64,000 bases of DNA from assembly GCA_947561715.1 (NCBI GenBank), contig OX387201.1:15576001-15640000 (forward strand). Direction: 5' to 3'. Of this stretch, positions 1 through 64,000 are shown one piece after another. Origin of the DNA: Ascidia mentula (Eukaryota > Chordata > Ascidiacea > Phlebobranchia > Ascidiidae). Position 1 is the first letter of the stretch, and each line of letters opens with the position of its first letter. Position numbers and translations under genes: made by a program. The notes under the pieces were generated by a model. It was not told the origin of the DNA and searched no databases. It was given only the letters and a program-made list of their open reading frames with translations.

Positions 1-552
1 GGTCTACAAAGCAATCCACCATGTGAATTAAAACATATAAATATCATCAAAACACGTCAGAATAAGTGGAAATGCTTCATGCAAAATTACCTGGTTCAGC
101 TAAAGGTTAACCTTAATTAAGTGATTAATCATGCATTGCTTTAAACCTCCTTTGGTTAGAACGGCCTGCAGTGAGGTCAGAACCCGAACAGAGATTCAAA
201 CATTAGGGTTATTGCCTGGTTGCCAGTACACAGTTTCAATTCGTTTTATTGTTGAGGTAAAAACACGGCATTTTGATTTTTACAATCACTTGTTCTTGAA
301 ACTTTAACGACGTGATTGCAATTACACGAAGGGAAATGAAAGGTTCAAAGGATGCAGATTACAGTAAAAACGATTATTATCTTTGGTTAGATATAGGCGT
401 ACACGACCAGATAGCCTGTATATGTGAAGCTCAGTCATTGGAACAATGGGGAAAAAACATGTTGGCTAACCGCTGAATAAACTTGGTTTAAGGTTTCTCT
501 ACACTGTTTTATTGACGCAAAAAGTGAAGATTTAGATAAATTTAAACTCGAA
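1..552. other. Upstream region of the lectin gene
   Basis: No coding exon or RNA gene is recognised. The stretch about 130-340 (AACCTCC..., then a conserved block with a GAGGTCA motif and a spaced ACGACGTGATTGC-like block) resembles blocks near 13,020-13,250, 34,470-34,680 and 53,900-54,110, so it is a dispersed local repeat and not unique promoter sequence. The last 70 bases probably hold the lectin promoter and 5' UTR. Confidence 0.4.
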
Positions 553-1332
553 ATGCCTGGAAAACTTTGCGTCCTGGTTCTTCAAGTCTTTGTTGCAACA
601 GCTCTTTGCAGCAACACTTTGTGTAAGCGTATGCAATTGCTTTATAGAAGTAACATAATAACTTAAAACTAGGTATGAATATATTTTTGCTCATCAGTTT
701 CAATTATTTAATATAAAATTGTTTTTCAGCAATTACTGGTTCTGGATTTTTCGGTGCCGACACAGACGGTATTCACCAGTTTTCTCAAACTTTTTCATCC
801 TGCTACAAGATACCCCCGAAGTGCGTTGTAGCCGTCGTTGCAGGTGCTAACGACATAGCTGATACGTTTGCAATCAACGTCACAGCGATCGAGGTGTGGG
901 GTTTCAGAGCAACCCTGACACGAACCGACCAAGCAACCAGCTGGGAACAAACCCGCCTAACATGGGCATGGACTGCGACCTTTGGTAAGCGCAATGTTCA
1001 AACCTTTCAGACATATAGTTCGAATGTAATTTGAAAGAAAACGTATTGAGCTTAACGTTGAACAACAACTTAAGAGAGTAACACTAAACGTACGGTATCA
1101 ATAAACATGTTATTCTGCTATTGTTGCACTGGGAAATTTATTAATGAGTTTTCTGTACGGTAAGAAAGTTTTCCAACAACAACAAAAAGTTTTGAACCAA
1201 AATATTTGTCTGACATTTCCCGCAATAAACTTTAGTATTGTTTATTTTTAAGTGGGAGATTTCAACGGAAATAATTGCACGTCACCAGGAGCGATTTGTA
1301 CGAATATCGAAGGTTCTCAGCAGTGTGCGTGA
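553..1332 (+). CDS. Secreted H-type lectin domain protein, 3 exons
   Basis: Spliced model 553-622, 730-984, 1253-1332, all junctions phase 1 with GT-AG ends (GTAAGC, TTTTTCAG, GTAAGC, TTTTTAAG), giving about 134 aa. Exon 1 is a signal peptide (MPGKLCVLVLQVF then VATALCS). Exon 2, about residues 24-108, carries an H-type lectin pattern: a PPK..VAVVAGAND stretch, NVTAIEVWGF, then a beta-rich run ending LTWAWTA, as in the Helix agglutinin fold that binds GalNAc-type sugars. Exon 3 adds about 26 residues with C-x5-C and GSQQC spacing like the start of an EGF module, then TGA. Known family members are secreted, defence-related lectins; that role is inferred here. The domain is full length, but the short C-terminal tail could be a truncated EGF domain or continue by a missed splice. 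No close paralogue lies in the window. Confidence 0.68.
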
Positions 1333-1471
1333 AAGTGTGTCCTTTTAAGGAACTAACCAGTGTTTTCTCTAACTGGAGTTTTGTAGCTATGTTACCTTCT
1401 AAACCTTTTGTAATGGGAAACTTGTATTCAACACGAATATTTGCAGTATTTCTATGTGTTCCAAAATTAGC

Positions 1472-1477
1472 AATAAA
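1472..1477 (+). terminator. Polyadenylation signal of lectin gene
   Basis: AATAAA lies 140 bases after the lectin stop codon and before the retroelement fragment on the other strand. Confidence 0.5.
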
Positions 1478-1589
1478 ATGTTTTTACTTCATGAAATCGA
1501 CCTAACCAGCAGCACTTCTTTCACGTGACACAAGTTAACCATCAATTCAAATTTAAATGCTACTAGAACAACTTTGTGTCCACGCTTCT

Positions 1590-2490
1590 GATTTTATAAA
1601 ACATGTTTCGCTTTTTATTAAAGCATCTTCAGTTCTACAAATAACGTAAACAGAAAAGACATAGTTAGATGTTAATGATAAAACGATAAAAACTGGGCGA
1701 ACAGTAGAAACCTCTGGTGCTAGCATACTGGACGACGCTCTGAGCAGGTGATGCGAGTGACCTACTTTTTTATCACCACAGGCTCACATTGCTTAATCAG
1801 GCGAAACAACGATCAAAAGATTATAATAAGAAATCATATAAAAAAATAAAAATGAAATGAAATGTGCGGGGCTCACGTAACTGACGGTAAAATTAATTTT
1901 TGAATGTTGATTTTTGCGTTTAAGTTTTTGTGCCATTTGTCCTCGTATATGTCCAATTGGTCCATGGGCGACTGTTGTAAAAACACTACTGAGTAGCATT
2001 CCGCTAGCTTTGGCCTTTCGCTGAATTGTTGATGGTGGCGTACTTCGTAATGGCGGAGTAATGCACTTTTGTCACCCGTGGCACTGGTGTTAAAAGTTCT
2101 CCACATTTTTCGATGTTGGTTCCATCTGATGGAAAACTTATTTTTGGTTTGTCCCACATATTTGTCATGACATATTCTGCATATTGCCACATATATGCCA
2201 TAATTGGTGCAACTTAACTGGCCGTGGAGCTTTACCAAACCAGACGGAGTGCCGACATGATGAACCTCATCCACCATGCTTTTGAGACCCTTGAAGTGTC
2301 CACACAGGCCGCAGCTTCCACAAGGCTTTGAATAGCCCGGCCCTGTGTGGGTGACTGTGGCGGTTGCTTTAAATGAAGTTAGCCAACTTTGCAATGTCCG
2401 GGGCTTTTTAAAAGTTACCCTGGCATTCGGTTTCAGTTCTTTATCTTTGGCAGAAAGCTTTCTGGGAGCTACCCTCGAAAAACATGAATG
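1590..2490 (-). mobile_element. 3' end of a GIY-YIG retroelement (Penelope-like)
   Basis: The minus strand carries the C-terminal part of a polyprotein with a GIY-YIG nuclease, followed 3' (about 1593-1637) by a CTGAAGATG...AAGCGAAACATG hairpin motif, the kind of tail seen on several elements in this window. Reverse transcriptase is absent, so the copy is 5' truncated. A related GIY-YIG ORF sits at 45,604-45,897. Confidence 0.6.
1873..2487 (-). pseudogene. GIY-YIG endonuclease C-terminal domain of a retroelement
   Basis: An open frame runs from the upstream break near 2487 to the stop at 1873 (about 200 codons). It holds a cysteine cluster (KPCGSCGLCGHFKG), a C-x-x-C (CRIC), and the nuclease core YVGQTKNKFSIRWNQHR, where Y, the GQT/GET turn and the R...R.H residues match GIY-YIG enzymes fused to reverse transcriptases. 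The natural N-terminus is missing; the frame simply opens into the break, so no start is claimed. In the family this domain nicks target DNA during retrotransposition. As an orphan end it is a fossil, although the frame is still open. Confidence 0.6.
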
Positions 2491-3228
2491 TCTTCTTATT
2501 TCTTATAGTAGGTCGAAATGAGAGGGGGAGCAAAAACAGGGGGTTGCAATCACCAAAGAAAAATCACAAAGTTATTGCCTTTATTTCGAAATTTCTTTCT
2601 ACAATGCCCCCGAAAAATGTTCCAGGAACACTGGTAAGTTTCATAATGGTAATCGGTTCCTGTTTCAGTTAAACTGTAGTTTTCATGCAAATTTTCTGTA
2701 GCTTAAAGCAATTCATCAAGGCTTTATTATTAAATAGTAAAATAAAGCATAGAGGATACATATAGCAGTGAGGTATTAGCCGGAGCAAAAGACACACAGA
2801 ATAATAGTACAAGAAGACAAACACAAATGTAATACAGAACTTCAACAAAGTACTCGCCATTGAGTAAAACTGATCTCAATCTTAACAACTAATGTGTATA
2901 AAAACACATATCTAGCAGCTTATGAGCAGAAGAGTGAGATTAAATAAACTTAGACGAGTAGATTGGTTTAATGCAAGTACACCTATATATGTGCGATTGT
3001 AAAACATATTTCCGCGCATTGCAAGTTTGTTGAGAACAAATTTAGTTCGCTTCACGTGGTAATCTACATCACTCAATTTTACTGGCAGTAGACACAGAAA
3101 TAGTTGATGGATTATAGTTAATAGCATATAGATGTAATTAAATACTGCGCGATTCGTGCTATGCGTGATTTCCTGTGCATTGCGACCTTAATAGCGTCAA
3201 ATCTTAATTAGCACAGTGTCACATCAAC
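2491..3228. other. No gene recognised
   Basis: AT-rich spacer. Short ORFs on both strands lack domain features, splice context or paralogue conservation. Confidence 0.4.
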
Positions 3229-3288
3229 AGCTGCACTGATGAGACCTTACAGGTCGAAACAGTGCGTGCATACACCCTGTCTGCAGCT
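3229..3288 (+). ncRNA. Type I hammerhead self-cleaving ribozyme, complete
   Basis: All conserved parts are present in order. Stem I 5' strand AGCTGCA (3229-3235); core CTGATGA (3236-3242); stem II GACC-TTACA-GGTC (3243-3255); core GAAA (3256-3259); stem III ACAG (3259-3262) with CTGT (3277-3280) closing a 14-nt loop; cleavage base C at 3281, making a GTC triplet; stem I 3' strand TGCAGCT (3282-3288), a perfect complement of the first strand. In animals such motifs belong to Penelope-like elements and retrozymes. A second near-complete copy lies at 50,367-50,426 on the minus strand, a mutated one at 22,878-22,930, and internally deleted ones at 10.5 and 51.3 kb. No RNA was tested, but the match is complete. 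Confidence 0.85.
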
Positions 3289-3535
3289 CTCATTGATTGT
3301 TATGGCTCTTTTGCGCATATAATAAATATATATAATTAGAGTTTAGTTACAGCTTCCACCGTTATATAAATTGAAGATATGTTCGCAAACTCTATTCACT
3401 CCGCACTGGTTTATCGCTTTTATGTTTTAGGTTTTAGGAACTAAAGAAAACATCCTGCACATATAAAGTGCTAAGCTTTGATGGAATTTCTACCTGTTTT
3501 TTGAGAATTCTCACAACTCTCTATATTTTGTGCAG

Positions 3536-3861
3536 AGTGCGTAAAGCGCGACATTAAACCAGCACCAAAACCTATGGTAGAATGTGAAGGAGGTGCTTGG
3601 ACCGATTGGTTTAACCTTGATCGCCCGAACAACCGATGTGATTGAGAAATTCATGCAACCATTGCTAGGAGATGGCAAAGAGTTTGCAGAAAACCGACCG
3701 CCATCGATGTGGCTCTAGTCGGTGAGCAGATGCATCCGTACGCTTGGAACATTGGCATTTCTATTTACATTGTAAAGTGTTGCGCCTTCAATAGACGATG
3801 TTTGCAGTGGCATGATTACAAAGTTCGCTACTGCTGTCCAGTAGGTATACAAGTCAAGTAA
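3536..3861 (+). pseudogene. WxxW-domain exon, broken copy
   Basis: The exon follows a TTTTGTGCAG acceptor and matches the WxxW exon of the intact single-domain genes (GGAWTDWF start, CHDYKVRYCC end). Frame TGC at 3538 is interrupted by TGA at 3643-3645 where paralogues have AGA (Arg). A 3-base deletion further on keeps frame. The signal-peptide exon expected upstream is absent. The frame would otherwise end in the CCPVG-x-QVK tail with TAA at 3859. AATAAA occurs near 3953. It looks like a 5'-truncated, nonsense-mutated relic. Confidence 0.8.
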
Positions 3862-4444
3862 ATTTAACACTAACTCGCCACATTCGTTCCAAATGGTTTT
3901 TTGGATTTACTATTTTTGTTGTCGTTATAATGTAAATGACCGTTGAATTTTTAATAAACGCTAAACTTTTGCTTGCAAAAACACGTATGTTTATCTCTGC
4001 AATCCATGACCCGCTACCATACCCATACAGCAAGTGTACTGAACGGCACAACACGCTACGGGTTCCAGGAAATGAAGGAAACAGATAGTTTTACTATTTA
4101 CGTGAAAATTGACTGGACATTTACCAGAAAACGCAATGCATGCTTTCCGTAGTGCATACCGCATTGAATGTTTACAGCTGTTCGGAATGACTTTCAGTTC
4201 CTGTAGCATCTCCTTTTGTTGGCCAGTGTTAATTTTTATGCGAGCCAAATCAATTTACGGGACATATTCGATGAAACAGCTGTTCTAAAACAACTCCATA
4301 CGGCTGATGTGCACGAATTTCTCGTCAAACGCTTCCAAGTTGATTTAAGAAATAGGTTGAGTTTTGCACATATGAATGCGCTTCTGCGACAACGCTCACA
4401 TCAAATTGCATTTTTCCATCTTATTTTGTCATTTTTCAGCAAAC

Positions 4445-4642
4445 AAGTATCAGTGAAAAATGCTTTCACTATCGACACTGTTTGACTGGCCTACTGACCA
4501 AACGGAAACGATTCCACGTTGTGGTGACTGTGACATTACTCTTAGTTTAATACAGTATCAAACAATGTGCTACAGATTCTGGGACCTTCTGTCAACAAGC
4601 GATTGCTCTGGATTCAAATATTGCTGTCCAATATTGTATTAG
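4445..4642 (+). pseudogene. Possible degenerate second WxxW-like exon
   Basis: An open frame ending at TAG 4640-4642 contains FDWPTDQTE, RCGDCDIT and a terminal FKYCCP motif. The CC-P ending and CxxC spacing recall the end of WxxW exons (YKVRYCCP), and it lies about 600 bases downstream of the WxxW pseudogene, as domain 2 does in the two-domain genes. The W-x-x-W itself is not visible and the nearest acceptor does not give a continuous frame. A related copy is at 33,266-33,454 on the minus strand. It may be a decayed third domain type or a non-coding repeat. Confidence 0.3.
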
Positions 4643-5612
4643 TTTGGCCAGCAAAATCGTGGATCATTAAATTATGCCGAAATGATAAAACGTAAATGTT
4701 TAATGTAATGTTTGTTTTGAACACGGCATTGCACAACAAAACAGGACTATGCAACGTATGCCACAATAGGAAGCGTTTAGTTTATGCGTAGAGTTCCTGG
4801 TTGAATCTCATTTTAGTTTATTGTCTGTTTTAAGGCAAATTTCCAGAAACAAAGTATTCTCAGTCGTCCCTTTCACTCAAAATATGATTGTTTTTGAGCC
4901 TTTTGAATCCGAACAGTATACGTTACAGAGTGTACGCAGCGCACCGGATACTTGTTGCTGCAGTGCGACTTTCTTTTATCGCCTTTTTCTGTTTCACGCT
5001 TCACTTGTCATTTGTTCCGCTTTATTACTTTTGTGTTATCATTTCTATAGTTTTTCATTTTCAAGGGCAGGGTCTGTCTATATATACGCGACTTTTTCCT
5101 CTTTATATCATTTCGTAAAAGTTTAAAGGATATTGTTACTGTAACGCTGTATGCACTTGCAGGATAGTCACCACGGCATTTTTTTTGTCAACTGCAGGTG
5201 ACGTGTGTTTATTTTCTGTTAATTTCGTAACGGTAATTTATTTTCATTTTTTAGTTACCACATTTCTCACATATTATACAAAAGTTTGGTGAAGTTGCGT
5301 TTGAAGCAGACTGCCGTTGATTGAAAGCAGTGATTTTTTATTTTATCTCCTGTGGCAGGCGGCCTTCCGGTTGTGTTGCGCTGCTGTCACAACAACCAGA
5401 CTGCTGCAACGCAAGATCGTTGTGTGTACCAGGATCATTACCCTGAGGAAGCCTTGTTGGATAACAGGCGACACGTCAGTTAATAAAGTTACGTTTTTGT
5501 TGTACCAGAGGAACAGACTATTAAATTACAATTTAAGCTATCAGAATATAGCATTAACGGTTCACAAATATGGATGTTTGAGGATTGATATGAGGTTTAT
5601 ATAACTTGCATT
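4643..5612. other. Spacer before GNAT copy
   Basis: No exon recognised. Several unconserved ORFs overlap each other around 4,820-5,130 and look like chance. About 5,560-5,612 is the GNAT 5' flank, similar to 23,875-23,921. Confidence 0.4.
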
Positions 5613-6469
5613 ATGACTGAGAACTTCATTGTCTTGTCGAAATCAGGCAATGCAATTTGTTGGAGGTTTACTACAGATGATGACCTTCCAGAGATATGCA
5701 GAATACTAGCAAAAGACTTTTTTCCAAATATACCAATTAGCGAAGCATTGGAATATACTGAAAACGACATTTCACTGGAAGTTAATATAACAAAGGTGGT
5801 TATTTGTCAACCCCAAGTATTTCAAAGGTGGTTATGATGAGCGAAAGTAGATTTAATAACGTGTTTCCATTCTATAATGTGATAGCCACTTTCATAATAG
5901 AGGCATCTGACATTTTTAAGATTGTTATGTTGTCACGTGTTGATGAAAAGTGATCTTCGTCGAATATGAAATTGCGGCAGCGAATGGTTGATGTACATGT
6001 TTAGTTTCTGCATTCGTTTGAAATTAATGTGAAATTATACGCCGGAGAGCTGCCATATATCACTGGAATTGCGATGTGCGTAAAGAAAAAGTATCGGAAA
6101 CAGGGAATTGCTGGGGCGTTGTACAAGAAGTAAGTTTTGAAGTAAAAAAAAATTGTGAGTAAATCTTTCAAAATATGTACGTTCAGTTACGTGTTCATAT
6201 CATAATACTTTTCCAACAACTTAAGAGAAACATGTTGTTTTCATATATTGCTTTCGTTCAGGCGAATGGAAATTGCAAGGAAGGATGGTTTCAAGTATTA
6301 CTTCGCCATTTGCTCGTCATTCTACACAGCAAAAGCTCTTCAAACCTTGGGAGCAAAATGTATTGTAGAAATTGATTACCGAGATTACGTGGATCCAATT
6401 ACTGGAGAAAAAGTATTAAAAAACTTTAAATCTCCTCATCGTTCAGCAAAATTAATGTGTCTGGAATAA
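5613..6469 (+). pseudogene. GNAT acetyltransferase copy lacking exon 2
   Basis: Exon 1 (5613-5795), exon 3 (6005-6129) and exon 4 (6262-6469) match the intact gene at 23,922-25,184 in length, phase and splice sites (ACAAAG|GT, TTAG|TTT, AAGAA|GTAAGT, TTCAG|GCGAATGG). Exon 2 (138 nt, phase 0) is gone: intron 1 sequence runs directly into the intron 2 segment at about 5,915. Because exon 2 is a multiple of three, splicing exon 1 to 3 would keep frame and give about 171 aa with the acetyl-CoA loop RKQGIA intact but part of the central sheet missing. No stop or frameshift is seen in the three remaining exons. It may still be expressed; normal enzyme activity is doubtful. Confidence 0.75.
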
Positions 6470-7744
6470 TTTTTCTTGCAATATTTTTGAAAAAACATAT
6501 TTGATTTAATTTTGGCTTGGTGAAATAGTACCGCTGCCTGGCAGTTGCTGTATCAGGCCACTAGCATATGAATTTTCAGTAGGAATTGACTGACATTCAA
6601 CAACAAATCTTGCTTAGCATTCCAGCACAACATGGACAACAGTTATAACTCGGAGTATTGTAATCAAAGAAACTCGAAGGTTGGCAACAATCATCTAATT
6701 GGTAATACTTCGATTCAGTAAGAAGTAGCATTCAATGGCGTATTAAAGTAAAATAGAATGTGTTGGAGAAAGAGATACAGTTGATCTTGGGAGAGGCCTA
6801 AGAACGTGATTGCTTGAAACTGGTCACGCATGATCGACATAAGGAAGTGTTTTCAAAATGACTTAAATAGCGTTTCAGTAGCGATATGCAACGAAATGAT
6901 ACGAGAAAAACATGGAATATAGAATGGTAGTCAACGGTTACTATGTACAGTAAATAATTGGTCCTTTTATTTACGGTCAGAATGGTAAGACGTCAAAAAA
7001 CTATTAGTGATATAAAACCCACCTAAACAATGCCAACCAAATTACTCGGTTGTTGGGTAATAACGGATAGTACAGCAACATGCAATCCCTGAAAGATATG
7101 CGTTAAAGTCATACTAACTAGCTGTTTTTTTCTCTGCCAACGATGTTATTTTTTGGCATAGCCTAGATGTAATGATTGTTAAGCAAACAATGTTTTCCCA
7201 TGCGAACAGTCAAGTGCCAGTTCATGCTACATCCTATTCGAACCCACTTGACTCGAACTCTATAGCGAGTGCACTCAATGCAATCAAAGTTAGGCCACAA
7301 CTTAGCCAAGCAGTAAGCATGATGTTATACTACTGACTTTACTTTTCTGCCAATTATTGGTAATATTAACAAAAAATGGTTTCGCAAACGGAGTCAAACA
7401 GATAAAGTGAATACATATGTAACGAATTTATTTCCTCCACGTCACCTTACACTTTTGTTAGTTATGGTTATTGTATGTATTTCATTGTTTTCACCTTTCT
7501 TGCTGGCACCTTGTAATTTCACTGTTTTCTTTCGTTGTTACCACTTATTTATTATATTGTTTTACGCACGTATATCGCTTTTAAGTCTCTCACTTCACTT
7601 TCACCACACTATTTTATTACCTTCGTCTCCCCTCCCTTTCCTATTGTTTTACGCTCCGCTTATTTTTGTATGCCCCGTATGTGCCGCGTGTCGGGAAGGC
7701 GCATCCTGATTGGTTGGTGGATGTCGCGTAACGAACAATTCCTC
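6470..7744. repeat. GNAT downstream duplicated flank
   Basis: No gene. About 6,520-7,000 repeats sequence seen at 21,070-21,540, 25,900-26,400 and 42,470-42,660; about 6,715-7,400 is repeated at 49,965-50,330. The copies differ by indels, marking repeated segmental duplication. ORFs at 7,407-7,750 have no conserved counterpart and lie in a pyrimidine-rich stretch. Confidence 0.55.
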
Positions 7745-8175
7745 TAAAACGGGCGAGTCTTCTTCTGAGGGTCGCGTGGTTAGCATCTCTGTTACAGTGC
7801 TGTGAGTTATTGGGATCTTGATTAGTGGCGTTTTGTATTGTATTTAATCGTCTTAATTTAACACGGCGTCCAATAAGTTAAATCAGCCTGGGTTACTTTG
7901 GCTTTGTGGTGTGCCGTTATTGCAGGGTTCTGGGCAGTATCAGAATTAGGGAGGCAGTTTTGTGCAAAGTACCGAAATGGGTAGAAGGGTTAATTGGGGG
8001 ATAACATCGCCACCCAAAAACATCTAACCGCTTAATTGCAAAGCTGCCGAAATAATTCCGTAACAACTTGGCGAGCACGCCAGGACCCTGTCACCACACC
8101 CGGCTGGTTTTACTGGGAAGACTCCCTACGTGTATTTTGGTTTTATGATATTTTAAACGTTGGTTTTTCTTAACA

Positions 8176-9186
8176 ATGGCTTTTAATGTTTTAATGCAAC
8201 CTCCACCTTTACGGCCAGGAGATGACCTAGGACCGTATTTTAATGTATTTAAGTCATATTGTACGAGCGTCGAGGCCTCAGAAGAAATGAAACGACACCT
8301 GTTCCTGGCAAGCATTGACAACGACTTGAAATGGACAATACAAGAAAAAGACGCAAACTTGTTCGCGGTTTCCTACAAGGACCTCAAAGAACGCGCATTG
8401 CGCCAAAGGGCTAATGGTCAACACGCAGAGCGTCAACGCGCCGAGCTGATAAGGCGCGTGCAATTACCTGGCGAATCCGCACGTGAATTCGTTTACGCCC
8501 TACAGGCACTGGGCGATGGTGCCTACAGCAACTCCACCGAAGCTGCCCTTAAAAATGAGGTTCTGTACATTACCTTATTGCAAGGCTTGCAAGACCGGCG
8601 CCTCGCGGACACTATCCCGATCACCATCAAGTATGAGCGATCATTCAGAGCCGCAGCTCAGGTCGTTGTCAATACACAAACACCGTGCTTTGTCCAAGTC
8701 GCTGCAGTAAACACAAAAGCATCAGAGATGGAATTAGTGCTAAAAAAGTTAGAAGACATGGAGAAACGTTCCAAGGAAAAGAACACACAGCTCGAGGACA
8801 ACTTAGTGGCGTTACAAGCTCAAGTGGATGCCATAAAGCGCGAACGGCCACAATACAACAACGTGCGAGCACGGTCTTGCTACGGTTGCGGTGGACTGGG
8901 CCATATGCGGCGCGACTGCCCGCATACGGGTATGCGCACAAAGGACGTCGACACGAGACGTCAAAACATACCATGTAAACCTGCGTTTTCCAGACTGATT
9001 CGTCGCGCAGACAAAATGTCACTTCAACCAAAAACGTATACCTCGAAATGCACCCAAATGTTTGGCGCCAAAGTCGGTACAAAAACCCGCTACCCCCGCA
9101 GCGCCGTTGCGGTTTGTCAACTTACTGGTCGGCCAGACGAGGATGTGTGCGTTGTTGGACACCGGCTCCAGTGTCTGCTTGATTAA
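8176..9186 (+). CDS. Gag polyprotein of the Ty3/gypsy element
   Basis: A 336-codon frame beginning MAFNVLMQPPPL. Residues about 20-175 fit the helical capsid region of gypsy Gag (LFLASIDNDLKW, LRQRANGQHAERQRAELIRRVQLPGESAREF as its spaced signatures), followed by a charged coiled-coil-like stretch near 190-220 and one CCHC zinc knuckle, CYGCGGLGHMRRDC, near residue 235. Gag packages element RNA into particles. The last about 80 residues run past the knuckle and overlap the protease, which is read in the +1-shifted frame from 9062, so a frameshift site or mutation lies between about 8,940 and 9,070. The frame is intact but the element is otherwise dead. Confidence 0.8.
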   Translation: MAFNVLMQPPPLRPGDDLGPYFNVFKSYCTSVEASEEMKRHLFLASIDNDLKWTIQEKDANLFAVSYKDLKERALRQRANGQHAERQRAELIRRVQLPGESAREFVYALQALGDGAYSNSTEAALKNEVLYITLLQGLQDRRLADTIPITIKYERSFRAAAQVVVNTQTPCFVQVAAVNTKASEMELVLKKLEDMEKRSKEKNTQLEDNLVALQAQVDAIKRERPQYNNVRARSCYGCGGLGHMRRDCPHTGMRTKDVDTRRQNIPCKPAFSRLIRRADKMSLQPKTYTSKCTQMFGAKVGTKTRYPRSAVAVCQLTGRPDEDVCVVGHRLQCLLD

Positions 9187-9505
9187 TACCCTAAAGTGGC
9201 ATTCCTTAATCGCCGAGCATCACGACCGGGTAAACAGGTGCTCAAAGAAGAACTTGGTCGGGGCCGGCGGACAGCAATTGGCGGTAAAAGGCTGCGTCGA
9301 GCTTCCCCTCCCAGTGGGAGGATTGATGACTCACGCGAGTTTTTACATTGTAGACAATCTTACGCACGACCTTATTCTAGGATTAGATTTCCTCCAGTCA
9401 AGCAAATGCCAGATCTGCTATGAATCCAACGTGCTAACAGCAGGGGATGCAAGCGTGCCACTCTCGCATTCTCCGGTGCCGTTGTCACCACCTTCCGAGG
9501 TGTAG
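9062..9505 (+). CDS. Aspartic protease of the Ty3/gypsy element
   Basis: A 147-codon frame with catalytic LLDTGSS near residue 32 and the hydrophobic DLILGLDFL flap/C-terminal motif near residue 105, the two hallmarks of retroelement pepsin-type proteases. It overlaps the end of gag by about 125 bases in a different frame; in living elements it is made as part of a Gag-Pol fusion, so the ATG at 9062 need not be a true start. The frame stops at 9505 before the polymerase region begins. Confidence 0.75.
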   Translation: MAPKSVQKPATPAAPLRFVNLLVGQTRMCALLDTGSSVCLINTLKWHSLIAEHHDRVNRCSKKNLVGAGGQQLAVKGCVELPLPVGGLMTHASFYIVDNLTHDLILGLDFLQSSKCQICYESNVLTAGDASVPLSHSPVPLSPPSEV

Positions 9506-9607
9506 GTCACCATCCCCGCGTTTACCGAGGTATGTGTAACAGCAAACTTTTGCCAAAAGCCGCACACCAGGGAAACCCCTTTTCTAACTGAGAAGATTGA
9601 CGGGTTT

Positions 9608-10356
9608 GTGGAAAAATATGGGTTGTTGACGGCTACGAGTATAACGATGGCGCAGAGTAACACTGTTGGGGTCTATGTCGCGAATTTGGGGGACGAAGCG
9701 GCAGAAATACCGAGCGGGTCAAGGATCGCCCAGGCATCGCCTGTTTATGCCTTCGGCAATGTCGCGACCTTTCAACGCTTAAAAGCGACCTTTCAACGCT
9801 TAATGCGCATGGTATTAAGCGGAATCGAGTGGCGGGGTGCCTCAGCGTATATGGATGACATTATTGTTTACTCCAATACTTTTGAACACTTAAATTGACT
9901 AGCTGACGTCCTAGAGAGAATTCAAACCGCGGGGCTGACGTTAAAGCCGTCTAAGTGTTCGCTTTTCAAAGAGGAGGTGGCTTTTTAAGGACGGAATACG
10001 ATGCGACCCCAACAAAGTACAGTCGGTTTCCGAATGGCCCATACCGCGTAATGTGAAGGAGATCCGGCAGTTTTTAGGCCAAACATCTTACTATCGCAAA
10101 TTTATTCGTGACTATGCGAAGATCGCAGGTCCCCTCCACAGGCAGACAGAAAAAGGAAAGCGGTTCCAGTGGGACGACCAATGCCAGGAGGCCTTCGCTC
10201 AGTTGAAACGGTACCTTACGACCGCTCCGATCCTTGCTACCCTAACTTCAATAAGTCATTCATACTTGACACGGACGCATCCGATACTGCCCTGGGATTT
10301 CCCAGGAAGTTGACGGTAAGGAGTGTGTTGTAGCTTATGGCAGCCGTACCCTAAAT
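9608..10356 (+). pseudogene. Reverse transcriptase/RNase H remnant of the gypsy element
   Basis: Frame 9608-9898 starts in the protease-RT linker (VGVYVANLGDEAAEIPSG region), then jumps to the RT catalytic box YMDDIIVYS near 9,850, so most of the fingers and palm are deleted; an AAAAGCGACCTTTCAACGCT block is tandemly doubled at the junction. After a stop, 10,053-10,313 holds the RT connection region (IRQFLGQTSYYRKFI, FQWDDQCQEAF). RNase H begins with DTDASDTALG in a shifted frame and breaks off at about 10,356. Multiple stops and shifts show it is dead. Confidence 0.75.
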
Positions 10357-10640
10357 ATTATGGCTTTTTTTTGCACATATATTACACTGGTGTTTTTGGC
10401 TTTAGCGCTATCGGTTACCAAGCAGATCCGTTTGGCCATAGTGCGCTCCACAGTGGTTCGTCTCTGCTGTTTGGTACTCAGTATAGGGTACCAAACAGAT
10501 CGACGTTGAACGGAACGGTACCACAAAGTGGAATCTAGTGTGTCACTTCAACAGCTGCACGATGAGACCGCAGCTCGCCAATATTATCAAGGCTTTTTTT
10601 GCACATATATTGATGTGGAAATATATGTGTATTTTGCAAT
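10357..10640 (+). repeat. Short hammerhead-associated repeat (retrozyme-like)
   Basis: The unit has a T-rich TATGGCTTTTTTTTGCACATATATT start, an internal GGTACC-containing inverted region (TTTGGTACTCAG / GGTACCAAACAGATC), and the block AACAGCTGCACGATGAGACCGCAGCTC at about 10,549-10,575. That block is a hammerhead with its stem II/III interior deleted: the stem I halves and GATGAGACC remain. A second T-rich start follows at about 10,595, so unit boundaries repeat. The same unit is at 51,113-51,400. It inserts directly into the gypsy RNase H sequence. Confidence 0.6.
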
Positions 10641-11083
10641 ATGTCCTACAACATTCCTGTCTTGGCAAAATCAGGCAATGAAATTTGTTGGAGGTTTGCT
10701 ACAGATGAAGACCTTCCAGAGATATGCAGAATACTTGCGAATGTTTTTTTCCCAAATAAACCAATCTGTGAGGCAATGGAATATGCTGAAAACGACACTT
10801 CTGTGGAAGTTAGTTTAACAAATATTTGTATAAATGAGTAAGTGAAATGCAATAACTAGATTTGTGTTGACATTGGTTAATTAGTGATAATGATCCTAGT
10901 CCGCTTGGAGCTGAGGGCAATGTAATTCGTTATACAATTTCATACAATTTCAACACATTTGTAATGCTCCTGTCTACCATTTCTTTGAGATACTACCTCA
11001 TGTTTTTGCATTGCAATCTTCAAGACGCCCGTTTCGCACCTAAATATTGCAATAAATTGTTACTGATGCTGCCAGGCATATTT

Positions 11084-12052
11084 TATTGCTTAATACTGCT
11101 CTTCTGGCAAACTTTATTGTATTTACGTTTCTCGACGTTTCGGCTGTTATGCAGCAGCCTTCATCAGGAGGAAGTATCTAAGTTTAGCACAGCGGACACA
11201 TTTGAGGCACATAAACAAAAACGATACAAAAGAAAGAAGAAGTGAAACAACGAAAAAGCGATAAGGGCGAACACACCTGCACAGTATACTTATCACTAAC
11301 CGCACGTTTTTATCACGGTTTTTGGAGTGCGTAATGTCTATCGGCATAATTTTTCTCTAGCAAACGCCTGCTTGGCGACTTCAATATTCTGGTTTTTGAA
11401 CGTCCGGTCGTCACCCTGCGTTCCTTAATATCGCACCCAAAAGACCGCATGCACGACAAGCTCGACACGAGGGGTGTAGTCTACAGTATTCCCTGCGGTG
11501 GTTGCAGCGGCGTATACATTGGTGAAACTGGCCGTGCGCCAAGAACAAGGTTAAAAGAGCACCAAAGGGACGTGAGAAACCAGGAGGATAAAACGGCTCT
11601 TTCTCAACATGCGGCCGAATCAGGACATGCGGTGGACTTTACGAGAACGATCATTTTGGAACGCGAGTCCGACAGGTACAAGAGGATGTTTTTAGAGTCG
11701 TTAAACATCAATACGCATGCGTCATCACTCAATGACAAGAAACAAACTCTGTTTCCACCGGTGTACCGACACTTGCTAGAGAAAAATTATGCCGATAGAC
11801 ATTACGCACTCCAAAAACCGTGATAAAAACGTGCGGTTAGTGATAAGTATACTGTGCAGGTGTGTTCGCCCTTATCGCTTTTTCGTTGTTTCACTTCTTC
11901 TTTCTTTTGTAGCGTTTTTGTTTATGTGCCTCAAATGTGTCCGCTGTGCTAAACTTAGATACTTCCTCCTGATGAAGGCTGTTGCATAATAGCCGAAACG
12001 TCGAGAAACGTAAATACAATAAAGTTTGCCAGAAGAGCAGTATTAAGCAATA
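11084..12052 (+). mobile_element. Short Penelope-like element with inverted ends and 14-bp target duplication
   Basis: Terminal inverted repeats of about 280 bp (11,084-11,365 and 11,773-12,052) begin TATTGCTTAATACTGCTCTT and flank only the GIY-YIG end of the polyprotein. The right arm contains CCTGATGAAGGCTGTTGC then TAGCCGAAACGTCGAG, a hammerhead-like core with stem II GGCT/AGCC, and the left arm its complement. TAAATATTGCAATA stands at 11,041-11,054 and again at 12,051-12,064, a 14-bp target duplication; 29 bases lie between the left copy and the inverted repeat. Inverted terminal pLTR arrangements are known for Penelope-like elements. The copy at 51,946-52,914 is the same insertion, duplicated with its host. 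Confidence 0.75.
11449..11823 (+). CDS. GIY-YIG endonuclease domain, PLE C-terminus
   Basis: A 124-codon frame: GVVYSIPCGGCSGVYIGETGR gives the CxxC and GVYIGETGR core, followed by PRTRLKEHQRD, a conserved H in ALSQHA, and the catalytic-region ILERE; the C-terminus NDKKQTLFPPVYRHLL is typical of PLE nucleases. No reverse transcriptase precedes it, so it depends on another element. The frame enters the right inverted repeat before stopping. The copy at 52.3 kb has a TAA in place of CAA (SQHA) and is broken. Confidence 0.75.
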   Translation: MHDKLDTRGVVYSIPCGGCSGVYIGETGRAPRTRLKEHQRDVRNQEDKTALSQHAAESGHAVDFTRTIILERESDRYKRMFLESLNINTHASSLNDKKQTLFPPVYRHLLEKNYADRHYALQKP

Positions 12053-12629
12053 AATATTGCAATACAGAAATACTTTCTAAAAATTTCGGTACTTTGTGCA
12101 TACGGTGAATCCACCAAGGAAATTTGCGGTGTATGCATCGTTCGAGGTCAAGACGGTGGTAAACCGAAGAAGGATCTGCCTGTAAAAGTGATCAGTCTTT
12201 GGCGATGAGGTTTTATTTTTGTCATTGTTTAATGTGGAACGATCTACTCAGCATAAAATAATCCAAAATTACTCGGTTTATGTTTTAGTTTGTACGTTCG
12301 TTTGAAGTTAATGTCCAAACACACGCCGGACAGTTTCCGTACCTCATGGGAGCTGGGATGTGTGTGAAAAAAGAGTTTTAGAAACGTGGAATTGCCAGAG
12401 CGTTGTTCTGGCAATTCAAGATTTAAACATGTCATTAAAACTTTCCAAATTTCTGCGTGCTGTTTCGTGTCATTGTAACAATGCTTGGTTCTCAAAATTA
12501 ATGCCATTATGTAGGCAAAAATTCGTTGTTTCCTATATTGCATCCTTGCAGACGAATGGAAATTGCCAGGAAGGATGGATTCAAGTATAACTTTCTCATA
12601 GTTCAGCAAAATTAATATGTCTTGAATAA

Positions 12630-13313
12630 TTATGATTAAATTCTTTGATTGATTCACAAATCTTTTGTAGAATAAACGATTAATGGTTTAAGACATATTA
12701 CAAATTTATCAATATAAAACGTGTTGCTTTGCTTTCTATGGTGTGTAATTTCGCAAGCAAACAGTCGGCTTTGCATATTAGAGCCGAGGGTTAATTTCAA
12801 ATCCAAACCAACAGCGATTGTAAAGAATTATAGGCGCATTTTTGTTTCGCAATAAATCGGATAATATAGTTTCACAACATATATTTACATGAATAACTAT
12901 GGATCCTCCCATCAACCTCAAGGACATATTATGTAGCTGTTTTCTTTTCACTGCCAACTATGTTATTCTATTGGCACAAATATAGTAATTGTTAAATTGG
13001 TATGTACAGTTTTTGTCATTGACTTCTTTGGACTACCTTTAGTGAGGTCAAAACCCGAACAAATAATAAAAAAGATTTAAAAATTGCACCCTATTTCGTG
13101 TTTGCCAGCGCACAGATTTATTTCGCTTTGTTGTCAAGAAACTTTAATACGGATACGGAAAAAACACAGCCTTTTGATTTTTACAATAACTTCTTTCTTG
13201 AAATTTTAATGACGTGATTGCTATTATACGAAAGCAATGAAGTATGCAGTAAAACAATTATTATTTTTTGATTCCAGAGGTAAACATATGTGTTTGAAAG
13301 CAATGGTTTGGCA
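12630..13313. other. Spacer between GNAT and WxxW copies
   Basis: No exon. It is duplicated almost unchanged at about 53,500-54,160 and partly at 34,380-34,735. Confidence 0.5.
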
Positions 13314-13319
13314 TTTATT
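13314..13319 (-). terminator. Polyadenylation signal of WxxW gene A
   Basis: TTTATT on the plus strand reads AATAAA on the minus strand, about 115 bases after the stop at 13,435. The same site is kept in the copies at 34,738 and 54,161. Confidence 0.55.
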
Positions 13320-13434
13320 TTAAATGTCAAAGGTCAGTTCCATTATAACGACAAAATAATTCAGTCATATTTGCTTGTAGTTACAGCAAAGCCAAAAAAG
13401 CAGTTGGAACGAATGTGGCGAGTTAGTGTTCATT

Positions 13435-13966
13435 TTACTTGATTTGCATACCTACTGGACAGCAGTAACGAACTTTGTAATCATGACACTGCAAACATCG
13501 TCTATTGAAGGCACAACATTTTACAATGTAAATGGAGATGTCAATGTTCCAAGCGTGCGGGTGCATCTGCTCACCGACCAGAGCCACATCGACGGCGGTC
13601 GGTTTTCTGCAAACTCTTTTGTGCCATCTCTTAGCAATGGTTGCATGAATTTCTCTATCACATCGGTTATCCGGGCGATCAAGGTTAAACCAATCGGTCC
13701 AAGCACCTCCTTCACATTCTACCACAGGTTTTGGTGCTGGTGTAATGTCGCGTTGTACGCACTCTGCACAAAATATAGAGAGTTGTGGGAATTCTCAAAA
13801 AAAACAGATCGAAATGCTATTGAAGTTTTTAAAATTTTTACATTATCTTTTTAGTTTGAAAAACCTAACTATTTATGTACTTACGCGCATTTGCTGCAAT
13901 CACAATCGTCGACACTACGATGAGAGATTTCAACATATTGTCGTCTTTTCTGATAAGACTGAACAT
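13435..13966 (-). CDS. Secreted single-WxxW-domain protein, copy A
   Basis: Exon 1 13966-13885 (82 nt) encodes MFSLIRKDDN plus MLKSLIVVSTIVIAANA, a signal peptide with an AxA-type cleavage site, and ends in phase 1 at GCGC|GTAAG. Exon 2 13763-13435 (329 nt) follows TTTGTGCAG. Total 136 aa. The WxxW motif (AWTDWF) is at residues 49-52, with eleven or so cysteines ending in CLQCHDYKVRYCCPVG, as in the WxxW repeat of mucins and cartilage intermediate layer protein. The function of the domain is unknown; secretion is predicted. Where two-domain paralogues splice at CCA GCA G|GTATGC, this gene reads on through GTATGCAAATCAAG to TAA. Exons are intact and identical to the copy at 54,282-54,813. A TATA box lies 45 bp upstream of the ATG. 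Confidence 0.82.
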
Positions 13967-14009
13967 ATCTAATGTTAGTCAAGTTTAAGAAAATGTGGTT
14001 ATTCCTTCG

Positions 14010-14022
14010 CTTTTATATATAG
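14010..14022 (-). promoter_or_regulatory. TATA box, WxxW gene A
   Basis: Minus strand CTATATATAAAAG, about 45 bp before the ATG at 13,966. The same position is TATA-rich in every WxxW copy. Confidence 0.55.
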
Positions 14023-15780
14023 ATGTTCTCAACGCTTCAAGCGAAGAATGCTTTTACCTTCTGAAAACGTTCCGCGTAAAAGAGACTTGTGGCTTCACCA
14101 TGTATATTAGATAACATCACGAAAATATGTGTTTTCCGAAGACGTTCGTTTGCAGCCGCAATCTTTCGCCCGTGGCGATAACAGCAGTTCGTGTCCGAGT
14201 TCATAGTGCCGTCAGACACTGAACAACAACTGTTGCATATTGAGTTGTGGTTAGAGCTGACTTCCCGTTTGACGTATATATTAATACATTACAGATAAAA
14301 CGATTGCCAGTTTTGTACACGTCGGTGGAGGGTTTTTCGTGAGATACTAAACCTAAGTATCTTAAAACTAAAATAACGCAATTTTTACGTGTTGGTTCAT
14401 TTGGAATTCAATTCAAGTTTAGTTTGCTTTACTTGTTTTTCATCCTGGCTATCTTTTGTCACCTATTTTGCGTTTATCTCTGTGTTTTGTTTCTATATAT
14501 GTGTGCTGTCGTATATTTGTTTGTAAAGGATAATTCTCCTTTTTCTTGCTCATCTTTAGGAAGAGTTTGTTAATTTTGTGCGTCCCTACAACTTAGGTGC
14601 GTGTCCTTTGTAATTTTGCGTTTGACAAATAACTGCTGCACATTCGATGATATATTTAGATCTCTTTAATGCAGAGTATTTCACATTTTGCAAATTAATG
14701 TTTGCTGTCTAGGCGCAGTCTGCCCAGACCAAGTGCAAACGTGACATAGCTCATGTGGTCGAACTAATGGTTGCAGCTATATTTCAACGGTTTGCAGATC
14801 ACGCGTGAATGAGTGCAGTTTTACAACGATCGCCATTTCGCTCGGGACGGGAGTTTCACAAGAGCTAAATCGTTGTTTGATTTCAGTTTTATGAATTCTA
14901 ATTTCTGTTCGGAATTCACGGACAAGGTGTATGAGGACAATAGGCGCTAAAACCACTTAGGCACGGCCTATCGAAATGGGGCTACACTCCAAGCATTCAA
15001 TGTGTGGCGATATTAACAGACTAATAATTTCAGTAAAAACTTTTGACCCATTGTAGAAATAAATTTGTCAAATAAATTACTTTGAACAACAAAATATCAA
15101 ATGATTCCATGTCATTTTGGAAGCATGCCGAAGAGAGTAGGATAATTTATTCCGCTTTTAGAATTTAGAGCATAAACTTAAAATCTGAACTTTGAAAAAA
15201 ATTATAAACATTTTGGGCTCATTATTACTCACAACTTGCAATAATGAACACTAGGTGTTCAAAATACTGACGCAAACATAAAAAGGATCGTCTCATAAAT
15301 GTTTTTATTTCACCATTTTTCCACCTTTTTTATAAAAAAAAAAGGAATTATTTTTGAGAATTGTCCTTATTTTCAAGGACGACATATTTAAAAATATGAG
15401 CGTCTTTATTTCTAAGATTTTTCTTCATTTGTGACTGGACGCTTTTTAGTCATTTTTAATTTTTGATTACTTTTGCCTCAAAAAAGTGCGGTTGAGTACA
15501 GGCGTTTAACCAACGTCATTTCTCTTCAGTTCTCACGCATCACCACAAAAGTTCACGCTGAATGGGTTTGTCAAATAGTGGTATCATTTAATTGCATTCC
15601 TTACAGTCGTCTTATTTTTCGGTTTGAAGGTTCGCTGGCATTGCAGCAAGGGCATTGCAGCCAAGCTGGTTCTGCCACATTTCCCGGCGACTCGAGGGGA
15701 GTTCTAAAAAATTAGGGTTCAGGTATTTTCGGTTTCACGTCGTTGGTAATCCTGCTGAACGTCAAGAAAGACAAAACATT

Positions 15781-18057
15781 TTTTGAGTTTGTAACGCGGT
15801 ACCAAAGCTATATACGCCCAGTGACAGATGATTCCTGGCAATTTCCATTCATCAACAAAGAAACAATAGAAACAAACAGCATCACTTATACGTGATGACA
15901 TTTGATAAAATGGCGGTGTTTTCAACTTCAAACAATTATCAAAAAAGCGCACGAGAAAGGACCGAAATTTATTTTAATAACCAGGTCACCTCAAACGTTA
16001 AAAAGTGGCACTTATATTATTACGAAACCTTTATGTCACAAGCGACCTGAGAAAAGCAGCCTAACGAATTACTACTCGTGGATGCCGTTTAGTGGATAAT
16101 TTTGTTTCCGAGCTAGTCTGTGAATAACAACGATGGGGCGCAACTGAGCTATATCCATGTACAGTTACAGCTGACACCCACCTTATTCAAATAGAATAAA
16201 ATTTTTCTTACCAAGAAAGCATGACTAAGAACCTAATACAAAAATTTTGTTGTCACACAAATCAGAGAGAAAAGTTAGGGATGCACTTACACTAACTTTA
16301 CAAGCTGAAGCAACCGACAAAACACAGGATGGTTTTATACGCTTGAGGAAATACACATAAATTATATTGTGCTCTGTCTGATGCGATGTTATTGAAATCT
16401 AATTGTGGAGTCCTACTACATTTTCTTTCGGCAAAAATAAAAGTAACCTTGGAGCACACTGTGGATAAGTAGTTACATTACAAACCAATATTGTAACCGT
16501 TTAGACGGCAAAACTGTGTGTCGGCAAATTAAACTGTCATGATTTATCATTTACACAAATTTACTTTTGTTTGCTTTATGATTTCTACGTTAAATTAAAA
16601 CAATAAGTCGCAATGAAGGTGCAAACCGTCTCGGGGCCTTTTCACACTAATAAACACAAAGTGGTTTATAATTGTTTTAGGGTTTTTTTCATTTTAGCGG
16701 TTTTTGTGGCCTTGTCTAGTTCTGACACGGGATGATAATAATCTATTGGTGGTACATCGTCTAGTGTTGCGATCGTGAACTTTAGAATAACAAACAAAGT
16801 AGTTTTGTAATACATATCGTCAAGCATTTGCATTGAAGACCGCATATCAGTATTTCTGAACGCCAATCACGTTTAAAATAAAACGACTGTTCTTGAAAAA
16901 ATAACTGACAATTGTCCACGCTGCGTGTTTTACCTCATTTTGTTACATTTTGATACAGACTGTTGCATAGAAACGTTGAAACTTAACAAATATTTTTGCC
17001 AGAAAATTGTTTTTTTCCTTTTCTAAAATTTCTGAAAAAACAAATGCAGTTGGAAAAGTACATAAGTCTGGAATGATGTAGCTGGACTTTATCCTATCCA
17101 CATTACGCAACTCATGAGAAAAAATATATTGGTGATGTCAGTCTCGTGTAACGTGCAACATCAGCAAATATTTGCTCAAACTGTTCATAATTCTTTTTTT
17201 AACAAATATACGTTTATTTACATAATCACTTTTAGTAGTTTGGGAATGTGTTGTGCCTCTTCAATGTAGATTTTGTTTGTTTCTTCGCTAGTTCTTGTTT
17301 TTTGTTCGGTATAATCAGGTAAATGCCAAAAAATACCACAGCATCGCAAAGAAATGAAAATTTATTGTTAAATGCAAATTAAGAAAATTGTCAAAACGAG
17401 TCAACCGTGTGGAACAAAACTTTAGGGGTTTACGAGTTATTTCTTTAGGAAAACAATTTGCTTCAGATCTAAATCCATAAAGCGCTAACTACATCTGGGT
17501 GTCCTGGCAATAAAACACTCCCAACATTACAATCGTGTGATGACCTGAATTTGTCACCAATCGCTCGAACGCATAGTTGTGAAACAGTTTTCTTTACAAA
17601 ACCAAAGTGAACAACAGTCGACCTCTTTGTGCAGGTTTTTCGCCTGCATTTATTTTCTGCGCCGTTTGCCGTTTATTTGTCAATAAAAATTAAAAATAAC
17701 ATTAAAAAAAAGAAACGTCGGCAAAGCGCACGACTTTTTTACCCAGAAGGAAACCCGGTCAGGATTTATGGCCGGGATATCCAGGGTTCATATCCCGGTA
17801 TGGTAAAAAAACTTTAGAAACAAATTTAATGGTTGAAGCATGTGACGAAAAAAACCTAAATAAAGTTTACACAGTGTTTTATCGCGCAAGGTATTGGAAG
17901 GTTGTCACCGTGATGAAATTCGAGATGTATCGTTTGCATCTAATTGCACAAAAACACAAATATTTGCGAAGTGGTTCGTGGCGGCAAAAGTCTATTGCAA
18001 TGATCGCTTTGACATCCGGTGCATCATTATCTGTGGTTTTCAACCTGCAAACAAATA
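15781..18057. other. Spacer of palindrome A
   Basis: About 2.3 kb between the arms, with no gene recognised. Its right part (17,220-18,057) recurs at 56,594-57,420; its left part recurs at 37,170-38,220 and is missing from unit C. It includes the tRNA-related repeat at 17,743. Confidence 0.55.
17743..17806 (+). repeat. tRNA-related repeat with B-box-like end
   Basis: The block ACCCAGAAGGAAACCCGGTCAG, then GGCCGGGATATCCAGGG TTCATATCCCGG, ends like a tRNA T-arm. Sister copies at 39,095-39,165, 45,150-45,220 and 57,100-57,170 read GGGTTCAAATCCC, a good pol III B box. No full cloverleaf can be drawn, so it is called a SINE fragment. Confidence 0.45.
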
Positions 18058-20110
18058 ATGTTTTGGTCATTCTTGACGTTAGACGGGATTACCAACGACA
18101 TGAAACCGAAAATACCTCCAGCCTAATTTTTTAGAACTCGCTCCGACTTGTCGGGAAATGTGACTGATCCAGCTTGGCTGCAATGCCTTTGCAATACCAG
18201 TGAACCTTTTAAACCGTAAAATATGGAAGACTGAAAAGGAATGCATTTAAATGATGCTACAATTTGACAAAACTTTCAGCGTGACCTTTTGTATTGATGC
18301 GTGACAACCAAAGAAAAATGACGTTGATTTAACGCCTGTACTCAACCGCACTTTTTTGAGGAAAAAGTTACTAAAAATTTAAAATGAATAAAAGTGTCCA
18401 CATATAAAGAAATATCTTAGAAATAAAGACGATTATAGTTTTAAATAAGTCGCCCTTTAAAAATAAGGACAAATCTCAGAAATAAATACTCTTTTTAATA
18501 AGTCAAGGTGGAAAAATTGTAAAAATGCAAACCTTGATACGACAAAAAAGTTTCAGATTTTAAGTTTATACTCCATAAGCCAAATAAACTATCTTACCTA
18601 CTTCGGTATGCTACAGATCCAAAATGATATGGAATCATTTAATACTTTTTTGTTCAAAGTAATTAGACAAATTTATTTCTACATTGGGGCAAACGTTTTT
18701 ACTGAAATTATAAGTCTGTTAATATCACCACACATTGAATGCATGACGTGTAGCCCCATTTCGATAGGCCGTGCCTAAGTGGTTTTGGCGCATTTTGTCC
18801 TCATACGCCTTGTCCGCGAATTCCGAACAGAAATTTGTATCCTTAAAACTGAACTTAAACACGTCCCTGCCAATGATTTAGCTCTTGTAAAATTCCCGCC
18901 CCGAGCGACATGGTGATCGTTGTAAAACTGCACAGAACCTGAAAACCGTGGAAATATAGCTGCAAGCATTAGTTTGACCACATGAGCTATGTCACGTTTG
19001 CACTTGGTCTGAGCTGTTTGCGGCTAGAAAGCTTACATCAATTTGCAAAACGTGAAAAACTTAATTTCGTCACCATACTATGCATGGACCAAAATATCAT
19101 CGACCGTGCAGCAGTTATTTGTCAAAAGCACAATTACAAGGCAACACGCACCTAAGTTGTAGGGACATGCAAAATTAACAAACTGTTCCTAAAGGTGAGC
19201 AGAAAAATGCAGAAATAACCTTTACAAACAAATATACCACAACACACAAAAATAGATATAAAACATAGGTGAAAGGTGATGAAAGATAGCTAGGGTAAAG
19301 AACAAGTAAAGCAAACTAAACTTGAATAGAAGGCGAAATAAACCATCACGTAAAAATCGTTAGTATTATTTCAGTGTGCATCGACAAAGCATATAAAAGT
19401 GCATCATTTTAGTTTAAAATAATTGGGTATCTCACGAAAAACCGTCCACAGAAGTGCACAAAATTGGCAGTCGTTTGTTCTGTTATGTATTGATACATAC
19501 GTCAAACGGGAAATCAGCTCCAACCACTACTCAATATGTAGCAGTTGTTGTTCAGTGTTTTACAGCACTATGAACTCGGATACAAACTGCTGTCATCGCC
19601 ACGGGCGAAATATTACCGACTCCAAACGAACGTTTTTGGAAAACACATATTTTCGTGCTGTTATCTAATATACATGGTGAAGCCACAAGTCTCTTTAACG
19701 CGGAACATTTTCAGAAGGTTAAAGCCCTCTTCGCCTTAAGCGTTGAGAACATCTATATATATAAGCAAAGGACTAACCACATTTTATTAAACTTGACTAA
19801 CATTTGATATGTTCAGTCTTATCAGAAAAGACGACAATATGTTGAAAACTCTCATCGTATATAGTGTTGTCGATTTTGATTGCAGCAAATGCGCGTAAGA
19901 AATAATGTAAAAACGTATTAAGCTTTAATGGCATTTCGATCTGTTTTTTGAGAATTCTCACAACTCTCTTTATTTTGTGCAGAGTGCGTAAAGCACGACA
20001 TTAAACCAGCACCAAAACCTATGGTAGAATGTGAAGAAGGTGCTTGGACGGTTTGGTTTAACCTTGATCGCCCGGATAACCACTGTGATAGAGAAATTCA
20101 TACAATGATT
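18058..20110. repeat. Palindrome A, right inverted arm
   Basis: Inverse of 13,400-15,780, ending in the truncated WxxW exon at the GNAT junction. Direct copies are at 39,410-41,455, 57,420-59,550 (with a longer gene) and, as a lone half-arm, 46,550-48,190. Confidence 0.85.
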
Positions 20111-20140
20111 CCATATAACAATACTTTTCCAACAACGTAA
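19809..20140 (+). pseudogene. WxxW gene, frameshifted and truncated (unit A, right arm)
   Basis: The signal exon starts at 19809 (MFSLIRKDDNMLKTLIV) but extra bases after ATCGTA (TATAGTGTTG for GTGTCGACG-type sequence) shift the frame before the donor. Exon 2 starts at 19,983, keeps ECE..AWTVWF and runs to DREIH, then switches at about 20,103 into GNAT intron 3 sequence and stops at TAA 20,138. The second tryptophan is kept, but TDW has become TVW. It has the same breakpoint as the intact-frame copy at 41,160-41,487. Confidence 0.78.
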
Positions 20141-20174
20141 GAGAACGGTGTTTCCATATATTGCTTCCGTTCTG

Positions 20175-20394
20175 ACGAATGGAAATTGCAAGGAAGGATT
20201 GTTTCAAGTATTACTTCGCCATTTGCTCGTCATTCTACACAGCAAAAGCTCTTCAAACCTTGGGAGCAAAATGCATTGTAGAAATTGATTACCGAGATTA
20301 CGTGGATCCAATTACTGGAGAAAAAGTCTTGATAAACTTTAAATCTCCTCATCGATCAGCAAAACTAATATTTGAAATAACATATTTGATTTAA
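20175..20394 (+). pseudogene. GNAT exon 4 fragment fused behind WxxW
   Basis: ACGAATGGAAATTGCAAGG... reproduces GNAT exon 4 to HRSAKL, then a small deletion changes the C-terminus from MCLE-stop to IFEITYLI. The splice acceptor has changed from TTCAG to TTCTG, so the exon could not be joined normally. Exons 1-3 are missing. Confidence 0.75.
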
Positions 20395-21627
20395 CATTGG
20401 CCAATATGCCAGATGCTTTTGTTGCTATAAATCTTTAATATCTGGTACTTAACCGTGGGTACAATCAGTGCAGAAATTCTAAACATTCAAGTAGAGTGGA
20501 GTTGGTTGAATTAGTCGATCCTGTGTCTGGACCAAAGTTACTGAACCAATTCTCATGGTACATTTTACTAACAATAGACAGCCATTTTGTCTTGCAGTAA
20601 ATGTAGCGAGTTGGAAGGTTTTTTTTACTTACTTTGACGTACCCTCATATTTTGAAGGTGCAAACAACAACTCTGTTTCTTGTACTTTTTGTTTGCAGTT
20701 TGTTTCGTTGTATATACAAAAACAGACTGCCGTTAATATTACGGTAATACTATTTTATCATTAGAGCTGTCGCGTGATTCCTTGTCATCAGTGGCGGAAA
20801 TCCGTGTGTTGGAGGGGTTAGAGGGGGAAGTCATGGAATAAAGTAAACAAGTGTGTCCGTTTTACCGAAGGTTTTTCTCTTATTTTTGCCACATTTGTCT
20901 TAAAAAACATAATTTTAGATAGCACAACTCCTTTAGAACTAAGCACAAAACCAATGACAATATTAGGCTGTTGTGTCACATCAATAGACGACTAAGTGGT
21001 CATACTACGACAGAAATGACGACAGACTGTAGCACATACATGAACTCGGCAGCTTGAACAGATATAGCAGCTTGGAGGAATAGTACCCATGTCTGGCGAT
21101 TTCTGTATCAGGCCACTAGCGTATGAATTTCCAGTAGGAATTAACTGTCTTTCGATAACGTTGCTGCCTTTTCTAACCGAGTTCTCCAAATGTTGCTTAG
21201 CATTCCTGAACAACATGGACAACAGTTATAACTCTTGAGTATTGTAATCAAAGAAACTCGAATGTTGGCAACATTCATCTGATTGGTAATACTTCGTTTC
21301 AGTAAGAAGTAGCATATGGCGTATTAAAGTAAAATAGAATGTGTTGGAGAAAGCGATACAGTTGGTCTTGAGAGAGGCCTAAGAACGTGATTGGTTGAAA
21401 CTGGTCACGCATGATCGACACCACGAAGTGTTTTCAGAATGTCTTAACTAGCGTTTCAGCAGTGATGTACACAACGTAATGATACGAGAAAAGCGTGGAA
21501 TATAGAATGTAAGCCAACGGTTACTTTGTACAGGAAATAATAGGTCCACTATTACTTGTTAACATACACGTTAGTGTGAGATGGTGTGCAAATCCCATGA
21601 GGAGATAGGTATTGACCGTTTTTGCAG
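20395..21627. repeat. GNAT 3' flank repeat
   Basis: No firm gene. It is repeated at 25,190-26,475 and 41,730-42,660. It contains a minus-strand open frame, 20,992-21,205, ending in a cysteine-rich stretch (see findings). Confidence 0.5.
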
Positions 21628-21776
21628 AGCTCAGATCACGGTTGTACAACGATATACACGCGAATGGCGTTAACAACACTTATCTTCGCTGCAACTCTCA
21701 CAGAGAGGCAAACCATGAGCTATGTTATATCCCCATCAACCAAAATATTAGGGGGGGCATAGGAATTTCCGTCTAG
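21628..21776 (+). CDS. Unknown terminal exon, copy 1 (partial gene)
   Basis: A likely 3' exon: the acceptor ACCGTTTTTGCAG precedes AG in phase 1, and a 48-codon frame ends GGIGISV then TAG at 21,774. It includes SRLYNDIHANG, RCNSHREAN and CYIP, with two cysteines. The copy at 26,476-26,624 has the same length, acceptor and stop, with only conservative changes such as L/V and I/V, which suggests coding constraint. No upstream exon was found, and the domain is not recognised. Confidence 0.35.
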
Positions 21777-22877
21777 CGTTGTCGTGCATGGCTAATTTTA
21801 GCCAATGCTTTGCTGCCACCCCTACCAGGTTGGTTGAATCGAGTCAATCAACCCCATTTCTGGAGAGCTGGAACAAATTATGACACTACTGGCTGAAGAG
21901 GCATCGACACTCGGGTAAGATTTATATTTTATTTCCGCTGTCATTTTGTTCTTCTGGCCCAGAAAGGAAATATGCGTGTCGTAATAATATAACTTACCTC
22001 GTAACACCTTGTAACAGGTCACAGAGATGCATCTGCTTATTTCAATTTTTAATTCATTTCCAAACCAAATTCACAAAAAAACCTCCTCAAATGATCTCAA
22101 TTATATTGATTTCCTGTTAAAAATTTATTTTGAGACTATTTTGAGATAAACTAACTGATGTAAACCAAGTTGCTAAATTCCTTTTGCGGTGTCTGCTGGA
22201 ATTGTATGTTGTTTTCAGACTAGCTGCGTGTCGAGATTAGCATTCGACGTTGGTCTTATCAACGGTTCCCCGTTCATCACTGTGAAAAACACCTTTTCCA
22301 AAATGAATTTAAAACCCTTCAGCTAAGTCCACTTCTTACCTATGAAGTGTGTATTCCGGTACCAAATCTTTAGAGAGGGAATGCTTCCGAAAAACATACC
22401 AGACGGTTTGTTCGATCCTAGACAAGATTAAATTGAACGAATTAAATCCACAGTTTTGTCACGATTCTATTGAGAAAAGTAAAATGACTTTTTTTCAGAA
22501 ACTCTGTATCGGAATGCTAGAAATGATTTGGTAATAATGTCATAATTATGTGATAGTATCCTTGTTGGTGGTGACGTGTCCAGGGTTTGATTATTTAACA
22601 CTGTTTTGTTGAAGCTAAAACCAGATGTAAAACAAAAACTTTTTAGCTCAAAGGATAGAAGTAAATTGTTTCAACTTTTGTGTTGGACGAAGCGCAATAA
22701 ACTCGCATTCTAAATCAAATAATTTTTTGGTGCAATGGATCCACGAAGGGAATGTTTTAGAATCACGTGATAAACGCTGTTGACGTTATTATAAAAAGTT
22801 TATCAAAAATTGAAAGGTCATTTCAAAAAATATTGATTTTATGATCACAATAGAACAATGTCTTTAGAGTCACACCA
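21777..22877. other. No gene recognised
   Basis: AT-rich sequence. The first about 100 bases continue the duplicated flank also found at 26,625-26,730. The rest shows no conserved exon. Confidence 0.4.
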
Positions 22878-22930
22878 AGCTGGACTAATGAGACTTTATT
22901 GGTCGAAACAGTGGCCGTCTGTCTGCAGCT
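22878..22930 (+). ncRNA. Decayed hammerhead ribozyme
   Basis: AGCTGGA, CTAATGA, GACT-TTATT-GGTC, GAAA, ACAG...CTGT, C, TGCAGCT. The order and spacing match the intact motif at 3,229, but the invariant CTGATGA has become CTAATGA, which should abolish cleavage, and one stem I pair is lost. Stem III remains paired. Confidence 0.65.
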
Positions 22931-23529
22931 CTCAGAAAACACACTTACCAAGTTTATGGAAAAGACATTCACACTATCAATATGCGAAAAATACGTTGTC
23001 CGAGGGCGTCTTCAGCACCTTCGAAAATCGATTCTCAATAAAAATCAGCTTGGACATTCCTCGCTTATAGAGGGATTGCAACCTGACATAACAATATAAT
23101 CTTTATGCAGTAATTAGTTTTTATTAATTATGAATTCGTTGCAAATTCGACCCTCGAGAAATAGGTATGTTTGTATTGCTGTCTCAAAAAGGCAGTAAAA
23201 AAAGTACTCAAACCTTTCGCCCTTACCCAGAGCGATAAAGAAACCTATACGCAATTTGCGGTCATTTTAATATATTTTCGATCATATAGCCCAGGGTCAA
23301 AAGATCCGGCCTCATGATACTTATTCACTAATATCCACTGTCGCGAATTCCGTTTAAAGTATGTTTATTTATTTCAAGCTATCGAAATCCAATCATTTAG
23401 GTTGCAATGCATTGCATCGAGTCGACATGATTTGCTGATACGAAAGCGATAGAACAAAATCACGGAACACCGTTGCACGCCCGATATTGTGAAAGGCTGG
23501 AAAAATCCATATTCTGAAGAACGACACCA

Positions 23530-23760
23530 CACCTATATAGCAAGTGTACTGAAGGGCACAACACGCTAGGTGTTCCAGGAAATGAAGGAAGCAGATAGTT
23601 TTAGTATTTACGTGAAAATTGACAAGACTTTTACCAGAAAACGCAATGCATGCTTGCAGTATATTGTGTACTGCATTGAAAGGTTACAGCTGCTCACAGT
23701 GGCTTCCAGTTCCAGTAGCATCTACTTTTATTGGCCAGTTTAACTTTCTATGCGTGCCAA
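23530..23760. repeat. Repeat of the 4.0-4.25 kb segment
   Basis: CTATATAGCAAGTGTACTGAAGGGCACAAC... follows, with small changes, the sequence at about 4,025-4,250, both ending shortly upstream of a GNAT gene. It marks an old duplication of the WxxW-GNAT interval; no coding content is seen. Confidence 0.6.
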
Positions 23761-23921
23761 GGCAATTTACAGAGGCAAATGTTTAATCTAATGTTTGCTT
23801 TCAACTTAACCTTGCACTTAATGCAAACAATACAGGGTTATGCAACGTATGTCGTAATAGGAAGCACATGAACTAGCACTAACGGTTCACAAATACAGAT
23901 GATTGGCGGATAGCTTGCAGT

Positions 23922-25184
23922 ATGAATGAGAACTTCCTTGTCTTGCCGAAATCAGGCAATTCAATTTGTTGGAGGTTCACTACAGATGAAGACCTTCCAG
24001 AGATATGCAGAATACTAGCGAATGATTTTTTCCCAAATGAACCAATCACTGAAGCATTGGAATATACTGAAAACGACATTTCGCTGGAAGTTAGTGTAAC
24101 AAAGGTGGTTATTTGTCAACTTCAAGTATTTTGTACCAAAGATGGTTATGAGCGAAAGTAGATTTAATAACGTGTTTCCATTTTCTAATGCGATAGCCAC
24201 TTGCATAATAGATGCATCTGACACTTTTATTCACCAATTCCAGTGGACTTTAATAGGAATGAAATACTATCACATGGCATCCGGCTTTGTGTTGACATTG
24301 TTAAATCAGCAACAGAAACGCTGGTCCACCTGGAGACGAGGATAGAGTAAATAATTGTATAATTTAGAAAAAAAAGGCTTTAACAACCGAAAGCTCGTAT
24401 ATGCTATTGCTTTGCAACACTACCTTGATTTTTTTGCATTTCGATCCTAAATTTGTTTCATGCGTCTAATTCGTATCTAAATATTTGAACACAGAAATAC
24501 TTCCTGAAAAGTCCGGCAATTTGTGCATACGATGAAATTAGCAAGGAAATATGCGGTGTGTGCATCGTTCAAGATCAAGATGGTGATAAACCAAAGGAAC
24601 AGTTACCATTAAAGTTGTCGCAAAATTTGGCGGTAAGATTGTGTTCTTGTCATGGGTTGATGTCGAGTGATTTACGTAGAATATGAAATTGCTGCAGCGA
24701 ATGGTTAATGTACATGTTTAGTTTCTGCATTCGTTTGAAATTAATGTGAAATTATACGCCGGAGAGCTGCCATATATCACTGGGATTGCGATGTGCGTAA
24801 AGAAAAAGTATCGGAAACAGGGAATTGCTGGGGCGTTGTACAAGAAGTGAGTTTTAAAGTAAAAAATTTGTGGGTAAATCTTTTCAAATATGTGCGTTCA
24901 GTTACGTGACCATATAACAAAACTTTTCCAACAACGTAAGAGAAACACGTTGTTTCCATATATTGCTTCCGTTCAGGCGAATGGAAATTGCAAGGAAGGA
25001 TGGTTTCAAGTATTACTTCGCCATTTGCTCGTCATTCTACACAGCAAAAGCTCTTCAAACCTTGGGTGCAAAATGCATTGTAGAAATTGATTACCGAGAT
25101 TACGTGGATCCAATTACTGGAAAAAAAGTATTAAAAAACTTTAAATCTCCTCATCGTTCAGCAAAACTAATGTGTCTGGAATAA
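23922..25184 (+). CDS. GNAT-family N-acetyltransferase, intact, 4 exons
   Basis: Exons 23922-24104 (183 nt), 24495-24632 (138), 24722-24846 (125), 24977-25184 (208) give 217 aa with no stops. Donors GTGGTT, GTAAGA and GTGAGT; acceptors AACACAG, GTTTAG and GTTCAG; phases 0, 0, 2. Exon 1 has the first strand and helix (ICWRFTTDEDLPEICRIL, FFPNEPI), a pattern like arylalkylamine/dopamine N-acetyltransferases. Exon 2 gives the central strand CGVCIVQDQDG. Exon 3 has the acetyl-CoA loop RKQGIA at residues 138-143, matching (R/Q)xxGx(G/A), after IAMCV. Exon 4 has the C-terminal FYTAKALQTLGAKC helix and ends KLMCLE. It is probably cytosolic, since no signal peptide is seen. The acyl acceptor is unknown. 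Splice positions are shared with the minus-strand gene at 62,383-63,675. Confidence 0.85.
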
Positions 25185-26475
25185 TTTTTCTTGCAATATT
25201 TTTGAAATAACATATTTGATTCAACATTGGCCAATCTGCCAGATACTTTAGTTGCTATAAATCTTTAATATCTGGTACTTAACCGTGCGTACAATGAGTG
25301 CAGAAATTCTAAACATTTAAGTAGAAGAGTGTGGGATTGGTTGAATCAGTCGATCCTGTGTCAGGACTAAAGTTACAGAACCAAATCTAATGATACATTT
25401 TACTTACAATAGACCGCCATTTTCTCTTGCAGTAAATGTAGCAAGTTGGAAGGTTTTTTTTACTTACTTTGACGTACCCTTATATTTGGAAGGTGCAAGC
25501 AACAACTCTATTTCTTGTACTTTTTCGTTTGCAGTTTGTTTCGTTGTATATACAAAAAACAGACTGCCGTTATAATTACAGTAACCATTATTACGGTAAT
25601 ACTATTTTATCATTAGAGCTGTCGCGTGATTCCTTGTCATCAGTGGCGGAGATTTGTGTGTTGGAGGGGTTAGAGGGGGAAGTCATGGAAAAAAGTAAAC
25701 AAGTGTGTTCGTTTTTCCGAAGATTTTTCTCTTATTTTCGCCCTATTCGCCTTAAAAAACATAATTTTAAATAGCACAACTCCTTTAGAACTGAGCACAA
25801 AAACAATGACAATATTATGCTGTTTGTGTCACATCAATAGACGACTAAGTGGTCATACTACGGCAGAAATGGCGACAGACTGTAGCACATACGTGAACCC
25901 TGCAGCTTGAACAGCTATAGCAGCTTGGAGGAATAGTACCCATGTCCGGCAATTCCTGTATAAGGTCACTAGCGTATGAATTTCCAGTAGGAATTGACTG
26001 TCTTTCGATAACGTTGCTGCCTTTTATAACCGAGTTCTCCAAATCTTGCTTAGAGTTCCAGAACAACATGGACAACAGTTATAACTCTTGAGTATTCTAA
26101 TCAAAGAAACTCGAAGATTGGCAACAATCATCTGATTGGTAATACTAAGTTTCGTAGCATTTAATGGCGTAATAAAGTAAAATAGAATGTGTTGGAGAAA
26201 GAGATACAGTTGCTCTTGAGAGAGGCCTAAGAACGTGATTGGTTAAAAATGGTCACGCATGATCGACACCACGAAGTGTTTTCAGAATGACTTAACTACC
26301 GTTTCAGCAATGATGTACACAACGAAATAATACGAAAAAAACGTGGAAAATAGAATGTAAGCCAACGGTTACTTTGTACAGGAAATAATTGGTCCACTAT
26401 TACTTGTTAACATACACGTTAGTGTGAGATGGTGTGTAAATCCCATGAAGGGATTTGTATTGACCGTTTTTGCAG
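25185..26475. repeat. GNAT 3' flank repeat, second copy
   Basis: Collinear with 20,395-21,627, differing by scattered substitutions and indels. No firm gene. Confidence 0.5.
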
Positions 26476-26624
26476 AGCACAGCTCTCGGTTGTACAACGA
26501 TATACACGCGAATGGCGTTAACAACACTTATGTTCGCTGCAACTCTCACAGAGAGGCAAACCATGAGGTATGTTATATTCCCGTCAACCAAAATATTAGG
26601 GGGACCATAGGAATTTCCGTCTAG
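26476..26624 (+). CDS. Unknown terminal exon, copy 2 (partial gene)
   Basis: Paralogue of 21,628-21,776: the same GTTTTTGCAG acceptor, the same 149-nt length, frame HSSRLYNDIHANG...RCNSHREAN...GISV and TAG. In this copy the frame also opens upstream to an ATG at 26,424. The partner exons and function are unknown. Confidence 0.35.
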
Positions 26625-27379
26625 CGTTGTCGTGCATGTCTAATTTTGGCTAATGATTTGCATCCACCCCTACCAGGTTGGTTGAATCGAGTCAACCAAC
26701 CCCATTTCTGAAGATCTGAAAAAAATTATGAGGCTTGAAAAGACTTCTTTACAGCCTTTGTTAACTGTAGTGATAGATCAGTATAACTGCCAACTTGTGA
26801 AGTCAAGCTTGGCATTCCACAAAATTTAATCAGGAGTATATTGCTAAGCATGCCTAAGACGCCACGGTTTTGGAAATATTGCTTTTCATAACATAGGTAG
26901 TAACTCCATGGTTGGATTTGATGCAAAAAAAACGCCGCTTATGACCTTACACAAACACCATACATGAAGCTTTGTTTTCCGTTCAGGAGTATAATATTCG
27001 TGCGTAGTATGATAGAAAACAAAGGTAAAAATTTTATAGAAAGGAAATTCACACATTATCAGTGAGCGAAAACCTCGTTGGGCTTGCCCTCCTTATTAAA
27101 ATCGGCCCTCAATTAAAATGGACACTATACTGGCTTAAGGATGTCTGAGTACGAAAGCGTTGTCTGAGTAGAAGGCGTGATTGCTCTTAAACATAACAGG
27201 AAATTTGAGATGAAAACGTTTCAAAATTGAATTGTCAATCCTAATTATAGTCGGACTTTAAATCAAGCGTATTCAGCCGTACCCCTAATTGTTGCCCAAT
27301 GCCAACCACGTGAGTATGACGTCAGTCAACATAATTAGGCATCTGGCAGTTTAGCCAAAATTAAATTAAATTTGTTATT
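26625..27379. other. No gene recognised
   Basis: The first about 100 bases repeat 21,777-21,860. The remainder is unique spacer with no exon signal. Confidence 0.4.
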
Positions 27380-27423
27380 CAAAAATCTTGCAAGAAAAAT
27401 TATTCCAGGCACATTAGTTTTGT
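27380..27423 (-). pseudogene. GNAT 3'-end remnant
   Basis: The minus strand reads AAACTAATGTGCCTGGAATAATTTTTCTTG, which is the last codons (KLMCLE-stop) and 3' flank of GNAT exon 4. It is the lost tail of the minus-strand copy at 31,925-32,969, separated by 4.5 kb of transposon sequence. Confidence 0.75.
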
Positions 27424-28083
27424 TGTCTCCAGGAACAGACGTTTTGTATGATCGTCCCCCATCTCTAGGATTTGCACCTCATCAAAGTTAACTCGGTGGC
27501 CGAGTGTGGCAGCGTGTTTCGCCAGTGCTGTCCTCTGGCTGTTCTTCGCTGCAACGTCGCGGCAATGCTCTTTTAACCGAGTCTGTAACGTTCTCCCTGT
27601 TTCACCGATGTACGCTCCACCGCAGTCCTTGCACGGAATGTAATAGAAAACGCCTTTTGGTTGAGCCGTACCCTTCTCGACAGGGTGAGACAACATCCTG
27701 CCCAGTGTTCTGTGTGGCTTAGTGTAGACGCAATACCGTAATCCAACATCATATGCCTTAGCGTGTCTGTTAAAACCGGAACATATGGCAAAACGATCGT
27801 ACCGGTAGTTGGCGCTGTTTCTTGTGGCTTGACCGCAGGCTTTCTTCTAAACATCCATGACGGATACAGATTTTTCCGCAGTGCATTCTTTATGAACTTC
27901 ATCACTTTATCACGGTCTTATTCTCGAAAAACCAGAGCCTCGGCTCTATCCATCAGCGACCGCACTATACCGCTGTCTTGTGCTGTATCGGATGTGTCGA
28001 CTTTAACGACAGATAACGATTGGTGTGCGTCGGCTTGCGATACAAACGAGTGCTAATCAAACCATTCTCATCACGGATAACCT
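27424..28083 (-). pseudogene. PLE linker and GIY-YIG end, minus copy
   Basis: From high to low coordinates: end of RT (YRKPTHTNRYLSL-like), the FIKNALRKNLYPSWMF linker, LPYVPVLTDTLRHMM, then GIY-YIG with YYIPCKDCGGAYIGETGR and LQTRLKEHCRD, which keeps the nuclease helix lost from the plus copy. A frame change occurs between linker and nuclease near 27,690. The frame runs into GNAT codons at 27,423. Confidence 0.7.
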
Positions 28084-29672
28084 TTGTCGGCTGCACGAGA
28101 GCTTCGCAATAACCAGACCATCGTCATATTGCGTGCCGACAAGGGCAATCGAACAGTGGTCATGAACCGTTCCGAATATAACACTAAACTGCTGGAACTT
28201 TTAAATGAAGCAAAAACTTACAAAAAGTTATCCAGAAACCCGACCCCGTCCTTAGAACGGAAGATAAACCGCTTCATCGGCTACTTACACAGGGAACGTG
28301 AGGCGTGATCTGTTGGTGAGTTTCGACAGCTGCATTACACAGACGGTAGGACGCCCGAATTGTACGGGCTTCCCAAGGTCCACAAGCCAGGCGTGCCCCT
28401 TAGACCCATTGTTTCCTTTATCGGGTCCCCGTCTTATATGCTCGCCAAATTTATAGCAAGGATTATTTCCCCTTTGGTTGGGAACAGCCCATATTACGAT
28501 AAAAACTCAAGTGAATTTGCAACTGAAGTGGGGGACTTGGCAATAGCGGATGATGAGTGTATGGTGTCCTTTGACGTCGTGTCTCTTTTCACCAATGTGC
28601 CAATGTCGGTAGCTGTTACTAATGTCATGGCACGCTTAGAGGATGACAGTAACCTTAAGCAGCGCACGTTGCTATCCTGTAAGGATATCGCAGAAGGGCT
28701 GAAATTATGTTTGAACGCCACCTATTTTTCCTTTCGTTGTGTGTTTTACCAACAGGTGTTTGGTCTCCCATCTCTGTGGTAGTGGCGAATATTGTAATGG
28801 AAACAATTGAGGATAAGGCACTCGCCACTTTTGCGCATCCTCCCCGTTACTGGAAGCGTTATGTCGACGACACCTTCGCCATCGTTGATGAAGTACACCT
28901 CCAGTTGTTCCTTACCCACATTAACCATGAGGAAGATTTGATCGAGTTTACTTTAGAAAAGGAAAGTGGTGGTGCACTACCGTTTTTAGATACAAAGGTT
29001 ATCCGTGATGAGAATGGTTTGATCAACAGTCGTGTGTATCGCAAGCCGACGCACACCAATCGTTATCTGTCGTTAAAGTCGACACATCCGATACAGCACA
29101 AGACAGCGGTATAGTGCGGTCGCTGATGGATAGAGCCGAGGCTCTGGTTTTTCGAGAATAAGACCGTGATAAAGAGATGAAGTTCATAAAGAATGCACTG
29201 CGGAAAAATCTGTATCCGTCATGGATGTTTAGAAGAAAGCCTGCGGTCAAGCCACAAGAAACAGCGCCAACTACCGGTACGATCATTTTGCCATATGTTC
29301 CGGTTCTAACAGACACGCTAAGGCATATGATGTTGGACTACGGTATTGCGTCTACACTAAGCCAAACAGAACACTGGTCAGGATGTTGTCTCACCCTATC
29401 GAGAAGGGTACGGCTCAACCAAAAGGCGTCTTCTATTACATTCCGTGCAAGGACTGCGGTGGAGCGTACATCGGTGAAACAGGGAGAACGGCGAAACACG
29501 CTGCCACACTCGGCCACCGAGTTAACTTTGATGAGGTGCAAATCCTAGAGATGGAGGACGACCATACAAAACGTCTGTTCCTGGAGACGCTCCACATCCA
29601 CAAACACGACCATTGTGTAAACGATAAGGAGCAATGTGTGTATTTTCCAGCTGTATACAACAACTTATTGTA
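28084..29672 (+). pseudogene. PLE reverse transcriptase plus GIY-YIG, plus copy
   Basis: Frame 28,084-28,307 holds the N-terminal RT region (ILRADKGNRTVVMNRSEY). 28,360-28,782 has YGLPKVHKPGVPLRPIVS and motif A VSFDVVSLFTNVP. 28,707-29,114 has motif C YVDDTFAI near 28,862. 29,177-29,548 is the linker and 29,383-29,673 the GIY-YIG domain with KDCGGAYIGETGR. Stop TGA at about 28,306, loss of bases at the conserved FGLPMGSP-type box (about 28,757), a stop at 29,112 and a deletion of about 22 codons after GETGR in the nuclease make it non-functional. Confidence 0.78.
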
Positions 29673-29880
29673 AATGTTACGCCTCGCCACACACCTGGTT
29701 CACGTGACGATGCAAGCGGTGCCAATGTTATCTACTCCTTTTTCCTTGTGTTTTTCTGCGTTTTTAGTGTTTTATGCGCGTGATGCTTCACTGTTGACAT
29801 AACTCTGAAGAAGTCTTGCCGGGTGGCAGACGAAACGTTGGTCTCAAATAAACACTTTAGAAACTAAGTGCCAGAAGAGC

Positions 29881-30596
29881 AATTCCGATTAATTAGTATA
29901 CCTGGCAACAAAAATAGCAGTATAGAAGATTATTAGGTTTTCTGTATCTAAACCAGAAAAACAACCTTGCTTGACCGTTTTGGTTTAAGTATTTTGTGGT
30001 GCTTCAATGCTTTCCAGCCCAGGCATTGCAGCCTACCAGGATCAGCCACTTTTTTTCAGCAAGTCGGAGGAAGATCCCCTTACAATTCAACATGCAACCG
30101 ACATTAAAGCACCACAAAAAATTTACAACCAAAGCGGACATATTATGAATCAAACTATTTTATCGTAAAAAACAAAGATGGCAAACAAACAAGATAATAA
30201 AATAACAGAAAAAGTGGATAAAATAGTTATATGAATTATAAAACTGGATGATTCTTATCGTATTTGTATTTTGACTAATTTGAGGCAGTCTAACTGATGT
30301 TAACCATGTAACTAAATTCATTTCGCGGTGTTAGCTCTAATTGTATTTGAATATAGCTTGTTTGCGTCACTTCGTACTGGTTATTCAGAGACTAGCTCAG
30401 TAATAAAACTATTCGCTAAACATCATCCACGGGGACTAATTTGTGCTACATTTGGCAGGTTGCTTGTGATAAATAAGGGTCTTGCAATAATATAATGCAA
30501 GCTGCAGTGAGGACCTAAATGTTCAACATGTAGTGAGTTTTTGACTTTTGTGGCACAACCTTTATTCGAACAAACTTGTACGTTGCTAGAAGTAAA
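29881..30596. other. Spacer with SINE tail
   Basis: About 29,995-30,075 carries a copy of the SINE tail (GCATTGCAGCC, CAGGATCAGCCAC, AAGTCGGAG). The rest shows no gene. Confidence 0.45.
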
Positions 30597-30702
30597 ATAC
30601 TGTTGCAAACTAAAAGGTTCACAGGCTTCGCAGCCAAGGCATTTCAGACAAGCTGGATCAGCCACTTTTCCCGACAAGTCGGAGCGAGATCTGAAAAATC
30701 AA

Positions 30703-30775
30703 GCTCCCAGTGAGGTTTAAACTCACGACCCTGGGCTAACCAGGCCCAACGCTCTACCAACTGAGCTACAGGAGC
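30703..30775 (-). tRNA. tRNA-Thr(GGT)-like SINE head
   Basis: The 73-nt minus-strand cloverleaf has acceptor GCTCCTG/TGGGAGC (with GU pairs), D arm TAGCTCAGTTGGTAGAGC (A box), anticodon stem TGGGC/GCCCA with loop CTGGTTA (anticodon GGT, Thr) and T arm GTGAG/CTCAC. The T loop TTTAAAC is off consensus. It is embedded in a repeated SINE, so it is probably a retroposed promoter rather than a working tRNA gene. Confidence 0.5.
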
Positions 30776-31066
30776 TCAGAGACTTCACGGGGTATATTGA
30801 AGCCAAGGTACACTGGTGCGCAACAACTGGTCAGGCGACCTTCACAAGCGTAGAGGATCTCCACCACCGTAATTAGACAACGCAGAAGTAATGCCATGCT
30901 TACGCATAGCAAGACGGTATCGCCCCATTGCGTAGGCCCTTTATATTTGGCGATCACAGCTCTAATATTTTGATCAAAAGGTTCATAGGCTTTGCAGCCA
31001 AGGCATTTCAGCCAAGCTGGATCAGCCACTTTTCCCGACAAGTCGGAGAGAGATCTGAAAAATCAA

Positions 31067-31143
31067 GCTCACAGTGAGGTTTGAACTCAGGACCCTGCAT
31101 GGGCTAACCAGGCCCAACTCTCTACCAACTGAGCTACAGGAAC
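31067..31143 (-). repeat. Second tRNA-like SINE head, degenerate
   Basis: Same design as 30,703-30,775, but with a 4-base CATG insertion in the variable region and a weaker acceptor. The T loop TTCAAAC is closer to a B box. A third, worn piece is at 31,645-31,690. Confidence 0.5.
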
Positions 31144-31275
31144 TCTGTGGTTTCACGGGGTATATTGTGGCCAAGGTACACTGGTGCGCAAGAGCACAAC
31201 TTGTCAGGCGACCTTCACAAGCATAGAGGATCTCCACCACCGTAATCAGACAACGCAGAAGTAATGCCATGCTTA

Positions 31276-31924
31276 CTGTTGTAAACTATATATGTTTTAG
31301 GCACTTACTCGCGTTCGCAAGTCGAAGGTCAAGTTTATTTAACTGTAAAACTATTTTCGTTCTATGTATAGTTGTCTTCAACGCTCTGGGCTAAAACCAG
31401 TGGTTCGGATATTCAGAAATTTGTTGTAAAGCACTTGTAAGATTTTGAGGTCAACAATACGTCGCTCTGGTCGGGAATACCTCAATTGCACTCAAAAATG
31501 CCAAAGGTCTACAAGTTTTTGAACCAGATCACTTTCACGATCAGAAAAGAAAAATGATCGAATAAAATACAATGTCACCCACACAATTTTTGGTGGTTAA
31601 ACCAGTGTTATTGTTTATAATGACACGATAATTGGAGTTCTTGATGGGCTAACTAGGCCCAACGTTTTACCAACCGAGCTCAGGAGCTTGGCGGTTTTTC
31701 GGTTGCATGAAACATTTCTACGATAGTTTCTGTGATAGTATGCTTGCTTACTTTTGGATTTGCCAAAGAATAACCATTGCCTCTATTCACAAGTTAATAA
31801 AAAAAAATTCTTTGTTCATACAGACAATATTAAGTTCTTATTCTGTACGATCACTCATTAGTTTAAAGCCTTTACCTAGAGTAGGTTAACTTAATGCACA
31901 CTAATCAAAATTAACATTGTAACA
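31276..31924. other. Spacer inside the split GNAT copy
   Basis: No gene; contains a degenerate tRNA-like fragment near 31,645-31,690. Its right edge at about 31,925 is the breakpoint into GNAT exon 4. Confidence 0.45.
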
Positions 31925-32969
31925 AGCGAAGTAATACTTGAAACCATCCTTCCTTGCAATTTCCATTCGCCTGAACGGAACCAATATATCAAAACAACGT
32001 GTTTTTCTTACGTTGTTGGAAAAGTATTATGATATGGTCACGTAACTGAACGCACATATTTGAAAAGATTTACCCACAAGTTTTTTTACTTTAAAACTTA
32101 CTTTTTCTTTACGCACATCGCAATTCCAGTGATATATGGCAGATCTCCGGCGTATAATTTCACATTAATTTCAAACGAATGTAGAAACTAAACATGTACA
32201 TTAACCATTCGCTGGAGCAATTTTATATTCGAAGTAATTCATTCCATATCAACACATGACAACATAACAATCTTACCGCAAAACATTGTGTTAATGGTAA
32301 TTGTTCCTTTGGTTTTTCACCATCTTGATCTTGAACGATGCACACACCGCATATTTCCTTGCTAATTTCATCGTATGCACAACTTGTCGGACTTTTCAGA
32401 AAGTATTTCTGAGTTGCAATATTTAGACACGAATTAGAAGCATGAAACAAATTTAGGATCGATTTGCAAAAAATTTTAAAGTAATAACATATAAGAGCTT
32501 TCGGTTTCATGGTAAAGCTCATTTTTCTAAATCACACAATTATTTACTTTATCCTCGTCTCCAGGTGGACAAGCATTTCTGTTACTGATTAAACAATGTC
32601 AACACAAAGTCGGATGTAATGCGATAGTATTTCATTCCTATTAATGTCCACTGGAATTGGTGAATAAAAATGTCAGATGCCTCTAATATGCAAGTAGCTA
32701 TCACTTTATAAAGAAACACGTCATTAAATCTTCTTTCGCTCATAACCATCTTTGGTGCAAAATGCTTGGAGCTGACAAATAACCACCTTTGTTACACTCA
32801 CTTCCAGCGAAATGTCATTTCCAATATATTCCAATGCTGCACTGATTGGTTCATTTGGGAAAAAATCATTCGCAAGTATTCTGCATATCTCTGGAAGGTC
32901 GTCATCTGTCGTGAACCTCCAACAAATTACATTGCCTGATTTCGGGAAGACAAGGATGTTCTCAGTCAT
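31925..32969 (-). pseudogene. GNAT acetyltransferase pseudogene, minus copy split by transposons
   Basis: Exon 1 32969-32787 (MTENILVFPKSGN, intact). Exon 2 32408-32277, 6 nt shorter but in frame. Exon 3 begins at about 32,191 after GTTTAG but ends early: after AAGAAAAAG it jumps to intron sequence, deleting the segment for YRKQGIAGALYK, the acetyl-CoA loop, and its donor. Exon 4 stops at about 31,925 after FKYYFA. The tail codons lie at 27,380-27,423 and the middle of exon 4 is gone. It cannot encode an enzyme. Confidence 0.8.
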
Positions 32970-33265
32970 ACTGCAAGCTATAAACCTTATTTCAATCAGC
33001 TGAACATCTACATTTGTGAACCGTTCATAAGGTTCACAGGCTTCGCAGCCAAGGCGTTGCAGCCTTGCTATGCGAAAGCATGGCATTACTTCTGCGTTTT
33101 GTGAGCCGTTAGTGCTAATTCATGTGCTTTCTATTGCGGCATACGTTGCATAGCCCTGTAATGTTTGCATCAAGTGCAATGCCGGGTGGAAAACGAACAT
33201 TAGATTAAACATTTACGTTTTATCATTTCGGCATAATTTATTGATCCACGGTTTTGCTGGCCAAA

Positions 33266-33454
33266 CTAATACAATATTGGATAGCAAAATTTGACTAAAA
33301 AGCAACCGCTTGTTCTCAGAGGGTCCCAGCGTTGCATGAAACCGGAATCTGTAGCACATTTTTGACACCGCATTAAACTGAGAGTAATGTCACAGTCACC
33401 ACAACGTGTCACAGTCACCACAATCGTTTCCGTTTGGTCAGCAGGCCAGTCCAA
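33266..33454 (-). pseudogene. Possible degenerate WxxW-like exon, second copy
   Basis: Minus-strand frame DWPADQTETI, TRCGDCDITLSL, then VKFCYPILY and TAG. It matches 4,460-4,642 but carries a 15-base internal duplication (the GTGACTGTGACA repeat) and CY in place of CC. It lies between a minus-strand GNAT copy and a minus-strand WxxW gene, mirroring the order at 3.5-6.5 kb. Confidence 0.3.
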
Positions 33455-34737
33455 CAGTGTCGATAGTGAAAACGTTTTTCACTGATACTTGTTTGCAGAA
33501 AAATGACAAAATAAGATGGAAAAATGCAATTTGATTTGTACGTTGATGCAGAAGAGCGTGTGCAAAACCCAACCTGTGTTTTGTCGATTGCAGCACTTTA
33601 GTGTATCGTTTTTTTATATTGAACAAGTTAGTGCCGAAAATTAGTTTTGCTATGTTTATGCTGATCTGTTGTTGAAGTTTAAACACACTTTAGTTTTCTC
33701 TGCCTGCCTGTGTATGAGTACACGACGGGTATTAATCATAACATCCGAGCTGTTAGTAGAATAAAAGCCTGACACTCCATAAATTTCATAACCTATCGGT
33801 TTAGCTTTTCGCAAGAAATTGATATTTAGCCAGACTTTCAATCACTAATTACCTTTTGACAAAACGAGCGTTGGTGAATACACTTTCTCCCTTGAACTAT
33901 GCTTAAACGGTAAGTAAAGGAAGGGTTAACTGCCTGATATTAGTTTTATTGAACCCTGATATTTCTTTATAGGACTTCGAAAACAAGTAGTCAATTTGAA
34001 GTATTGTGCTTATGTGGCAGTACGAATATGCGCACGTTCCATTGTGAAAAATACCGTGTGTAATTAAAAACAGGTGTTTTTGCGTACTGGTCAATTTAAG
34101 TCATTTGTGACATCATTCTGTATATTGTATTAAGATCCTCCGATGGCTTCGGCTCAGTGCACCTTTACAGATGAAAATGCCGCAAGTTTCGGTGAAATCA
34201 ATAGTTTTACTTGCGGTCAGACTCTTTCGTCAACAGTTGGAATGGTAAGACCTCAAAAAAGTATTAGTGATATAAAACCCACCTAAACAGTCAGCCAAAT
34301 AACTCGGTTGTTGGGAAATAACGACAAGTACAGCAATATGGAATCCCTGAACGATATGCCTTAAGGTCATAATAACTAGCTGTTTTATTTTCACTGCCAA
34401 CTATGTTATTCAATTGGCACAAATATAATAATTGTTGAATTGGTATGTACGGTTTTTGTCATTGACTTCATTGAACTACCTGCAGTGAGGTCAAAACCCG
34501 AACAAATAATAAAAAAGATTTAAAAATTAAACCCTATTTCTTGTTTGCCAGTGCACAGATTTGTTTCGCTTTATTGTCAAGAAACTTAATACGGATACGA
34601 AAAAAACACGACCTTTTGATTTTTACAATAACTTCTTTCTTGAAACTTTAACGACGTGATTGCTATTATACGAAAGCAATTAAGTATGCAGTAAAACCAT
34701 TACAGAGGTAAACGTGTTTTGAAGCATAAGTTTGGCA
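33455..34737. other. Spacer
   Basis: No gene recognised. About 34,230-34,350 repeats 6,980-7,110, and 34,380-34,735 repeats 12,940-13,310. Confidence 0.45.
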
Positions 34738-34743
34738 TTTATT
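34738..34743 (-). terminator. Polyadenylation signal of WxxW gene B
   Basis: AATAAA on the minus strand about 120 bases past the stop, equivalent to 13,314. Confidence 0.55.
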
Positions 34744-34861
34744 TTAAATTTCAAAGGTCAGTTACATTTTAACGACAAAATAATTCAGTCATATTTGCTT
34801 GTAGTTACAGCAGCAAAGCCAAAAAAGCAGTTGAAACGAATGTGGCGAGTTAGTATTCATT

Positions 34862-35390
34862 TTACTTGATTTGCATACCTACTGGACAACAGTAGCGAAC
34901 TTTGTAATCATGACACTGCAAACATCGTCTATTGAAGGCGCAACATTTTACAATGTGAATGGAGATGTCAATGTTCCAAGCGTACGGATGCATCTGCTCA
35001 CCTACCAGAGCCACATCGACGGCGGTCGGTTTTCTGCAAACTCTTTTGTGCCATCTCCTAGCAATGGTTACATGAATTTCTCTATCACATCGGTTATCCG
35101 GGCGATCAAGGTTAAACCAATCGGTCCAAGCACCTCCTTTACATTCTACCACAGGTTTTGGTGCTGGTTTAACATTGCGCTTTACGCACTCTGCACAAAA
35201 TATAGAGAGTTGTGATCATTCTCAAAAACAGATCGACATGCTATTGAAGTTTTTAAAATTTTTACATTATTTTTTTAGTTTAAAAAACCTAACTATTTAT
35301 GTACTTACGCGCATTTGCTGCAATCATAATCGTCGACACTACGATGAGAGATTTCAACATATTGTCGTCTTTTCTGATAAGACTTAACAT
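34862..35390 (-). CDS. Secreted single-WxxW-domain protein, copy B
   Basis: Exon 1 35390-35309 (82 nt; starts MLSLIRKDDN because ATGTTC is ATGTTA here, then MLKSLIVVSTIMIAANA) and exon 2 35190-34862 (329 nt) give 136 aa. GT-AG sites are as in copy A. WTDWF starts at residue 49; the end is CHDYKVRYCCPVG and QIK. Against copies A and C it has several amino-acid changes (QCVKRNVKPAP at the start, K for E before GGAW, ARRWHK for AKRWHK) but no stop or frameshift. A secreted product of unknown role is predicted. Confidence 0.82.
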
Positions 35391-35428
35391 ATCTAATGTT
35401 AGTCAAGTTAATGTGGTTATTCCTTCAC

Positions 35429-35440
35429 TTATATATATAG
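35429..35440 (-). promoter_or_regulatory. TATA-rich element, WxxW gene B
   Basis: CTATATATATAA on the minus strand about 40-50 bp before the ATG at 35,390. Confidence 0.5.
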
Positions 35441-37170
35441 ATGTTATCAACGCTTCAGGCGAAGAGTGCTTGTACCTTCTGAAAAAGTTCCGCGCTAAAG
35501 AGACTTGTGGCTTAACCATGTATATTAGATAACATCACGAAAATATGTGTTTTCCAAAAACTTTCGTTTGCAGTCGCAATATTTCGCCCGTGGCGATAAC
35601 AGCAGTTTGTATCCGAGTTCTTAGTGCTGTCAAGCACTGAACAACAACTGCTACAACTTCTCACGACTGCCATTTTTGTACACGTCGGTGGACGGTACAA
35701 CCTAAGTATTAAATGACGCCCTCTGATATGCTTAGTCGATGCATACTGAGATAATTATTTTTACAAGTTGGTTTATTTGGAATTCAATTGAAGTTTAGTT
35801 TGCTTTACTTGTTCTTTACCCTGGCTATCTTTCATCACCTATTTTGCGTTTATCTCTGTGTTTTGTTTCTATATATGCGTGTTGTCGTATATTTGTTTGT
35901 AAAGGTTATTTCGGCGTTTTCCTGCTTACCTTTTTGAACAGTTTGTTAATTTTGTGCGTCCCTACAACTTAGGTGTGTGTTGCATTGTAATGTTGCGTTT
36001 GACAAATAACTGCTGCACGTTCGATGTTATTTTGATCTCTTTAATGCAGAGTATTTCACATTTTGCAAATTAATGTTTGCTGTCTAGGCGCAGTCTGCCC
36101 AGACCAAGTGCAAATGTGACATAGCTCATGTGGTCGAACTAATGCTTGCAGCTATGTTTCAACGGTTTGCAGGTCACGCGTGAATGAGTGCAGTTTTACA
36201 ACGATCGCCATTTCGCTCGGGACGGGAGTTTTACAAGAGCTAAATCGTTGTTTGATTTCAGTTTTATGAATTCTAATTTCTGTTCGGAATTCACGGACAA
36301 GGTGTATGAGGACAAAATGCGCTAAACCCACTTAGGCACGGCCTATCGAAATGGGACTACACGTCATGCATTCAATGTGTGGCGATATTAACAGACTTAT
36401 AATTTCAGTAAAAACTTTTGACCCATTGTAGAAATAAATTTGTCAAATAAATTACTTTGAACAACAAAATATCAAAAGATTCCGTGTCATTTTGGAACTG
36501 CAGCATGCCGAAGTAAGCAGGATAATTTATTCCGCTTTTAGGATTTAGAGCATAAACTTAAAATCTAAACCTTGAAAAAAATTATTATAAACATTATTGG
36601 GCTCATTATTACGCACAACTTGCATTGATGAACTCTAGGTGTTCAAAATACTGACGCAAACATAAAAAGGATCGTCTCATAAATGTTTTTATTTTCACCA
36701 TTTTTCCACCTTTTTTATCGAAAAAAAGTAATTATTTTTGCGATTTGTCCTTATTTTTAAACGACGACATATTTAAAACTATGAGCGTCTTTATTTCTAA
36801 GATTTTTCCTTATTTGTGACTGGGCGCTTTTTAGTCATTTTTAATTTTAATAACTTTTGCCTCAAAAAAGTTCGGTTGAGTACAGGCGTTTAACCAACGT
36901 CATTTCTCTTCAGTTCTCACGCATCACCACAAAAGTTCACGCTGAATGGTTTGTCAAATAGTGGTATCATTTAATTGCATTCCTTACAGTCGTCTTATTT
37001 TTCGGTTTGAAGGTTCGCTGGCATTGCAGCAAAGGCATTGCAGCCAAGATGGATCAGCCACAATTCCCGACAAGTCGGAGCGAGATCTGAAAAATTAGGC
37101 TCCAGGTATTTTTGGTTTCATGTCGTAGGTAATCCCGCCTAACGTCAAGAAAGACCAAAACTTTATTTTT

Positions 37171-39409
37171 AAAGTTCGTAACGCGGTATCAAAGCTACAT
37201 ACGCCCAGTGACAGATGATACCTGGCAATTTCCATTCATCGACAAAGAAACAATAGAAACAAACAGCATCACTTATACGTGGTGACATTTGATAAAATGG
37301 CGGTGTTTTCAACTTCAAACAATTGTCAAAAAAGCGCACGAGAAAGGAACGAAATTTATTTTAATAACCAAGTCACCTCAAACGTTAAAAGTGGCACTTA
37401 TATTATTACGAAACCTTTATGTCACAAGCGACCTGACAAAAACAGCCTAACGAATTACTACTCGTGGATGCCGTTTAGTGGATAATTTTGTTTCCGAGCT
37501 AGTCTGTGAACAACAACCATGGGGCGCAAAGGAGCTATATCCATGTACAATAATTACAGCTGACACCCACCTTATTCAAGTAGAATAAAATTGTTCTTAC
37601 CAAGAAAGCATGACTAAGAACCTGAAGCAACCGACAAAACACAAGATGGTTTTACACGCATAAATGCTTTTAGGAAATACACAGAAATTATATTGTGTTC
37701 TGCCTGATGCGATGTTGTTGAAATCTAATTGTGGAGTTTTACTACATTTTCTTTCGGCAAAAATAAAAGCAACCTTGGAGCACATTGTGGATAAGTAGTT
37801 GCATTAGAATCCAATATTGTAACCGTTTATCCGGCAAAACCGTGTGTCGGAAAATTAAACTGTCATGATATCATTTACACAAATTTACTTTTGTTTGCTT
37901 TATGATTTCTACGTTAAAACAATTAAAACAAAAACTCGCAATAAAGGTGCAAACCGTCTCGGGGCCTTGTTTTTCTGACACGGGATGATAATAATCTTTG
38001 TGGTACATCGTCTAGTGTTGCGATCGTGAACCTCAGAATAACAAACAAAGTACTTTTATAATACATATGGTCAAGCATTTGCATTGAAGACCGCATATCA
38101 GTATTTCTGAACGCCAATCACGTTTAAAATAAAACGACTGTTCTTGAAAAAATAACTGACAATTGTCCACGCTGCGTGTTTAAGCTCATTTTGTTACATT
38201 TTGATAAAGGCTGTTGCATAGTAACCGAAGCAAATTAAGAAAATTGTCAAAACGAGTCAACCGTGTGGAGCAAAAGTTTTTGGGTTTACGAGTTGTTTCT
38301 TAAGGAAAATAATTTGCTTCAGATCTAAATCCATACAGTGCTAGCTACATCTATTGTGTTCCTGGCAACAAAGCACTTCCAACACTTTAATCTTGTGATG
38401 ACGTGAATTTGTCACCTATCGCTCGAACACGTGGTTGTGAAACAGTTTTCTTTACAAAACCAAAGTGAAGACCAGAAGATACGAAAAACTTCATGTGTTC
38501 TCTGCAAAGGAAATACTTTTGACATTTCGTTACTGGTCCTTAGCCATGTGATGTAGAATCTTCTCTAGCGGCAATAATATTTAGAAAGATCGATCTCGGT
38601 TGTTATGCAGTAAACCTCGCTTAAACGTGGGTCCTAAAAATTTATGTAGTATTTGACTAGAGCGGCTTAATGCATTTGTTTTAAAACGTTAAACAATACA
38701 TATTTAAAGTATATACAAAGGTAATCTTATCCAAACAATTCCAAATATTGAATGATGTTTGTTTGTTCGTTTATTTATTATTTGTCTATAATCCTTTCCA
38801 CAGGGTGTCACTGCACTATCGTCGCGCGCTGACATGCAATTGGAAATATCGGCCTGTCGGGAGGGCGATCGGCAGCATTGGTTAATCGACCGATCCATAT
38901 ATCAAGAAGAAAACCTAATCGGGATTCGTGGCCAGGACAACCCCGGTATGAACAAAAAAAAGTAACGGCCTCTCTGTGCTGATTTCTCCTCTGTATGAAT
39001 TGTTGCTTTTTTAGTTTCTACGCCGTTTATCGTTTATTTGTCAATAAAAATTCAAAAAACATTCAAAGAAACTTCGTTCAAACGCACGGCTTATTTACCC
39101 AGAAGGAAACCTGATCAGGATTTGTGACCGGGATATCCAGGGTTCAAATCCCGGTGTGGTTAAAAAATTTTAGAATCAAATTGATTAGTTGAAACATGTG
39201 ACGATAAAAACGCAAATAAAGTTTACACAGTGTTTTACTGCGCAAGGTTTGAGAAGTTGTTATCGTGATTAGATTCGCGGTACATCGTTTGCATTTAATT
39301 GCACAAAAACATAGATATTTGCAATGTGGTTGGTGGGCGGAAAAATTTGTTGCAGTAATCGCTTTGACATCCGGTGCATATCTGTGGTTTCCCTCATGCA
39401 AACAAATAA
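37171..39409. other. Spacer of palindrome B
   Basis: No gene. The left part is collinear with 15,780-16,980. 38,240-38,460 is related to 17,380-17,600. 38,470-38,960 is unique to this unit and includes a GTCGGGAGGGCGATCGG stretch that looks like another small repeat. The tRNA-related block recurs at 39,095-39,165. Confidence 0.5.
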
Positions 39410-41455
39410 CGTTTTGTTCATTCTTGACGTTATGCGGGATTACCAACGACATGAAACCGAAAATACCTCGAGCCTAATTTTTTAGAACTCGCTCCGACTT
39501 GTCGGAAAATGTGGCTAATCCAGCTTGGCTGCCATGCCTTTGCTGCAATATCAGTGAACCTTCAAACCGAAAAACATGGAAGACTGAAAAGGAATGCAAT
39601 TAAATGATGCCACAATTTGACAAAACTTTCAGCGTGACCTTTTGCAGTGAAACGTGAGAACTAAAGAAAAATGACGTTGATTTAACGCCTGTACTCAACC
39701 GCACTTTTTTGAGGCAAAAGTTATTAAAAATTACAAATGACTAAAAAGCTCCCAGTCACAAATAAGGAAAAATCTTAGAAATAAAGACGCTCATAGTTCA
39801 CGTCGCTTTTTAAAAATAGAACAAATCTCAGCAATAAATACTCTTTTTATTAGTCAAGGTGGAAAAACGGTAAAAATGTAAACCTTAATAAGACAAAAAA
39901 AGTTCAGATTTTAAATTTATACCCCATAAGCGAAATAAATTATCCAACCTACTTCGGTATGCTACAGATCCAAAATGATATGGAATCATTTAATACTTTT
40001 TCGTTCAAAGTAATTCGACAAATTTATTTCTACATTGGGGCAAAAGTTTTTACTGAAATTATAAGTCTGTTAATATCACCACACATTGAATGCATGACGT
40101 GTAGCCCCATTTCGATAGGCCGTGCCTAAGTGGTTTTAGCGCATTTTGTCCTCATACGCCTTGTCCGCGAATTCCGAACAGAAATTTGTATCCAGAAAAC
40201 TGAACTCAAACACGACCCGGCCAACGATTTAGCTCTTGTAAAATTCCCGCCCCGAGCGATATGGTGATCGTTGTAAAACTGCACAGAACCTGAAAACCGT
40301 GGAAATATAGCTGCAAGCATTAGTTTGACCACATGAGCCATGTCACGTTTGCACTTGGTCTGAGCTGTTTGCGGCTAGAAAGCTTACATCAACTTGCAAA
40401 ACGTGAAAAACTTAAGTTCGTCACCATACTATGCATGGACCAAAATATCATCGATCGTGCAGCAGTTATTTGTCAAAAGCACAATTACAAGGCAACACGC
40501 ACCTAAGTTGTAGGGACATGCAAAATTAACAAACTCTTCCTAAAGGTGAGCAGAAAAATGCAGAAATAACCTTTACAAACAAATTTACCACAACACACAA
40601 AAGTAGAAATAAAACATAGGTGAAAGGTGATGAAAGATAGGCAGGGTAAAGAACAAGTAAAGCAAACTAAACTTGAATTGAAGGCGAAATAAACCAACAC
40701 GTGAAAATCATTAGTATTATTTCAGTGTGCATCGACAAAGCATATAAAAGTGCGTCATTTTAGTTTAAAATAATTGGGTATCTCACGAAAAACCGTCCAC
40801 AGAAGTGCACAAAATTGGCAGTCGTTTGTTCTGTTATGTATTGATACATACGTCAAACGGGAAATCAGCTCCAACCACTACTCAATATGTAGCAGTTGTT
40901 GTTCAGTGTTTGACAGCACTATGAACTCGGATACAAACTGCTGTCATCGCCACGGGCGAAATATTACCGACTCCAAACGAACGTTTTTGAAAAACACATA
41001 TTTTCGTGCTGTTATCTAATATACATGGTGAAGCCACAAGTCTCTTTAACGCGGAACATTTTCAGAAGGTTAAAGCACTCTTCGCCTTAAGCGTTGAGAA
41101 CATCTATATATATAAGCAAAGGACTAACCACATTTTATTAAACTTGACTAACATTTGATATGTTCAGTCTTATCAGAAAAGACGACAATATGTTGAAAAC
41201 TCTCATCGTAGTGTTGACGATTGTGATTACAGCAAATGCGCGTAAGAAATAATGTAAAAACGTACTAAGCTTTAATGGCATTTCGATCTGTTTTTTGAGA
41301 ATTCTCACAACTCTCTTTATTTTGTGCAGAGTGCGTAAAGCACGACATTAAACCAGCACCAAAACCTATGGTAGAATGTGAAGGAGGTGCTTGGACGGTT
41401 TGGTTTAACCTTGATCGCCCGGATAACCACTGTGATAGAGAAATTCATGCAATGA
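39410..41455. repeat. Palindrome B, right inverted arm
   Basis: Direct copy of 18,058-20,110 with over a kilobase nearly unchanged, inverse of 34,820-37,170, ending at the same WxxW-GNAT junction. Confidence 0.85.
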
Positions 41456-41487
41456 TTCCATATAACAATACTTTTCCAACAACGTAA
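41160..41487 (+). CDS. Truncated secreted WxxW peptide, chimeric end
   Basis: Exon 1 41160-41241 (MFSLIRKDDNMLKTLIVVLTIVITANA) and exon 2 41330-41487 are both open, giving about 79 aa: signal peptide, the spacer CVKHDIKPAPKP, the WxxW motif as AWTVWF and CDREIH, then nine foreign residues IPYNNTFPTT from GNAT intron 3 before TAA. The C-terminal half of the domain with most cysteines is missing. The promoter and both splice sites look normal, so a short secreted peptide could be made. It may equally be a pseudogene; the unit A version is frameshifted. Confidence 0.55.
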
Positions 41488-41521
41488 GAGAACGGTGTTT
41501 CCATATATTGCTTCCGTTCAG

Positions 41522-41729
41522 ACGAATGGAAATTGCAAGGAAGGATTGTTTCAAGTATTACTTCGCCATTTGCTCGTCATTCTACACAGCAAAAGCTCTT
41601 CAAACCTTGGGAGCAAAATGCATTGTAGAAATTGATTACCGAGATTACGTGGATCCAATTACTGGAGAAAAAGTATTAAAAAACTTTAAATCTCCTCATC
41701 GATCAGCAAAACTAATGTGTCTGGTATAA
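41522..41729 (+). pseudogene. GNAT exon 4, orphan behind WxxW
   Basis: The full 208-nt exon 4 with its normal TTCAG acceptor is open to TATAA-stop (MCLV in place of MCLE). No exons 1-3 precede it; instead the WxxW exon joins intron 3 about 60 bases upstream. No frame-keeping splice from the WxxW exon is evident, because the possible donor AAC|GTAAGA would leave an intron of only about 38 bases. Confidence 0.75.
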
Positions 41730-43574
41730 TTTTTCTTCTTTTGAAATTTTTGAAATAACATATTTGATTTAACATTGGCCAATCTGCCAGATGTTTTGTT
41801 GCTATAAATCTTTAATTTCTGGTACTTAACCGTGGGTACAATCAGTGCAGAAATTCTAAACATTCAAGTAGGAGAGAGTGGGGTTGATTGAATCAGTCAA
41901 TCCTGTGTCTGGACCAAATTTTCTGAACCAATTCTCATGGTACATTTTACTTACAATAGACAGCCATTTTGTCCTGCAGTAAAAGTAGCGAGTTGGTAGG
42001 GTTTTTTTACTTACTTTGACGTACCCTCATGTTTTGGAGGAGCAAGCAACAACTCTGTTTCTCGTTCTTTTTTGTTTGCAGTTTGTTTTGTTGAATTTAC
42101 AAAAACACGCTACCGTTATCATTACAGCAACCATTATTACAGTTATATCACTTGATCATTAGAACTGTCGCGTGATTCCTTGTCATCAGTGGCGGAGATC
42201 CGTGTGTTTGAGGGGGGAGGTCGTGGAATAGAGTAAACAAGTGTGTTCGTTTTACCGAAGGTTTTTCTCTTATTTTCACCATATTCGCCTTAAAAAATAT
42301 AATTTGAAATAGCACAACTCCTTTAGAAATAAGCACAAAACCAATGACAATATTAGGCTGTTGTGTCACATGAATAGACGACTAAGTGGTCGTACCACGA
42401 CAGAAATGGCGACAGACTGTAAAGCACATACATGAACCCAGCAGCTTGAACAGCTATAGCAGCTTGGAGGAATAGTACCCCTGCCTGGAGGTTGTTGTAT
42501 CAGGCCACTAGCATATGAATTTCCAGTGGGAATTGACTGTCTTTCGATAAGGTGGCTGCCTGTTCTAAGTGAGTTCACCAAACCTTACTTAGCTTTCCAG
42601 AACAAAATGGACAACAGTTATAACCCTGAGTATTGTAATCAAAGAAACTCAAAGGTTGGCAACTTGAAATGCGTGACTTGAAATGAGCAAAATTTTATAC
42701 CTTGTAACAATCGTGCGGTGTATCCTTGCAACAGTCATATCATAAAGGAAGGAAGTACTCTCTCTGTAAAATATGGTCCAGATACACTGTTTACATCATG
42801 GGAAAAAGGTGCAACAAATAGAATAATACACAATAATTGACCCATACACGAATATTTAAAAAGGGGATAATGTTTGAGGGAATTCCTCTACATTTTTGCA
42901 AATGCATGATTTTTACTGGAAACCGAATTTTTAAGCATGTATGTGACATTTTACCGATTTGAGCATAATGTGGAATGCAGGCCTCCATACCTCCAAAGAA
43001 ACCTCTAGTTGTCACGTTGTACTTTGTCAAAACATTCACGATTGTGTTTATTTACCTATTTTTCTATGTTAACGCTTATATGACAAATTGTTGGATGGGG
43101 TTTACAATTTCCGAACCCAAACAGTCCTTCACTGCTTGATAAGCATTGGTTAAAACTGCCATTTTTCGGTTAAAACACAAAATGTACGCTGGCAATGTTT
43201 ATTCCAATAAGTCTGTATCAAACATATTTTAACCGCTGGCAACTAAAACTAAGCAAAATTTCTTTACTTGTAAACATTGAGCGCTTGTGTGATTGCTGTA
43301 GTCATAACATTCAGGAAGGAAGAACGACAATTTCTCTAAAATTGAAGTTAAGTAGCATTTTTTCGGTACAAAACAGTTAACTTCAAGTTACACTGACCAA
43401 ACGTAGTTACAAAATTGCCTGATTTTGCAAAGCGAACTGAAGACGTGCTTATAGCCAAGGTGTGTATTTAAAAAGAATACCAATATCAAAATACATAAAC
43501 TGATAACAAAATTGGTGTAGTTATACTTATTTTGAACGACTGTATGTTTTGTGACGGTGTTTGTTTTGTTTCAG
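41730..43574. other. GNAT 3' flank repeat, then unique spacer
   Basis: 41,730-42,660 repeats 20,395-21,250. After that the sequence is unique up to the secreted-peptide gene, where a 5' UTR exon must lie because the ATG directly follows a splice acceptor; that exon could not be placed. Confidence 0.45.
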
Positions 43575-43809
43575 ATGAACAAACTTTTGCTCATTGCTCT
43601 TATTCTGAGCCTCGTGCTTCTCGCATCCGAAACCGTTGAGGGAAGCAGGAGAAGGAAATTTTGGGACCAAGAAGTCCACGATGATGGTAAGTTGATACTA
43701 AAATGTTTACAATGATTAGCGCAGTTACTAAACTCAGCTTTCAGGTGAGCAGTTGAGTGAAGAGATGCAAATCGTGATTGACGAATTGCTCGATTCTTCA
43801 CATGATTAG
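43575..43809 (+). CDS. Small secreted peptide precursor, 58 aa
   Basis: Coding exons 43575-43686 and 43745-43809 (GATG|GTAAGT, CTTTCAG|GT, phase 1). The ATG follows TTTGTTTCAG directly, so translation starts at the first base of an internal exon and the 5' UTR is spliced. A strong signal peptide (MNKLLLIALILSLVLLASETVEG) is followed by a basic run SRRRKFW, then an acidic tail (DQEVHDDGEQLSEEMQ, IDELLDSSHD). AATAAA lies at 43,977. A signal, short cationic segment and acidic propeptide-like tail is the layout of several antimicrobial or peptide-hormone precursors, and tunicates have such families. No family is assigned. It is single copy in this window. Confidence 0.72.
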
Positions 43810-44162
43810 AAAGAAAGAATCAAAGGTTTGTTAATGTTATAACCGATTTTATTGGCAATTTTCAGAAAATAACCACTAATGAAATAACCTGGTGCCTGAT
43901 AATGCTTTTAGAATCTTCAAAGGCGTCCGAATCAAAGAAAATATTTTGAATTGTACTGACGTCAGAAATTTGAAACAATAAATTCCGAAAACGCTTGTAC
44001 TTGGTGTCGAATCTGTTTCGTAATTCGAAATAAGATAAAGCAACAATGCGAATGACAAATAAATTAGATAAGAGTATTAAAGCATATGGAATGAGTCTTA
44101 CGAATTTTTAGGAATAGTAGGGCAAATATAGAAACTGCAGGGATAGAATGTGATTAATGAAT
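43810..44162 (+). other. 3' UTR and flank of the peptide gene
   Basis: Contains AATAAA at 43,977-43,982. Nothing else is recognised. Confidence 0.5.
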
Positions 44163-46522
44163 AAAAACTGGATCCATGAAACCAAAGAACCCTGGCAGGC
44201 TGTCGATCGCACACCGTATAAATATTATTATGTATTAAATGTTGCAACGCGATCTGTAGACAGCTCAGATTGATTTTTTTAGAAAAATGTATTTCGCCTC
44301 ACAAGGCCTCTGCAGGGATAGAAATGTTTATTATTTGGCATGACATACGCAAATAAGAGATGGCCAGATTTCTGAATGCAATTGGCTGAATTGTGACCGC
44401 TACCTCGTGAAATGGTCGAGAGATGGCGTCCAAATTTTTTTTAACTGTCGTGTTTTTGTCAACTAAGACCCGCTGCTGTTTTATTCCTCCCATAAGTTAG
44501 TACAAGGTAACTTGAAAAAGGTGCCGTCGGCACGCCGCATGAAAAAGTTTAAATAGTCTGATGTAATATATCCGCTGATATATTGATACTTTCCATGCTA
44601 ATTTCTTGTCTGCTAAATGGTGATTTTGTGCAAAAATTGGAGGAATCATCTCGATTTTGTAACCCCTAATTTAGGTATTTGGTGGCTATTAAACCTTTGT
44701 AATTATAGAATACGTTTTAAAAAGTTAACAGGAATTGGAATACAAAGATGTAGTTCGGTTTGTCCCAGGACATAACTCATACAAACGACCAACACAAAGC
44801 ATTGTCCAACCTCCAACTGTACATGAAAACAAAAGTGTCAACGAAATCACAAGAATTCGGAAATTATTGGTAGCAAGGTACCTTATATAATTCGTTGCTG
44901 GTGCTGCCAGCCATATTTATTACCATAAGAGAGCTCTTCTGGCAAAAATAGCTGAAAATTGTCCACCGCTGGGTGTTTTAGCTTATTTCGTTACATTTCA
45001 ATAAAGGCTGCTGCTGCAACTTTGAAACTTATTTCTCGCCTGTATGAATTGTTGCTTTTTTATTTTCTTCGTCGTTTATCGTTTATTTGTCAATAAAAGT
45101 TCAAATAACATTCAAAAAAAGGAAACATCGGCCAAACGCACGACTCATTTACCAAGAAGGAAATCTGATCAGGATTCGTGACCAGGATATCCAGGGTTCA
45201 AATCCCGGTGTGGTAAAAAAAACTGCTTAACTTTAGAAACAAATTTATTAGTTGAATCCTGTGACGAAAACAAGCAAATAAAGTTTACACAGTGTTTGAC
45301 CTCTCAAGGTATTGGCAAGTTGTTACCGCGACTAAATTCACGCTATATGTTTGCATCTAATTGCACAAAAACACAGGTATTTGCGAAGTGGTTCGTAGCA
45401 AAACATTTTTATTGCATTAAACGCTTCGATATCCGGTGCATCATTTTCTGTGGTCATCCTACTACAAACAAATAAGGTTTTGGTCATTCCTGACGTCAGG
45501 CAGGATTACCAACGACATGAAACCGAAAATACGTGGAGCCTAATTTTTTAGATCTCGCTCCAACTTATCGGGAAATATGGCTGATACAGTTTGGCTGCAA
45601 TGTCTTATGTATGTTGGGCAGACAAAAAACAAGTTCTCCACTCGCTGGAATGCTCACAGGTCTACTTGGTACCAGTTCGAGTGCTCGCTAGATAGCGATG
45701 CTACGGCGCTAGGTAACCACTACCTGAAGAAGCATAGCGAAACATTCCAGCAAAGACCCATATTGCCAAGTTGCTATGACGTGACGTTCGTGCAAAAACC
45801 ACCTGCAGGGAGTTTGGATCTATATGAGGACTTATGGTTGCACAGAATACGGGCACAAATCAATGTGCAAACCATGGTAACACCATCATGCAAATAGTTT
45901 GTTTTGCTATTCCCCGCCCGTAGGCCTATGTTTATGTTTGCGCTTGTTTTCGCTGTAACGGGTTGATGACTTTACCTGTGTTGTTAACCTGTTTTTATCG
46001 TCTTATCAGTCACCGAGTCTTATCGGTCACACCTGTTCGCCCACAGGCCTACCTGTCTGCAGCTCGTGACGTCCATTCCCCTCCCACTTTTGTTCTGTTT
46101 TTACATTCAGTTGCTTCTGTTTGTTTGTGTGCTCACTCGGTGTCAGCGCCAGTGGTTTTTTGAAAGTAAAGCAGTACAGACAGGTCTAACCACATGCAGT
46201 TAATTCATACTTTTATTATTTCTTAGTTAGTGCTTGAAACCCGAATATTTTTATAGTTTTTATTAGTTTTTATTTATTTTTAGCTTGCGTAACCTTTTTG
46301 CGTTAGATTCTTGACTTTTTCCTTTCTGTTTTTCCTTTTTGGCAGTTTTGGTAAATGGAGAAACTGATGATGCCGTTTTAGGCGAAATATATTTTTCTCT
46401 CAATAAATCGATCTGAGCTGTCTAAAGATCGCTGTGTTGGGATTTTAATACATTATTATTGATACGGTGTGCGATCGACAGCCTGCCAGGGGCCTTTGGT
46501 TTTTTGATCCAGTTTTGATTTA
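44163..46522 (+). mobile_element. GIY-YIG element with 55-60 bp terminal inverted repeats
   Basis: The left end (44,168-44,225: AAAACTGGATCC, GCAGGCTGTCGATCGCACAC) is inverted at the right end (46,462-46,517: GTGTGCGATCGACAGCCTGC, GATCCAGTTTT). Inside are a SINE tail/tRNA-related block (45,150-45,600), a GIY-YIG ORF and, near 46,364, CTGATGATGCC...GGCGAAAT, a hammerhead-like tail hairpin. No clear target duplication. It is probably a 5'-truncated Penelope-like element carrying nested SINE sequence. Confidence 0.6.
45604..45897 (+). pseudogene. GIY-YIG endonuclease domain fragment
   Basis: The open frame begins inside SINE tail codons and becomes nuclease at MYVGQTKNKFSTRWNAHR, then HYLKKH and LDLYEDLWLHRIRAQINVQ. 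It is related to the domain at 1,873-2,487 (same GQTKNKFS-RWN-HR signature), not to the GETGR type at 11.4 and 29.4 kb. The cysteine cluster and RT are missing. Confidence 0.65.
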
Positions 46523-46549
46523 CTAATCACTTTGTTTATAATAATTTTT

Positions 46550-47685
46550 TTCAAGGTTCTGATTTCAAGTCCCATAAGCGAAATAAATTATCCTACTTAC
46601 TTCGGCATGCTGCAGTACCAAAATAACATGGAATCATTTAATACTCATTTAATACTTGGGTCAAAAGTTATCACTGAAATTATAGGTCTGTTAGTATCAA
46701 CACTTATTGATTAGAGTGCAGCCCCAGTGCTATGTCGGTGTTGGCCCCTTTTGTCCTAATACGCCTTGTTGGTGAATTCCGAACAGAAATTAGTATCCAT
46801 AAAACTGCCGAATTTCTTAACCGTTTAAACTCGCGTATGGCAGAATCAGACAGAGGCAAAATTTGCACTCAAACACGCCCCGACCAACGATGTGATGCTT
46901 TAAACTATTGACTTCTTTAAACTATTTTAGCTCTTGTAAAACTCCCGCCCCGAGCGACATGGCGATGGTTGTAAAACTGTACACATTCCTGCGTGACCTG
47001 CAAATATATAGCTTCGAGCATTAGTTCGACCACAGCAGCAAGAGCTATGTCACGTTTAAGGTGAGCAGGAAAACGCCGGAATAACCCGTATAAACAAATA
47101 TACGACAACACACACATATAGAAACAAAACATAGAGATAAACGCAAAAAAAGATGAAAGAGAGCTAGGTTGAAGAATAAGTAAAGTAAACTAAACTATGA
47201 TGAAATTAAGTCCAAATAAACCAACACGTTAAGATTATTAGCATAATTTCAATATGCATCGATAAGGCATATAAAAGAGCATCATTTTAGTTTAAGATAC
47301 TTAGGTTTATTATCTCACGATAAACCGTCCACCGACGTGAACAAAAATGGCAGTCGTTTGTTCTATAGTGTATGTATTGATATATATACGTCAAACTGGT
47401 TTCAAAGATAGCTTAATATGTAGTTGTTGTTCAGTGTTTGACAGCACTATGAACTCGGACACAAACTGTTATCGCCACGGGCAAAATATTACCGACTCCA
47501 AACGAATGTTTTTGGAAAACACATATTTTCGTGCTGTCATCTAATATACATGGTCAAGCCACAAGTCTCTTAAACGCGAAACTTTTTCTGAAGGTAAAAG
47601 CACTCTTCGCCTTAGGCGTTGCGAACATCTCTATATAATATGCGACGAATTTACCAGATTTGCATAAATTTGACTAACATTTGAT
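46550..47685. repeat. Lone right-type half-arm upstream of the two-domain gene
   Basis: Matches 18,560-19,808 and 57,910-59,148 (ACTTCGGCATGC, GCCCCGAGCGACATGG, ATAAAAGAGCATCATTTTAG, ATGAACTCGGACACAAACTG). It has deletions and lacks an opposing left arm, so the palindrome has been lost here. Confidence 0.75.
47632..47640 (+). promoter_or_regulatory. TATA box, two-domain WxxW gene 1
   Basis: TATATAATA 46 bp before the ATG at 47,686, the same position as in the other WxxW genes. Confidence 0.55.
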
Positions 47686-49127
47686 ATGTTCAGTCTTATC
47701 AGAAACGACAATATGTTGAAATCTCTCATCGTAGTGTCGACGATTGTGATTGCAGCAAATGCGCGTAAGTACATAAATAGTTGCACTGAAATCCTAAAAA
47801 TTGAACTTCCGGCAATACAGTAGTGTATATTTTGTTTTATGGCAAATACTAAGTGCAATCACTCTCAACGACTAAATTTGAAAAATAAATACAACTCAAA
47901 ACAAAATTGTTAGTTTGCAAATGTGATTCTGCTGTGCGCTACAAAACTTTCTGAAGGTGGATGCATGGGTTACTCAATGGTGTCCTGATAAAAACTGTGC
48001 ACCAAGGTAAAAATTGTATCCTTGGGCATGATATGTTTATTCAAGACGTTTCATAACAATTCACGCATCATCAGTTTACTAAATTGACATGGCTGTCCTA
48101 CTTCCACGGTTATTTAAAGGTGATCTAGATGACGTCACAAATCACCTATACGTAGTTCTCATATTTTTATAACATTCTTTGTTCAGAGTGCTTGTATGGT
48201 CGCGTAAAACCAGCACCAAAACCGGAAGTTAAATGTGAAGAAGGTGGTTGGACCGATTGGTTTGATCTCGACGATCCATCGGATGACAATTGTGACATTG
48301 AAACACTCGGCGCCATTCATGAGGCTTTCCCGGGAAAAGTTTGCGAGAATCCGACCGCCGTCGATGTGGCTTTGGTCGGTACGCAGATGCATTCGTACGT
48401 TTGGAACATCTACATCTCCATTTCACTTGTGCAATGCTGCTCTTCAAATCAGGTCTTTAATGGTCGGTGTTTGCGGTGCCACGATTACAAAGTTCGCTAC
48501 TGTTGTCCAGCAGGTATGCAAGTCAACTAAATATTTAATAGTTAATGAATCGTTCCAATTACTTTCTTACTGCTTTTTGCTTTGTACTGTGAGTAACTAC
48601 AACTTTGTCTGGTTATACACCTACGCACAGTATATTGTGCTCGTCATAGGGTAAACGAAGTATTGAATTAAACCATATTAACCTATTTTGAAAATCTTGT
48701 GTTGCGCTTGTTGTTCTATGACTCAATCCACTTTTCTGTATTTACTTTCAAAAAAGTGATCGGCGAGTGCAAGAACAGAACCAAATTTGTCCACGCCTAC
48801 TGGACACCGTGGTACGATGTAGACGACCCGTCGACCCATCCACCGATATACGACGACGACGAAACCGTGAACAACATCCAGAAAAGGATGCAATTCAAAA
48901 TGTGCAAGCCGAGATCAGCCATCGAGGCTCGCCTTACCAACGGCTTGCCTTACATTAACGGGGGAAACACCTTCGTCGTGTTGAACCCCACGGATGGGTT
49001 GTTGTGTAAATCTATTGGGCAGGAATGCCAAGATTACCAAGTGCGGTTTTGCTGTAGGAAGTGGGTTCTTCCATCGCTTGAAGTATTGAATCACGAAAAT
49101 CTCGGTCCGAACCCAGGCGGGAAGTAA
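47686..49127 (+). CDS. Secreted two-domain WxxW protein, copy 1
   Basis: Exons 47686-47764, 48187-48513 and 48757-49127, all phase 1, give 258 aa. Exon 1 is the family signal peptide (MFSLIRNDN, MLKSLIVVSTIVIAANA). Exon 2 is WxxW domain 1 (GGWTDWFDLDDPS at about residue 47; end CHDYKVRYCCPAG). The donor CAG|GTATGC is used here, whereas single-domain paralogues read through it. Exon 3 starts after TTTCAAAAAAG and gives domain 2 (AYWTPWYDVDDPS at about 150; RSAIEARLTNGLPYINGG; CQDYQVRFCC), then the tail LGPNPGGK. The acceptor is purine-rich, but codon phase and the conserved paralogue support it. Intron 1 holds a PLE-like tail hairpin at 48,030-48,080. Function unknown; secreted. Confidence 0.82.
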
Positions 49128-49138
49128 CCCAAAGTCTC

Positions 49139-49144
49139 CATAAA
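49139..49144 (+). terminator. Variant polyadenylation signal
   Basis: CATAAA 12 bases past the stop; the paralogue at 60,482 has AATAAA in the same place. Confidence 0.4.
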
Positions 49145-49439
49145 GCACCGTTCTCCCTGTCGGAATAACCTGGCAAATTTCCTAAATTTATAAACAGGAG
49201 TCCAGATTTTATCGCTGTTAATGTTTCTATATGGGCCTTGATTCTACAATGTATTTGTTGAAATCGAGAAAATATAATCGAATTATTGGTTGTAAACTCT
49301 TCATTCATTTGTGACAAACATTTCTTACACATTTTTCTGCGGCGTTGAAAGGTGCTTTCATTGTTTACACGGAACGACCACATATCCTGTTTTCTAATTG
49401 CTTTTGCATCTGATTCGAAATAAACTCAAACGTTGCTTG

Positions 49440-49960
49440 CTAAGACAGTTGTTTGCCTCTGAACTCGATAACCTGATACAAAACATATACGCCATAGGCT
49501 GGACAAGTTTGCATTTGTAACATTGATGTTGGATTACGTGTGATTACCACACGATGCAACACATTTTTACTGAACGAAAGGGGACAATGTAGGCACCAAA
49601 CCGCAAACAAAATTATTAATAAAGTGTAGGTTAAAATTATTTTTACCAAAGGGATAAAAACGCATAATTGCATTATGTACAAATCTTTACATAGTGTAAC
49701 CAATTCTAATCAAAACAAGCAGCAAAAACGCCTGGGGTGTTTTTTTTTCACGCAGCATCAGAATCGGTAATCTTTTCGGAAAAATGGCCAAATTTAGTTG
49801 CAAACAATGCAAACATTACCAGTCGGAATGCATCAAAGCTTGGCCAAAGTGTCTGGCAAAATCGACGTCACGCTTAACTGGTCGCCCCCAGGTCGCTACC
49901 AGATTTGCATTTTTTGCCAATTCTGAAAAAAATTACATCGACGGGAGCATTCACGTAAAG
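49440..49960 (-). pseudogene. Possible TNF-domain relic, copy 1
   Basis: On the minus strand, about 49,955-49,835 reads ELAKNANLVATWGRPVKRDV...ALMHSDW-stop after a TTTTTTTCAG acceptor, and 49,703-49,440 reads a hydrophobic segment (VFIPLVKIILTYTLLIILFAVW), then NVLHRVV...YGVYVLYQVIEFRGKQLS. The GVYVLYQVIEFRG run fits the G-x-Y-x-V/I-Y-x-Q-V-x-F strand of TNF-superfamily domains, and the upstream NLVATW piece could be the first strand. Stops separate the pieces and no full domain is seen. The paralogous stretch is 60,809-61,300. The opposite strand has its own open frame (49,784-49,975), so the assignment is weak. Confidence 0.25.
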
Positions 49961-49964
49961 GCCA

Positions 49965-50366
49965 GTAAGAAGTAGCATTCAATGGCGTATTAAAGTAAAA
50001 TAGAATGTGTTGGAGAAAGAGATACAGTTGCTCTTGGGAGAGGCCTAAGAACGTGATTAGTTGAAACTGGTCACGCATGATCGACATAAGGAAGTGTTTG
50101 ACTTAAATGACTTAAATAGCGTTTCAGCAGCGATATACACAACGAAATGATACGAGAAAAACATGGAATATAGAATGGTAGTCAACGGTTGCTCAATGCA
50201 ATCAAAGCTAGGCCACAACTTAGCCAAGCAGTAAGCATGGTGTTATACTACTGACTTTACTTTTCTGCCAATTATTGGTAATATTACCAAAAAATAGTTT
50301 CGCAAACGGAGACAAACAGATAAAGTGAATACATGTGTTTCGTAGATTGATGTGGAAATAATGTCG
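49965..50366. repeat. Copy of the 6.7-7.4 kb flank
   Basis: AGTAAGAAGTAGCATTCAATGGCG onward matches 6,718-7,420, with an internal deletion of about 230 bases. No gene. Confidence 0.6.
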
Positions 50367-50426
50367 AGATGCAGACAGGGTGTGTACACGCACTGTTTCG
50401 ACCTGTGAGGTCTCATCAGTGCAGCT
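50367..50426 (-). ncRNA. Type I hammerhead ribozyme, near complete
   Basis: Minus strand: AGCTGCA, CTGATGA, GACC-TCACA-GGTC, GAAA, ACAG with CTGT closing stem III, cleavage C, then TGCATCT. The core is perfect; stem I has 6 of 7 pairs. The stem II loop differs from the 3,229 copy (TCACA for TTACA) while the stems are kept. On its 5' side it continues into the same GGTACC/TGTTTGGTAC-type repeat body as at 51.2 kb. Confidence 0.8.
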
Positions 50427-50822
50427 GTTGCAGTGCTGGCACTGTGCTAGCTTTTACACTAGCAGGCACACTAGATTCCACTTTGTGGTACCGTCCCGGT
50501 CAACGTCGATCTGTTGGGTACTGTAACATACGTCACAGAAATCAGTGTTTATATTTCGTAATGTTTCGTGTGCAGCAATGCACAAGTTTTGCAAAATCCC
50601 ATACTGCGACCCATATGATAAACTCATCGAATGTTCTCGAGTAAAGTGATTCATTCAACATCCTGTTTACCACATAAAATGTTCTCCTATGCTTATGTCA
50701 CATCACACCTATGTTCTTGTATTATATTACTTCAAGCGCCTCATGGTATCACGTGACATTATTGACCAATCAGCTCTCATAATGGAGAGCGTTAAAGAGC
50801 CCAGTTTTTACCCGTAAGTTCA

Positions 50823-50846
50823 GTCTAGTCTAGTCTAGTCTAGTCT
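50823..50846. repeat. Pentanucleotide microsatellite (TCTAG)n
   Basis: About 4.5 tandem copies of TCTAG in the leader of the ORF that follows. Confidence 0.8.
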
Positions 50847-50896
50847 TCGCCATTCAAAGCGCTGACATTCTATCAACGTTGTATTGAAAAGTTGTA

Positions 50897-51088
50897 ATGT
50901 ACCGTCGTAATGAAGCAGATAACAGAAATGAATACAATTATTCGGGAAGAGATCTTGGTTCTGGGTGCTTTATAGAACGGGGCAGAAGCAGGTTTAACAA
51001 TCGAAGAGACTCAATTCGCGCTCAGGCCATCGAGACACTGTTAAATATCTCTGAGACCCTTAGAGTTTTTTACAGTACCCTACACTGA
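50897..51088 (+). CDS. Unknown short ORF, possible retroelement 5' fragment
   Basis: A 63-codon frame, arginine- and asparagine-rich (MYRRNEADNRNEYN, RGRSRFNNRRDSIRAQ), following a promoter-like region with the TCTAG repeat and cut off by the hammerhead repeat at about 51,088. That context, and the basic start, would fit the first residues of a retroelement polyprotein; no domain is recognised. Confidence 0.25.
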   Translation: MYRRNEADNRNEYNYSGRDLGSGCFIERGRSRFNNRRDSIRAQAIETLLNISETLRVFYSTLH

Positions 51089-51411
51089 GCATGTGTGTGT
51101 ACACACCCTGTCTGCAGCTCGTCAATATTATTATGGCTTTTTTTTTGCACATATATTGCATTTGTGTTTTTGCCTTTAGCGCTATCGGTTACCAAGCAGA
51201 TCCGTTTGGCCATAGTGCGCTCCACAGTGGTTCGTCTCTGTTGTTTGGTACTCAGTATAGGGTACCAAACAGATCGACGTTGACCGGAACGGTACCACAA
51301 AGTGGAATCTAGTGTGCCACTTCAACAGCTGCACGATGAGACCGCAGCTCGCCAATATTATTAAGGCTTTTTTTGCTGATGTGATGTGGAAATATATGTG
51401 TATTTTGCAAT
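51089..51411 (+). repeat. Hammerhead-bounded short repeat unit
   Basis: Begins inside stem III of a hammerhead (CACACCCTGTC, cleavage C at 51,112), then TGCAGCT (51,113-51,119), a body of about 200 bp with the GGTACC inverted region, and ends in the collapsed hammerhead AGCTGCA-CGATGA-GACC-GCAGCTC (51,327-51,350). From cleavage site to cleavage site the unit is about 230 bp. It is nearly identical to 10,357-10,600. Confidence 0.65.
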
Positions 51412-51945
51412 ATGTCCTACAACATTCCTGTCTTGGCAAAATCAGGCAATGAAATTTGTTGGAGGTTTGCTACAATGGAAGACCATCTAGAGATATGCAG
51501 AATACTTGCGAATGTTTTTTTCCCAAATAAACCAATCTGTGAGGCAATGGAATATGCTGAAAACGACACTTCTATGGAAGTTAGTTTAACAAATATTTGT
51601 ATTAATGAGTCAAAGTGGATTTAAATATTTTTTATGTAATACCCAGTTGCACAATAAAGGGCCTGTTGCAATTATTTACCAATTTCAATGGATTTTAACG
51701 TAAGTGAAATGCAATAACTAGATTTGTGTTGACATTGGTTAATTAGTGATAATGATCCTAGTCCGCTTGGAGCTGAGGGCAATGTAATTCGTCATACAAT
51801 TTCATACAATTTCAACACATTTGTAATACTCCTGTCTACCATTTCTTAAAGATATTACCTCATGTTTTTGTATTGCAATCTTCAAGACGCCCGTTTCGCA
51901 CCTAAATATTGCAATAAATTGTTACTGATGCTGCCAGGCATATTT

Positions 51946-52914
51946 TATTGCTTAATACTGCTCTTCTGGCAAACTTTATTGTATTTACGTTTCTCGACGT
52001 TTCGGCTGTTATGCAGCAGCCTTCATCAGGAGGAAGTATCTAAGTTTAGCACAGCGGACACATTTGAGGCACATAAACAAAAACGCTACAAAAGAAAGAA
52101 GAAGTGAAACAACGAAAAAGCGATAAGGGCGAACACACCTGCACAGTATACTTATCACTAACCGCACGTTTTTGTCACGGTTTTTGGAGTGCGTAATGTC
52201 TATCGGCATTATTTTTCTCTAGCAAACGCCTGCTTGGCGACTTCAATATTCAGGTTTTTGAACGTCCGGTCGTCACCCTGCGTTCCTTAATATCGCACCC
52301 AAAAGACCGCATGCACGACAAGCTCGACACGAGGGGTGTGGTCTACAGTATTCCCTGCGGTGGTTGCAGCGGCGTATACATTGGTGAAACTGGCCGTGCG
52401 CCAAGAACAAGGTTAAAAGAGCACCAAAGGGACGTGAGAAACCATGAGGATAAAACGGCTCTTTCTTAACATGCGGCCGAATCAGGACATGCGGTGGACT
52501 TTACGAGAACGATCATTTTGGAACGCGATTCCGACAGGTACAAGAGGATGTTTTTAGAGTCGTTAAACATCAATACGCATGCGTTATCACTCAATGACAA
52601 GAAACAAACTCTGTTTCCACCGGTGTACCGACACTTGCTAGAGAAAAATTATGCCGATACACATTACGCACTCCAAAAACCGTGACAAAAACGTGCGGTT
52701 AGTGATAAGTATACTGTGCAGGTGTGTTCGCCCTTATCGCTTTTTCGTTGTTTCACTTCTTCTTTCTTTTGTAGCGTTTTTGTTTATGTGCCTCAAATGT
52801 GTCCGCTGTGCTAAACTTAGATACTTCCTCCTGATGAAGGCTGTTGCATAATAGCCTAAACGTCGAGAAACGTAAATACAATAAAGTTTGCCAGAAGAGC
52901 AGTATTAAGCAATA
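51946..52914 (+). mobile_element. PLE with inverted ends, duplicate copy
   Basis: Base-for-base counterpart of 11,084-12,052, with the same inverted arms and TAAATATTGCAATA target duplication (51,903 and 52,913). Its GIY-YIG frame (52,311-52,685) is interrupted by TAA where the other copy has CAA. Confidence 0.75.
52311..52685 (+). pseudogene. GIY-YIG domain with nonsense mutation
   Basis: Same frame as 11,449-11,823, with a stop in the SQHA motif (CTTTCTTAACAT). The GVYIGETGR core is kept. Confidence 0.7.
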
Positions 52915-53496
52915 AATATTGCAATACAGAAATACTTTCTAAAAATTCCGGTACTTTGTGCAAACGATGAATCCACCAAGGAAATTTGCGGTGTGTGGAT
53001 CGTTCGGGGTCAAGACGGTGATAAACCGAAGAAGGATCTACCTGTAAAAGTGATGCAGTCTTTGGCGGTGAGGTTTTATTTTTGTCATTGTTTAATGTGG
53101 AACGATCTACTCAGCATAAAATGATCCAGAATTGCACGGTTTATGTTTTAGTTTGTACGTTCGTTTGAAGTTGGTGTCCAAACACACGCCGGACAGTTTC
53201 CGTACCTCATGGGAGCTGGGATGTGTGTGAAAAAAGAGTTTTAGAAACGTGGAATTGCCAGAGCGTTGTTCAGGAAGTAAGTTTAAAGATTTAAACATGT
53301 CATTAAAACTTTCCAAATTTCTGCGTGCTGTTTCGTGTCGTTGTAACAATGCTTGGTTCTCAAAATTAATGCATTTATGTAGGCAAAAATTCGTTGTTTC
53401 CTATATTGCGTCCTTGCAGACGAATGGAAATTGCCAGGAAGGATGGATTCAAGTATTACTTTCTCCTAGTTCAGCAAAATTAATATGTCTCGAATA

Positions 53497-54160
53497 ATTG
53501 TGATTAATTTCTTTAAATTGATTTACAAATCTTTTGTTTTGATCGATAGAATGGTTTAAGACATATTACAAATTTATCAATATAAAACGTGTTGCTTTGC
53601 TTTCTATGGTGCGTTATTTCGCAGGAAAACAGTCGGCTTTGCATATTAGAGCCGAGGGTTAATTTCAAATCCAAACCAACAGCGATTGTAAAGAATTATA
53701 GGCGCATTTTTGTTTCGCAATAAATCGGATAATATAGTTTCACAACATATATTTACATGAATAACCATGGATCCTCCCATCAACCTCAAGGTCATATTAT
53801 GTAGCTGTTTTCTTTTCACTGCCAACTATGTTATTCTATTGGCACAAATATAGTAATTGTTAAATTGGTATGTACAGTTTTTGTCATTGACTTCTTTGAA
53901 CTACCTTTAGTGAGGTCAAAACCCGAACAAATAATAAAAAAGATTTAAAAATTGCACCCTATTTCGTGTTTGCCAGCGCACAGATTTATTTCGCTTTGTT
54001 GTCAAGAAACTTTAATACGGATACGGAAAAAACACACTTCTTTCTTGAAATTTTAATGACGTGATTGCTATTATACGAAAGCAATGAAGTATGCAGTAAA
54101 ACAATTATTATTTTTTGATTCCAGAGGTAAACATATGTGTTTGAAAGCAATGGTTTGGCA
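53497..54160. other. Spacer between GNAT and WxxW copies
   Basis: Duplicate of 12,630-13,313, with a 25-base deletion near 54,035. No exon. Confidence 0.5.
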
Positions 54161-54166
54161 TTTATT
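54161..54166 (-). terminator. Polyadenylation signal of WxxW gene C
   Basis: AATAAA on the minus strand, the counterpart of 13,314. Confidence 0.55.
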
Positions 54167-54239
54167 TTAAATGTCAAAGGTCAGTTCCATTATAACGACA
54201 AAATAATTCAGTCATATTTGCTTGTAGTTACAGCAAAGC

Positions 54240-56600
54240 CAAAAAAGCAGTTGGAACGAATGTGGCGAGTTAGTGTTCATTTTACTTGATTTGCATACCT
54301 ACTGGACAGCAGTAACGAACTTTGTAATCATGACACTGCAAACATCGTCTATTGAAGGCACAACATTTTACAATGTAAATGGAGATGTCAATGTTCCAAG
54401 CGTGCGGGTGCATCTGCTCACCGACCAGAGCCACATCGACGGCGGTCGGTTTTCTGCAAACTCTTTTGTGCCATCTCTTAGCAATGGTTGCATGAATTTC
54501 TCTATCACATCGGTTATCCGGGCGATCAAGGTTAAACCAATCGGTCCAAGCACCTCCTTCACATTCTACCACAGGTTTTGGTGCTGGTGTAATGTCGCGT
54601 TGTACGCACTCTGCACAAAATATAGAGAGTTGTGGGAATTCTCAAAAAAAACAGATCGAAATGCTATTGAAGTTTTTAAAATTTTTACATTATCTTTTTA
54701 GTTTGAAAAACCTAACTATTTATGTACTTACGCGCATTTGCTGCAATCACAATCGTCGACACTACGATGAGAGATTTCAACATATTGTCGTCTTTTCTGA
54801 TAAGACTGAACATATCTAATGTTAGTCAAGTTTAAGAAAATGTGGTTATTCCTTCGCTTTTATATATAGATGTTCTCAACGCTTCAGACGAAGAGTGCTG
54901 TTACCTTCTGAAAACGTTCCGCGTAAAAGAGACTTGTGGCTTAACCATGTATATTAGATAACATCACGAAAATATGTGTTTTCCGAAGACGTTCGTTTGC
55001 AGCCTCAATCTTTCGCCCGTGGCGATAACAGCAGTTCGTGTCCGAGTTCATAGTGCCGTCAGACACTGAACAACAACTGTTGCATATTGAGTTGTGGTTA
55101 GAGCTGACTTCCCGTTTGACGTATATATTAATACATTACAGATAAAACGATTGCCATTTTTGTACACGTCGGTGGAGGGTTTTTCGTGAGATACTAAACC
55201 TAAGTATCTTAAAACTAAAATAACGCAATTTTTACGTGTTGGTTCATTTGGAATTCAATTCAAGTTTAGTTTGCTTTACTTGTTTTTCATCCTGGCTATC
55301 TTTTATCACCTATTTTGCGTTTATCTCTGTGTTTTGTTTCTATATGTGTGTGCTGTCGTATATTTGTTTGTAAAGGATAATTCTCCTTTTTCTTGCTCAT
55401 CTTTAGGAAGAGTTTGTTAATTTTGTGCGTCCCTACAACTTAGGTGCGTGTCCTTTGTAATTTTGCGTTTGACAAATAACTGCTGCACATTCGATGACAT
55501 TTTGATCTCTTTAATGCAGAGTATTTCACATTTTGCAAATTAATGTTTGCTGTCTAGGCGCAGTCTGCCCAGACCAAGTGCAAACGTGACATAGCTCATG
55601 TGGTCGAACTAATGCTTGCAGCTATGTTTCAACGGTTTGCAGGTCACGCGTGAATGAGTGCAGTTTTACAACGATCACCATTTCGCTCGGGACGGGAGTT
55701 TTACAAGAGCTAAATCGTTGTTTGATTTCAGTTTTATGAATTCTAATTTCTGTTCGGAATTCACGGACAAGGTGTATGAGGACAATAGGCGCTAAAACCG
55801 CTTCTTCCTATTGACATGGGGTTACACTCCATGCATTCAATGTGTGGTGATATTAACAGACTAATAATTTCAGTAAAAACTTTTGACCCATTGTAGAAAT
55901 AAATTTGTCAAATAAATTACTTTGAACAACAAAATATCAAAAGATTTTATGTCATTTTGGAACTGCAGCATGCCGAAGTAAGCAGGATAATTTATACCGC
56001 TTTTAGGATTTAGAGCATAAACTTAAAATCTGAACTTTGAAAAAAATTATAAACATTTTGGGCTCATTATTACTCACAACTTGCAATAATGAACACTAGG
56101 TGTTCAAAATACTGACGCAAACATAAAAAGGATCGTCTCATAAATGTTTTTATTTCACCATTTTTCCACGTTTTTTATCAAAAAAAAGGAATTATTTTTG
56201 AGAATTGTCCTTATTTTCAAGGACGACATATTTAAAAATATGAGCGTCTTTATTTCTAAGATTTTTCTTCATTTGTGACTGGACGCTTTTTAGTCATTTT
56301 TAATTTTTAATTACTTTTGCCTCAAAAAAGTTCGGTTGAGTACAGGCGTTTAACCAATGTCATTTCTCTTCAGTTCTCACGCATCACCACAAAAGTTCAC
56401 GCTGAATGGTTTGTCAAATAGTGGTATCATTTAATTGCATTCCTTACAGTCGTCTTATTTTTCGGTTTGAAGGTTCGCTTGTATTGTAGCAAAGGCATTG
56501 CAGCCAAGATGGATCAGCCACATTTCCCGACAAGTCGGAGCGAGATCTGAAAAATTAAGCTCCAGGTATTTTTGGTTTCACGTCGTTGGTAATCACTTTC
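54240..56600. repeat. Palindrome C, left inverted arm
   Basis: Near-identical direct copy of 13,400-15,780 and inverse of 57,420-59,550. Confidence 0.85.
54282..54813 (-). CDS. Secreted single-WxxW-domain protein, copy C
   Basis: Exon 1 54813-54732 and exon 2 54610-54282, 136 aa, the same translation as copy A (13,435-13,966) across both exons, including CVQRDITPAP and the WTDWF motif at residues 49-53. Intron and splice sites are also the same. The identity across the gene and about 5 kb of flank points to a recent duplication or gene conversion rather than selection alone. Confidence 0.82.
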
Positions 56601-57419
56601 AGTAGTTTGGGAATGTGTTGTGCCTCTTCAATGTAGATTTTATTTGTTTCTTCATTAGTTCTTGTTTTTTGTTCGTTTTTTTGTTAAAAAAAAATACCAC
56701 AGCATCGCAAAGAAATTCAAATTTATTGTTAAATGCAAATTAAGAAAATTGTCAAAACGAGTCAACCGTGTGGAACAAAACTTTAGGGGTTTACGAGTTA
56801 TTTCTTTAGGAAAACAATTTGCTTCAGATCTAAATCCATACAGCGCTAACTACATCTGGGTGTCCTGGCAATAAAACACTCCCAACATTACAATCGTGTG
56901 ATGACCTGAATTTGTCACCAATCGCTCGAACGCATAGTTGTGAAACAGTTTTCTTTACAAAACCAAAGTGAACAACAGTCGACCTCTTTGTGCAGGTTTC
57001 TCGCCTGCATTTATTTTCTGCGGCGTTTGCCGTTTATTTGTCAATAAAAATTAAAAATAACATTAAAAAAAAGAAACGTCGGCAAAGCGCACGACTTTTT
57101 TACGCAGAAGGAAACCCGGTCAGGATTTGTGGCCGGAATATCCAGGGTTCAAATCCCGGTATGGTAAAAAAACTTTAGAAACAAATTTAATGGTTGAAGC
57201 ATGTGACGAAAAAAACGTAAATAAAGTTTACACAGTGTTTTATCGCGCAAGGTATTGGAAGGTTGTCACCGTGATGAAATTCGAGATGTATCGTTAGCAT
57301 CTAATTGCACAAAAACACAAATATTTGCGAAGTGGTTCGTGGCGGCAAAAGTCTATTGCAATGATTGCTTTGATATCCGGTGCATCATTATCTGTGGTTT
57401 TCAACCTGCAAACAAATAA
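56601..57419. other. Short spacer of palindrome C
   Basis: Only about 0.8 kb. Matches 17,224-18,057; the segment equivalent to 15,752-17,223 is missing. It includes the tRNA-related block at 57,100-57,170. No gene. Confidence 0.55.
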
Positions 57420-59550
57420 TGTTTTGGTCATTCTTGACGTTAGACGGGATTACCAACGACATGAAACCGAAAATACCTCCAGCCTAGTTTTTTAGAACTC
57501 GCTCCGACTTGTCGGGAAATGTGACTGATCCAGCTTGGCTGCAATGCCTTTGCAATACCAGTGAACCTTTTAAACCGTAAAATATGGAAGACTGAAAAGG
57601 AATGCATTTAAATGATGCTACAATTTGACAAAACTTTCAGCGTGACCTTTTGTATTGATGCGTGACAACCAAAGAAAAATGACGTTGATTTAACCCTTGT
57701 ACTCAACCGCACTTTTTTGAGGAAAAAGTTACTAAAAATTAAAAATGAATAAAAGTGTCCACATATAAAGAAATATCTTAGAAATAAAGACGCTCATAGT
57801 TTTAACCCTTTGAAAATAAGGACAAATCTCAGAAATAAATACTCTATTTAATAAGTCAAGGTGGAAAAACTGTAAAAATGCAAACCTTGATAAGACAAAA
57901 AAGTTTCAGATTTTAAGTTTATACTCTATAAGCCAAATAAACTATCCTACCTACTTCGGTATGCAACAGATCCAAAATGATATGGAATCATTTAATACTT
58001 TTTTGTTCAAAGTAATTCGACAAATTTATTTCTACATTGGGGCAAACGTTTTAACTGAAATTATAAGTCTGTTAATATTACCACACATTGAATGCATGAA
58101 GTGCAGCCCATTTCGATAGGCCGTGCCTAAGTGGTTCTAGCGCATTTTATCCTCATACGCCTTGTCCGCGAATTCCGAACAGAAATTTGTATCCTTAAAA
58201 CTGAACTCAAACACGTCCCGGCCAACGATTTAGCTCTTGTAAAATTCCCGCCCCGAGCGACATGGTGATCGTTGTAAAACTGCACAGAACGTGCGTGACC
58301 TGAAAACCGTGGAAATATAGCTGCAAGCATTAGTTTGACCACATGAGCCATGTCACGTTTGCACTTGGTCTGAGCTGTTTGCGGCTAGAAAGCTTACATC
58401 AATTTGCAAAACGTGAAAAACTTAATTTCGTCACCATACTATGCATGGACCAAAATAACATCGAACGTGCAGCAGTTATTTGTCAAAAGCACAATTACAA
58501 GGCAACACGCACCTAAGTTGTAGGGACATGCAAAATCAACAAACTCTTCATAAAGGTGAGCAGGAAAATGCAGAAATAACCTTCACAAACAAATTTACGA
58601 CAACACACATATATAAAAAACAAAACACAGAGATAAACGCAACAAAGGTGATGAAAGATAACTAGGATAAAGAACAAGTGAAGCAACTAAACTTGAATTG
58701 AATTCCATATAAACCATCACGTAAAAATCGTTAGTATTATTTCAGTGTGCATCGACAAAGCATATAAAAGTGCATCATTTTAGTTTAAAATAATTGGGTA
58801 TCTCACGAAAAACTGTCCACAGAAGTGTACGAAATTGGCAGTCGTTTGTTCTGTTATGTATTGATATATACGTCAAACGGGAAGTCAGCTCTAACCACAA
58901 CTCAATATGTAGAAGTTGTAGCAGTTGTTGTCCACAGTTTGACAACACTATGAACTCGGACACAAACTGCTGTTATCGCCATGGGCGACTCCAAACGAAC
59001 GTTTTCCTGCGGTTATCTCGTCTTTAAGTCTCCGAAAGGCGGAACGTTTTCAGAAGGTCAAGCACTCTTCGCCTTAAGCGTTCAGAACATCTATTTATAT
59101 ATAAGCGAAGGAATAACCACATTTTCTTAAGCTTGACTAACATTTGATATGTTCAGTCTTTTGAGAATATACGACAATATGTTGAAATCTCTCATCGTAG
59201 TGTCGACGATTGTGATTGCAGCAAATGCGCGTAAGTACATATATAGTTGCTCTGAAAACCTTATAATTAATCTTCCTACACAACAGTATGTGTCGATGAA
59301 AATACAGTATGTGTATATTTTGTTTTATGGCAAATAAAAATGCAATTACTCTCAACGACTAAATTTGTAAAGTAAATACAAATCGAAACAAAATTGTTAG
59401 TTTGCCAATGTGATGAAAACTGTGTACCAAGGTAAAACTTGTATTCTGGGACTTTATTTGTTTATTCAAGACATTTCGCTACAATTCACGCATCATCAGT
59501 TTACTAAATTGACATAACATTTTTTGTTCAGAGTGCTTGGATGACCGCGT
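57420..59550. repeat. Palindrome C, right inverted arm
   Basis: Copy of 18,058-19,808, continuing into an intact two-domain WxxW gene instead of the truncated exon. Confidence 0.8.
59096..59104 (+). promoter_or_regulatory. TATA box, two-domain WxxW gene 2
   Basis: TATATATAA about 45 bp before the ATG at 59,149. Confidence 0.55.
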
Positions 59551-60470
59551 AAGACCAGCATCCAAACCGCGAGTTGAATGTGAAAAAGGGGGTTGGACCG
59601 ATTGGTTTGATCTCGACGATCCATCGAGTGACTATTGTGACATTGAAACTCTCGGCGCCATTCATGGGGCTTTCCCGGGAAAAGTTTGCAAAAATCCGAC
59701 CGCCGTCGATGTGGGTTTGGTCGGTCCGCTGCTACATCCGTACGTTTGGAACATCTACATCTCCATTCCACTTGTGCAATGCTGCTCTTCAAATCATGTC
59801 TTTAATGGTCGGTGTTGGCGGTGCCACGATTACAAAGTTCGCTACTGTTGTCCAGCAGGTATGCAAAAAATGTAAACATTAAATAGTTAATGAATTGTTC
59901 CAATTTCTCTGGCTACTTTTTGCTTTGTATTGTGAAATACTGTAAATTTGTCTGGCTATGTAACTACGTACAGTGTATTGTGTCAGTCATAGGATAATCA
60001 AGGAATTGAAACCGGGTATTAGCCTATTTTGTAATAAAATTTTGTTGCGCTTGTTTTTCTATAACTTAATCCACTTATCTGTATTTACTTTTAAAAAAGT
60101 GATCGGCGAGTGCAAGAACAGAACTATATTTGACCACGCCTACTGGACACCGTGGTACGATGTAGACGACCCGTCGACCCCACCACCGATATACGACGAC
60201 GACGAAACCGTGAACAACATCCAGATAAACATGGAATTCAAAATGTGCAAGCCGAGATCAGCCATCGAGGCTCGCCTTACTAACGGCTTGCCTTACATTC
60301 ATGGGGGAAACACCTTCGTCGTGTTAAACCCCACGGATGGGTTATTGTGTAAATCTATTGAGCAGAAATGCCAAGATTACAAAGTGCGGTTTTGCTGTAG
60401 AAGAGGAGTTCTTCCACCATTTGACGTATTGACTCACCAAAGTCTCGGTCCGAACCCAGGCGGGAAGTAA
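59149..60470 (+). CDS. Secreted two-domain WxxW protein, copy 2
   Basis: Exons 59149-59230, 59532-59858 and 60100-60470, phase 1 throughout, give 259 aa. Signal peptide MFSLLRIYDN, MLKSLIVVSTIVIAANA; domain 1 GGWTDWFDLDDPS (W49/W52) to CHDYKVRYCCPAG; domain 2 AYWTPWYDVDDPS (W152/W155) with RSAIEARLTNGLPY and CQDYKVRFCC; tail LGPNPGGK as in copy 1. Donors GTAAGT and GTATGC; acceptors TTGTTCAG and TTTTAAAAAAG. Substitutions against copy 1 are scattered and no frame is broken, which suggests both are constrained. A PLE-like hairpin sits in intron 1 at 59,465-59,515. AATAAA is 12 bases past the stop. Confidence 0.85.
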
Positions 60471-60481
60471 CCCAAAGTCTC

Positions 60482-60487
60482 AATAAA
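60482..60487 (+). terminator. Polyadenylation signal
   Basis: AATAAA immediately after the two-domain gene. Confidence 0.65.
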
Positions 60488-60808
60488 GCACCGTTCTTCC
60501 TGTCGGAATAACCTGGCAAATTTCCTAAATTTGTAACCGGTCCAGATTTTATCGCTGTTAATGATTCTATATGGGCCTTGATTCTGCAATGTATTTGTTG
60601 AAATCGAGAAAATATAATCGAAATATTAATGCTAAACTCTTCATCCGTTTGTGACAAACATTTCCTACACATTTTTCTGCAGTGTTGAAAGGTGCTTACA
60701 TTATTGTTTACACGGAACGACCACATATCACTTTTTTCTAATTGCTTTTGCCTCTGATTCGAAATAAACTCCAAACGTTGCTTGCAAAGACAGTTGATTG
60801 CCTCTAAA

Positions 60809-61300
60809 CTAGATAACCTGATACCAAACATATACGCCATTGGCTGAACGAGTTAGCATTTGTAACATTGATGTTGGAGTACGTGTGAATTTCACACGAT
60901 GCAACACATTTTTACTGAACGAAGGAGGAGAATTTAGGCACCAAACCGCAAACAAAATAATTAATAAAGTGTATGTTAAAATTATTTTTACCAAAGGGAT
61001 AAAAACGCATAATTGCATTATTTACAAATCTTTACATAGCGTAACCAACTCCAATTCAAATAAACAGCAAAAACGCCTGGGGTGTTTTTTTTAACGCAGC
61101 ATCAGAATCGGTAACCTTTTTGGAAAAAAGGCCAAATTTAATTGCAAACAATGCAAGCCTTACCACTCGGAATGCATCAAAGCATGGCCAAAGTGTCTGT
61201 CAAAATCGAAGTCACGCTTAACCGGTCGCACCCAGGTCGCTACCAGATTTGCATTTTTTGCCAATTCTGAAAAAAATTACATCGAAGGGAGCATTCACGT
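60809..61300 (-). pseudogene. Possible TNF-domain relic, copy 2
   Basis: Counterpart of 49,440-49,960. Minus strand NLVATWVRPVKRD...ALMHSEW-stop, and 61,018-60,809 ending NGVYVWYQVI, where TAG replaces the GAG of copy 1; beyond the stop the frame continues FRGNQLSLQATFGVYFESEAK. The identity call is weak and rests on the G-x-Y...Y-Q-V-x-x-F pattern. Confidence 0.25.
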
Positions 61301-61726
61301 GAAGGCCAGGAGATTTGCTTTAGCACCAATAAATTAATTTTATATTCAATTTTGAAGACAAGTTTATTCAGTGTGCTTCCTTTTATAACTTGCATCCAAA
61401 TATACAAGTGGTGGTTAACTATCGACACTAGTCTCAGAATCGGCTCGCCAGGCATCATCAGACACAATGAAATGTTGTTGCACGAACATCAGTGCCAAGA
61501 TTGAAACTTCGGTTTTGATTTGAAGCAAAATAACATTTTTCAACCCAATACATTTGGGTTTGATATACATATGAATTAAACCTGGTACTCTTTCTGCAAA
61601 TCCGACTACTTACCAATTAAATTAAATTATATCAAAACAATACAGAGGTATGTTGTGATCGCTAAACGTTTCTTATTAAATTTGTGATATTTTATAAAAT
61701 TATTCGGTCGACTAAAATAATCAATT
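61301..61726. other. Spacer
   Basis: No gene. 61,440-61,475 holds a TCTGATGATGCCTGGCGAGCC hairpin on the minus strand, like retroelement tails. Confidence 0.4.
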
Positions 61727-61917
61727 TTTCTAAACGATGAAGACATTTGAAGGTTTTTAATACTTTCTTCCAAGTAATAGGATCCACGTTTTTTCTGTAT
61801 TCAATCTCCACATTACATTTTGCTATTAAGTTATGAATTTTTTTGCTGTTGATACTGACGAGCAAATGGCGAAGTAATATTTATTCTGTTCTTCCTGATA
61901 ATTTCCATTCGTCTGCA
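61727..61917 (-). pseudogene. GNAT exon 4 relic, minus strand
   Basis: After TTCTGTGCAG the minus strand reads ACGAATGGAAATTATCAGG and aligns along the whole of GNAT exon 4 (CTTCGCCATTTGCTCGTCAG, GTGGATCCTATTACTTGG), but with indels and stops. It lies 0.5 kb downstream of the intact gene at 62,383, so it is the remains of a tandem neighbour. Confidence 0.7.
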
Positions 61918-62382
61918 CAGAAGCAATTATGAAACACCTTATTCGTCCTTTTTGAGGACCAAGTATTGTTAGAACGACATGTAACTGAACGCAGAAATTT
62001 GGAAAGATGTTTAATTACTCACGAAAGTTCCTTTCCACGTGAAAAATGGCTGATATGATCTTAGTACGGCAGCAATTTGACGAAAATATCACGCCAGACT
62101 GCAATTTTAAACAATTTTCAAATTGTAAGATAAGTCAATAATCATTTAATATTGCAATACTTACAAATCAATACGATAAATTAAAATACATGAGCCACTG
62201 TTTACAATTCATTATTTCTCAGGCATATCATCACGGACCCTTGCAGTTTGGGAACCCCTGTACTAAGACGCTGCTCGCAAAAATATTAATAAATCTTGAA
62301 AATAAGCACGGTATGTTAACCAGGGCTATTTAAAACTTTTAAACCAAAAATCGTAAATTAACAGAAACATCTAGTATTTAAT

Positions 62383-63675
62383 TTATTCAAGAAACATTAG
62401 TTTTGCTGAACGATGAGGAGATTTGACGTTTTTCAACACTTTCTCTCCAGTGATAGGATCCACGTAATCTTGATAATCAATTTCTACAATGCATTTTGCT
62501 CCCAAGGTTTGAAGAGCTTTTGCAGTGTACAATGACGAACAAATAATTGAGTAATACTTGTATCCGTTCTTTCTGGCAATTTCCATTCGTCTACAAAGAA
62601 ACCATTCGAAACAAACGGCATATCTTATACGCAGTGCCATTCGTTTGTGAAAAATATAAACTTTTTTTTCCTCAAATGGAATTTGGGGAAATTTTCCTGC
62701 ATTTTTTGACGACGCCGCCGTCCGGTTTTGATACAAAAATTGACACAAAAAGATCAGAAGTTTTGCCAGAAGATTTAACTTTTCTAACAATGCAACATTA
62801 AACTTACTTCTTATACAAAGCTGCAGCAATTCCCTGCTTCTGATACTTTTCCTTCACGCACATACCAATTCCACTGACGTATGGAAAGTGTCCAGCAAAT
62901 GACTTGACATCGTTTTCAAAGGAGCCCATTAACTACACAATTGCAAATCAAAGTGCCGCTACCGATACAAACATTGCGGCACATCAACATATGACAAAAA
63001 AAACTCTCACCGCGAAAGATTGCATCAACTTTAAAGGTAATTCCTCTTTGGGTTTCTCAATCTCTTGTTCATGAACGATGCACACTGCGCACATTTCATT
63101 GGAGTTTTTGTCGTAGGCACAAAGTGCCGGAATTTTAAGAAAGTATTTCTGCATTGACAAATTTGGTGTAAAACAAACATTTCAACCAATTTCAAATTCA
63201 CGAAATTGTCGTAAAGAAATGGCTTGATGAGAGCTTCAGTGCTTTGGTTGTGTTCTTGGTCATGTTTGGGAACATGTCTTATTGCCAATGGAGCCCGGTG
63301 AGGCATGTATGTTACTGATTCAATAATCTAAGCACAAAATACGATGTCCTGCGCTTGTATCGTTTTCCCGTTTAAGTCCTATGAAATGGTGAATAATTGT
63401 GTTCTTCGTTTAGCAACTGCATATACTGCATAACGATTCAAATTATAACCGAAGCAACGTTTTTCAATCTAGTTTTACTCATCAATACCAACCTTTGTTA
63501 AATCAATCGCAAGCGAAATGTCATTTTCAGTATATTCCAATGCTTCACAGATTGGTTCTTTTGGGAAAAAATCATCCGCAAGTATTCTGCATATCTCTGG
63601 AAGGGCGTCATCTGTAGTGAACCTCCAACAAATTGAATTGTCTGATTTAGGCAAGATTATGATGTTGTTGGACAT
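62383..63675 (-). CDS. GNAT-family N-acetyltransferase, intact, divergent paralogue
   Basis: Exons 63675-63493, 63148-63011, 62932-62808 and 62590-62383 (183, 138, 125, 208 nt) give 217 aa, the same exon plan as the gene at 23,922. MSNNIIILPKSDNSICWRF starts exon 1; exon 2 has CAVCIVHEQE; exon 3 FPYVSGIGMCV followed by the acetyl-CoA loop QKQGIA; exon 4 CSSLYTAKALQTLGAKC, ending KLMFLE. All splice sites are GT-AG (GTTGGT, GTGAGA, GTAAGT). It is more divergent from the other copies than they are from each other, so it may be the older founder type. AATAAA overlaps the stop codon (62,382-62,387, minus). Substrate unknown. Confidence 0.85.
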
Positions 63676-64000
63676 TCTACTGCAAGCTTTCTATGCTCAT
63701 GTCCCGACACAAACCTAATATTAATTGCAGAAATATTTATCTTCAACCGTTTTGTTTCTAATTAACCTTTTGCTGGCAGTCTTTTCAGGATATACATTGG
63801 GCTGGCAGACAAATAAGCATAGCAGTGTAAGTCAACACCACCGCACATGAACAGTTGTTTTATAGCCCGATTTTGTTTGCTTTGGTGCAATACCACGATG
63901 CTCCAGCCAACCTTGTGTTCCGCTCCAGTGATCTAGTGTTTCACCAGGTTACGCAGGTATCACAAGTAGAATTTAGTCAACATAATTTTTAACTTTAGTT
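63676..64000. other. Upstream flank of the last GNAT gene
   Basis: Probable promoter region of the minus-strand gene. No TATA box at a convincing distance and no further gene. Confidence 0.35.

Follow-up and report, generated by a model that had tools for sequence, protein, structure and literature searches.

Palindromic gene pairs raise the question of whether the palindrome acts on the genes it carries, by pairing and converting its arms, or is chiefly the trace of how the genes were copied. We addressed this question for a stretch of 64,000 nucleotides of Ascidia mentula DNA (the window), in which three mirror-image stretches carry genes for the WxxW domain. The reading that best accounts for our results, to which we assign a probability of roughly 0.7 from sequence comparison, is that a head-to-head pair of CysD (WxxW) genes would have been duplicated as a block and that 5' modules (upstream DNA, TATA-like box, and signal exon) would have been exchanged between gene copies.

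Geometry of the inverted gene pairs

All three mirror-image stretches prove to be real, and the original prediction is partly confirmed, its overall geometry (inverted, outward-reading WxxW pairs copied as units) being correct. Self-blastn of the window, a dot-plot-type check, shows inverted diagonals where they had been placed and with the spacer sizes that had been given (approximately 2.3, 2.2, and 0.8 kb in units 1, 2, and 3). The inverted matches are 80-82% identical in unit 1 (13,641-15,193 vs. 18,547-20,105; 15,308-15,785 vs. 18,052-18,524), 80-86% identical in unit 2 (35,068-35,655 vs. 40,888-41,452; 35,663-36,573 vs. 39,899-40,825; 36,674-37,168 vs. 39,404-39,894), and 79-81% identical in unit 3 (54,714-56,038 vs. 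57,900-59,248; 56,135-56,594 vs. 57,448-57,896), where the left WxxW exon additionally matches 59,519-59,876 at 69%. The units are also direct copies of one another (87-97%), as the phrase "mutual inverted and direct copies" had held. Ten dinucleotide-preserving shuffles of the window, searched at the same E-value, gave no off-diagonal self-hits.

The start codons of the head-to-head genes lie approximately 4.4-5.9 kb apart, and the arms between them consist mostly of gene upstream region plus a 52 bp signal-peptide exon. Approximately 1.7 kb of each arm upstream of the signal exon is read as non-coding, from stops and frame changes between copies in the translated pieces seen. An outward WxxW gene had been predicted on every arm; this holds for L1, L2, L3, and R3, the only four of the six arms with an intact WxxW exon, but fails for R1 and R2, whose exons are cut at one common point, after approximately 39 residues (near 20,105 and 41,452), where 3' sequence of an acetyltransferase-like gene takes over. 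The signal exon of R1 is also disrupted. What had been taken for a lone half-arm at 46.5-48.2 kb is a single gene, H, with upstream likeness from 45,059 that is interrupted by approximately 0.9 kb unlike the arms.

Features of the window (positions are those of the window)
Feature	Position	Strand	Content
M, additional WxxW copy	3,465-4,004	+	in-frame stop; WxxW 3,532-3,849; upstream mostly gone
L1 gene (predicted)	13,435-13,936	-	signal exon 13,885-13,936; WxxW exon 13,435-13,763 to stop; AATAAA about 115 bp past that stop
Unit 1 left arm	13,937-15,785	-	L1 upstream region, taken to be non-coding; about 85 bp ahead of the L1 ATG, a TATA-like box
Unit 1 spacer	15,786-18,051	.	right ~400 bp similar to upstream of unpaired copies
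Unit 1 right arm	18,052-20,105	+	R1 upstream, disrupted signal exon (ATG 19,839), truncated WxxW exon
Acetyltransferase-like gene, 3' part and downstream, after truncated R1	20,111-21,883	+	90% to 24,910-26,731
L2 gene	34,862-35,360	-	signal exon and intact WxxW exon
Unit 2 left arm	35,361-37,168	-	L2 upstream; ambiguous one-way-test tract at 35.5-36.0 kb
Unit 2 spacer	37,169-39,402	.	
Unit 2 right arm	39,403-41,452	+	R2 upstream, signal exon (ATG 41,190), truncated WxxW exon; junction as in R1
H, unpaired two-domain WxxW gene	45,059-49,127, including upstream	+	ATG 47,713; WxxW exons 48,187-48,513 and about 48,757-49,127; upstream interrupted at 45,607-46,540 by DNA without likeness to arms
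L3 gene	54,282-54,783	-	signal exon and intact WxxW exon
Unit 3 left arm	54,784-56,594	-	L3 upstream region
Unit 3 spacer, short	56,595-57,412	.	96.6% to 17,228-18,051; without remainder of unit 1 spacer
Unit 3 right arm	57,413-59,178	+	R3 upstream region, R-type
R3 chimera junction	59,133-59,236	+	covers start codon and signal exon
R3 gene	59,179-60,470	+	signal exon 59,179-59,230; WxxW exons 59,532-59,858 and 60,100-60,470; AATAAA immediately past stop

The pairs belong to a cluster of small CysD genes, intact and broken copies mixed, in a genome of 196 Mb. The 5' content of the arms (upstream region plus signal-peptide exon) recurs at unpaired genes up to 0.6 Mb away. In 264 kb (the window plus 200 kb), six more WxxW genes that share this upstream region are unpaired and all on one strand, and the palindrome is therefore unnecessary for growth of the family. 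No WxxW domain was found at an upstream fragment at C69:15,641,109-15,641,976; this fragment and M, having no matching signal exon, are in no tree.

Two observations concern inverted pairs more broadly. C2 holds a second WxxW inverted pair, in three aligned pieces 82-95% alike, with no likeness to the arms of the window save one 28-base hit. The arms of the window are not near-identical, and the most perfect inverted pairs (98-99%, among the longest 25 of 112 listed) flank retroelement pieces, which, from their motifs, we take to be Penelope-like; Pfam assigned them no family.

Probable exchange of the 5' module between gene copies

The 5' module is far more similar between gene types than are the gene bodies. 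For L1 and L2 compared with five H-type copies, in bins around the ATG that leave out R3, L3, E033, and E655, identity is 0.74-0.99 across the 300 bp upstream of the ATG, 0.96-1.00 to +79, and 0.42-0.45 from +100. The cliff lies inside intron 1, for which mean identity is 0.571 between types and 0.765 within H-types. The signal exon occurs genome-wide at 12 places at three or fewer mismatches, seven of them exact and all within the cluster, and for any pair among seven copies of both types none of 13.3 synonymous sites differs; these copies reach an exon 2 dS of 1.1. The rest of the arm upstream region is 73-85% identical, in pieces, in E033, E040, E077, and E672. In E672, upstream DNA is 83-87% identical to L and R copies vs. 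72-75% to E720, E040, and E077, and its exon 2 is 78-82% identical to E720, E040, and E077 vs. 68-69% to L1 and L2.

The clearest exchanges are of R3 with an H-type gene and of R1 with other right arms, not of mirror partners with each other. R3 groups with R1 and R2 by its upstream region (98/98) and with H and the E copies by its exon 2 (100/100), a split history with AU p values of 0.011 (upstream, the weaker) and 8e-35. R-type sites prevail to 59,132 and H-type sites from 59,188, the switch falling between 59,132 and 59,236. R3 is a chimera joined at the signal exon, with an R-type 5' module and an H-type two-domain body. In R1, 110 of 123 sites are R3-like at 57.0-58.0 kb and 57 of 64 sites are R2-like at 58.5-59.2 kb (R3 scale). 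The tree of upstream sequences places the H-type copies other than R3, three of which (E033, E077, and E655) have long branches, on one side of a branch (71/82), so that exchange between L and H types beyond R3 rests on the contrasts in identity and not on the tree.

Part of the 5' likeness could stem from selection acting on the promoter and the signal exon. Conservation is higher in the signal exon than in the flanking sequence, and the signal exons that depart from the common form are those of R1, R2, and E033, which are broken or truncated copies, and also those of E655 and E672. That selection alone produced the likeness, with R3 as the sole exchange, is nonetheless unlikely, since the likeness spans 300 bp of upstream DNA and continues in pieces further out, since it accompanies exon 2 dS of 0.70-1.12 and breaks off within intron 1, and since E672 has different nearest relatives upstream and in exon 2.

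Arm-to-arm conversion and same-side history

If the arms of a palindrome paired in cis, converted each other, and drove diversification, arms within a palindrome should be more alike than copies elsewhere. Over whole arms they are not: identity is 80-87% between the arms of one palindrome vs. 87-97% between same-side arms of different units. Two-way sites that pair the arms, as against sites that follow same-side history, number 2:149, 0:191, and 6:121 in the three units; a crossed control also gives 2, 0, and 6, and there is thus no excess of arm-pairing sites. AU tests over whole arms reject arm-arm clades in all three units (p of 8e-66, 4e-10, and 1e-38).

Because the two-way count is blind to one-way tracts, we added a one-way test. 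Opposite-arm letters occupy few sites in L1 (9 of 155) and L3 (3 of 148) and 55 of 204 in L2, 35 of these 55 falling in one stretch at 35.5-36.0 kb. There, L2 is 71-93% identical to L1 and L3, 78-93% to R1 and R2, and, over the parts in which H aligns, 81-93% to H; 27 of 41 L2 sites in alignment columns 2000-2399 are R-like, and over columns 2000-2400 R2 (84-93%) resembles L2 more than L1 (78-90%) does. This tract, together with the presence of inverted arms around spacers of 0.8-2.3 kb, speaks for conversion in cis. However, R1, R2, and H resemble it to about the same degree, so that the partner of L2 is not clearly the donor, if there was a donor; as evidence that one arm long ago passed sequence to the other the tract is ambiguous, and it would fit a change that arose in the L1 and L3 ancestor just as well. 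Opposite-arm letters in the right arms (25 of 178 sites in R1, 38 of 191 in R2, and 31 of 143 in R3) are read as putative shared ancestral letters. We consider it quite improbable that arm conversion in cis drives the diversification of these genes. The earlier proposal that the palindromes favour gene conversion finds little support as regards conversion between their arms; of the proposal that they drive diversification of the family, mixing by recombination stands, but arm conversion as its driver has little in its favour.

Assembly artefact is a still poorer explanation, as the arms differ by 13-20% and same-side copies by 3-13%, more than expected for haplotype or error copies, and as spacer length and the set of truncated genes vary between units. 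The multiple copies of inverted arms around a spacer might suggest the terminal inverted repeats of a gene-carrying mobile element, but this has next to no likelihood, since, with 40 of 1,027 candidates scored, arm DNA was found only in the C69 WxxW cluster, at paired and unpaired genes, a short dispersed repeat aside, and since the arms are diverged gene upstream regions of which unpaired genes have a single one.

Block duplication with exchange of 5' modules accords with what is found: 5'-5' pairs multiplied as blocks, with unit history on both sides and with the outer part of R1, the R3 body, and one L2 tract as deviations. The left and right genes of the three pair copies evolved apart, and the pair therefore predates block copying. 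An ancestral head-to-head WxxW gene pair would thus have been copied as a block into three units; exchange between gene copies, whether by unequal crossing over or through short conversion tracts, would then move the 5' module and would end in the near-identical signal exon, and differing mature proteins would as a result retain one promoter and one secretion signal. As a more speculative extension, which we hold to be possible rather than probable, upstream region and signal exon may constitute a recombination cassette between CysD genes, with a 3' junction at the signal exon and the start of intron 1, and head-to-head arrays may be a stock that places new secreted bodies under one promoter.

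The CysD proteins and known systems

The WxxW domain of the window is Pfam Mucin2_WxxW (PF13330), the mucin CysD domain. All seven intact WxxW exons score above the curated cut-off of 22.4 bits (six at 31.5-60.8 bits, including L1 at 31.5 and L2 at 33.8; H exon 3 at 57.7), and W-x-x-W and the end cysteines, the other marks of membership, are present. R3 exon 3 matches, in sequence, the MUC5AC CysD domain (PDB 8ov0; E 1.7e-6). Each gene, as predicted, is made up of a signal exon with one or two CysD exons; gel-forming mucins have a PTS region and von Willebrand D domains in addition to CysD. The proteins are predicted to be secreted, and their domain suggests a probable role as secreted CysD units of mucus or extracellular matrix. 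Among copies other than R1, R2, and E033 (exon 2 truncated or frame-broken), dN/dS is 0.27-1.62 for 21 H-type pairs, exceeding 1 in 10 of 21 (a count without significance test), and 0.25-0.42 for 21 L/H pairs; exon 2 of L3 shows zero changes from L1 over the codons compared.

The locus indicates that a palindrome can be chiefly the trace left by two genes placed head to head, with no clear conversion between its arms, and so separates two easily confused ideas, palindrome form and arm-to-arm conversion. It provides a mapped case, in a mucin-domain family, of a mature body whose history differs from that of its promoter-signal-exon module, and a test bed for secreted-protein families that swap bodies while expression and secretion stay.

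A search of the literature on Mucin2_WxxW and "WxxW domain", by titles and abstract starts, found no such cluster, which does not prove its absence from print. Close precedents for the arrangement exist. The SSSGP-1 genes of the Hessian fly, which encode small secreted proteins and lie in a cluster (one copy inverted, six in tandem), have a conserved promoter and signal-peptide region and a diverged mature part, for which short-tract homogenization, with gene regions differing in affinity, was proposed (PMC2955719). Here, likewise, promoter and signal exon are conserved and the mature part has diverged; unlike in SSSGP-1, the mature part is CysD, conservation between gene types does not extend to the introns, the pairs are head to head and block-copied, and we do not claim positive selection on the mature part. 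The pea aphid KQY and KHI cassette families also join a conserved signal-peptide coding region to divergent mature parts (PMC7495047), but their bodies are built from miniature exons and those here from CysD domains. Oikosin1, which is described as made of consecutive CYS domains without mucin regions, shares the domain with mucin CysD and with these genes but has 13 domains (PMC6861317, PMC4431476), not one or two. Palindromes of Y chromosomes, Adineta vaga, and Folsomia candida have inverted gene-bearing arms on one chromosome (PMC7953838), as here, where clear arm-to-arm conversion is lacking. Mammalian Abp genes, finally, form 5'-5' pairs that multiplied as pairs, by duplication and not conversion according to their authors (PMC2291036), as the head-to-head pairs here appear to have done; the Abp partners, Abpa and Abpbg, are of two kinds, whereas both partners here share their upstream region, and each pair is therefore a palindrome.

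Three inverted WxxW units

The genome analysed comprises 195.8 Mb in 79 contigs, and the window (G000:C69:15,576,001-15,640,000) contains no N bases. Self-blastn of the window finds inverted pairs at the three places where the original prediction had set palindromes, with the predicted spacers of about 2.3, 2.2, and 0.8 kb, and finds that left arms (L1, L2, L3) and right arms (R1, R2, R3) are also direct copies between units, at 86.8-96.7% identity in the examples tabulated; none of ten shuffled versions of the window produced a self-match. We conclude that the inverted arrangement is real, with the corrections below.

Positions of features (window coordinates unless a contig is named)
Feature	Position	Strand	Detail
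Unit 1 inverted pair	about 13,641-15,785 vs 18,052-20,105		self-blastn
Unit 2 inverted pair	35,068-37,168 vs 39,404-41,452		self-blastn
Unit 3 inverted pair	54,714-56,594 vs 57,448-59,248		self-blastn; R3 inner edge 57,413, from comparison with other units
Direct copy	10,838-15,751 vs 51,700-56,594		96.7%
Direct copy	12,916-16,234 vs 34,359-37,623		89.8%
Direct copy	17,649-21,272 vs 39,010-42,663		91.1%
Direct copy	39,010-41,246 vs 57,010-59,235		86.8% (lowest)
M, WxxW copy with in-frame stop	3,532-3,849		
Unpaired copies E033, E040, E077, E655, E672, E720	C69 15.033, 15.040, 15.077, 15.655, 15.672, 15.721 Mb	minus	carry arm upstream pieces
Upstream fragment, no WxxW exon	C69:15,641,109-15,641,976		
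Acetyltransferase-like (GNAT motif) genes/fragments	5,549-6,516; 23,884-25,231; 31,926-33,028; 61,715-63,691	both	
98-99% inverted repeats, corresponding positions of units 1 and 3	11,082-12,054; 51,944-52,916		
Third 98-99% inverted repeat	27,589-29,490		
Probable LTR-retroelement remnant	8,176-9,505		
300-bp direct repeats	30,612-31,276		two, with tRNA-Thr calls
Second divergent inverted WxxW pair (L029, L030)	G000:C2:17,523,287-17,532,137		five domains per side
WxxW-domain array	G000:C72:5.94-5.99 Mb		

All seven intact WxxW exons of the window score above the cut-off for Pfam PF13330, and exon 3 of R3 matches the CysD domain of human MUC5AC (PDB 8ov0). Gene structures were read from DNA alone, with the signal peptide predicted by eye: a 52-bp signal exon (MLKSLIVVSTIVIAANA) is predicted to be followed by a single WxxW exon in L-type genes and by two in H-type genes, with putative phase-1 introns between the exons. 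Most copies, though not E040, also have an in-frame ATG ten codons upstream of the signal-exon ATG. In L1 and R3, a TATA-like box precedes the ATG by ~85 bp, and AATAAA directly follows the R3 stop. The expectation of an outward-reading gene on every arm holds for L1, L2, L3, and R3, which have intact exons, as does the unpaired gene H, and fails for R1 and R2, which end at one common point, beyond which lies the 3' portion of an acetyltransferase-like gene; the signal exon is disrupted in R1.

An arm consists mainly of upstream sequence, with the gene body confined to its outer part, and this upstream sequence is also carried, in pieces, by H and the six E copies. Searched against the whole genome at the DNA level, arm sequence was placed in this C69 cluster only (among 72 matches listed, 40 of 1,027 candidates scored), except for a dispersed repeat at arm positions ~60-170.

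Tests for exchange between arms

In a seven-row alignment, arms within a palindrome are 80.0-86.9% identical (84.9, 86.9, and 80.0% for units 1, 2, and 3), whereas same-side arms are 87.1-97.3% identical (L1-L2 92.6, L1-L3 97.3, L2-L3 93.3%; R1-R2 95.6, R1-R3 89.3, R2-R3 87.1%). Four-row sites joining the arms of one unit number 2, 0, and 6 for units 1-2, 1-3, and 2-3, exactly as in the crossed control (2, 0, and 6), vs. 149, 191, and 121 sites joining same-side arms. The arm tree separates an L group and an R group (support 100/99 and 100/100), and AU tests reject the clades L1+R1 (p 8e-66), L2+R2 (p 4e-10), and L3+R3 (p 1e-38). We infer from the site counts, the tree, and the AU tests that the L/R pair is older than the copying of units. 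Two-way conversion between arms has, to judge from these sequences, left no trace since that copying.

The two-way count is blind to one-way tracts. We therefore scored each copy's letter at sites where its same-side mates share one letter and the other side agrees on a different one. Opposite-arm letters were found at 9/155 (L1), 55/204 (L2), 3/148 (L3), 25/178 (R1), 38/191 (R2), and 31/143 (R3) sites; because L1 and L3 are near-copies, their shared new letters score as opposite-arm letters for L2, and the R3 count is inflated likewise by near-copies R1 and R2. Within columns 1800-2399 (35,500-36,040; 35.5-36.0 kb), which hold 35 of the 55 L2 sites, L2 is in part closer to R2 than to L1. Per 100-column step, L2 is 71-92% identical to L1, 78-93% to R1 and R2, and, where H aligns, 81-93% to H; the tract resembles the right arms and H no less than it does the other left arms, and no single donor emerges. 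The tract may go back to an exchange long ago or to a change in the L1/L3 ancestor; both fit.

A shared 5' module on divergent bodies

Genome-wide, 12 places match the signal exon with ≤3 mismatches, and 7 of these are exact; all lie within the C69 cluster. The seven exact copies span L- and H-types with no change among them, and exon 2 dS between the types is 0.70-1.12. In 20-base bins comparing L1 and L2 with H, E672, E720, E040, and E077, identity is 0.74-0.99 upstream of the ATG (fifteen bins, starting at -300), 0.96-1.00 over the four bins that reach +79, and 0.42-0.45 from +100 (the +80 bin holds no data). Upstream, E672 is 83-87% identical to L and R copies vs. 72-75% to E720, E040, and E077; in exon 2, it is 78-82% identical to the latter three vs. 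68-69% to L1 and L2. Counter to exchange of the module, the upstream tree groups the H-types other than R3, with weak support (71/82). Selection contributes too, since conservation is higher in the signal exon than in the sequence on either side, and truncated or broken copies diverge from this exon. For the exon 2 body, dN/dS is 0.25-0.42 in 21 L/H pairs and 0.27-1.62 in 21 H-type pairs, nominally exceeding 1 in 10 of the latter; from these plain ratios, we do not claim positive selection.

Exchange is clear for R3, which reads as R-type upstream sequence on an H-type body. Its upstream sequence groups with R1 and R2 (98/98) and its body with H and the E copies (100/100); the constraint that R3 joins the H-types carries a cost of 17.6 log units in the upstream data (AU p 0.011), and the constraint that it joins R1 and R2 carries one of 59.3 in exon 2 (AU p 8e-35). 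R3 sites are mostly R-type to 59,132 and mostly H-type from 59,188, with single exceptions either side. At the first two of the H-type sites, the letters of R1 and R2 may be the new ones, and the switch is therefore bracketed at 59,133-59,235, covering the start codon and signal exon. R1 is R3-like in its inner kilobase (110/123 sites), mixed R3-like and R2-like in the following half kilobase, and R2-like farther out (57/64 sites in 58.5-59.2 kb, R3 scale).

Genomic setting and known parallels

WxxW genes are interspersed with acetyltransferase-like genes and fragments, so named by us from a GNAT motif; one exon matches Pfam acetyltransferases below the cut-off. The most perfect of 25 inverted repeats listed flank retroelement pieces with GIY-YIG-like and reverse-transcriptase-like frames, which we take, from their motifs, to be Penelope-like; a Pfam search of these frames in the window assigned no family. 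The two repeats in corresponding positions of units 1 and 3 are situated between exon-like pieces of an acetyltransferase-like gene. The probable LTR-retroelement remnant has a zinc-knuckle frame and then a frame matching aspartyl protease (Pfam), as in LTR retroelements, and the 300-bp direct repeats, perhaps a tRNA-derived SINE, adjoin a dispersed repeat also present in arms.

Elsewhere, the C2 pair aligns in three pieces, 82-95% identical, and shows no likeness to the window arms apart from one 28-base match. In the C72 array, WxxW sets with identical scores recur, some ~16 kb apart, which suggests recent large direct duplications.

CysD domains have a role in mucus gels and Oikosin1 is a CysD-only protein (PMC6861317, PMC4431476), and palindromes have been surveyed in parthenogenetic animals (PMC7953838). 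Hessian fly SSSGP-1, with one inverted and six tandem genes, parallels the WxxW cluster in that its promoter and signal region are conserved and its mature part has diverged (PMC2955719); further parallels are Abp head-to-head gene pairs (PMC2291036) and pea aphid cassette families (PMC7495047). We draw these parallels as a comparison of pattern alone and do not propose the WxxW genes as effectors. The WxxW arrangement is of a known kind, head-to-head gene pairs copied as blocks with 5' conservation, and its new element is a module-body junction mapped within a CysD family.
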